The position numbers were made by a program, and so were the translations under genes. A DNA stretch of 22,507 nt from a virus, in the IMG/VR virus record IMGVR_UViG_3300010373_000457, positions 1-22,507 of that record; one strand, given 5' to 3'. Below, one piece after another: positions 1 through 22,507 of the stretch. Within the stretch, counting starts at the first letter, position 1. Every line of letters begins with the position of its first letter. The notes beneath the pieces are model-generated. The model worked only from the letters and a program-made list of their open reading frames with translations, did no database searches and was not told the origin of the DNA.

Positions 1-463
1 CATTGCCGCCCGCACCAGTTTGGGTTTCGTTCTGGACGAACTGGTGGGAGTAGAAGATGTCCAAGTTTGCATCACCAGATGCCAACTGCTGCAAGGAGTA
101 TTGATCGTCACCAGGGAAACCTGGGAGGCTGGTAGCCTGGGTAGCGCCCTTAGCGCTGGAGTAGCGGAAGCGCAGGTAGTACACCAAACCAGTCGGACCC
201 AGCAACGGCTGAACGCTAACAATCTTGTTTGCGATCAACTGCGGATAAATACGACGCACCAATGGGATACTGATGCGCTTGAATTGCGCGATGTCTGCCG
301 TGTCCGTGGCGGCTTCGTTCATCAGCCTCTGGTTCTCAAGCAAAACCGCAGTGGTCTGACGGACGAAGGGGTCTTTGATTCCATTCAGCAGCTTGGTCTT
401 CGCCCAACGCGCTTCGAGGATCTTTGCCTCGTTGAGCAATCTGCTGTTCATTGTGATGTTCAT
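1..463 (-). CDS. 23: Major capsid protein, T4 gp23-like, N-terminal part (runs off left edge)
   Basis: The minus-strand frame is open from an ATG at 463 to the window edge, giving 154 residues without a stop. The T4 gp23-family signature is clear at about residues 64-101: an arginine-rich ISIPLVRRIYP segment, then LIANKIVSVQPLLGPTG and VYYLRFRY. The N-terminal about 60 residues should hold the propeptide that the prohead protease removes. The start is chosen because AGAGGA lies about eight bases upstream; a second ATG four codons later is possible. The gene follows the scaffold gene by 27 bases, as in T4 (21-22-23). No CTAAATA motif is visible just upstream, so it is probably co-transcribed with protease and scaffold. 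Identification is strong; the missing C-terminal part cannot be judged. Confidence 0.93.
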   Translation of the reverse strand, partial: MNITMNSRLLNEAKILEARWAKTKLLNGIKDPFVRQTTAVLLENQRLMNEAATDTADIAQFKRISIPLVRRIYPQLIANKIVSVQPLLGPTGLVYYLRFRYSSAKGATQATSLPGFPGDDQYSLQQLASGDANLDIFYSHQFVQNETQTGAGGN

Positions 464-490
464 TATCTTATTCCTCTTTTATCACTTGTG

Positions 491-1462
491 TTAGTTGTCC
501 CTACGGTGACGACGCTGTTGCTTCTCTTCAAGAACATCGGTTCCTGCGAGCTTGTTCCAATTTTCGATCTGATCTCCAACGGATTCGATCAGTGCGATAT
601 CATCATCACCTTCGTCGTCATTGGTAACGGTTGCATTACGGTGTTCAGCGATAACCTCTAGACGATCACGCTCGACAACGCGCTTCCCCCGACCCTCTAC
701 GATTCTTGCTTTTCTCTGACGCTCATTCTTTTCAGTACGAGTTGCTTCGGTCAGCACCTCAGCCTGCTGACGCACCGCCTCGTTCAAGCGGTTGTTTTCG
801 GTAGCGAGACGCATGTTCTTGGCTTCCAAGATACGCTGCTGACCACGCATCTCCTCAAGATTGCGGCTGAGTTCCTCAAGCTTGCTGGAGGTAGCGAAGT
901 GGTAGTCTTCGTCGGACATATAGCCGGAAGCAACTTCCAGAATCTTGTCCAAGGCGAGCTTGTGTTCTGCGAACGTAGGATCGCCCAACACATCACGCTT
1001 TGCCTGCTCGTAGAACTCCTCGCCCTTCTGGGACAGGAAGAGGTCGAGCTTCTCAACGAAGAACTCACGAATTTCACGGACCTTCTGGTCGTACTGCTCG
1101 TACAGGTCCACCTCAAGATGTTCGTTCTTCTGACGCTCCTGAACAAGCATTTGGTATGCTTCTTCGTAACCCTCACCCAAAGCGTGTTCAAACTCTTCAC
1201 GCTGGATCTCAAGACGGTCACGCAAGTCGCAAATGATTTGATATGCTTCGGCGTAGCCTTGCTCAGCGACCTTCTCGACCTGTGCCTTCTCCTGTGCAAC
1301 AATCTTGTAGGCTTCTTCAAGCCTTACGTTGTACTCTTGCTCAAGCTCAGCACGCACGTTCTCAACGAAGGTGCTAACAGCCGCGATTACGTCCTTTTGG
1401 ACATCTTCAGGCAACAATCCGGCAAGAGCCTGCATGATGTACTCTTTGCTAGTCTTCTTCAT
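491..1462 (-). CDS. 22: Prohead core scaffolding protein, T4 gp22-like
   Basis: This 323-residue, highly charged protein is almost entirely predicted helix. Heptad-like stretches rich in Glu, Gln and Lys run through about residues 35-135 and 190-265, with an acidic patch (NDDEGDDD) near 282-289 and a basic Arg-rich C-terminus. It lies between the gp21-type protease and the gp23-type capsid gene, the position of T4 gene 22, whose product forms the internal core on which the capsid assembles and is then degraded by the protease. Its ATG overlaps the protease stop codon (ATGA at 1459-1462), so translation is probably coupled. The length is near that of T4 gp22. The assignment rests on position, length and coiled-coil character rather than on a catalytic motif. 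Confidence 0.85.
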   Translation of the reverse strand: MKKTSKEYIMQALAGLLPEDVQKDVIAAVSTFVENVRAELEQEYNVRLEEAYKIVAQEKAQVEKVAEQGYAEAYQIICDLRDRLEIQREEFEHALGEGYEEAYQMLVQERQKNEHLEVDLYEQYDQKVREIREFFVEKLDLFLSQKGEEFYEQAKRDVLGDPTFAEHKLALDKILEVASGYMSDEDYHFATSSKLEELSRNLEEMRGQQRILEAKNMRLATENNRLNEAVRQQAEVLTEATRTEKNERQRKARIVEGRGKRVVERDRLEVIAEHRNATVTNDDEGDDDIALIESVGDQIENWNKLAGTDVLEEKQQRRHRRDN

Positions 1463-2241
1463 GAATGCAACCTCTCTTTAATTTCGTTGGTTTTGTTCTC
1501 GAAAACACAACCCAAGAACGTAATCAATGCCTTTGCATTTACCTTATTTATGCGGCTGGCTTCATTTTTTCTTGAATTGGTATCGTAAATTGTCGGAATG
1601 CTGCCCTCATTGGCACCCGCAACAATCTTCTGCTGGAATGCAGAGAATGTGGATGGGTCAGCAACAGCATCAAAAGTGATCAGCTTGTAAGACTCACCGA
1701 TCACCAAAACGCCGTCTTCATTGGTAGAGCCATTGCCCACGCCACGGCTGCTGATGCCCACGCGAACACCAGCGTTAAGAAGGCTCCTCAGTACCTTACC
1801 AGATGGCGTGTCAAGAACTTCACCTTCGCCCATGAGAGTCTGACCATCCCACCACAATTTTGTGACGAGGTGACTAGAATTCTCAAAGTGAATGATGGAG
1901 TCAGTTGGGTGATCCAACTCACCTATCAAACCACGGTTAGATACTGCTTCCTTCAGTCTTTTGACGTTCGATTCAAGAATGTCGTAAGGGTACATGCGGC
2001 GATTCTTGTTCACCGCGTTCGCCTCTTGAAACTTACCCTTGAACTTCAGTGGTCCCGGTCCCTTGCTCGTCTCGTTGATTTCGCAAGTGATGCAAGACAC
2101 ACACTCGCCGATCAGCCAGTCACCATTGTCAGAGAGAACCTCATTAAGATAATCAATTGACTCGGTGATAAGTTGATTAGATTTCGGATCATAGATCCGT
2201 CCATAAAGCCCCGTAGAAGGAAACTTTTTGGTTTTTCTCAT
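1459..2241 (-). CDS. 21: Prohead core protease, T4 gp21-like serine protease (peptidase family S77)
   Basis: This 260-residue protein matches the phage prohead protease family that cleaves scaffold and capsid precursors during head maturation. Visible family motifs are GKFQEANAVNKNRRMYP (about residues 69-85), GELDHP with the probable catalytic His at 111, and VGISSRGVG with the probable nucleophile Ser at 164 or 165. The acidic third residue cannot be assigned by eye. The start ATG at 2241 is preceded by AGGGGGAA. The stop overlaps the scaffold start. T4 gp21 is about 212 residues, so this version is somewhat longer at the N-terminus. Its cleavage specificity in T4 (after a Glu preceded two residues earlier by Ile, Leu or Ala) matters for the neighbouring small proteins with MKxFxxYV-type N-termini. 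Confidence 0.92.
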   Translation of the reverse strand: MRKTKKFPSTGLYGRIYDPKSNQLITESIDYLNEVLSDNGDWLIGECVSCITCEINETSKGPGPLKFKGKFQEANAVNKNRRMYPYDILESNVKRLKEAVSNRGLIGELDHPTDSIIHFENSSHLVTKLWWDGQTLMGEGEVLDTPSGKVLRSLLNAGVRVGISSRGVGNGSTNEDGVLVIGESYKLITFDAVADPSTFSAFQQKIVAGANEGSIPTIYDTNSRKNEASRINKVNAKALITFLGCVFENKTNEIKERLHS

Positions 2242-2255
2242 TGGTTTCCCCCTGG

Positions 2256-4268
2256 TTAGCGACCATCAATACGGGAGCCGCCAAGCTTCACCTTTGGCTC
2301 CAGGCTTCCTGCACCACCGGACTCCAAGTCCTTGCTCCTGTTTTCAACGTCATCGACACGGTTATCGCTGTTGACGTGTGGCTTGATACTCTTCGGAACG
2401 TATGGGTTCTGGAGAGATGGCCATGTATCGTTATTGCCAATCATGTCCAGACCAGACTGCCAGGTCTTGTCAACGCCCGGCTCGCCATGCAGGGTGAATT
2501 CACCAGCCTTCGGAACATATGGGTTCTGGAGGTCTGGGTACTGGTCGCCCCACTTGCCCTTGCCGTCGTCCATCAAGCCGACGTAAGAAGTGTTCTTAGA
2601 CTTGTTGCCAAAGGTCTTGTAGCCCTTACCATCTGTGTCAAGCTGCGGCAATTCGGAACCCCAATCACCAGTGAAGTCCTGGGCTGGGGTATACGGTTGC
2701 TTTGCCTTCTGATGCATGGCTGGAACATCGCCAGTCACGGTAACACCAGGGGTTTTCACAACGTCCCAATCACCCATCTCAAGGTTGGTTTCAACGATGT
2801 TCTCAAGCCAGCCAGCTACCGTAGCAGCCAACTCAAGGCTTGGAACTTGCTCGCCCTCAAGGACACCTTGGAGGCTAGTTGCGAGTTCCTCTGCCTCTTC
2901 GCGGAGAGCATCGTTGCTGGTTTCCAGAGCCATGCGACGGACTTCAAGAGCCGCGTTGTAGAGGTCAGCGAAGACCTGCATCTCCAACGCAACACTTTCA
3001 TCCAAGCTTGGGTAGAAGTCGGAAACGACATTCTGGAAATAGACGTATGGGTCTTCCGTCTCGGTGACAGGCGCACCACTCAACTGATGGATGCGAGCAA
3101 CGCGGTCGTTGTAAGCACCGTGAGCGACACGCAAAATGCCCTCGCTCATGAAGCTGCAAGTACGGTCGTCGTAGTTACTGACACCAGCGCGACTCAAGGA
3201 GTCTGCGATGACACCAGCCAACTCTTCCTGAGTCAAGTAGAGAACGCTTGGGAACTTGGAGACGATCTCGCCCAGGCACTCCTCAAGAGAAGCGTTGTCG
3301 GACATATTGTTGTGACGCTTCAACTCCGCGATCATCTCAACGAAGTTACGGTCACTGGAAAGACGACGTGCGGTTTCACGAAGAACCTTCAAGTCGGTCT
3401 TCAGGGTCTTCAACTGGAAGGAAAGAATCTTACCTTCGTTGCGAGCCTGGCTGGTTGGGATCTTGATTGCTGTGATATCGCCCTTGCTGTTGGTCTGGAC
3501 AGCCGCTTCATTCAGAACGCGACCGTTCTCAACAAAGTCGAGATAACCGAAGACGTTCTCGTACAGGCTGACCCATTCGGTCATTGCCTTCTTGTGCTTG
3601 CGACCGACAACGGAAGCTGCCAGGCGGCGGAAGCGACCATACAACTTGCGATCACGCTTCTGACGCTCGCCGCGCGGATCGTGACGCTTACGGGATTCCC
3701 AAGACTTGAATGCAGCACGCGGATGCTTGCGGTGTCCCTCCTTGGCGCGACGGCTGCGACCAGGATCAGGAGGACCATAGCGAACAAAAACACCAGAGCC
3801 GGCTTTACCACCACGGCGCGGCTTACGACGAGAGAACGTACCAGTCGCTTCGTTAACACGCGCGTTACGCTCCTGCGCGGCTTCACGTTGTAGGCGACCA
3901 CGAACCAAGCTCATCACTTCGTCAAAAAGGTTGTCTGCTTTTGGCTTATTATCCTCAAGGATCGCGTCGATCATATTGCGGATGACATCCTTACGCGCAC
4001 TGGTTTCGCTCTGTTCATCAATGACAATCTCTTCAAGACCCTCAAACAGGATCTCAGTTCTGCCAAGCTTGTAGTTTGCGCGGACGAAGGTGCCGTTCTC
4101 TGTCTCATAGTAAACGTGAGACTCATTGAAGTTGTGGAAGGTCAGCGGACCAGTTTCCAGAACGCGGGACAAGATGTCTTCCGCCTCAATGAGTTCGTAT
4201 TGAGTAGATGGAAGAGACTTCTTCGTCCACTCCTCAAATACGTCATATCCAATTAGTTTTCTCTGCAT
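2256..4268 (-). CDS. Unrecognised 670-residue probable prohead/virion protein with basic centre and repeated PYVPK peptide
   Basis: I do not recognise a family. The ATG at 4268 is preferred because AGGAGA sits eight bases upstream; the frame stays open to 4391, but that extension would overlap the start of the divergent gene. Residues about 147-228 are extremely basic (many Arg, Lys and Gly), suggesting nucleic-acid or core binding. Residues 230-560 look helical. The C-terminal about 120 residues are low-complexity, with the peptide LQNPYVPK twice (encoded near 2508-2531 and 2391-2414). The gene sits between portal and protease, where T4 has core genes 67 and 68 and encodes much smaller proteins. 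A core or internal capsid role is inferred from this position only. The stop lies 15 bases before the protease start. Confidence 0.8.
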   Translation of the reverse strand: MQRKLIGYDVFEEWTKKSLPSTQYELIEAEDILSRVLETGPLTFHNFNESHVYYETENGTFVRANYKLGRTEILFEGLEEIVIDEQSETSARKDVIRNMIDAILEDNKPKADNLFDEVMSLVRGRLQREAAQERNARVNEATGTFSRRKPRRGGKAGSGVFVRYGPPDPGRSRRAKEGHRKHPRAAFKSWESRKRHDPRGERQKRDRKLYGRFRRLAASVVGRKHKKAMTEWVSLYENVFGYLDFVENGRVLNEAAVQTNSKGDITAIKIPTSQARNEGKILSFQLKTLKTDLKVLRETARRLSSDRNFVEMIAELKRHNNMSDNASLEECLGEIVSKFPSVLYLTQEELAGVIADSLSRAGVSNYDDRTCSFMSEGILRVAHGAYNDRVARIHQLSGAPVTETEDPYVYFQNVVSDFYPSLDESVALEMQVFADLYNAALEVRRMALETSNDALREEAEELATSLQGVLEGEQVPSLELAATVAGWLENIVETNLEMGDWDVVKTPGVTVTGDVPAMHQKAKQPYTPAQDFTGDWGSELPQLDTDGKGYKTFGNKSKNTSYVGLMDDGKGKWGDQYPDLQNPYVPKAGEFTLHGEPGVDKTWQSGLDMIGNNDTWPSLQNPYVPKSIKPHVNSDNRVDDVENRSKDLESGGAGSLEPKVKLGGSRIDGR
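2391..2531. repeat. Direct repeat of 24 bases encoding LQNPYVPK-type peptides
   Basis: The 24-base units at 2391-2414 and 2508-2531 differ at one position, and their starts are 117 bases apart (39 codons). Both lie in frame in the C-terminal tail of the 670-residue protein and give the peptide LQNPYVPK, preceded by Pro-Asp or Pro-Ser. This indicates duplication of a short linear motif within a disordered tail, possibly a binding peptide for a capsid or core partner. Confidence 0.8.
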
Positions 4269-4316
4269 GTGAACTCTCCTAATCTGGTTCAGGGGGAGAC
4301 AACACCTCGTTGCTCG

Positions 4317-4323
4317 TATATAG
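4317..4323 (-). promoter_or_regulatory. Possible late promoter, variant CTATATA
   Basis: CTATATA on the minus strand lies 48 bases upstream of the 670-residue protein's ATG at 4268 and is followed by CGAG. It differs from the CTAAATA motif of this window at one position. The predicted transcript would have a leader of about 43 bases that carries the AGGAGA ribosome binding site. It is weaker than the exact matches and is divergent to the CTAGATA element at 4360. Confidence 0.35.
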
Positions 4324-4359
4324 TGGTGTCCATTCAATTTATTTCTGCAATCCGCTCGG

Positions 4360-4366
4360 CTAGATA
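4360..4366 (+). promoter_or_regulatory. Late promoter variant CTAGATA, five bases before an ATG
   Basis: CTAGATA is followed by CACAC and then the ATG at 4372. The spacing is identical to the exact CTAAATA-N5-ATG arrangements at 8838, 12774 and 17637. No Shine-Dalgarno sequence is seen before the ATG. With T4-type geometry (motif ending at -6) transcription would start on the A of the ATG. Confidence 0.5.
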
Positions 4367-4371
4367 CACAC

Positions 4372-4773
4372 ATGCCGGTAAAGAGCTTCAAGCAATATGT
4401 AGAGGACAGAGATCAAGATTCACCAGACGGTGATGCCGAAAATTTGCCTGATAACAAGAAACGCAATGGACTTGCCGATCCTGATCCAGGTGAATTGAAG
4501 CAACCTCACAAGCCAAACAGCAAGGATCTTGATCTTGCCAAGCAAGCTATCCAGCTAATCATGGGTAGGAATGCCAAGTGGCATCGTACCGTTTACAAGT
4601 TCCTGCGCAAGTGTGGTGAAAAGATACCAGACGTAGGTCACGTCGTTGATAACATGGAGAAACCAAAGGATTACGATAAACTCTTTGGTCCTCAGTTGGG
4701 TAAAAACGATGTGGAGCCTGATGTGCTTTCACCAAATGGCGCAGACAGTTCTCCAGCGTATTACCAGAAATGA
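4372..4773 (+). CDS. Hypothetical 133-residue protein with capsid-targeting-like N-terminus
   Basis: No family is recognised. The protein starts MPVKSFKQYVEDRDQD, which resembles the N-terminal capsid-targeting peptide of T4 internal proteins (MKTYQEFIAE), with YVE a possible prohead-protease site. Residues about 15-50 are Asp, Pro and Lys rich and probably disordered. A short helical segment (about 52-100) follows, with a Pro-rich, Gln-Lys tail. It is the only plus-strand gene inside the head module and starts divergently from the 670-residue protein. There is no clear ribosome binding site; CTAGATA lies exactly five bases before the ATG. Packaging into the capsid is inferred from the N-terminus and location. 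Confidence 0.75.
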   Translation: MPVKSFKQYVEDRDQDSPDGDAENLPDNKKRNGLADPDPGELKQPHKPNSKDLDLAKQAIQLIMGRNAKWHRTVYKFLRKCGEKIPDVGHVVDNMEKPKDYDKLFGPQLGKNDVEPDVLSPNGADSSPAYYQK

Positions 4774-4817
4774 AATTAAGATTTAGAGAATGGAGAAAAC
4801 TTTTTAACAGACCTTAG
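4770..4817 (+). CDS. Possible 15-residue reading frame coupled to the preceding gene
   Basis: An ATG at 4770 overlaps the stop codon of the preceding gene (ATGA) and opens a 15-codon frame beginning MKLRFREWRKLF. The start style resembles the MKFKDWLLE and MKTFEQYV N-termini nearby, so this could be the surviving 5' end of a truncated capsid-targeted gene. It may equally be chance. The rest of the gap to the convergent GNAT-like gene shows nothing else. Confidence 0.2.
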   Translation: MKLRFREWRKLFNRP

Positions 4818-4826
4818 CTCGTTTGG

Positions 4827-5312
4827 TTAAACATCTTCTACACTGTAGGGATACCCTTCACGCCCACGCCTTATTTGTTCTGGCTCTGGAAATCTTGCTA
4901 AACTTGATTTGTTCTTCCCCCAGAATTGTCTGCCCTCTGGGGTCTGGTATTCATGCCTGTAGATGGGTCCAACCTGCTCTGTGAAATAATCATACATTGC
5001 GCGTGCAATGCCTTGACCGCGATAGTTTTTATCAACGTGGACGTAATCGGTCGAGTAAGTGTGCTTCGGACCCTTGAAGATTTCGCCATTCTTAGTGAAT
5101 CTGACCGATCCAACCAACTTGCCATCCTCCGTATGGACTTGGACAGAGTAAGACCATCCAGCCGGACCCTTTGACGATTCGATCTGGATTATGAACTTTT
5201 CCCCATTCTTTCCTTTGAAGTAAGACTTGCCTCCCTCAGTTTCAGTAAATTGAGTGCTGGTGTGGTCCCATATCATGAGTCTGTTTTCAAGCAGCCAATC
5301 TTTGAACTTCAT
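4827..5312 (-). CDS. GNAT-like N-acetyltransferase, possibly capsid-packaged
   Basis: This 161-residue protein contains the hallmark acetyl-CoA binding motif of GNAT acetyltransferases, VDKNYRGQGIARAMYDY at about residues 93-109, where RGQGIA forms the pyrophosphate-binding loop. Preceding strands (about 38-90) fit the GNAT core. The protein is short on the C-terminal side, and no substrate can be inferred. The N-terminus MKFKDWLLENR resembles T4 capsid-targeting peptides and contains LLE, a fit to the LxE cleavage rule of gp21-type proteases. If that holds, the enzyme would be packaged and injected, like T4 Alt. The start is supported by GGAGAA a few bases upstream. It lies between the DUF2934-like gene and the convergent plus-strand gene. 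Confidence 0.7.
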   Translation of the reverse strand: MKFKDWLLENRLMIWDHTSTQFTETEGGKSYFKGKNGEKFIIQIESSKGPAGWSYSVQVHTEDGKLVGSVRFTKNGEIFKGPKHTYSTDYVHVDKNYRGQGIARAMYDYFTEQVGPIYRHEYQTPEGRQFWGKNKSSLARFPEPEQIRRGREGYPYSVEDV

Positions 5313-5347
5313 AATTCTCCAGCTTACCCACTACCAGTGATGTTTGA

Positions 5348-5617
5348 TTACAGAAACTTAATAATCGGGAAATTAAGAGGAAGAACCAAATCGACCTCAT
5401 TTAATATCTTGGTTGGGTCTACAATCTCGTCGGTTAGACATAACTGCAACCTCCCTCTATTGATCTCATCAAACTCGCACTCCGCTGCAACCCAGAAGTC
5501 GATGCTATTACCATAAGGGCTTCCAGCTTTTAACCATTTGTGGTAAGCCGCTTCTCTCACTTGATTCTCACGATAGTTTCTCCACAATTCGGCTAGATCC
5601 GAAAGATAACACTCCAT
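5348..5617 (-). CDS. Small protein with DUF2934-like motif
   Basis: This 89-residue protein has a segment at about residues 20-51, REAAYHKWLKAGSPYGNS followed by IDFWVAAECEF. That matches the DUF2934 pattern (arginine, AY, W, aG.P.G, then W..AE). The role of that family is not known to me. The ATG overlaps the portal stop codon by one base (TAATG at 5617), indicating translational coupling with the portal gene. GGAGAA in the portal 3' end is a plausible ribosome binding site. The C-terminal about 35 residues are unrecognised. Confidence 0.65.
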   Translation of the reverse strand: MECYLSDLAELWRNYRENQVREAAYHKWLKAGSPYGNSIDFWVAAECEFDEINRGRLQLCLTDEIVDPTKILNEVDLVLPLNFPIIKFL

Positions 5618-8217
5618 TACAATTCTCCAAGCTCAATCGGGTCGATCTCCTCCTCGTCCTTCTCTTTGGAGAAATCACGAATCTCAAGGTCATACTTCTT
5701 GATGTCTTCATCCGAAGGTTCCGGTAGTGGTTTAGCTTCTGGTTTTGCTTGTGCGCCAGCCGGTCCACCTGCTTGAGTACCACCTGCGCCTCCGCCAGGA
5801 GGAGGTGGTGTTCCGCCACCAGCACCCTGATCGCCACCTTCCGGTTGTTCACCTTCGCCCCCAGCACCACTTGCTCCACCGGCACCCTGACCACCTCCCA
5901 ACATTGGGTTAGGACCACCGGCTTCACCACCCATCTCTTGATCGCCCTCACCGGGGTTGCCAAGACCTAACATCTCAGGGTTCTGACCCATGACCTGAAT
6001 CTTCATGTCCTCAATAGCCTGCATCTTCGCACGGCTTGACATCTCGCGAGCCACATCTGGCTGGTACTTGAGAATTTCAACCAAGGCGTCATACTTGCTC
6101 ATCAACTGAGCCTGGACAACGGTGGAAGCGTTAGTGTAACGCGCCTGCATGACCTCCATGCGAGACATTTCACGCCACTCGCTCGGAGGTGTTAACTTGA
6201 TCTCAAGGTCATCCCACATTTCCTGGGGATAGCCACGGAGCGTGAGGTGACGCTCAGCAATTTCTAGAAGCCCGTCTGCAAGGGAGGATTGTAGACGCTC
6301 GATATAACGGGCGAACTTCACGTCCTGGCTGGAAAGCGTCATCTTACTGACGTTCGGATCATCCTGAGACAGGTAGTTCTTCGGAAGATGTAACGCCGTG
6401 AGCAACTTGTTACGGAAATAAAGGGCGTCATCTACCTCGCCCAAGTTCTGCGCACCAGGCAGTGTCTCGATACGGGTGTTACCATTTGGACGAATTGGTA
6501 GCCAGAAGTCTTCGTCTTGTGCCGGTGCGTGCCATCTTTCTTCCACTGAGCCTGCACCACCCGTTTGCGAAGCACGGTTGGTGTACATCTTCTTCTTGCG
6601 TAGCTGGTCTTTCAGGCGCTCAATGAAGGCTTCAGCTTTGTTTGGCGGCAAACTACCAACATCGACATAGAAGACTCTTCTCTCAGGTGCGCGAGTTAAA
6701 CGATACACAACCATCGCATCTTCCATCAGACGTAACTGGTGCGCAGGACCGCGAGCCGGTTCGATGATGGATACACCATACGGATAAAACGTCTTGCGAT
6801 CATCACCGATCCGTATGTGAACAATCTGTTCAGGTGCAAAGCGAATAGCAGTCGCCTGGGCAAGTTCTGCATCATTCGCCTGCGTAACATCCACACGCGC
6901 GAGGGATTGATAGTCTGGACCTTCTTTGCTTTGCTGGAATTCCAGCAATTTACCCTTGGTAGTTTCAATGCGATAGATACTGTCTGCCGGAAGCGGGTTA
7001 ACTTTTAGCACACCCAGCTTTGGATTCTCTGGGTCAATAACAACCTCACCAAACCAATCTCCCATGCAGTACAAGTTCTTTGCCCAATTCCAAATCTTAC
7101 GATCTACCTTGAGCAACTTGTGATACATATACTCCAGTTCCTTCTTCACCGTCTCGTTCTTACAGACGATGTTAAAGGTGTGACCATTGTCACCAATCTG
7201 GCAGTTATGTAGAATGCAACTATCAGTAGCAAAATTCTCATGGTCATCAACGCTGATGTCATAAACATCAATTGTTGGACCCTTAGCGGTGCCGATGACA
7301 CGACGACGATCTGGATGACGAGCATTAAGAGACTTAACTTCTCGATAAGTAAAACCGTTCCTGCGTAGGAGGGTTTCAATTGTCTTCCAGTCAACCTTCT
7401 TCTCGCCGCCTAGAATCTTCTTGGTTTGTTCTAACTGAAGTCCTTCGGTGAGGCACTTGAGGGCTGTCTTCAAGCGGGGGTCGTACCCCGCCTTGTCGCC
7501 CATCCTCCACTCGTCCACGAACTGACGTTCGTGCTTCCAGCCGTCCGCGAAGGTGTAAATGCGTGGAAACTGACTTTGTTTACCGCTATTCAAACCATGC
7601 TGTACACGAACGCGGTAAAAAGGCATAAGTTCATCGCCGGTCTTGATGCTGCCAGCATGAACCCACTCCCCGTTTCTCAAAAGAACGCGGTGATCCTCAG
7701 TAAGCCTGAGCTTGGTTCCGTTATCGAGAAAGATGTCTACAGTGGGAGCAGTCTTGACTTTACGAGCATCATGACCCCATCCCAAGGTGTAATCTCCCCT
7801 ATGGAAGTCGTAACAGTAGACAAGGAACTTTTCCCCAGGTTTCTTGGTTTCCGCCAACTTCTGAATCGAGATATTGCCAAAAGGGGTAGAGACGGGGGTA
7901 TCGCCACTCACACAGGATTCGTCTGCCAAAATGTCAAGAGCAGCTTCTATTTCTGCCACATAGCGGAGACGTTCATACTCTTTGTAGCGACTTTGACGGT
8001 TGGTAACACTGGATAGGTCGATGAAGTCGTTGGAGTCACGCAGCCTGATCTGACCCCTATTACCTCCACCCCACCAGTTGTCGGCGCGGATGTCGGGAAT
8101 AGCATCAGGCTGTGTAACACCAACGCCGTCAAGCGTTTTCTCAGCACGCTTTCTCGACAGGGGGTCTGGCTTGAAGGCGTATGTGAAGTATTTGTAAAAG
8201 TCTGCCCAGAATGGCAT
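5617..8217 (-). CDS. 20: Portal protein, T4 gp20-like, interrupted by an intein
   Basis: The precursor has 866 residues. Residues 1-101 and 339-866 form a T4 gp20-type portal, the dodecameric channel at the capsid vertex through which terminase pumps DNA. Family features include SRYKEYERLRYVAEIEAALD before the intein, CQIGDNGHTF after it, and the segments KEYERL, GVSIIEPARGP, RAPERRVFYVDVG and PKNYLSQDDPNVSKMTLSSQD. Splicing would leave about 629 residues, longer than T4 gp20 (about 524). Part of the surplus is a Gly, Pro and Gln rich tail (about 745-830) ending in an acidic patch. The ATG at 8217 follows AAGGAA with good spacing, and an exact CTAAATA lies 49 bases upstream. The downstream small gene overlaps its stop by one base. 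Confidence 0.93.
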   Translation of the reverse strand: MPFWADFYKYFTYAFKPDPLSRKRAEKTLDGVGVTQPDAIPDIRADNWWGGGNRGQIRLRDSNDFIDLSSVTNRQSRYKEYERLRYVAEIEAALDILADESCVSGDTPVSTPFGNISIQKLAETKKPGEKFLVYCYDFHRGDYTLGWGHDARKVKTAPTVDIFLDNGTKLRLTEDHRVLLRNGEWVHAGSIKTGDELMPFYRVRVQHGLNSGKQSQFPRIYTFADGWKHERQFVDEWRMGDKAGYDPRLKTALKCLTEGLQLEQTKKILGGEKKVDWKTIETLLRRNGFTYREVKSLNARHPDRRRVIGTAKGPTIDVYDISVDDHENFATDSCILHNCQIGDNGHTFNIVCKNETVKKELEYMYHKLLKVDRKIWNWAKNLYCMGDWFGEVVIDPENPKLGVLKVNPLPADSIYRIETTKGKLLEFQQSKEGPDYQSLARVDVTQANDAELAQATAIRFAPEQIVHIRIGDDRKTFYPYGVSIIEPARGPAHQLRLMEDAMVVYRLTRAPERRVFYVDVGSLPPNKAEAFIERLKDQLRKKKMYTNRASQTGGAGSVEERWHAPAQDEDFWLPIRPNGNTRIETLPGAQNLGEVDDALYFRNKLLTALHLPKNYLSQDDPNVSKMTLSSQDVKFARYIERLQSSLADGLLEIAERHLTLRGYPQEMWDDLEIKLTPPSEWREMSRMEVMQARYTNASTVVQAQLMSKYDALVEILKYQPDVAREMSSRAKMQAIEDMKIQVMGQNPEMLGLGNPGEGDQEMGGEAGGPNPMLGGGQGAGGASGAGGEGEQPEGGDQGAGGGTPPPPGGGAGGTQAGGPAGAQAKPEAKPLPEPSDEDIKKYDLEIRDFSKEKDEEEIDPIELGEL
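7204..7914 (-). other. Mini-intein within the portal protein (237 residues)
   Basis: The intein spans precursor residues 102-338. Block A starts at Cys102 (CVSGDTPV). Block B contains the TEDH signature (Thr173, His176). Block F is VYDISVDDHENF, and the C-terminal splice site is His337-Asn338 followed by Cys339 of the extein. All residues of a standard class 1 intein are present, so it should splice. The roughly 100 residues between blocks B and F (about 201-305) show neither LAGLIDADG nor an HNH signature. They contain a helical segment and a basic stretch, so this is probably a mini-intein with a non-endonuclease or relic insertion. Joining DES to CQIGD restores a continuous portal sequence. 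Confidence 0.92.
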
Positions 8218-8265
8218 ATCAATTCCTTTTCACTTTCTCCCACACATAACTGAGTGAGATCAAGT

Positions 8266-8272
8266 TATTTAG
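8266..8272 (-). promoter_or_regulatory. Late promoter CTAAATA upstream of portal
   Basis: An exact CTAAATA on the minus strand lies in the short gap between the Q-rich gene and the portal gene, 48 bases between motif and ATG (8217). The predicted leader of about 43 bases includes the portal ribosome binding site AAGGAA. The motif resembles the T4 late -10 element TATAAATA; I recall a CTAAATA late motif described for Vi1-like (Ackermannviridae) phages. Confidence 0.65.
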
Positions 8273-8289
8273 GAGGTGCCAGTCGAAAA

Positions 8290-8832
8290 TCAGTACCTTG
8301 GATAAGAAAGCGGATTGTAGAAGCCATGATGCACCAACTTGTTTTTTAAGCCTTGTGCATCAAGCTGCCCGCTCTCAATCTGCTTTTCCCAAACAGGGAA
8401 TCTTTTGGCGTTGACATTAAGCATGTCCTTAAGCGGCTCTGCCACGTCCTTGTATCTTCCTATCTGACTGATCGCTTGAGATAGTTTTGGGAAATTCTGG
8501 AGTTGCTGGGCTATTTCAGGTTTTAGACCCTGAAGTTGAACAGGTGCCGCAGCAGGGCGACCCATATTCTGTCCCTGTTGTGGGTTTGATTGCGGGTTCG
8601 ATGTTTTGCCTGCTGCGGCACTTAGTTGCTGAACGTACTGCGCCATTGACTTGATCTTTTGCTCAACCCCTTGATATTGATTAGGGTTGTGTTGAGTCCA
8701 AGTGTTCACTGAGGTGGCAAGTTCTTCTAACTCACTAGCGGCTCGTTTCGCACGTTGGGCTATCATTCGTGGCATATTTTGTTGCCACTTGGCGTCCCAC
8801 TGCTCAACAACATACTGCTCAAAGGTCTTCAT
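8290..8832 (-). CDS. Gln-rich 180-residue protein with capsid-targeting-like N-terminus
   Basis: No family is recognised. The frame is open to 8847, but the start at 8832 (MKTFEQYVVEQ) is preferred. It gives a T4 capsid-targeting-like peptide (T4 consensus MKTYQEFIAE), and CTAAATA lies exactly five bases upstream. The five extra codons would be formed largely by that promoter motif. Residues 15-75 are helical. Residues 75-125 are rich in Gln, Asn, Ala and Pro and probably flexible. The C-terminus is Tyr-rich (YNPLSYPRY). There is no Shine-Dalgarno sequence before either ATG. It precedes the portal gene. An internal capsid or core role is inferred from N-terminus and position. Confidence 0.72.
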   Translation of the reverse strand: MKTFEQYVVEQWDAKWQQNMPRMIAQRAKRAASELEELATSVNTWTQHNPNQYQGVEQKIKSMAQYVQQLSAAAGKTSNPQSNPQQGQNMGRPAAAPVQLQGLKPEIAQQLQNFPKLSQAISQIGRYKDVAEPLKDMLNVNAKRFPVWEKQIESGQLDAQGLKNKLVHHGFYNPLSYPRY

Positions 8833-8837
8833 GACCC

Positions 8838-8844
8838 TATTTAG
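8838..8844 (-). promoter_or_regulatory. Late promoter CTAAATA five bases before ATG at 8832 (leaderless)
   Basis: An exact CTAAATA is followed by GGGTC and ATG. With T4-type geometry the first transcribed base would be the A of the start codon. It lies in the 19-base gap after the stop codon of the secreted peptidase gene. Confidence 0.6.
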
Positions 8845-8851
8845 CATTGGG

Positions 8852-9520
8852 TCATTCTTTTATGCGCTCCTCATCCACGACGGGTTTAACTTTTTCGCGA
8901 TACTCGGAAGTGGCTGGTCGCTCTGGGTACAAGAGAATGGCATAACCAGTCCAGTGCTGATCAAACCACTCACGACTTGCCGTATATCTTGAACACTTCC
9001 CTCTGTTCTCGATGAATATAAACTCATTGTCATCAAGGTGTGTAAGAGTGACCATGTGATAGTCACCAATCTTGGGGTAATCCCTCAAACCCACGGCACA
9101 GCCCAAATCCTTGTCCACCGCCTCTTTGAGAATGGCGGTGTCGTAGTTGTAGTGTCTTTGTAGCCAGTAGTGCTTGACCTTTAGCCTCTTGAACTCAGCA
9201 AGAACTCTCTCAGGAGTTCCTGGGGCTTCGTTAACATAGCTCCAGTGCGGTCCCTCAATTTGCACCCACTGACCCCATTGATTGATTGCATAGGCTCCTT
9301 CCACCCATGTCTTCACCTTGCTATAGTTGTCGTGGCGGTACTTAGCGATGCCCTTGAGTTGCGTGACGCCATGAATGTTGGCAAGGTCTTCAAGGGCACA
9401 CCACACACAGCAACCTGATGGAAAATTGTGGACGCGCTGCTCCTGCGGGATGTCCACCTCTGCGAACGCGGCGACTCCGACGAGTAATGCGAATAGCACG
9501 CTCAGGAAAAACTTCTTCAT
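8852..9520 (-). CDS. Secreted papain/C39-like cysteine peptidase (putative)
   Basis: Starting at the ATG at 9520, which follows CGGAGGAGT, the protein has 222 residues. It begins with a clear signal peptide (MKK, hydrophobic residues 4-19, AFA before Glu21), so it should be exported across the inner membrane. A Cys-rich helix start SGCCVWCALEDLANIHG (residues 36-51; Cys37 or Cys38 as nucleophile) is followed about 115 residues later by GDYHMVTLTHLDD (His155) and an Asn in ENRG (172). This Cys-His-Asn order fits C39/papain-like peptidases, though the classic GGCGPTAL-type motif is not exact. It could act in host periplasm on envelope proteins or peptides. An upstream in-frame start at 9568 would hide the signal peptide and is rejected. 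Confidence 0.72.
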   Translation of the reverse strand: MKKFFLSVLFALLVGVAAFAEVDIPQEQRVHNFPSGCCVWCALEDLANIHGVTQLKGIAKYRHDNYSKVKTWVEGAYAINQWGQWVQIEGPHWSYVNEAPGTPERVLAEFKRLKVKHYWLQRHYNYDTAILKEAVDKDLGCAVGLRDYPKIGDYHMVTLTHLDDNEFIFIENRGKCSRYTASREWFDQHWTGYAILLYPERPATSEYREKVKPVVDEERIKE

Positions 9521-9530
9521 ACTCCTCCGT

Positions 9531-10049
9531 TTAGGCGTTGTACCTCTTGGAAAGATGTCTGATAACATCTCCCGAATGTTTTAATAGTGCCGTGAATCCA
9601 AAATGTTTAGGGCTAAGCTCCATTAAGCCTTCGTACCCCACCCAGACGAATCTATCGGTTTCCCAATTGATTTGCGGCTCCCAATCGCCTTTGACAATCT
9701 CGCCAATGAAATTGTGATAGGTGAACTTTGGTTTCCTTAACTTATCTTTTTCCGGTGATACATAAACGTAAGCCGGATGTAGTGTTAAAGGACCGTTATA
9801 TTCTGTCTCCTCAAAAAACTCCCTACGGGCAGCTTGGTCTGGCGACATCTCTTCGTCATCGATCTTTCCACCTATCGTAGACCAAGTGTGAGGTTCATAG
9901 CCGACCCCTCCAGATCGGAGCGCTACTAGCCATTTGCCTATGTCTGTAGCAATGGCGAGAACACCGGCACCCTGAGAACCCCAATAACCCCGGCTTTCCA
10001 AGAAGATTCCAAATGAGGGATACATATCATATATACTTAGCACTTCCAT
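9531..10049 (-). CDS. Nudix hydrolase
   Basis: This 172-residue protein has a Nudix box at about residues 59-84: GGKIDDEE, then MSPDQAARREFFEETEY. Compared with the canonical G-x5-E-x7-REUxEExGU it has one extra residue before RE and Glu in place of the final Gly; the metal-binding REFFEE core is intact. Strands before it (LAIATDIGKWLVALRS) and after (FTYHNFIGEIVKG) fit the fold. Substrates of phage Nudix enzymes include nucleoside triphosphates, ADP-ribose, NADH and dinucleoside polyphosphates; none can be assigned here. It starts 14 bases from the divergent sulfotransferase-like gene, and neither start has a clear Shine-Dalgarno sequence. The stop is 10 bases before the secreted peptidase start. 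Confidence 0.88.
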   Translation of the reverse strand: MEVLSIYDMYPSFGIFLESRGYWGSQGAGVLAIATDIGKWLVALRSGGVGYEPHTWSTIGGKIDDEEMSPDQAARREFFEETEYNGPLTLHPAYVYVSPEKDKLRKPKFTYHNFIGEIVKGDWEPQINWETDRFVWVGYEGLMELSPKHFGFTALLKHSGDVIRHLSKRYNA

Positions 10050-10063
10050 TACTTTTCTAAGAC

Positions 10064-10717
10064 ATGAAACACGCTCTAGTTATCACCCATGCGGGTTCAG
10101 GTGGAACCCTTTTGTGTCGCATTTTGGGCACCAACCCAAAGGTACGTTGCTTTGGCAGAACCAATCTGTGCTACAATCACCCCTCCGTCTTGCACCGTGC
10201 GCGTATCAGGATCGACAAGGTTTTAGGCGATACGTCCAAAGATCACACCGACTGGTATGTTGATAAGCTGATGAGCAATTACGACTTCACCTGCAAGTCG
10301 CTTTATGGGGTCTGCAAGTTTATCTATATGGTGAGAAGCCCACAGGTTCCCCTTGCCACCCTTATGTCCAAGGGCTATCCCCCTGGCGGGGCGGAAACGT
10401 ATTACCTCTTCAGACTGCGAAGGATGTGTGAAATGGCGGCTCGTACCAATGGAGCGCTCCTCACCTACGAGGACTTGACCACAAAGCGAGCTTTTCCACT
10501 TTTAAGGAATACGCTGAGTTTGAAGTCATCTTTATCTGATGAATACAGACCCTTCCTCTTTGACGAGCCGAACTTGGCGAGTGGTAAGATACTCAAGGAA
10601 CCGAAGGAACCTGCCGTGGAGGTTCCCGAAGATGTCCTAAAGAGATGTATATCTGGTTACAATCGTTATCTGAAGTTCATGGAGAGTCGGACTGGTTTGA
10701 TCCGGTTTGCCATTTAA
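10064..10717 (+). CDS. Sulfotransferase-like protein
   Basis: This 217-residue protein has a P-loop-like 5'-phosphosulfate-binding motif THAGSGGTLLCRIL at residues 8-21. The segment FIYMVRSPQVPLATLMSKGYP (about 87-106) matches the 3'-phosphate-binding region of PAPS-dependent sulfotransferases. ALLTYEDLTT (131-140) matches the YEDL motif. The size is slightly small for the family. It would transfer sulfate from PAPS to an unknown acceptor, perhaps a surface glycan or small molecule. It is the only plus-strand gene between portal and terminase. Its last 41 bases overlap the 3' end of the convergent small coiled-coil gene. No ribosome binding site is apparent before the ATG, which itself is well supported by the closeness of the P-loop. 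Confidence 0.75.
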   Translation: MKHALVITHAGSGGTLLCRILGTNPKVRCFGRTNLCYNHPSVLHRARIRIDKVLGDTSKDHTDWYVDKLMSNYDFTCKSLYGVCKFIYMVRSPQVPLATLMSKGYPPGGAETYYLFRLRRMCEMAARTNGALLTYEDLTTKRAFPLLRNTLSLKSSLSDEYRPFLFDEPNLASGKILKEPKEPAVEVPEDVLKRCISGYNRYLKFMESRTGLIRFAI

Positions 10718-10973
10718 CCTGTTCTGCCTTGAGCATTTCATCAAGCTTCTGAAGTCGCCAGCGGGCTTCATCTAGTCTGAGACGCTTTTTCTGCCTTTGT
10801 TCCTCTTCTAGCTTGAAATTCCTTTCGCGCTTTTCGCGCTTGTTGTGAACCTTCGTAAGCTCATCAAGAGCAGCTACCAAATACCTGCGCGCGTTCGCGA
10901 GGGCAAAATCACTACCTGCCTCACGAAGGGCTTGTTGAACATAGGTTGCCGCTGATTCTGCGTTCTTCTTCAT
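10677..10973 (-). CDS. Small charged coiled-coil protein, unknown function
   Basis: The protein has 98 residues when started at the ATG at 10973, one base after the terminase stop (TAACATG), which suggests reinitiation after terminase translation. AAGGAA lies in the terminase 3' end but is rather far upstream. It is rich in Lys, Arg, Glu and Gln, and residues about 20-85 form a likely helical coiled coil (KVHNKREKRERNFKLEEEQR, then a QKKRLRLDEARW stretch). No family is recognised. A frame extension to 11024 would overlap terminase by 50 bases and is less likely. The 3' end overlaps the convergent sulfotransferase-like gene by 41 bases. Confidence 0.6.
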   Translation of the reverse strand: MKKNAESAATYVQQALREAGSDFALANARRYLVAALDELTKVHNKREKRERNFKLEEEQRQKKRLRLDEARWRLQKLDEMLKAEQVKWQTGSNQSDSP

Positions 10974-10974
10974 G

Positions 10975-12768
10975 TTACCAATCAAATTCCTTAAGGAGTT
11001 CATCAAATGGGCGACGGACATCATGCATGACGCGACCCATCATCAATGCCTCGTCTCCTGTCATCATGTCGTCTTCCTCGTCTTCTGCCTGCTCAGCAAG
11101 AAGTTCCTCAATCATACCACCTTCCAATTCCGCCTTGATCTTGAGGAAGAGGTCGCCCTTGGATAGGTCAATGGCATTATCAGAGTAACCTTTGAGCCGA
11201 TGTGCGCCAATTGGCATCTCGCGTCTGCGTGCATCAAGAATGCCCATAAGGAGAGCCAAACACATCACCAAGTCATCATGCTTGCCCTTCTGGGCTTGCG
11301 GCTTCTTGTTGAGAACTACAAAGGTCTTCAGTTCCTTGACTAAGCGGAAGCTCTTGATCTTGATCCTACTGTTGTGTAATGCCGCTTGCATCAATTCGAG
11401 GAATACCGGACGGTTGCCCTTGTTCATGTTAACACCAGCCGTTTCCATATTGCGGCGAGTTTCGTAGTGCAGGTTTGGATAACCCAAGCCGTATTCCAAC
11501 TTATTGATAACAGTTAAGCCCTGTTCTGCGGCTTCCACAATTACCAAAGCTTCCTTGTACCATCTACCTACGTTGAAGACGACCTGGGCAAAGTCATTAG
11601 CGGGGATGGAGTTGGAGTAGAATTCACCAACTTGCTCCATCGTATCCAGCCGCGCGATGATGAAGGCGCTGTTGTCTTGACCAACACCATGAGATACATC
11701 GGCTGTAAGAACATATTCAACACCGTCCTGCGGCTCCTCCCAAATCCACATGGCACCACGGTTGTAGTGAGGGTTAAGCATCTTCCAATCTTCGTGGGCA
11801 CCCGTATCATCATTTTCCCATTCGTGGAATAGCTTTTTGATGGGCGGTGTGCGACCTGTGATCTTGGCAAGATTGGTGATACACTCACCGCTAACATAGG
11901 TTTCACCAGATCCCAGGAAGTCACCCAACACTTCTTGACGCCAACCTTTTTCACCTAGGTTGGCACGCATCTCCTTCACCCAATCGGCATTATTGTACTC
12001 CGGGTTCTCCGTGTATTCAATGTCGATGACGTGGAACATATTCTTGTGTTGCTGAGCGGCGTGGAACCATTCCTCATACCAGTTACCAAGACCATTGACG
12101 GTCGAGATGACAATACAGCTACCACCAGTGGACAGCGTTGGGTACATGGACTTCCAGTGTTCGTCCATGTTCTTGATGAACGCCGCTTCGTCAATAATGA
12201 GGTAGGTCAAAGACTTGGAACGAGCAGCTTCGCAGGTCCAGAACTCAATGGAACCGTTGGTATCACTGAACACCTTTTCGTGCTGGTTGTCGAGTTCAAC
12301 ATCCGGCTTTATCCATTCTGGAAGATACTTCAAGACGTTGGTGACAATCTTGCCAGCGCCCTTGGCTTCACGGTCAGACTTGGACAGAATCATGATCTTC
12401 TGGTCGTTCTTGAACATGCAACGCCAGAGTGCCCAGATCACGGTTAAGGTGGTCAAACCGCCCTGACGGAATTTGCGAATAATGCTATGTTTGTATTCGT
12501 CATATTCACGAATACATCTCTCCTGATACCCGTACAGGTTAAAAAGCACCAGACCGCGCTTCGGGTGGGTGATGTAAACATAGTTCTCCGCGAAATACTT
12601 GAAGGATTCCGCACAGCGGGTGTACTCCTCAAGCTTTTCATCTTGAGACAATTCTTCTAGCGCATTGCGGTATGATTCACCGCCGTCAGTTGATTCCACC
12701 AGTTCTTTGAGCCGTTCTGAAATCCATGTTGGATCTCTCGCTTCCGTGAGCGCAGTATTCGTTTCCAT
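10975..12768 (-). CDS. 17: Terminase large subunit, T4 gp17-like
   Basis: This 597-residue protein has both terminase domains. In the ATPase, a Walker A-like loop FRQGGLTT lies at residues 100-107, where canonical GKT has Leu in place of Lys. Walker B LIIDEAAF is at 190-197 (Asp193, Glu194) and coupling motif STVNG at 222-226. In the RNase H-like nuclease, the metal-binding acidic residues are probably Asp357 (TADVSHG), Glu412 (VIVEAAEQG) and Asp498/Asp499 (KGKHDDLVMC). It docks on the portal and packages and cuts DNA at the head-filling end. The length matches gp17 (about 610). CTAAATA lies exactly five bases before the ATG and there is no Shine-Dalgarno sequence at a usable distance, so the mRNA may be leaderless. 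Confidence 0.95.
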   Translation of the reverse strand: METNTALTEARDPTWISERLKELVESTDGGESYRNALEELSQDEKLEEYTRCAESFKYFAENYVYITHPKRGLVLFNLYGYQERCIREYDEYKHSIIRKFRQGGLTTLTVIWALWRCMFKNDQKIMILSKSDREAKGAGKIVTNVLKYLPEWIKPDVELDNQHEKVFSDTNGSIEFWTCEAARSKSLTYLIIDEAAFIKNMDEHWKSMYPTLSTGGSCIVISTVNGLGNWYEEWFHAAQQHKNMFHVIDIEYTENPEYNNADWVKEMRANLGEKGWRQEVLGDFLGSGETYVSGECITNLAKITGRTPPIKKLFHEWENDDTGAHEDWKMLNPHYNRGAMWIWEEPQDGVEYVLTADVSHGVGQDNSAFIIARLDTMEQVGEFYSNSIPANDFAQVVFNVGRWYKEALVIVEAAEQGLTVINKLEYGLGYPNLHYETRRNMETAGVNMNKGNRPVFLELMQAALHNSRIKIKSFRLVKELKTFVVLNKKPQAQKGKHDDLVMCLALLMGILDARRREMPIGAHRLKGYSDNAIDLSKGDLFLKIKAELEGGMIEELLAEQAEDEEDDMMTGDEALMMGRVMHDVRRPFDELLKEFDW

Positions 12769-12773
12769 ACCAC

Positions 12774-12780
12774 TATTTAG
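12774..12780 (-). promoter_or_regulatory. Late promoter CTAAATA five bases before the terminase ATG (leaderless)
   Basis: An exact CTAAATA is followed by GTGGT and the ATG at 12768. AAGGA is present, but more than 15 bases upstream of the ATG and before the promoter motif, so it would not be transcribed from here. The geometry predicts transcription starting on the initiation codon. Confidence 0.62.
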
Positions 12781-12848
12781 ACTGATCCTTGCTTATTTGC
12801 CCATAACGTGTTAAGGTTTAAGCAATACCCGCAAATGGAGGTTTAACG

Positions 12849-13403
12849 ATGCCGATTGAAAATGAACGGAAGTACGTCCTTCGCCTGAATACATCCGAAA
12901 AAAAAATCAGTGAAGCATCTGACTTCATGGAAGATATTGAGCAAGTGTACATCATGGTTGGCAAGAAACAGTCGGCTCGTATCCGTCTCATTCGCCTGTT
13001 CAGACCCGACAATTGGGTTGAATTCAAATATACCTTTACCTATAAGCAAGATGTGGGCAAGAAAACCGTGGAGGTTGAAACTCCATTAGACCCGCAGGAC
13101 TACCTTATGCTGAAGAAGGACGCTATCTTGAAGTTCAGGAAGCGGAGGTATAAGATTGGTGGTTGGGAAATTGACTTTTTCATTGATGGTGCGCCCGGTG
13201 AGATTTGTAAAACTTACTTCGTCCAAGCTGAAATCGAACTTCCCGAACACAGGAGGAAACCAAAAGAGATTCATCCTCTGGTTAAGGAAAACTTGCTTCA
13301 TGCAGTGAAGCGCGGAGATGGTCGTTTTTCTAGTAAAAAGCTGGGTGATATGAAGTATGCCCGGCGTCTGTTGCAATCCTTGTTGTTGGAGACGAAAGTA
13401 TGA
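12849..13403 (+). CDS. CYTH-domain protein (triphosphate tunnel metalloenzyme-like)
   Basis: This 184-residue protein carries the CYTH signature ExExK near the N-terminus (IENERKYVL, Glu4, Glu6, Lys8). Alternating charged strands typical of the triphosphate tunnel fold follow: ARIRLIR (about 43-49), VEFKYTFTY (57-65), WEIDFFID (about 108-115) and VQAEIELP (about 125-132). Family members hydrolyse inorganic triphosphate, thiamine triphosphate or RNA 5'-triphosphates, or make cAMP; the substrate is not determined here. GGAGGT lies seven bases before the ATG. The stop overlaps the ferritin-like start (ATGA at 13400-13403), so the two are translationally coupled. It starts divergently from terminase. 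No convincing promoter is seen in the 80-base gap on this strand. Confidence 0.82.
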   Translation: MPIENERKYVLRLNTSEKKISEASDFMEDIEQVYIMVGKKQSARIRLIRLFRPDNWVEFKYTFTYKQDVGKKTVEVETPLDPQDYLMLKKDAILKFRKRRYKIGGWEIDFFIDGAPGEICKTYFVQAEIELPEHRRKPKEIHPLVKENLLHAVKRGDGRFSSKKLGDMKYARRLLQSLLLETKV

Positions 13404-13903
13404 ATGATCAGATGAAAAATCACATCCAAATGAAGGTGCAAGCAGCGGAGGACTCCCTGCAAGACCTTGCGCCGGAAATGGTTAGAGAGCTTCAAAACGT
13501 GCTGATGCATGAGCGCAAGCATTTTAACTTCTATCTCCAGTCCTCCCTGGAGATTCGCGGCATGGAGAGACTTTATCTCAAGCCGCTTCTTGAGAAGGAA
13601 ATGGCTGGCGAACTGGAACACATCCGCATGTTCGGCGATAAAATTGTCGCCCTTGGCGGCAAGCCCACCGACGCCGCTCACGACTTCTGTCTTAGTCGTC
13701 TTGGTGAAGCTCTAAGCGCCCATACCATCTTATTGAAAGCCGTGAAGATGGAGCGAGAAGTCTTGGTTGTCTACCACGCACTTTATCCCAAGGCTGAGAA
13801 GTTTGCCGAAGCCTTCAATGATATGTCCATCGTCCTTATGCTAGAGGATAACATCGAGCATACTACGGCAGATGTTGAAGAGATGGAGAAGATCCTTGGC
13901 TAA
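13400..13903 (+). CDS. Ferritin-like four-helix protein
   Basis: This 167-residue, nearly all-helical protein has the layout of the ferritin-like superfamily. It has Glu38 in a first helix (HERKHFNFYL), ELEH in the second (Glu71, His74), a Glu in the third (Glu118 or Glu120 in KMEREVLVVYHAL), and a fourth helix with LEDNIEH (Glu149, Glu153, His154). These are plausible diiron ligands, though the last ExxH spacing is not canonical. It could store or oxidise iron, or act as a structural or oxidative-stress protein. The start overlaps the CYTH stop by four bases. It is followed by the long hairpin at 13911-13963 in front of the next gene. Confidence 0.75.
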   Translation: MNDQMKNHIQMKVQAAEDSLQDLAPEMVRELQNVLMHERKHFNFYLQSSLEIRGMERLYLKPLLEKEMAGELEHIRMFGDKIVALGGKPTDAAHDFCLSRLGEALSAHTILLKAVKMEREVLVVYHALYPKAEKFAEAFNDMSIVLMLEDNIEHTTADVEEMEKILG

Positions 13904-13910
13904 TCAAGAA

Positions 13911-13963
13911 TTGGGTTCCCTCCACTATATTACCATAACGGTAATTCAGTTGAGGGAACCCAA
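13911..13963 (+). promoter_or_regulatory. Long hairpin sequestering the ribosome binding site of the next gene
   Basis: A 12-base perfect inverted repeat (13911-13922 with 13952-13963) encloses a further 3-base pairing (13924-13926 with 13948-13950) and a 6-base inverted repeat ATTACC/GGTAAT (13929-13934 with 13940-13945) closed by a 5-base loop. The right outer arm contains the only Shine-Dalgarno sequence (GAGGG, 13952-13956) and the A of the start codon at 13963. There is no T-run, so it is not an intrinsic terminator. In an mRNA read through from the ferritin-like gene, the fold would mask initiation. Confidence 0.8.
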
Positions 13964-14808
13964 TGCCTTTCTACCAGAACGTATTCGACAACGACTTCAT
14001 CGGGCATCTTCTTCTTGAAGACAGGCAGTACGTCCTTGACTTCAAGGTGCCCGCAAACAAGAACAAGACCATCTACGCCTATGCGTGGGCGGTGCCGCCG
14101 TACAACACGGTTGGCAACACCTCTTTGACCATCAACTACTCGATTGACGCTGGTGCCACTTGGTACTCATTTAACGTCACATTGACTTCTGGTTCGGCGC
14201 AAACCGCCGCCCAGGTCGTCGCTGACCTGAATGGTGATCAGAACTTTGCCTCCCTGTTCACGGCAATTGCTGTTCAATTAGGGGATCAGTCGTACCGTTT
14301 GATGATCCAAGCAAACTCCACCCAGAGAGAGCGCTTCAAGTTCTACATTTCCAATACCGGCGCAGAAACCGTTCTCAGGTTCAACGCAATGGCTGGTGTG
14401 GCACAGTTGCCGGCTTACTTCGACAGACATACCATCGCCAATTTCCAGGCTCACGGTCCTGGCGGCGATAATACCTACCCAGATTCCTTGGGTACACTGG
14501 TGAAGTTGAATCAGCCAACAGATAATTGGTATATTACTAATGCCGGCTTGAGTACAACGGCATCAGCGGATTGGCAGCTTCTTCGTGGGCGTTCCAGGGC
14601 ATTTATGTTCCAGAACATCGCCACGGACTCTGGAAACAGCAACCGCATTACTTCAATCATTGAGTATCCGGCAGGCGCACAGGCGGGAGATTTGGCAAAG
14701 AAGACCGAGTATGTTTACAGCAGCGGGAACACAACCACTCAGCCAAACTACACCTTCGAGATTCCTTATGTCTTGCAGGCGTCTGACTTGACCACGATCC
14801 CAACGTAA
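13963..14808 (+). CDS. Unrecognised beta-rich protein, possible virion surface or decoration protein
   Basis: This 281-residue protein has a beta-strand-rich, Thr, Ser, Asn and Tyr rich composition with few Lys or Cys. The pattern is common in phage structural, decoration or fibre-associated proteins. Segments such as TSLTINYSIDAGATWYSFNV and the C-terminal NYTFEIPYVLQASDLTTIP suggest immunoglobulin-like or jelly-roll strands. No signal peptide, membrane segment or catalytic motif is seen. The ATG is the only sensible start and its GAGGG ribosome binding site lies in the right arm of the hairpin at 13911-13963. Structural function is inferred from composition and from the tight translation control expected for an abundant or late product. 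Confidence 0.7.
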   Translation: MPFYQNVFDNDFIGHLLLEDRQYVLDFKVPANKNKTIYAYAWAVPPYNTVGNTSLTINYSIDAGATWYSFNVTLTSGSAQTAAQVVADLNGDQNFASLFTAIAVQLGDQSYRLMIQANSTQRERFKFYISNTGAETVLRFNAMAGVAQLPAYFDRHTIANFQAHGPGGDNTYPDSLGTLVKLNQPTDNWYITNAGLSTTASADWQLLRGRSRAFMFQNIATDSGNSNRITSIIEYPAGAQAGDLAKKTEYVYSSGNTTTQPNYTFEIPYVLQASDLTTIPT

Positions 14809-14837
14809 TAAGGTTGTCAAATTTAGTGCCATGATGA

Positions 14838-14844
14838 CTAAATA
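14838..14844 (+). promoter_or_regulatory. Late promoter CTAAATA upstream of 14880
   Basis: An exact CTAAATA followed by CGGG lies 35 bases before the ATG at 14880 in a 71-base gap. The predicted leader of about 30 bases contains AGGGAGG at the normal Shine-Dalgarno distance. Unlike the terminase-type copies, this one gives an ordinary leadered mRNA. Confidence 0.65.
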
Positions 14845-14879
14845 CGGGTGGCAGCTATCTTTGACACAGGGAGGCACTT

Positions 14880-15449
14880 ATGGCTGATGATGTTAAGATT
14901 GAACACAATACAGACCCACAGGGTCGCCGCGTCGAAACTCGCGTTTACGAAACCGTTGTGGACGGCAAGAAGGAGCGTGTAGTTGAAACGCATGTTGAGC
15001 AAATCCCGATGGTACTTTCGGAACGTGTTGTCGAGGAGATTGCTCCCGTTGTCACCACCCGCAAGAAAGAAACCTACAAGGACGGCAAGGTAGTTGACAG
15101 CCATGTCGAGGAACTCGACAAGGGCACGATGAAGATGGTTCCTGCGGCAAAGCCACAGGAAAGCCTTCTCACGAAGGACGATCTTATGAACGCCATTCGT
15201 GAAGTTGTTAACGCCCGCGAACAGGCACCACGCGAGGTTAAACCTGTTGCCAAAACCGTTGCTCCGGTTGTTGTTGCCCCTGAACCAGAAAAGGAAGAAG
15301 CTCCAGTTGTTGTCCAGCCAAAGAAGGCTTCTCCAGTTGTTGCGGCTGGTAGCAAGATTTGGGAACTGGTCGAGGTTGGTGCTTATGTAGTTTTGTCTGG
15401 TGAACTGGCATTTTGCCTGTATCAACTTGTACTGAAGAACTGGCTATGA
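14880..15449 (+). CDS. Lys/Val/Pro-rich protein with C-terminal membrane segment
   Basis: No family is recognised. The 189 residues begin with a charged beta-like segment containing related VETRVYETVVDGKKE and VVETHVEQIP stretches (about 18-42). A Pro, Ala, Val and Lys-rich spacer follows (about 115-155; APVVVAPEPEKEEAPVVV, then VQPKKASPVV). The C-terminal about 28 residues include a hydrophobic stretch (VGAYVVLSGELAFCLYQLVL) that could span a membrane. A C-tail anchored protein, or a Pro-Lys spacer reaching from the membrane as in some spanin or TonB-like proteins, are options. AGGGAGG precedes the ATG and CTAAATA lies upstream. Its stop overlaps the next start (ATGA at 15446-15449). Confidence 0.65.
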   Translation: MADDVKIEHNTDPQGRRVETRVYETVVDGKKERVVETHVEQIPMVLSERVVEEIAPVVTTRKKETYKDGKVVDSHVEELDKGTMKMVPAAKPQESLLTKDDLMNAIREVVNAREQAPREVKPVAKTVAPVVVAPEPEKEEAPVVVQPKKASPVVAAGSKIWELVEVGAYVVLSGELAFCLYQLVLKNWL

Positions 15450-15691
15450 GTGAAGACGCCGTACTGATTGCAGTGGATCAGAATCCGCCAAAGGCTCCCG
15501 CAAAGGAGCCTTTGGTGGCTGGTGACTGTAAGTTACATGACCCCCAACATCAAGAGGTGAAGCTGCCAGCAGAGCCGGCAGTACCACCTATATCAAAACC
15601 CGAACCTTTGCCGGCAGCGCCACCGGAGGCTAAGCCAGAACCAAAAAGGGTGCTTAGACCCTGGTACGAAATGCTCGATAGCAGGAGATAA
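15446..15691 (+). CDS. Small Pro-rich protein, unknown function
   Basis: This 81-residue protein is very rich in Pro, Ala, Glu and Lys, with repeated KPEP/PEPK-like stretches, and is probably disordered. The ATG at 15446 is chosen because it overlaps the stop of the preceding gene (ATGA), the same coupling as elsewhere in this cluster; an in-frame start 33 bases earlier would overlap more. Its Pro-Lys composition resembles the spacer of the upstream membrane-anchored protein, so the pair may act together. A strong terminator follows at once. Confidence 0.6.
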   Translation: MSEDAVLIAVDQNPPKAPAKEPLVAGDCKLHDPQHQEVKLPAEPAVPPISKPEPLPAAPPEAKPEPKRVLRPWYEMLDSRR

Positions 15692-15692
15692 G

Positions 15693-15716
15693 CCCCGCCC
15701 CTTGGCGGGGTTTTTT
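15693..15716 (+). terminator. Intrinsic terminator
   Basis: CCCCGCC (15693-15699) and GGCGGGG (15704-15710) form a 7-base GC-only stem with loop CCTT, followed by six T (15711-15716). It closes the plus-strand operon two bases after the stop codon at 15691. Confidence 0.95.
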
Positions 15717-15732
15717 ATTGGAAAGGAAAGTC

Positions 15733-17262
15733 ATGAAGAAGATTGTCGCAGTCGTAGGGGGATTCTGTGTGGTCCTCCTGTCTCTCTTGGTTCTTTCTAC
15801 CAAGGCTCCCCAAGTTGTACCACCATTCCAACAGGTTATTCCGTCTCCCCAGCAGAGATATCCTGCGAAACCTAATTTGACAAATACGTTCCCAGGATAT
15901 CAGGACTACGCCACCATCCAGAGGCAGCTAGAGGAGTGGAAGACCCAGGCTCCAGGGCTGGTAGAAACCGGCACCTATGGCACGTCTTCTAGGGGCAGGC
16001 AGTTGTCCTATATCCGTGTCACCAATTTGTTTGACCCAACCCCCAAGAAAAAGGTTTTAATCACCGCTTGCATCCACGGCAATGAACCTTTAGCTTGCAG
16101 TACCACGATGGGTTTCATCGGCACCATGTTGTCTTCTTACACAACTGACCCGGAAGTAACCGAACTCATCAACACCAGAGACATCTATTTCGTGCCAGTG
16201 GTATGCCCCGACTCTTATCCCCATAGTCGTCACTGCGATGGCGTAGATCCCAACCGGAACTTCCCAACAGGTCCACAGGATTCCAAGAGATCCGTTGCAC
16301 CCTTGGATGCCATTCAGAAGTGGTTCCTTCAGATCAGGTTTAATGCGGCGATCTCTGGTCACACCTTTGGGCGAGTGTATCTGAGTCCCTATGGCGATCA
16401 AAATGCACCATGTCCCAATGAAGCAGATTACGTCCGCGTCCTGGGAAAGATGCAAAGTCTAAGCCACTATAACAGAATGCGCGCCTGTCAGGTATACGGG
16501 CGTCCGATCTATGGCTCGGAAGTTGACTGGTATTACCGTAATGGTGCCTTCTCCATCGTGTGCGAATATGGAACCCATCAACAGATCCCATCCATGTCGG
16601 ATACTAAGACGGAGTTTGATAGAACCTACAGGGCTACCTTGATCTTTATCAGGGAAGCACCACTGGTGATAGGGCAACAGCAGAGTCCTTTTTTTCAGCC
16701 ATCCAATTCCCTGCATAGCCGGAACATTCCGCGTATACCTAATACGCCAGTAGCTCCATCTATGCCCAGGAGAACCCCACCTCCGCCACCGATGATGCAG
16801 CCGCCAGCTATGCCTCATTCACACATGCTGCCTTTGCCGCCGCCCATAATGCCACCACGCAATTCTGCCAATCCAATGAAACCGTGGAGTTCAATGCTGC
16901 CCTTCCCGCCAGGCGTACCGCATCCGGGTATTCCAAACTTATGCGGCTTGGAATCGTTCAAGTATGACTATTCCTTCTTGAATGGCGATGAAGTGACAGG
17001 GCTTTTCCGTCCAGCAGCCACTGTTGATGTACTGAGTGCTTCCGAAGAAACTCATCTCCGCGTTATGGGTATGCCCACAACAAACAACATCGCAACCTCG
17101 CGATTTGGCGAGCTTAATGGCACGTTCCTTGATGTGTTCCGAACACCTCAAGTAACTCTTGCTGCTATGCTTTGCCGCCCTCGCAATGTAATGCTCGTCC
17201 CTGAAAAGAAGACTGTCCAGCTTTTGCAGGAGCCAGTAGATCATGTCACCAATCCACGTTAA
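15733..17262 (+). CDS. Exported M14-family zinc carboxypeptidase with Pro-rich tail
   Basis: This 509-residue protein starts at the ATG at 15733 behind AAGGAA. Residues 4-22 form an N-terminal signal peptide or anchor. The M14 catalytic domain (about 55-310) shows zinc ligands His115 and Glu118 (CIHGNEP), the substrate-binding DPNRNF motif (172-177), a third ligand His210 (ISGH) and the catalytic Glu278 (CEYG). Such enzymes remove C-terminal residues from peptides or cleave peptidoglycan stems. Residues about 320-400 are rich in Pro and Met (PPPPPMMQPP). The last 107 residues (403-509) are read antisense to the metallophosphoesterase gene and have no visible family features. It follows directly behind a terminator, with no clear promoter of its own in the short gap. 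Confidence 0.88.
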   Translation: MKKIVAVVGGFCVVLLSLLVLSTKAPQVVPPFQQVIPSPQQRYPAKPNLTNTFPGYQDYATIQRQLEEWKTQAPGLVETGTYGTSSRGRQLSYIRVTNLFDPTPKKKVLITACIHGNEPLACSTTMGFIGTMLSSYTTDPEVTELINTRDIYFVPVVCPDSYPHSRHCDGVDPNRNFPTGPQDSKRSVAPLDAIQKWFLQIRFNAAISGHTFGRVYLSPYGDQNAPCPNEADYVRVLGKMQSLSHYNRMRACQVYGRPIYGSEVDWYYRNGAFSIVCEYGTHQQIPSMSDTKTEFDRTYRATLIFIREAPLVIGQQQSPFFQPSNSLHSRNIPRIPNTPVAPSMPRRTPPPPPMMQPPAMPHSHMLPLPPPIMPPRNSANPMKPWSSMLPFPPGVPHPGIPNLCGLESFKYDYSFLNGDEVTGLFRPAATVDVLSASEETHLRVMGMPTTNNIATSRFGELNGTFLDVFRTPQVTLAAMLCRPRNVMLVPEKKTVQLLQEPVDHVTNPR

Positions 17263-17631
17263 GACGGGATGGTTGTCAATGAATTCATCAAAGATATGAC
17301 CGTGGAGTATCAACACCTTCTTACCGCCACTGACGAACTCATAGTTATTCACTACCGTCAGTCCAAGAAGGTGTGATATTACCTCGGCGGGACCATCGTG
17401 ATTACCGACCACCCATACAACTTCCATTTTGTCAGAAATCTTCCTCAGTCTAGATAAGATGCGCCAGTGGTGTTTTTCTAATCTGCGAAAATCCATCGAG
17501 TCAAAGACATCTCCATTTAGAATGAGTCGTGTGCTGCGGCTTTCGATGTTCTCAAGGAACGCTTCAAGCATCTTGGCTTGACAGCAATCACTACCTAAAT
17601 GGATGTCCGATATGATCGTGGTGGTGTCCAT
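16939..17631 (-). CDS. LpxH-like metallophosphoesterase
   Basis: This 230-residue calcineurin-like phosphoesterase has all metal-binding blocks: SDIHLG (Asp9, His11), LNGDVFD (Asp41), VGNHDG (Asn77, His78), ILHGHIFDEF (His110) and CGHTHN (His187, His189). The HGHIFDEF block followed by a hydrophobic, Trp-rich helix (WIGDMIYWLLQKLDSLLF, about 126-143) is typical of UDP-2,3-diacylglucosamine hydrolase relatives (COG2908) that act on a lipid A precursor at the inner membrane. Lipid A or another phospholipid-like substrate is therefore plausible but not proven. CTAAATA lies exactly five bases before the ATG and no Shine-Dalgarno sequence is seen. Its 3' 324 bases are antisense to the carboxypeptidase tail. 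Confidence 0.88.
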   Translation of the reverse strand: MDTTTIISDIHLGSDCCQAKMLEAFLENIESRSTRLILNGDVFDSMDFRRLEKHHWRILSRLRKISDKMEVVWVVGNHDGPAEVISHLLGLTVVNNYEFVSGGKKVLILHGHIFDEFIDNHPVLTWIGDMIYWLLQKLDSLLFRDEHYIARAAKHSSKSYLRCSEHIKERAIKLAKSRGCDVVCCGHTHNAEMSFFGSTQYINSGCWTEKPCHFIAIQEGIVILERFQAA

Positions 17632-17636
17632 AATTG

Positions 17637-17643
17637 TATTTAG
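17637..17643 (-). promoter_or_regulatory. Late promoter CTAAATA five bases before the phosphoesterase ATG (leaderless)
   Basis: An exact CTAAATA is followed by CAATT and the ATG at 17631. No Shine-Dalgarno sequence exists upstream. The predicted transcription start is the A of the start codon. It is divergent from the sigma70 promoter at 17693. Confidence 0.62.
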
Positions 17644-17692
17644 GGGGCGGGCGACCCTGAAAAGTCATCTACTTGCGACTTTCATATTCCAT

Positions 17693-17721
17693 TTGGACTG
17701 AAAGGGAAACCGTGGTATAAT
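17693..17721 (+). promoter_or_regulatory. Sigma70-type promoter for the DUF3846/zinc-protein operon
   Basis: TTGGAC (17693-17698), a 17-base spacer and a consensus TATAAT (17716-17721) are followed by AGAGGAGG and the ATG at 17743. The leader would be about 15 bases. This is a host-type early promoter, unlike the CTAAATA elements of the head genes. Confidence 0.85.
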
Positions 17722-17742
17722 GGAAATAGAGGAGGCACTCAT

Positions 17743-18051
17743 ATGGCTAGACTGATCAAATACAGCGGAGAAACCGTTGAAGTTCACCCTGCCGATGGCT
17801 CCAATTGTTTCTCTCTCCATGAGCTTCAAAGACACGTTGATGGCTACATCGAGATCGTTCGTTGTCGGTTTCCGGTTCGACGTGGAGATAATCCTCTTCT
17901 CCTTGTGAATGAGGAGGGACGGCTTCATCACCTGCCCATCAATGAAGATGCATCTCACATGGCTGGCGTTGTACTGGTGGGAAATGTTCTACACCTAACG
18001 CCGAAGGAGTGGCACGCTACCATGCAACGTGAGGACGACGTAGATGTTTGA
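17743..18051 (+). CDS. DUF3846-like protein
   Basis: This 102-residue protein has a layout that fits DUF3846: an N-terminal strand plus FSLHELQRHVDGYIEIVRC (about 23-41), then NPLLLVNEEGRLHHLPIN (about 50-67) and a GVVLVGNVLHL strand (about 75-85). Members are common in phages and plasmids, and I do not know a biochemical function. A consensus TATAAT promoter and a strong AGAGGAGG ribosome binding site precede it. The stop overlaps the next gene by eight bases. The promoter type suggests early expression. Confidence 0.75.
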   Translation: MARLIKYSGETVEVHPADGSNCFSLHELQRHVDGYIEIVRCRFPVRRGDNPLLLVNEEGRLHHLPINEDASHMAGVVLVGNVLHLTPKEWHATMQREDDVDV

Positions 18052-18328
18052 AGTTCCCAATGACCGCATTCAGGAATTTTATGAGTTCTGGCGTAAAGCC
18101 CACTGCCCCAGATGCAATGCGGTCAACTGGATTTACGACAGTCATTCCCAAAGACACTATCCCGACATCCGTGATGGGGTAAAGTGCCATGCCTGTACTC
18201 ACTTATTCTGGACAGGTGAGAAAAGCGAGTTCCTCATTCGTTATGGGGGTGAGCTTGAGGAACATTCCCTGGATACGATTTTGGAGGAATACTTTGACTA
18301 CAACGAAGGAAAACCAAACCCCGATTAA
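18044..18328 (+). CDS. Small zinc-ribbon protein
   Basis: This 94-residue protein has two CxxC knuckles, CPRC at about residues 21-24 and CHAC at 48-51, separated by 23 residues with aromatic positions (NWIYDSH, HLFWTGE). That is the pattern of a zinc ribbon. The C-terminal third is acidic and helical. It may bind nucleic acid or a protein such as host RNA polymerase; neither can be assigned. Its ATG lies within the end of the DUF3846-like gene (8-base overlap), so the two are coupled under the sigma70 promoter at 17693. Confidence 0.75.
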   Translation: MFEVPNDRIQEFYEFWRKAHCPRCNAVNWIYDSHSQRHYPDIRDGVKCHACTHLFWTGEKSEFLIRYGGELEEHSLDTILEEYFDYNEGKPNPD

Positions 18329-18530
18329 GTGTGCCTTCTGGGAGCCTTATGTGGGCGAATGTGGTGAACCCACGCTACCCGAAAAGGTGTACTGCAAGAA
18401 GCACGACAAGGAAAGATGCAGTGTCTGTGGTAAACAGGCTACCACTCGCTGTGATGTGAGCGCTGGTCTGATGTGTGGCGCTCCTCTTTGTCGAGATCAT
18501 CATGTTTGTCGTTGGCATGGTGGTCTTTGA
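18294..18530 (+). CDS. Cys/His-rich small protein, probable TTG start
   Basis: No in-frame ATG gives a sensible start; the earlier ones would bury the gene deep in its neighbour. The TTG at 18294 is proposed because GGAGGAAT lies five bases upstream, giving 78 residues beginning (M)TTTKENQTPIKC. The protein has eleven Cys plus several His in patterns such as CxxCG (CSVCGKQ), CGAPLCRDHHVCRWH and YCKKHDKERC, so it probably binds one or two zinc ions in a B-box-like or treble-clef arrangement. It overlaps the zinc-ribbon gene by 35 bases. Its 3' end overlaps the convergent minus-strand gene by 92 bases. Confidence 0.6.
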   Translation: MTTTKENQTPIKCAFWEPYVGECGEPTLPEKVYCKKHDKERCSVCGKQATTRCDVSAGLMCGAPLCRDHHVCRWHGGL

Positions 18531-18684
18531 TCCTCTCCTGTAGTTCTTCTTTCCATTCCCGCCGCAACCAGCGCGTCCAGTAGCGTTTATCATCGCTATT
18601 CCAGCGTTCTTGGTCAAAACGACCGTCGCCGTCGTACTCGTACCTGACGTGAGTACGACGGCGACCTATCTGAAAATTACTCAT
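18439..18684 (-). CDS. Small His/Asp/Arg-rich protein, unknown
   Basis: This 81-residue, highly charged protein has an N-terminal Arg/Tyr/Asp part (RRRTHVRYEYDGDGRF), a Trp/Arg helix (RYWTRWLRREWKEELQER) and a His-Asp-rich tail (DHHANDKHDDLD). No family is recognised. Its ATG lies eight bases before the end of the upstream gene, in the coupling style of this region. The first 20 codons contain a 15-base perfect inverted repeat (18625-18665). The 3' 92 bases overlap the convergent Cys-rich gene, so one of the two ends may be misjudged. Confidence 0.5.
   Translation of the reverse strand: MSNFQIGRRRTHVRYEYDGDGRFDQERWNSDDKRYWTRWLRREWKEELQERIKDHHANDKHDDLDKEERHTSDQRSHHSEW
18625..18665. repeat. 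15-base perfect inverted repeat inside a coding region
   Basis: GTCGCCGTCGTACTC (18625-18639) and its exact reverse complement (18651-18665) are separated by 11 bases. It lies in the 5' part of the minus-strand 81-residue gene, a few codons after its start. The stem is GC-rich and stable, with no T-run on either side. It could be an mRNA structure that controls translation, or a protein-binding site. Confidence 0.85.
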
Positions 18685-19078
18685 TCTCTTCCTTGTATCC
18701 CGTTTCCTCTTTCCATCTTCTGAATCTCTCCTCCATCTCCTCGCGTGAGTAGATCCTGCCCTCGATGCCGGTCCTTCTCAACACCATGAGGATCTGATTC
18801 AACTGGTTCCACTCCAATGTAGCATGTTCGGGGAACATCCTTGTGGGCACCAAGTTGGTGTGAATGCTCTCTCCCGATTCACGGAAATCTATACTGACAC
18901 CATTGGGGGTGACGATGATTGCCGCCTGATCGCCATTAACGCGAACGTACATCTCGTAGAAGTAGCCGTCCGCATCTTCTTCGTTCGCGTAATAACGAAC
19001 GGTCGTTTCATTATCTGGCGTATCAGTGTACTCGTCATCTCTGTCTTGCCAATCAGCCGTTATTCTTGTTTTTCCCAT
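18677..19078 (-). CDS. Hypothetical 133-residue acidic protein
   Basis: No family is recognised. The ATG at 19078 is chosen because GGAGG precedes it closely; the frame is open to 19162, but that would overlap the upstream gene further. The protein has an acidic N-terminus (DRDDEYTDTPDNE), a beta-like centre (GYFYEMYVRVNGDQAAIIVTP), and a Glu/Arg-rich C-terminal helix (YSREEMEERFRRWKEETGY). It overlaps the upstream gene by 26 bases and the downstream gene by eight, so all three are probably read as one operon from the sigma70 promoter at 19626-19654. Confidence 0.65.
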   Translation of the reverse strand: MGKTRITADWQDRDDEYTDTPDNETTVRYYANEEDADGYFYEMYVRVNGDQAAIIVTPNGVSIDFRESGESIHTNLVPTRMFPEHATLEWNQLNQILMVLRRTGIEGRIYSREEMEERFRRWKEETGYKEENE

Positions 19079-19586
19079 TCTGCACCTCCTCGTACATCTC
19101 AAGGATGCGTTTCCAGTCACGCTTCTTACCCAGCACAAACCAGTCGTCGCACTCAGGGGCAACGTGAGAGGATAGAAAGATCGTCAAGATTCCTTCTGGG
19201 TCGTCCACTTCCTTGTCGATCTGCATGGTGAATTGGCGAGTGTTCTCCTGCCAACTCTTGTTAAAGTAGCTGTAGTGCTTGTACACTTCCTTGCAGTGGT
19301 CGAGGAGCCAGAAGAAGGCTTTCCTGGCTTGTTGATATTCCTTCTTGTCGTCTTCCGACAGCTTCGCCAGGAACACCTCCTCATTCTTGTGCCATGCATA
19401 AGCCTTTTCCTTGGGAGGATCGCCTCTGCGGATGTCGGTACGAATATCGCCTTGACCATAGGCAGAGATGTGTAGAACCGTACCGTCCGTGAATGTGATG
19501 TCGATGCCGGTTGTGGTGTGATAGTAGAGATGTTTGTCTGTCTTGACGCCGAAGACCTTCTTACCCTTCAGACTGTCCAGGCTCAT
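19053..19586 (-). CDS. Hypothetical 177-residue protein
   Basis: No family is recognised. It has an N-terminal beta-rich part (KVFGVKTDKHLYYHTTTGID, ITFTDGTVLHISAYG) that could be a small barrel. A Lys/Glu-rich helical centre (EVFLAKLSEDDKKEYQQARK) and a C-terminal strand-helix section follow. The ATG at 19586 has only a weak GTGAG upstream. A sigma70 promoter (TTGAGA, 17 bases, TATGAT) lies 40 bases upstream of the start codon, making it the first gene of a three-gene early-type operon running toward 18439. Confidence 0.65.
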   Translation of the reverse strand: MSLDSLKGKKVFGVKTDKHLYYHTTTGIDITFTDGTVLHISAYGQGDIRTDIRRGDPPKEKAYAWHKNEEVFLAKLSEDDKKEYQQARKAFFWLLDHCKEVYKHYSYFNKSWQENTRQFTMQIDKEVDDPEGILTIFLSSHVAPECDDWFVLGKKRDWKRILEMYEEVQNGKNKNNG

Positions 19587-19625
19587 ATTTTTCTCACTAA
19601 GAGGTTATGGCTCATCCCTGATTGC

Positions 19626-19654
19626 ATCATATCGCCTAGTGGGTTTTTTCTCAA
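19626..19654 (-). promoter_or_regulatory. Sigma70-type promoter abutting a terminator
   Basis: On the minus strand TTGAGA (19654-19649), a 17-base spacer and TATGAT (19631-19626) lie upstream of the ATG at 19586. The -35 element begins one base after the T-run of the lipoprotein gene's terminator, so the end of one unit and the start of the next are fused. Confidence 0.75.
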
Positions 19655-19655
19655 C

Positions 19656-19683
19656 AAAAAAGCCGGCTGTTTCCAGCCGGCTT
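19656..19683 (-). terminator. Intrinsic terminator of the lipoprotein gene
   Basis: On the minus strand AAGCCGGCTG and CAGCCGGCTT form a 10-base stem (19674-19683 with 19660-19669) with a 4-base loop (GAAA), followed by a six-T run (19661-19656; its first two T also close the stem). It starts five bases after the lipoprotein stop codon. Confidence 0.92.
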
Positions 19684-19687
19684 CTGG

Positions 19688-20041
19688 TCACTTGACCACT
19701 CGCGTGTTGACTTCAGGTTGTTTACCTGGCTTGTAAGCGCCACCATCAACGTCCTTCTCGCTGTGGAGATGGATTGTGTAAATCTTGTTTCGCAACTCGT
19801 ACCACATGGGTTCTTTTTCAAGCACATCCAAGACGATGATCGCCTTGTACTCCCAATAACTGCCGTAGTTCAACCGATCAGTTTTGATTGTTTGCCCGTC
19901 CCGCACCAATGCACTGTACTCGCCAGGATGATGCATGAATACACGAACTACCTCTTGTTTTGTGACAGCCGGTCTACTGTTGCCGCAGCAACCCACAAGA
20001 GTGACAAGGGCTAAAGCAGCAGCACAAATGATCTTTCTCAT
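19688..20041 (-). CDS. Putative lipoprotein, leaderless mRNA predicted
   Basis: This 117-residue protein has a lipoprotein signal: MRK, hydrophobic residues 4-16, and the lipobox LVGC with Cys18 as the lipidated residue. The mature part (about 100 residues) is mixed strand and helix without a recognised family (EVVRVFMHHPGEYSALVRDG and KDVDGGAYKPGKQPEV). It would sit in the inner or outer membrane facing the periplasm; superinfection exclusion is one known role for phage lipoproteins, but nothing here proves it. There is no Shine-Dalgarno sequence before the ATG; TATAAT ends exactly six bases upstream, so transcription should start on the ATG. It forms a single-gene unit with its own promoter and terminator. 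Confidence 0.8.
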   Translation of the reverse strand: MRKIICAAALALVTLVGCCGNSRPAVTKQEVVRVFMHHPGEYSALVRDGQTIKTDRLNYGSYWEYKAIIVLDVLEKEPMWYELRNKIYTIHLHSEKDVDGGAYKPGKQPEVNTRVVK

Positions 20042-20047
20042 GGTGGT

Positions 20048-20076
20048 ATTATACTAAAAAAGAAAGCCGGTTGCAA
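20048..20076 (-). promoter_or_regulatory. Sigma70-type promoter placing transcription start on the ATG, -35 within a terminator
   Basis: On the minus strand TTGCAA (20076-20071), a 17-base spacer and TATAAT (20053-20048) are followed by ACCACC and the ATG at 20041. Counting TATAAT as -12 to -7 puts +1 at the A of ATG. The -35 lies in the terminator hairpin of the methyltransferase gene, straddling its loop and descending arm. Confidence 0.78.
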
Positions 20077-20094
20077 CATGCAACCGGCTTTCTT
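20056..20094 (-). terminator. Intrinsic terminator of the restriction-modification operon
   Basis: A 16-base perfect stem (20079-20094 with 20060-20075) with a 3-base loop is followed on the minus strand by a six-T run (20061-20056), four bases after the methyltransferase stop codon. Its descending arm contributes most of the -35 box of the lipoprotein promoter. Confidence 0.93.
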
Positions 20095-20098
20095 GAAC

Positions 20099-21199
20099 TT
20101 AGCTCGCGAGTTTTTTCTTCTCGTCTTTGGGCTTGGACTTGATGGGCAACTTCTTAGCCTTCTCTTTGGCTTTTGCTTTCGCTTTCTCCTTCTTTGCTTT
20201 TACTTTCTTTGCTGCTGCCTCCTCAGCTAACTCTACATCGTTTACCGTGGCTTGGCTAATTCTACTCTCAGCAATTGAGATGTATTCTTTGTCTAACTCA
20301 ATTCCCGTATACACCCTACCTAGCCGAACAGCAGCTACCGCTGTAGTTCCAGATCCCATAAAGGGATCAAGAACGTAATCACCAGGATTGGTGAACAACT
20401 TGATGAACCAAGTTGGTAGCGATATTGGAAACGCTGCGCTGTGGTTTTTGTTACCACACTCTGTCGCTAAATGTAGTACATTCTCCATCATAGGAGGTTC
20501 TACCTGTACTTTGATCTCAGGGTGACTTTTGATTAAGTAATCCAAGAGAAGACACGGTATGTTCCCCATGTCTCTTTCGTCAAGTATAAGGTCTTGGATG
20601 ATATCATCCTCAAGGTGCAGTACATTGGTGGGATAGACCTTTTCTTTCCCTACCCAATTGGAGACATTCTTTCCAAACCCGGAACCCACTTTTGAGTTGT
20701 CTCTTACTTTGTCGGTGTCGCTTAAGTGAGCCAATCGGGTTTTAGCCCAATCTCCAATTGGAACCATCACAGACTCCTGATTCATCAAAAAATCCCTCTG
20801 CTTGTTGAAGTGAAGGCATCTTTCCCACGAATCACGAAATCTGTTTTTCCATTTCCCAGGAAAGGAGTTCTTTTTGCACCAAATGAACTCTTCCGTCCAA
20901 AGCCATCCATGCTCCCTCATCATCTTAATGAGGTCGATGACGTAGGTACTTCGCTCCCCGTTAACAACTTTCTCTTTGATGTTGAGGATGAAAGTGCCAT
21001 TAGGTTTCAATACCCGATGCAGTTCCTTTGCAATAGGTTCAAACCAACCTACATATTTGTCGGGGTGAATGCCGCCGTATGTGTTTTTTCGCTGGTCCGC
21101 GTAAGGCGGCGATGTCATAATCAATTGATAGAGGCTATCTGGTACTTCTTTTAAGACAGAACCACAGTCGCCGAGCAGGATCTCGTTTTCGATTTTCAT
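20099..21199 (-). CDS. DNA methyltransferase, probably N4-cytosine type
   Basis: Starting at the ATG at 21199 (GAGGA upstream), the protein has 366 residues. The catalytic motif TSPPY is at 29-33 and the AdoMet-binding motif DPFMGSGTT at 278-286. Catalytic motif before AdoMet motif is the beta-class order. SPPY favours N4-cytosine over N6-adenine, but not absolutely. NHSAAFPISLP (about 252-262) is typical of the family. The segment between 192 and 244 is unusual: NVLHL occurs twice, 48 residues apart, flanking an apparent insertion. The tail (about 318-366) is extremely Lys-rich and may bind DNA. It lies eight bases after the putative restriction endonuclease stop and should protect phage or host DNA from it. 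Confidence 0.9.
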   Translation of the reverse strand: MKIENEILLGDCGSVLKEVPDSLYQLIMTSPPYADQRKNTYGGIHPDKYVGWFEPIAKELHRVLKPNGTFILNIKEKVVNGERSTYVIDLIKMMREHGWLWTEEFIWCKKNSFPGKWKNRFRDSWERCLHFNKQRDFLMNQESVMVPIGDWAKTRLAHLSDTDKVRDNSKVGSGFGKNVSNWVGKEKVYPTNVLHLEDDIIQDLILDERDMGNIPCLLLDYLIKSHPEIKVQVEPPMMENVLHLATECGNKNHSAAFPISLPTWFIKLFTNPGDYVLDPFMGSGTTAVAAVRLGRVYTGIELDKEYISIAESRISQATVNDVELAEEAAAKKVKAKKEKAKAKAKEKAKKLPIKSKPKDEKKKLAS

Positions 21200-21207
21200 T
21201 TTTATCC

Positions 21208-21975
21208 TCAATCAAGGTCCAGGTCGTACAAATCAGGGAAGTCAATCATGCCGCTGGGGAGGGTATATTCCTCGGCAAATTCTCGAAGGCTCCTTGCAGC
21301 GCCTTGTTTAGCGAGCTTCATGTCACTCCCCATCGCCCTACGAGCAGCGTCAATCGCCGGGACGATCACCGTGTTACAAAAATCTGTCACACCAGTGATG
21401 AATTCCCAGAACATCTTGTTACTCACTACCAAGATACCAACTTCACCAGCGGCAGTGTGGTAGACTTCTCTTTTTTTGTAGTTTTTGCCGCCAGTGTACC
21501 CCCAGATGTTTAGTACATCGCGATGGTAGAAGTCTCGTAATGTTCGTGCATATTCACCCATCTTCCTAGCTAGAGCCTCTTTTGCAGCGGAGTTGCCCCA
21601 CTTGTCTGACGACTTAGCTTGCAAGTGCGCCTGCTTATTTCCCTTTTTGAAAACCGCATCAAGATCAACAGGCTTCTTTCTTTCTCCTTGTCGAATCTCT
21701 GCGTCCGGGTATACCAGTGTTATCAGGTCTTCGGCATATGCTCCAAGCACGTTGCCCATCCTCGTCTCGAACGATGACGCAAAAAAACGACTCATTTCCT
21801 CTGTAGCCCAATCAAGGGGCGAAACGCCACTGTGGGCAATGGCGCAATACATATTCTTTTCGAGTATCTTGTTGGCGATCTTCTCTTCGTTTCTTAGCAT
21901 GTCGATGACATCGCAGTACATGCTTATAACGCTTTCTTTCAAATTCTCTCTTGCCTCACTTAAATCCAAAATCAC
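21208..21975 (-). CDS. Putative type II restriction endonuclease (PD-(D/E)xK-like)
   Basis: This 255-residue protein starts at GTG (21975) behind AAGGAG. No close family is recognised with certainty. It has a plausible PD-(D/E)xK nuclease core: Glu82 in a helix (GAYAEDLITLVYP), PVDLDAVF (Asp104, Asp106) and HLQAKSS (Gln119, Lys121), with Gln in place of the usual Asp or Glu. It is immediately upstream of, and on the same strand as, a DNA methyltransferase, the standard layout of a type II restriction-modification pair. The role is therefore supported mostly by context and length. It could restrict competing phage DNA. The upstream gap holds an 8-base inverted repeat but no clear sigma70 promoter. 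Confidence 0.68.
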   Translation of the reverse strand: MILDLSEARENLKESVISMYCDVIDMLRNEEKIANKILEKNMYCAIAHSGVSPLDWATEEMSRFFASSFETRMGNVLGAYAEDLITLVYPDAEIRQGERKKPVDLDAVFKKGNKQAHLQAKSSDKWGNSAAKEALARKMGEYARTLRDFYHRDVLNIWGYTGGKNYKKREVYHTAAGEVGILVVSNKMFWEFITGVTDFCNTVIVPAIDAARRAMGSDMKLAKQGAARSLREFAEEYTLPSGMIDFPDLYDLDLD

Positions 21976-21991
21976 TTGTGTGACTCCTTTT

Positions 21992-22031
21992 TTGGTTACT
22001 CAAAAGCGGGCGATGATCAGACTGTAACCAA
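21992..22031. repeat. 8-base inverted repeat upstream of the restriction gene
   Basis: TTGGTTAC (21992-21999) and GTAACCAA (22024-22031) are exact reverse complements separated by 24 bases in the upstream region of the GTG at 21975. Widely spaced inverted repeats upstream of restriction genes can be operators, but no controller protein gene is visible here. Confidence 0.5.
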
Positions 22032-22051
22032 CTTGAATCTGAATGGAAACA

Positions 22052-22087
22052 TCAAAAGGACGATAAGCAGGATTATCGTCCTTTTGA
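22052..22087 (-). terminator. Terminator-like hairpin between HNH remnant and restriction gene
   Basis: A 15-base perfect inverted repeat (22052-22066 with 22073-22087) with a 6-base loop ends, on the minus strand, with a CCTTTTGA arm rather than a long T-run. The stop codon of the HNH fragment lies within it. Because of its symmetry it could work in both directions, insulating the restriction-modification pair. Confidence 0.7.
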
Positions 22088-22507
22088 GGAAGTAACCGCT
22101 CTACAGAACTCTAACAGTTCTTCTTCGGTCCACTCGTTTTTGGCAAAATTCGCCATCATTGACACAACCTGGATGTTGCCTGGTTTGTAGATGTCTGCGG
22201 TGTTGATGCGGTCAAGAGATGCTCGCTGAGGCGACTTCGGACCCCCGTCGCCACGGCTCGTCGTCTTGGGCAAAATCAGTGATTCTTTATATCTCGGAGT
22301 GTCAACTGGAAACCCCGACCCTTCTTGTCAGAATGCATCTTTGCTGTTTTGAAAAGGTATCTAAAAGGAGAGAACTCGTCCCGGCGGTTGGCTGATCTAA
22401 GATTTGTGGGATTCCCTTTGGACGGGGAGATCAGGTTCTTGTAGGTTACGGAACAAGACAGGCTACAGAAATGATGCTTACTCTGCGCATAAAAACACCT
22501 CCACGAC
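22073..22507 (-). pseudogene. Disrupted HNH endonuclease, partial at right edge
   Basis: Two fragments in different frames look like one HNH endonuclease. The upstream fragment is open from the window edge to a TGA at 22276-22278. It contains a Cys-rich finger end (FCSLSCSVTYKN) and SPFRYLFKTAKMHSDKKGRG followed by FQLTLRDIKN, the usual N-terminal half of these proteins. The downstream fragment (TTG at 22273 to TAA at 22073, 66 codons) contains SPQRASLDRINT, YKPGNIQVVSMMANFAKNEW and EEELLEFC, the usual C-terminal half. The connecting part that normally holds the Cys-Pro-x-Thr-Gly strand before the active site is missing and the frame is shifted. An internal deletion in a formerly mobile or defence nuclease is the best reading; a sequence error would not restore the missing residues. 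Confidence 0.72.

Follow-up and report, generated by a model that had tools for sequence, protein, structure and literature searches.

Can one promoter word serve genes with a leader as well as genes whose mRNA would begin at the start codon itself? The question is raised by a viral DNA of 22,507 nucleotides (the window), in which CTAAATA occurs five times on both strands where 1.31 copies are expected; one of 100 shuffled sequences reaches five. According to the initial annotation, three of these copies and one CTAGATA each lie exactly five bases from an ATG, the four genes concerned have no usable Shine-Dalgarno sequence (SD), and distances of 48 and 35 bases separate the copies at 8266 and 14838 from downstream genes that do have an SD. 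All three statements held. No SD of at least four letters at usable spacing was found for the genes at 4372, 8832, 12768 and 17631. In this report the two groups are termed leaderless and leadered; "leaderless" remains an inference because transcript 5' ends are unavailable.

Boxes and genes of the window

The following boxes are present:

4317–4323, minus strand: CTATATA, 48 bases upstream of ATG 4268; leadered class
4360–4366, plus strand: CTAGATA, 5 bases upstream of ATG 4372; leaderless class
8266–8272, minus strand: CTAAATA, 48 bases upstream of the portal ATG (46 in the relative L004); leadered class
8838–8844, minus strand: CTAAATA, 5 bases upstream of ATG 8832; leaderless class
10030–10036, minus strand: GTATATA, 4 bases upstream of the nudix ATG 10025; box and spacing identical in L004
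12774–12780, minus strand: CTAAATA, 5 bases upstream of the terminase ATG 12768; leaderless class
14838–14844, plus strand: CTAAATA, 35 bases upstream of ATG 14880 (36 in L004), SD GGGAGG
17637–17643, minus strand: CTAAATA, 5 bases upstream of ATG 17631; leaderless class

The genes concerned are:

1459–2241, minus strand: T4 gp21-type prohead protease (phrog_207), the enzyme expected to cleave capsid-targeting tags
2256–4268, minus strand: conserved gene starting MQRKLIGYDVF, SD TTAGGAG; none of the group's 64 distinct starts called leaderless
4372–4773, plus strand: leaderless gene, capsid-targeting-like N-terminus MPVKSFKQYVED; no match in PHROG or Pfam at E 0.001
5617–8217, minus strand: T4-type portal protein with intein (PF07230, PF14890)
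8290–8832, minus strand: leaderless gene, capsid-targeting-like N-terminus MKTFEQYVVEQ (compare the T4 IPI start MKTFKEF)
9531–10025, minus strand: nudix hydrolase, N-terminus MYPSFGIFLESR (phrog_1198, match to a longer ORF)
10975–12768, minus strand: terminase large subunit (phrog_2), leaderless class, untagged
14880–15449, plus strand: leadered gene of unknown function, SD GGGAGG; no family match
16939–17631, minus strand: calcineurin-like phosphoesterase (PF00149), leaderless class

A second CTAGATA at 17450 (plus strand) has no gene downstream. The frame of ATG 8832 contains an earlier ATG at 8847, directly next to the motif; 8832 is favoured because of the T4-like start MKTFEQY. The ORF at 17631 is absent from all pooled counts, since the gene filter dropped it for its overlap with the M14 peptidase ORF.

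Boxes precede virion genes (terminase, portal and others) in both the window and L004. The terminase box and its spacing are kept in L004 although two of the five spacer bases differ. At the terminase starts of four other relatives the box is missing in all four and an SD is present in three. Among five phosphoesterase relatives, a leaderless-spaced box was found in Mosig, G001 and G002 and not in G005 or LR756511. The gene at 8290–8832 is missing at the corresponding position of L004 and has no match among phages at E 0.01; a search of viral_contigs confirmed no close relatives of it, of 4372–4773 or of 16939–17631.

Distance between box and ATG in related phages

The distance distribution was determined in related records, the check proposed initially; a distribution without a peak would have opposed the reading. 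ORFs were called with a longest-ORF filter (60 codons), and the count took in ATGs from the first quarter of each ORF. Among 603 copies of CTAWATA in nine records, 107 lie 4–8 bases before an ATG (mode 4–5), 11 at 9–14 and 109 at 15–50. Four reversed or permuted control words occur at 4–8 in 7/966, 7/803, 10/902 and 7/1508 copies. Start codons at 4–8 are ATG, GTG and TTG in the ratio 107:7:4. In an unbiased scan of 7-mers 3–8 bases before ATG, box-like words reach the top ten in seven of nine records, CTAAATA itself in four. Besides these sites, the relatives have a second, broad class of boxes at genes with an SD.

Spacing is exactly five at the four window sites noted initially, but the relatives peak at 4 and 5, which are about equally frequent, with occasional spacings of 6–8. 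The start site would therefore need to move by one base, which counts against the reading. The degenerate motif nTANATA at 4–8 exceeds expectation in all ten related records examined, but not in T4 or Aeh1 (observed, expected):

LR756511: 100, 9.2
G001: 87, 9.4
G002: 43, 6.6 (spread over 4–7)
G003 (56% GC): 33, 1.8
G004: 36, 5.8
G005: 26, 1.7
G006 (58% GC): 17, 0.8
G007 (60 kb): 5, 0.4 (5 sites only)
G008: 22, 2.0
G009: 11, 2.0
T4: 2, 3.9
Aeh1: 0, 2.5

Coverage was 60 of 158 kb for G007 and 399 of 459 kb for G002. G010–G014 were included in the pattern search only (G010 also in the family search). Exact CTAAATA-N4-6-ATG does not exceed its reversed control in G002 (5 vs 7), G011 (1 vs 3) and G013 (2 vs 3).

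Chance or a gene-calling artefact in AT-rich sequence might be suspected, as just four sites are present in the window and AT-rich words are common. Furthermore, the reversed degenerate motif at 4–8 also exceeds expectation in AT-rich records (LR756511 44 vs 11.9, G001 50 vs 11.8), probably a result of TATATA-like words overlapping in either direction. However, when five motifs were placed at random, three fell at one common ATG distance (0–60) in none of 200,000 trials, the GC-rich records G003 and G006 have 33 sites vs 1.8 and 17 vs 0.8, and the excess recurs in ten related records. This explanation is all but excluded; motif and spacing are established at the sequence level.

Further phages were searched for CTAAATA and then ATAAATA, each followed by N4-8-ATG (motif:reversed control):

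Mel-JY01: 4:11, 21:26
LR756508: 5:6, 10:8
immuto: 4:5, 14:7
ACP17: 1:0, 1:1
S-CREM1: 1:2, 5:1
phiM9: 0:0, 0:0
X1: 1:1, 1:1
GR28A: 0:0, 0:0
PA5oct: 9:16, 12:15
Aeh1: 2:4, 0:1
T4: 3:4, 4:5
RHph_I1_18: 3:0, 7:2
Mosig: 3:6, 11:3
LR756511: 21:5, 19:14

By gene starts, observed and expected numbers are 4 vs 2.1 (S-CREM1), 3 vs 0.7 (X1), 9 vs 5.5 (immuto), 6 vs 0.8 (RHph_I1_18) and 11 vs 4.3 (Mosig). The cultured phages RHph_I1_18 (a Rhizobium phage) and Mosig (a Pelagibacter phage) show weaker forms of the leaderless pattern.

Start-codon signals and the capsid-targeting tag

An SD of at least four letters precedes 4 of 105 leaderless genes, compared with 54 of 72 leadered and 1610 of 2999 other genes. 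Shuffled upstream sequences of the 105 leaderless genes gave up to 9, and the scarcity is partly forced because the box sits where an SD would be. The base before the ATG is a pyrimidine at 86/89 sites with spacing 4, 100/122 with spacing 5 and 45/78 with spacings 6–8, against a background of 1260/2430 (52%). This preference tracks the position of the ATG, not that of the box. While the missing SD and the pyrimidine/A step are observed directly, the real 5' ends are inferred: the step would fit a transcription start on the A of the ATG.

An A/T tract is found 13–19 bases upstream of the box in both classes. Two examples in the window are:

8857–8863, minus strand: ATAAAAG, 13–19 bases upstream of the putative -10 box at 8838
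12793–12799, minus strand: CAAATAA, upstream of the putative terminase -10 box; AAATAA also in L004

The tract is not seen in T4 and Aeh1 (30 and 28 sites) or in S-CREM1. The T4 late promoter is not known to have an upstream promoter element. The presence of the tract is clear; it is probably part of the promoter in this phage group, an inference from sequence alone. Overlap with a stop codon was rejected as the cause of the motif, as CTATATA contains no stop and, of 159 leaderless-like sites with TAA or TAG in the box, the stop closes an upstream frame of at least 60 codons at 31.

Alternatively, transcripts might begin well upstream and the AU-rich word before the ATG might be a translation element of genes without an SD. 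The Flavobacterium phage immuto has A-rich words 4–8 bases before ATG; thus, AU-rich start contexts occur in related phages. Against this stand the specific word, its narrow spacing with few sites at 9–14, the strong ATG preference, the pyrimidine/A step and the leadered genes that share word and upstream tract. This explanation is very unlikely.

The leaderless class is also enriched in protein starts resembling the capsid-targeting tag of T4 internal proteins (45/105, compared with 5/72 leadered and 136/2999 other genes). Selection on the protein tag alone gave TANATA at 3–9 in 104 of 216 tagged and 191 of 2960 untagged genes. The tagged genes have the consensus M-x-T-F-K-E-W/F-L-E. In the window two, perhaps three, of five leaderless genes are tagged: MKTFEQY (8290–8832) and KSFKQYVED (4372–4773), whose match to T4 is a resemblance of short sequences. 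The nudix N-terminus MYPSFGIFLESR is tag-like and was missed by the strict tag pattern. The pattern [LI]xE, at which the gp21 protease cuts T4 internal proteins, occurs in residues 5–19 of 38% of tagged proteins, in 6–16% in later windows and in 19% of untagged leaderless proteins; the tag itself favours these letters. The family scan covered 96 of 101 tagged proteins and the GNAT and nudix proteins of the window. Tag enrichment is shown, whereas it is inferred that the tagged proteins are packaged and injected.

DNA identity around the start is high, but among genes selected for box and tag. For genes chosen by tag alone, identity over the 15 bases before the ATG is 46% in G008 (30% for untagged genes) but just 31, 30 and 29% in LR756511, G001 and G003 (28, 30 and 26% for untagged genes). 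Conservation of the start block independent of selection is clear in G008 only.

No leaderless call was made among the distinct starts of portal (0/68), major head protein (0/78) and two more conserved genes (0/64 and 0/23). In the 10064 family 1 of 44 starts is classed leaderless; the window copy is not. The split thus appears to follow gene type, portal, major head protein and the two conserved genes being leadered and capsid-tagged genes often leaderless, as far as can be inferred without transcripts.

Late-promoter reading and known systems

A published computer prediction for Aeromonas phage Aeh1 places the late promoter CTAAATA with its first base at -12 (PMC1524935); at spacing 5, +1 would therefore be the A of the ATG. 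Eight of 11 related records contain a gp55-like ORF (phrog_234; best E 1.5e-9, with a stop in the G007 match), the sigma factor gene sought in another check proposed initially. It was not found in G002, G008 and G009, and none was seen in the 22.5-kb window fragment. The gene in the relatives is shown; late timing and gp55 use are inferred. Promoters of the T4 late type are activated by the gp45 clamp and gp33. As a candidate additional late sigma, phrog_12791 had no match in 11 records, which shows no absence because the controls gave no match either.

The boxes could instead be -10 elements of host sigma-70-type promoters set for leaderless transcription, as in Actinobacteria and Deinococcus-Thermus. 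In many bacteria, leaderless genes are considered recognisable by TA-like signals some 10 bases before their starts (PMC3160421), and the A/T tract lies about 25–31 bases before the inferred start. However, the word has a leading C and ends in ATA, as does the late promoter predicted for Aeh1, the -10 hexamer of sigma-70 would sit one to two bases farther from the start, leadered genes such as portal share box and tract, and 8 of 11 records carry a gp55-like gene. The sigma-70 explanation is therefore unlikely.

The initial reading, leaderless and leadered late genes from one motif, is supported. The best overall explanation, likely although it rests on sequence alone and no transcript data, is that of late promoters giving leaderless mRNAs, many of them for head-packaged cargo. 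CTAAATA (degenerate nTANATA, best CTAWATA) would be the late-promoter -10 box of this T4-like group, recognised, as has been predicted for Aeh1, by host RNA polymerase with a gp55-type sigma factor of the phage. This one promoter would have two uses. A box 15–50 bases upstream would yield a leadered mRNA with SD (portal, other structural genes). From a box 4–5 bases before a pyrimidine-preceded ATG, transcription would begin on the A of the ATG, so that the mRNA would be leaderless and translated via its 5'-terminal AUG. As many leaderless genes start with the tag, late expression and head targeting would lie within a few dozen bases of the start codon.

A bolder reading credits giant T4-like phages with a portable "express-late-and-pack" module; it is tentative, and the balance tips slightly against it, as conservation of the start block independent of selection is clear in one record only. 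One short stretch would combine a promoter, the starts of transcription and translation, and a capsid-targeting tag; any coding sequence recombined in frame behind it would become injected head cargo with no need for a leader or ribosome binding site of its own. Cargo would be separated from structural proteins by leaderless translation, perhaps aided by phage IF3 and bS21 where present. As a general cause of leaderless translation IF3 and bS21 were rejected, since they occur in only 3 and 5 of 12 records, respectively.

If the late-promoter reading is true, one promoter works in two modes, a few bases of spacing set the mode of translation, and the phages, whose group includes records above 500 kb, have a compact route to making and packaging cargo proteins. 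The signature nTANATA, 4–5 bases, ATG, M-x-T-F-K-x-W/F-L-E would find candidate injected proteins in uncultured phages and could correct start codons overlooked by SD-based gene callers. The tagged internal proteins of T4, which reside in the virion and are injected, include an anti-restriction protein. The cultured RHph_I1_18 and Mosig make the idea open to bench testing.

The gp55-dependent late promoter of T4, TATAAATA, and the Aeh1 box resemble the boxes described here in word (CTAAATA in Aeh1) and position (-12 to -6), and T4-type head genes near the boxes and a gp55-type gene complete the likeness. In contrast, none of the boxes in the 50-kb late regions of T4 (0/16, at most 120 bases before 48 listed genes; minimum 12) and Aeh1 (0/12, likewise for 53 listed genes; minimum 18) lies at 4–8. 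The N-termini of T4 IPI (MKTFKEF), IPII and IPIII (MKTYQEF) are like the consensus of the tagged genes, and T4 internal proteins have varied bodies behind a conserved tag, as here (PMC3012670). The T4 ip genes differ in having AGGA-type SDs and, by eye, no ATAAATA box within 90 bases upstream. Bacterial leaderless genes likewise have a -10 box about 10 bases upstream, no SD and an ATG start (PMC3160421), and phage transcripts in general are often leaderless, according to a paper on AR9 (PMC5312081). Other leaderless examples come from Thermus phage P23-45 and, with cI, from lambda. Unlike in known leaderless genes, the T4-type late box here serves leaderless and leadered genes alike, and the leaderless class is linked to a protein-targeting tag.

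Proposed late boxes and head genes of the window

The window, a viral record of 22,507 bases from IMG/VR, carries T4-type head genes, namely the start of the major head protein gene and the genes of the prohead protease, the intein-containing portal protein and the terminase. CTAAATA occurs in it five times (1.31 expected). The initial annotation had claimed a gap of exactly five bases to an ATG for three of these copies and one CTAGATA, and had placed the other two copies 48 and 35 bases ahead of ATGs bearing a Shine-Dalgarno sequence (SD). Both claims were confirmed, and two sites (the last two lines) were added:

ATG 4372, gene 4372–4773: CTAGATA, five bases
ATG 8832, gene 8290–8832: CTAAATA, five bases
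ATG 12768, terminase: CTAAATA, five bases
ATG 17631, phosphoesterase gene 16939–17631 (− strand): CTAAATA, five bases
Portal gene 5617–8217 (− strand): CTAAATA, 48 bases, SD present
Gene starting at 14880: CTAAATA, 35 bases, SD present
ATG 4268, gene 2256–4268: CTATATA, 48 bases, leadered, SD present
ATG 10025, nudix gene: GTATATA, four bases

When five motifs were placed at random, one distance was shared three times in 0 of 200,000 trials. A further CTAGATA, at 17450, has no gene downstream.

In the close relative L004, whose terminase is 89% identical, the terminase box is kept five bases from the ATG, though the spacer differs at two of its five positions. The nudix box with its four-base spacing is also kept; an automatic rule placed this start in the SD-bearing class owing to an AAGG. 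The portal and 14880 boxes are kept with their leaders and SDs. Gene 8290–8832 is not found at the corresponding position in L004.

An M14 peptidase ORF (15718–17262, + strand) and the phosphoesterase gene share 324 bases on opposite strands. ORF 20099–21211 (− strand) is a putative DNA methyltransferase, judged by its motifs TSPPY and DPFMGSGTT alone. The portal intein corresponds to PF14890. Because most of 80 portal relatives, out of 111 found, match over ~2.5 kb and nearly all 866 residues, the intein seems to be widespread or close to fixation in this group; the query contained intein peptides, which biases the list.

Box-to-start distance in related genomes

Large related records were gathered via the portal gene. 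Within the phage collection, the closest terminase is that of LR756511 (43.9% identical), an uncultured phage of 595 kb. The genome scan for motif-to-start distances proposed in the initial annotation was run on relatives: nine records (LR756511, G001 and G003–G009, with G007 in part), counting ATGs in the first quarter of each ORF. Of 603 copies of CTAWATA, 107 lie 4–8 bases before an ATG, with 35, 34, 14, 12 and 12 at spacings 4, 5, 6, 7 and 8. Only 11 copies lie at 9–14 bases, and 109 at 15–50. This scarcity at 9–14 is to be expected if mRNAs can have either no leader or one with room for an SD, an inference from sequence alone. Four control words with 803–1508 copies each have only 7–10 at 4–8 bases. 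When all 7-mers were scanned, box-like words ranked among the first ten, alongside SD words, in seven of the nine records, the exceptions being G007 and G009.

The degenerate word nTANATA is found at 4–8 bases at 5 to 21 times expectation in each of ten records, including the later-added G002, whose sites spread over 4–7. CTAAATA-N4-6-ATG, searched with gene starts ignored, is present in all 15 records searched (83 sites versus 30 reversed), and does not exceed the reversed control in G002, G011 and G013. Most of the remaining records, T4-like or more distant, give no clear signal at leaderless spacing. Weak peaks are seen in the cultured phages RHph_I1_18 (6 versus 0.8) and Mosig (11 versus 4.3). 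Three of the six RHph_I1_18 proteins start MISFKQHLNES, MITFKQHISES and MQSFKEHLTES, and their boxes are 5–6 bases from the ATG.

Signs of transcription at the start codon

An SD of four or more letters precedes 4 of 105 leaderless-class genes (9 of 105 in a shuffled control), 54 of 72 leadered genes with a box and 1610 of 2999 other genes. The scarcity in the leaderless class is partly forced, because the box occupies the SD position. Start codons 4–8 bases from the box are ATG (107), GTG (7) and TTG (4). Spacing 4 has a pyrimidine directly before the ATG in 86 of 89 cases and spacing 5 in 100 of 122, as compared with 45 of 78 at spacings 6–8 and 1260 of 2430 in the background. This preference tracks the position of the ATG, not that of the box, which fits transcription starting on the A, as a sign from sequence rather than a mapped 5' end. 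In the predicted Aeh1 late promoter CTAAATA starts at −12 (PMC1524935), so that +1 would fall on the A of an ATG at spacing five. Most likely, the transcripts of these genes lack a leader and come from a T4-type late promoter, although this rests on sequence signs.

An A/T-rich tract lies 13–19 bases before the box in both classes: leaderless-class genes have 75–87% A/T from −19 to −15, and the GC-rich G003 and G006 have 74–82% from −17 to −14. Of 7 positions, 4 to 7 are A/T at each of the eight window sites linked to genes, the weakest being at 17643. The tract was not seen in T4, Aeh1 and S-CREM1 (26–30 sites each).

The gp55-like sigma factor, for which the initial annotation had suggested looking, was sought in relatives: 8 of 11 records encode a gp55-type sigma (phrog_234), the G007 match holding a stop, and G002, G008 and G009 gave no match. 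LR756511.1 has two gp55-like ORFs (400609–400929 and 464476–464784), which might serve different promoter classes. IF3 and bS21 are both encoded in G001, G002 and LR756511; in G003 and LR756508 bS21 is encoded and IF3 was not found.

Capsid-targeting-like tags and known systems

By rule, none of 68 distinct portal, 78 major-head, 64 2256–4268-family and 23 13963-family starts is leaderless. One major-head start (L019) has TTAAATA at 4, yet an SD is present too. Leaderless starts are found for 2 of 6 terminases, 1 of 3 nudix genes and 1 of 44 genes of the 10064 family. Among five phosphoesterase relatives the box is at leaderless spacing in three (Mosig, G001, G002) and not in G005 and LR756511.

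The protein start M-x-T-F-K-E-W/F-L-E is present in 45 of 105 leaderless genes, compared with 5 of 72 in the leadered class and 136 of 2999 among the rest; moved to residues 20, 40 and 60, the pattern matches 1, 2 and 0 of the 105. Conversely, 104 of 216 genes picked by the tag alone have TANATA 3–9 bases before the ATG, versus 191 of 2960 others. In the window, 8290–8832 (MKTFEQYVVEQ) and 4372–4773 (MPVKSFKQYVED) bear the tag, the nudix start MYPSFGIFLE resembles it, and the terminase and phosphoesterase lack it. A GNAT acetyltransferase (4827–5312, − strand) has a tag-like start (MKFKDWLLENR), an SD-like GGAG and no box; it is possibly injected.

In all, 293 genes are leaderless-like, four of them in the window, and 101 of the 293 bear the tag. 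The 100 tagged proteins long enough to compare fall into 87 body clusters, 79 of them single, with no blastp match between clusters at E 1e-3; thus, one kind of start precedes many unrelated proteins. Few bodies fit known families (acetyltransferases, nudix, C39-type peptidase, UvrD-type helicase, HTH proteins). DNA identity near the start is high among genes selected for box and tag, partly an effect of selection. With selection by tag only, the 15 bases before the ATG show a clear excess solely in G008 (46% versus 30% untagged; elsewhere 31 versus 28, 30 versus 30 and 29 versus 26%). Since block likeness is clear in G008 alone, a portable cargo module in giant phages remains an inference that we consider slightly less likely than not. 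At 90–98 kb of G008 (L195) there is a row of tagged leaderless genes with similar promoter and start blocks.

The observation of late boxes at leaderless spacing holds and extends past the window, across a giant-phage group, where this arrangement is tied to capsid-targeting tags. A search of open-licence literature (titles and abstract starts) found nothing describing CTAAATA leaderless late promoters or tag-linked late promoters. P23-45 and lambda cI are precedents for leaderless mRNAs. In contrast to the giant phages, T4 and Aeh1 have no box at 4–8 bases ahead of the 48 and 53 genes listed in their respective 50-kb late regions (0 of 16 boxes in T4, 0 of 12 in Aeh1), and their whole genomes show no excess at leaderless spacing. 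T4 internal proteins are packaged via a capsid-targeting sequence and then injected; among them, IPI inhibits a restriction enzyme and IPIII is required for a certain host (PMC3012670, PMC9391042). Their N-termini, MKTFKEF (IPI) and MKTYQEF (IPII, IPIII), resemble the tag, whereas the T4 genes have AGGA-type SDs.

Follow-up and report, generated by a model that had tools for sequence, protein, structure and literature searches.

A nearly fixed class-1-type intein in the portal gene of very large T4-like phages, with a free-standing intein body in one genome

It is debated whether inteins are pure parasites or can persist because they bring a benefit, and the usual candidates for beneficial inteins are conditional splicing switches. 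Passages of published work describe conditional splicing of the P. horikoshii RadA intein (PMC8987985), portal inteins in six members of mycobacteriophage cluster C1 (PMC5050341), TerL inteins in crAss-like phages (PMC7886860), phiCbK (PMC3556154), and jumbo phages (PMC7412058), and inteins in the Jug huge phages (PMC12363816). In TliVMA and PI-TkoII, two inteins of archaeal proteins, a helix-turn-helix (HTH) is described as accessory to the homing endonuclease, and a mutualism between nuclease and Hint domain is proposed in a passage of the same source (PMC8966425). Among the titles, abstract openings, and passages of the open-licence literature, we recognized neither a portal intein described as fixed in large T4-like phages nor any account of a detached intein body; the intein passages of two jumbo-phage overviews (PMC7824862, PMC13282480) and of a study of large aquatic phages (PMC12619734) do not name a portal intein.

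Here, we analyzed an intein in a T4-like portal gene. Like class 1 nuclease-free (mini-)inteins, it has C1, TxxH, HN, C+1, a Hint fold, and no nuclease signature found; unlike them, it carries a folded insert of ∼100 residues under selection, is nearly fixed in a phage clade, and has an extein-less copy in one genome. It shares its location in a phage portal protein with the mycobacteriophage C1 inteins, as far as the passage on these reaches (PMC5050341). It resembles TliVMA and PI-TkoII, in the account given in the passage cited above, in holding a probable HTH-type module, but differs in that no nuclease was found. The RadA intein, again in the passage cited, is alike in being nuclease-free and proposed to be kept for regulatory use; it is kept there as a splicing switch, whereas in the portal intein it is the insert or the body that looks kept.

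The window (the whole stretch of DNA analyzed) comprises 22,507 nucleotides, positions 1 to 22,507 of IMG/VR record IMGVR_UViG_3300010373_000457. It includes the following features of a head module, in which no intein family was among the Pfam matches listed for the terminase.

1459..2241, minus strand: prohead core protease, gp21 type, same head module (PF03420, E 1e-25)
5617..8217, minus strand: portal precursor, 866 aa, T4 gp20 type
5617..7203, minus strand: C-extein (CQIGD...), starting at Cys339 (+1 nucleophile, 7201-7203)
7204..7914, minus strand: intein, 237 aa, portal residues 102-338
7204..7296, minus strand: Hint C-terminal part, intein residues 207-237, blocks F and G (TIGR01443; invariant in 73 inteins), with H236 at 7207-7209 and N237 at 7204-7206
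7297..7614, minus strand: insert between blocks B and F, intein residues 101-206 (alignments, AlphaFold2 [AF2], dN/dS)
7318..7479, minus strand: HTH-like part of the insert, intein residues 146-199 (Pfam HTH families; LuxR/NarL-type folds)
7615..7914, minus strand: Hint N-terminal part, intein residues 1-100, blocks A and B (TIGR01445; invariant columns in 73 inteins), with C1 at 7912-7914, T72 at 7699-7701, and H75 at 7690-7692
7915..8217, minus strand: N-extein, residues 1-101, C-terminal ...LADES
10975..12768, minus strand: large terminase, 597-aa open frame, same head module (PF03237, E 6.9e-7)

A first-pass annotation had read this gene as a gp20-type portal interrupted by a splicing-competent mini-intein. 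The host assignment was borne out by profile matches (PF07230 Portal_T4, E 1.1e-78; phrog_213, E 4.5e-77). The six residues that had been named (C102, T173, H176, H337, N338, and C339) all lie where they had been placed in the 866-aa ORF, and blocks A, B, F, and G, also claimed, are all present. The proposed check with Hint profiles gave scores above the curated cut-offs on the intein segment for PF14890 (E 1.5e-10 on the segment alone; 41.5 bits, cut-off 35.8), TIGR01445 (35.7 bits, cut-off 24.5), and TIGR01443 (23.8 bits, cut-off 15.6). Across an alignment of 73 distinct inteins (A1, with locus L002 excluded), C1, T72, H75, H236, and N237 (intein numbering) are invariant and Cys34 is nearly so, and a +1 Cys is found in 82 of 82 rows at the portal-intein junction. 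Intact copies are nearly constant in length (228 to 238 aa). An AF2 model of the intein built from the 73 sequences (mean pLDDT 93.4) matched the splicing domain of the Mtu RecA intein over 137 residues (Z 21.6; rmsd 1.5 Å). Sequence matches in the PDB were weak with one intein as the query (E 0.004) and stronger with a profile (E 5e-9); antibody matches to the single-intein query were rejected as chance. With Cys1, TxxH, His-Asn, the +1 Cys, the Hint (horseshoe) fold, and an in-frame insertion, 7204-7914 is a complete class-1-type intein and not a chance match. From these residues and this fold we infer that it is splicing-competent, in which case the portal would be expected to measure 629 aa once spliced.

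The earlier statement that no homing-endonuclease signature is seen agrees with our Pfam search, in which the 25 families listed, out of 48 matched by the 73 members (E ≤ 10), included no nuclease, whether HNH, LAGLIDADG, or GIY-YIG. The label "mini-intein" is loose: instead of a bare Hint domain with a short linker, the 237-aa intein contains a folded insert of ∼100 residues made up of a hairpin and five helices. In the alignments and the AF2 model, the insert (about residues 101 to 206) begins with a hairpin and a helix (consensus PRIxTxxKGWxHERQFxDEWxxGK) and continues with four more helices, of which three resemble an HTH (RMIxxGLxxRQIxKxxGxDWxTIxxWxxKxGFS). Six insert positions are invariant in the 73 inteins (two G, two W, E, and L). 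The insert scored 75 to 98 as ten-residue means within the whole-intein AF2 model, and an insert-only model reached a pLDDT of 69.7. HTH_23 and HTH_7 each matched 12 of the 73 members (best HTH E value, 5.9e-4), and the window's own copy gave no HTH match in the Pfam search. HTH proteins topped a fold search with the insert only, with LuxR/NarL-type folds at Z scores up to 5.7 and none at Z ≥ 8; NarL, free and DNA bound, was matched at Z 5.7, below the stated reliability level. Together, these profile and model matches suggest that the insert likely contains an HTH.

We also compared the insert with Hint-HNH phage inteins (the second intein of the L209 portal, the LR756508 portal, LR756501 RNR, SP-15, and CL131). 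These share with the portal intein the Hint halves and, in matching order, a hairpin-helix and a helical region C-terminal to it; they carry an HNH core, whereas the portal intein does not, and the shared hairpin-helix alone is not significant. A profile alignment to four HNH inteins spans residues 1 to 136 and 168 to 229, with the HNH core as a gap. The insert alone had no significant match to any of the four. The isolated hairpin-helix scored 9.7, and shuffled columns scored up to 15.0 (60 shuffles). Since shuffled columns could outscore the hairpin-helix, an origin from an HNH intein whose core was lost is a lead only, without statistical support.

With the whole precursor as the query, 80 viral loci were retrieved, and all have the intein at the same junction to the extent that their contigs cover it; a query with the C-extein only agreed, apart from loci at contig edges. 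Because ranking by score could favor intein carriers, we then scanned IMG/VR blind to the intein, using a DNA pattern that encodes an extein motif some 160 residues downstream of the junction. This pattern was built on the clade motif HQLR[LM]MEDAM, so more diverged portals lie outside the sample. At least 119 stretches matched and 118 loci were examined. Among the matches listed, 109 carried the intein, one (L456) showed the intein's last residues up to HN at its contig edge, one (L375) was empty, and 7 ended before the site. With these 7 contig-edge loci excluded, the intein is at the site in 110 of 111 readable portals among the matches listed, so that its distribution is not sporadic as a homing intein's would be. 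The 109 occupied loci listed include 88 distinct sequences (first 300 bases of the C-extein), and C-extein identity to that of the window was 48 to 69% across the 65 loci tallied. Carrier contigs reach 527 kb in IMG/VR and 595 kb in LR756511, identifying the carriers as a lineage of very large phages.

An empty-site comparison, proposed in the first-pass annotation, was run on gp20 sisters, in which LADES^TLKSAMG aligns with LADES^CQIGDNG of the window. The nearest intein-free group found, at about 30% identity, is that of Flavobacterium phage immuto and its relatives. Junctions in this sister group read ADES^TLKN or similar (61 of 80 readable), and intein matches were found in 0 of its 80 loci. 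An exact pattern for intein-less alleles, ADEACQK, retrieved 13 stretches, but tblastn matched none of them to the portal; the pattern is blind to L375, which reads ADEACQI. Among bacterial and archaeal genomes, 31 stretches matched and one relative was confirmed, a phage portal with the same site, whose contig is assigned to a Neisseriaceae MAG.

Two further sites in the same gene hold sporadic inteins and serve as an internal control for the fixed site. Among the matches listed in the blind sample, site 2 (YRL^TRAPER) was occupied in 13 loci and empty in 104 (117 of 118 scored), and site 3 (LPGA^QNLGE) was occupied in 1 and empty in 109 (110 of 118 scored). Site 2 was scored by direct reading, which found L353, L378, and L420 occupied; 21 loci missed by the reading motif were scored by alignment, 20 of them as empty. 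The site 2 intein of L082 (418 aa) gave weak LAGLIDADG and homing-endonuclease matches below the cut-off. The site 3 intein of L209 (420 aa; outside the blind sample) has a readable IHHVDYNRLNNNPNNL motif, with HNH_3 just below the cut-off. Shortened inteins were also observed, in L353 at site 2 and in L398 at site 3 (about 205 aa), where a truncated HNH motif leads directly into the Hint C-terminal part. The sporadic sites thus hold both endonuclease-bearing and decaying inteins, as expected, and the fixed site shows neither.

Path lengths in the C-extein and intein trees were strongly correlated (Mantel r 0.704; n = 109; best of 999 permutations, 0.148; 284 loci reduced to 110 distinct by removing identical sequences), indicating codescent with no sign of frequent homing. 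For close pairs (10 independent pairs with unsaturated synonymous sites), pooled dN/dS was 0.071 in the insert, 0.082 in Hint-N, and 0.045 in Hint-C, compared to 0.043 in the C-extein and 0.028 in the N-extein. For distant, nearly saturated pairs (98 loci kept after identical sequences were dropped), the medians were 0.19, 0.11, and 0.12 for the insert, Hint-N, and Hint-C and 0.06 and 0.05 for the C- and N-exteins, respectively. Identity across the clade was also lowest in the insert. The insert therefore changes faster over long times yet is constrained, with purifying selection like that on the splicing domain in close pairs.

The single empty portal site lies on a 33.7-kb contig (L375; IMGVR_UViG_3300032884_000230), with the gene order TerL, two small ORFs, a 235-aa ORF, an opposite-strand ORF, and the portal. 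The portal junction reads YADEA^CQIGENG, without intein, and the 235-aa ORF is the following feature of that contig.

4217-4924 (L375 contig): free-standing intein-body ORF, 235 aa, ATG start, 655 bases upstream of the portal

Eight inteins align with this ORF over its full length, at 35 to 42% identity. The ORF runs from Met-Ser... to ...Ser-Asn-stop with extein absent on both sides, and it therefore cannot splice a host protein. Substitutions have removed C1 (now Ser), T72, D219, and the His of the C-terminal His-Asn pair; Ser can act as the nucleophile in other inteins. The insert motif GWKNERQFIDEWR is retained. Strongly conserved positions were kept at 14 of 17 in the insert, 24 of 34 in Hint-N, and 6 of 10 in Hint-C (7 of 10 by an alternative alignment of the last Asn). 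Compared to the leave-one-out minima of the 73 working-type inteins (0.82, 0.79, and 0.70, respectively), Hint-N of L375 (0.71) falls below all 73 and its insert (0.82) equals their minimum, in counts that are small. Base composition by codon position resembles that of neighboring genes, and none of 20,000 Markov-1 random sequences stayed open. The L375 portal is nested in the intein-bearing clade (nested nodes 0.93 to 0.999; closest node 0.76; outermost three 0.21 to 0.56), which makes loss of the intein from this portal the most likely history. This one genome suggests that the body or the insert may be useful without splicing. In a search for a second free-standing copy, 77 of 78 loci (77 further loci plus L258) had the intein adjoining the portal, the exception being L375's own contig. 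When 457 loci were searched at E 1e-3 for a second intein-like copy, in a search blind to the diverged site 2 inteins, the HNH-type inteins carried by L209/L259 and by L398 were the sole ones detected.

We give about an even chance to the explanation that this is an immobilized class-1-type intein maintained by a phage function of its body or of its insert. The intein would have lost mobility long ago and become fixed in the portal gene of one very large T4-like phage lineage. Cys102 would begin an N-S acyl shift, aided by Thr173 and His176; the acyl group would pass to Cys339, and Asn338, with His337, would cyclize. One gene would give equal amounts of two proteins, the portal of 629 aa and the released intein body of 237 aa, in which Hint and HTH are combined. 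A phage function of the hairpin-helix/HTH domain, or of the body displaying it, would keep the intein, most likely nucleic acid binding in packaging, head assembly, or late-gene control. Splicing, DNA binding, and the phage function are what we infer; conservation, fixation of the site among the matches listed, codescent, purifying selection, and the detached, nonsplicing copy in L375 are the observations in support. Against this explanation, the free-standing case is a single contig and its lost-position counts are small, the HTH matches are weak per sequence, and the insert is the fastest-evolving part on distant pairs. An intein without an endonuclease had been suggested to be either a relic or retained by a helper domain; the 110 of 111 occupied sites among the matches listed, the purifying selection on the insert, and L375 favor helper-domain retention over the relic.

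A bolder version, possible but on the doubtful side, is that the portal is a two-product gene whose intein releases itself as a nucleic-acid-binding protein at fixed stoichiometry with the portal. Selection would then keep the released protein and not splicing, and the protein would have become an independent gene in L375 after the portal lost the intein. If true, an intein would have been domesticated for its cargo rather than as a splicing switch. "Kept for cargo" versus "kept for splicing" is a directly testable choice in this portal intein.

The strongest rival, which we regard as rather unlikely, is a mutualism in which the insert is a structural part of the Hint domain: splicing of the essential portal would fail without it, so that selection on the portal would maintain it, and the intein would persist because exact loss is rare. 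The insert is well predicted within the whole intein and poorly alone, its dN/dS is similar to that of Hint-N, and homing-endonuclease domain deletions impaired splicing in several inteins, according to a passage of PMC8966425. However, the L375 body lacks exteins and has lost splicing residues, yet its ORF is open and the insert motif is retained, and the shortened putative inteins of L353 and L398, at other sites, are without most of their inserts. In members other than L375, the insert may be needed solely for splicing.

It is improbable, in our assessment, that the intein is a conditional switch in which slow or signal-dependent splicing (DNA, redox, or ATP) times head assembly. Such a role would fit the location in a head module with terminase and prohead protease, the near-fixation at one site among the matches listed, and the possible redox sensitivity of C1, C+1, and the near-invariant Cys34, and a precedent is the RadA intein of P. 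horikoshii, which splices with single-stranded DNA in the passage describing it (PMC8987985). However, the sister clade lacks the intein, and the detached copy is left unexplained. The L375 portal, in the same clade, is also intein-less, so the gating of head assembly raised in the first-pass annotation cannot be essential in every member.

Very little probability attaches to a neutral relic, a nuclease-free intein heading for loss and kept because exact deletion is rare. The absence of a nuclease signature among the Pfam families listed and the low long-range conservation of the insert are in line with it, but the insert's dN/dS on close pairs disfavors it, as do the six invariant insert positions, the nearly constant length of complete copies, and the occupancy, among the matches listed, of portals down to 48% identity to the window. 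Equally slight is the chance that the insert is an endonuclease of unrecognized type whose efficient homing yields the high occupancy, in keeping with an element order resembling HNH inteins of other phages, but against the agreement of intein and portal trees, the lack of HNH, LAGLIDADG, and GIY-YIG among the Pfam families listed, the sole confirmed relative in the cellular-genome scan being a phage portal with the same site, and the uninvaded sister clade.

A separate observation concerns NF052663, a model of an RtcB-related intein, which matches the portal intein along its length; a genome search with this model was positive in 10 of 14 control genomes, presumably via RtcB itself.

A second intein site within the portal gene, YRL^(T/S)RAPER, was occupied in 13 of the 117 portals in the blind sample, which was picked by extein motif irrespective of intein presence, and a third lay at LPGA^(Q/S)NLGE. 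Individual elements, with one from a further site, were as follows:

L082:5781-7034 (+), site-2 intein, 418 aa, weak LAGLIDADG signature
L209:5438-6697 (+), site-3 HNH intein, 420 aa
L398:1570-2181 (+), site-3 intein, shortened, about 205 aa
L264:2001-3400 (+), HNH-type intein in the immuto-type portal of a 484-kb phage (LR756508.1)

The site-2 intein was shortened in L353, and the portal of L258, located on a contig filed under a Neisseriaceae MAG, contained this intein together with the fixed-site one. In L398, the C-terminal part of the Hint domain begins where the HNH motif breaks off; this element is an HNH intein undergoing decay. The L264 insertion, immediately upstream of STLSQQSIKF, defines a fourth portal site.

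One locus, L375 (IMGVR_UViG_3300032884_000230), was the only case found of a free-standing intein-like ORF next to an intein-less portal; the portal belongs to the same clade as the intein carriers. An Acb1-like gene was flanked by the terminase on one side and this ORF on the other:

L375:3590-4135 (+), Acb1-like anti-CBASS/2H phosphoesterase gene (PF23474, E = 1.2e-7; PF13563, E = 2.1e-7)
L375:4217-4924 (+), free-standing intein-like ORF near the portal

The window itself also encodes the following:

4827-5312 (-), GNAT acetyltransferase
9531-10049 (-), NUDIX hydrolase
20099-21211 (-), N6/N4 DNA methylase

Inteins and intein halves were also observed in other phage genes:

L263:1936-2607 (+), Brochothrix phage BL3 gp2/gp3, intein N-half containing the TerL gene end
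L261:1670-2590 (+), Lactobacillus phage CL2, intein N-half ending the TerL reading frame, followed by a stop

In BL3, the ORF after TerL includes an intein C-half and the C-extein, an arrangement that resembles a naturally split, trans-splicing intein. In CL2, the ORF after TerL and the intein N-half is annotated as an HNH endonuclease. The ribonucleotide reductase of a 735-kb phage (L537; LR756501.1) carries a 312-aa HNH intein (HNH_3, E = 1.5e-7).

Follow-up and report, generated by a model that had tools for sequence, protein, structure and literature searches.

Several late genes of phage T4 are kept silent in transcripts that enter them from upstream. In the leaders of genes e, soc, 49, and I-TevI, the SD sequence and/or the AUG is sequestered in upstream-initiated RNA (PMC3014915). 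For gene e, long transcripts fold an inhibitory helix that represses about 100-fold, and late promoters situated where the DNA specifies the 5' strand of this helix give rise to RNA without that strand (PMC3014915). In phage Aeh1, the late promoter is CTAAATA, beginning at position -12 (PMC1524935). Here, we compare these systems with a hairpin at the start of a gene in an uncultured phage.

The DNA analyzed (22.5 kb; hereafter, the window) is a whole virus record that encodes a T4-superfamily terminase, a portal, and a head protease; judged by these genes, its source is a T4-superfamily phage. Phage records searched for DNA similarity to the window yielded none, and no relatives were confirmed in a search of bacterial genomes. 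The gene under study encodes 281 aa and follows CYTH-like and ferritin-like genes (Table 1). It had been described as structural-type, a label that the searches support weakly: 3 of 12 homologues matched PHROG 584 (major tail protein; best E value, 8e-5), the domain fold matches to FliD and tail sheath were weak, and a fold search with a structure model (pLDDT 77) returned no significant match. The closest homologue is encoded on a 7.8-kb contig (L003/L006; 78% at the amino acid level), followed by those in a 430-kb record (L004; 46%) and in the 595-kb record LR756511 (L005; 35%). Thirteen further homologue loci were found, several of them in records of 223 to 533 kb.

The original prediction of a 53-nt hairpin with 12 perfect outer pairs, comprising GAGGG and the first base of the ATG and extended by inner stems, was confirmed letter for letter. 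Counting a pair between A13910 and the U of the AUG would lengthen the stem formed by the arms TTGGGTTCCCTC and GAGGGAACCCAA to 13 bp, and the inner helices are ACT/AGT and ATTACC/GGTAAT. The minimum free energy was -31.6 kcal/mol (z = -8.0); shuffled sequences averaged -10.98 kcal/mol, and none of 200 folded as well. Perfect arms of at least 12 bp with a loop of at most 40 nt occur at four places in the window, this hairpin included, against 0.08 hits in each Markov shuffle. When read-through RNA was folded, the computed probability that the SD is unpaired was 0.001, consistent with the proposal that the ribosome binding site and start codon are hidden, and opening the stretch from the SD to the AUG cost 23.0 kcal/mol in silico. 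From this folding, we would likewise expect read-through mRNA to be translationally silent at 13963. The hairpin had been predicted not to be an intrinsic terminator, and indeed the stem is followed directly by TGCC and then TTTCT, a T-run is absent, and a terminator scan of the + strand at the hairpin found nothing. A sigma-70 promoter sought at the hairpin was not found either. A possible RNA switch had also been suggested, for which nothing specific emerged: an Rfam search returned only sub-threshold microRNA and lncRNA matches, none above the gathering score.

Table 1. Positions of the hairpin, the candidate promoter elements, and the surrounding genes in the window
Feature	Position	Strand	Remarks
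Outer-stem 5' arm (anti-SD arm), TTGGGTTCCCTC	13911..13922	+	
Outer-stem 3' arm, GAGGGAACCCAA	13952..13963	+	GAGGG (SD, 13952-13956) through A of ATG
Inner 6-bp helix ATTACC/GGTAAT with 5-nt apical loop AUAAC	13929..13945	+	Loop at 13935-13939
Late-promoter-like -10 element CTATATTA	13925..13932	+	VTAWATTA variant of VTANATA/CTAAATA, inside hairpin; identical in L003/L006
Predicted late +1 (A in apical loop)	13937	+	12 nt after C of CTATATTA; position from leaderless genes and Aeh1
CTAAATA before leaderless terL	12774..12780	-	12 nt before ATG; calibrates +1
CTAAATA upstream of next gene (14880)	14838..14844	+	Conserved in L006
Leaderless gene starts with VTANATA 11-12 nt upstream	terL, 12768; metallophosphatase, 17631; 8832; 4372	-; -; -; +	In window
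CYTH-like gene (name from the original prediction)	12849..13403	+	Upstream; PHROG 6660, unknown function
Ferritin-like gene	13400..13903	+	Upstream; source of any read-through mRNA
281-aa gene with hidden start	13963..14808	+	Structural/tail-type, weak assignment

The hairpin is kept in L003. A G added in its 5' arm is matched by an A-to-C change beside the AUG (pair T-A to G-C), the internal bulge differs (TTC versus CACAGA) with the helices undisturbed, and neither the loop nor the inner stem shows any change. The block TTCCCTCCACTATATTACCATAACGGTAA is likewise identical, whereas divergence is seen immediately before it, in the end of the ferritin gene. An exact scan of viral contigs with the 23-nt core matched L006 only; the same scan with a 24-nt arm gave no match. 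This single compensatory event in a single relative would count as support for the hairpin rather than as deep covariation.

Motif positions were calibrated on seven related large phages (W01, which is LR756511, and G001 to G006; loci L023 to L138) plus the window, covering about 2 Mb and 2,548 ATG genes. VTANATA was found 11 nt before the ATG in 78 genes and 12 nt before it in 48 (126 total), against a background of 3.9 per position further upstream. Its best form is CTAAATA. Reversed CTAAATA produced no peak before ATGs, and some other reversed forms gave a few near hits in G002. Among single-base variants, position 1 tolerated any base except T, position 4 was free, and the others were nearly fixed, with T rare at position 7. 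Taken together with the position of the Aeh1 promoter, this spacing puts the ATG at or next to +1, suggesting leaderless late genes, and we infer a transcription start 12 nt beyond the first base of the motif. The core motif and its distance to the deduced start are those of Aeh1 late promoters (PMC1524935); unlike in Aeh1, position 4 in the large phages is unconstrained, any base but T can come first, and many ATGs lie at the predicted +1. Resemblance to T4 and Aeh1, placement before head genes, and the presence of gp55-family genes suggest that VTANATA-type motifs act as late promoters in these phages. A profile search detected a gp55-family late sigma factor (phrog_234) in five of the seven relatives (E values of 7e-8 to 3e-11), although a single-sequence search with T4 gp55 returned nothing; a T4-type clamp (phrog_223), sought in the relatives, was not found. 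No gp55 was visible within the window, which at 22.5 kb is too short to judge the gene set of the phage. Within the window, CTAAATA itself stands before several genes, among them terL, the portal gene, and the 14880 gene, and L006 keeps it at the three comparable sites. The T4 consensus TATAAATA has no exact copy in the window, and near matches to it are no more frequent than expected by chance.

N termini resembling those of T4 internal proteins (MKTYQEF/MKTFKEF) were found in 53 of the 126 leaderless late genes, compared to 82 of 2,211 genes without the motif, which suggests that huge phages carry many capsid-targeted internal proteins. Genes 8832 (-), 4372 (+), and 5312 (-) of the window have such N termini (e.g., MKTFEQYVVEQ and MPVKSFKQYVED). 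The start of the 185-aa open reading frame at 8847-8290 (-) is probably at 8832 (ATGAAGACC), 12 nt after CTAAATA, rather than at 8847. Upstream of genes in W01 (L023 to L042), GCTGTAC/AGCTGTA was strongly enriched (29 versus about 5 expected) and is perhaps another promoter or regulatory motif. Elsewhere in the window, the portal open reading frame (866 aa; 5617-8217, -) contains an intein-like insert (CVSGDTPVSTPFG ... VDDHENFATDSCILHNC), with a similar insert in L006, and an N6/N4 DNA methylase gene adjoins one for an EcoO109I-type restriction endonuclease (20099-21975, -), forming a restriction-modification pair in a phage. A 16-bp perfect terminator-like hairpin with a T-run (20041-20094, -) leads directly into TATAAT, which precedes the ATG at 20041 by 12 nt, and a 15-bp perfect inverted repeat lies between convergent genes at 18625-18665.

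The candidate promoter within the hairpin, CTATATTA, differs from the consensus CTAAATA, in which the A at position 7 is almost invariant elsewhere. In phage G002, two ATGs have CTATATT, and the full 8-mer CTATATTA, at a distance of exactly 12 nt, and VTAWATTA was found 9 to 15 nt before an ATG 12 times versus 3.6 expected. The chance of such a motif within 10 given positions is about 0.004 (post hoc). With the predicted +1 located in the apical loop, none of the 5' arm would be present in late mRNA, and in RNA from 13937 the in silico cost of opening the SD-to-AUG stretch dropped to 5.5 kcal/mol. The same method gave a decrease from 15.9 to 1.9 kcal/mol for T4 gene e, for which the late RNA modeled begins downstream of part of the SD, but it did not reproduce T4 soc (7.6 versus 6.3 kcal/mol); the opening costs therefore serve as a guide only. 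Of 152 motif sites, none paired more strongly across its predicted start than the window hairpin. The general proposition that late promoters always lie in hairpins was rejected genome-wide, the enrichment being modest (36 of 152 sites versus 16% of controls; P = 0.015; whole distribution, P = 0.097).

Hairpins recurred at homologues of the 281-aa gene. In L011, the hairpin TCCCTAAATAAAGAAG-GTAGA-CTTCTTAACTTAGGGGA (z = -4.2) carries CTAAATA in its 5' arm and the SD in its 3' arm. The hairpins of L009 and L005 have ATAAATA/TATAAATA as part of the loop, their 3' arm contains the SD, and both are weak (z = -0.7 for L005 and -1.2 for L009). Terminator-like hairpins stand at the same place in L014, L020, and L021 (CTAAATA in the loop; one clade by shared upstream sequence) and in L018 (16 bp; CTACATA in the loop), and in L013 a terminator is followed by TATAAATA. 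SD-hiding hairpins thus occur in three homologues (two weak) and terminator-like hairpins in two lineages, and some homologues have none. These structures are unrelated in sequence, those of L005, L009, L011, and L014 having only the late motif in common. Pairing across the predicted start was stronger in the 281-aa gene family than at 190 other motif genes (P = 0.005; eight lineages), and among hairpins with stems of at least 6 bp upstream of ATGs, 11 loops contained the late motif versus 3.8 expected, with the three strongest all at the 281-aa gene. The original prediction had counted relatives that keep the gene without the pairing as evidence against a functional hairpin. The outcome was mixed: L003 keeps its pairing, but L012 has the late motif without a hairpin and L004 and L016 have neither, suggesting that the device is frequent, not universal, at this gene.

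The terminator-like hairpins share with the window hairpin the gene, the place, and a late motif inside and would block read-through only. In contrast to the window hairpin, which is predicted to block translation, those of L014, L020, L021, and L018 have a T-run, leave the SD outside, and would block transcription. We also observed that terminator-like hairpins with the late motif in the loop (L014, L015, L020, L021, and L018 about 5930-5990) would stop read-through and not RNA started inside, and that some stem bases vary among L014, L020, and L021. It is conceivable, at a confidence that stops just short of even, that unrelated hairpins, each enclosing its own late promoter, have repeatedly come to shield a single virion-type gene of huge phages from upstream transcription, with RBS hiding in some lineages and a loop-promoter terminator in others, and that this self-insulating logic evolved more than once at that gene.

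Among the escape routes listed in the original prediction, the internal promoter gained support from the late-type motif inside the hairpin, the calibrated start in the apical loop, and the same layout at several homologues; for an RNA-binding repressor or a thermosensor, nothing specific was found. A translational repressor or autoregulatory site, in which a phage protein binds the hairpin (AUAAC loop, TTACC/GGTAA stem) and an internal promoter is absent, is unlikely. The unchanged loop and inner stem of L003, despite the altered bulge next to them, fit such a site, and the UAAC loop found in the hairpin to which T4 gp43 binds is a sequence also present here. However, the structure is closed by itself, with the SD almost never unpaired, and the L005, L009, L011, and L014 hairpins have no loop or stem sequence in common. 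Less probable is that the hairpin is a terminator, barrier, or 3'-end stabilizer of the ferritin mRNA that overlaps the start of the next gene by chance. The sequence after the window stem and the empty + strand scan argue against it. The hairpins of L014, L020, L021, and L018 resemble intrinsic terminators with a T-run, and TTTTT lies a few bases beyond the L003 stem, but the Ts encode a conserved protein start (MPFYQN/MPFFQN). A protein-binding operator or other palindromic site at the DNA level, also raised originally, is very improbable: although a near-perfect palindrome is conserved with L003, nothing specific supports this role, the window has a single copy of the loop palindrome TTACC-N5-GGTAA, with no repeats of it at other promoters, and the compensatory change and SD overlap maintain pairing, as expected of RNA. 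That the hairpin is real but has no role in regulatory timing, with a chance AT-rich motif and merely some cost to translation, is hardly credible, since despite the non-consensus motif and the homologues without a hairpin, conservation in the nearest relative is compensated, the window hairpin is the strongest crossing hairpin of 152 sites, and hairpins recur at the same gene.

We consider it likely that the hairpin contains an internal late promoter and locks translation of a late gene in the manner of T4 gene e and I-TevI. Read-through RNA coming from the CYTH and ferritin genes would fold the 53-nt hairpin, hiding GAGGG together with the A of the AUG, and the 281-aa protein would not be made. 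Late in infection, a gp55-type sigma factor would bring RNA polymerase to CTATATTA at 13925; RNA begun at about A13937 would lack the 5' arm, leaving the SD and AUG free, and the protein would be made. We infer that the promoter is used and used late, that read-through occurs early, and how strong the repression is, and we assume that the early read-through comes from the CYTH and ferritin genes. We class the locus as probably working like the gene e device because the predicted anatomy matches point by point, save for the variant candidate promoter. As in the T4 leaders (PMC3014915), SD and AUG are predicted to be sequestered in upstream-initiated RNA, a candidate late promoter lies within the 5'-strand DNA, and late mRNA would lack that strand; the predicted relief of structure is similar to that of gene e. 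Unlike the T4 leaders, the locus belongs to another phage lineage and a different, structural-type gene, its hairpin is much stronger (12- to 13-bp outer stem plus inner stems), and the candidate promoter motif is CTATATTA instead of TATAAATA.

These data would extend a textbook T4 regulatory trick to uncultured giant phages, about which very little is known experimentally, and would tie it to their late-promoter motif. In addition, the repeated enclosure of a late promoter by dissimilar hairpins at a single gene suggests that early expression of its product is harmful, which provides a lead that can be tested for an otherwise uncharacterized virion-type protein.
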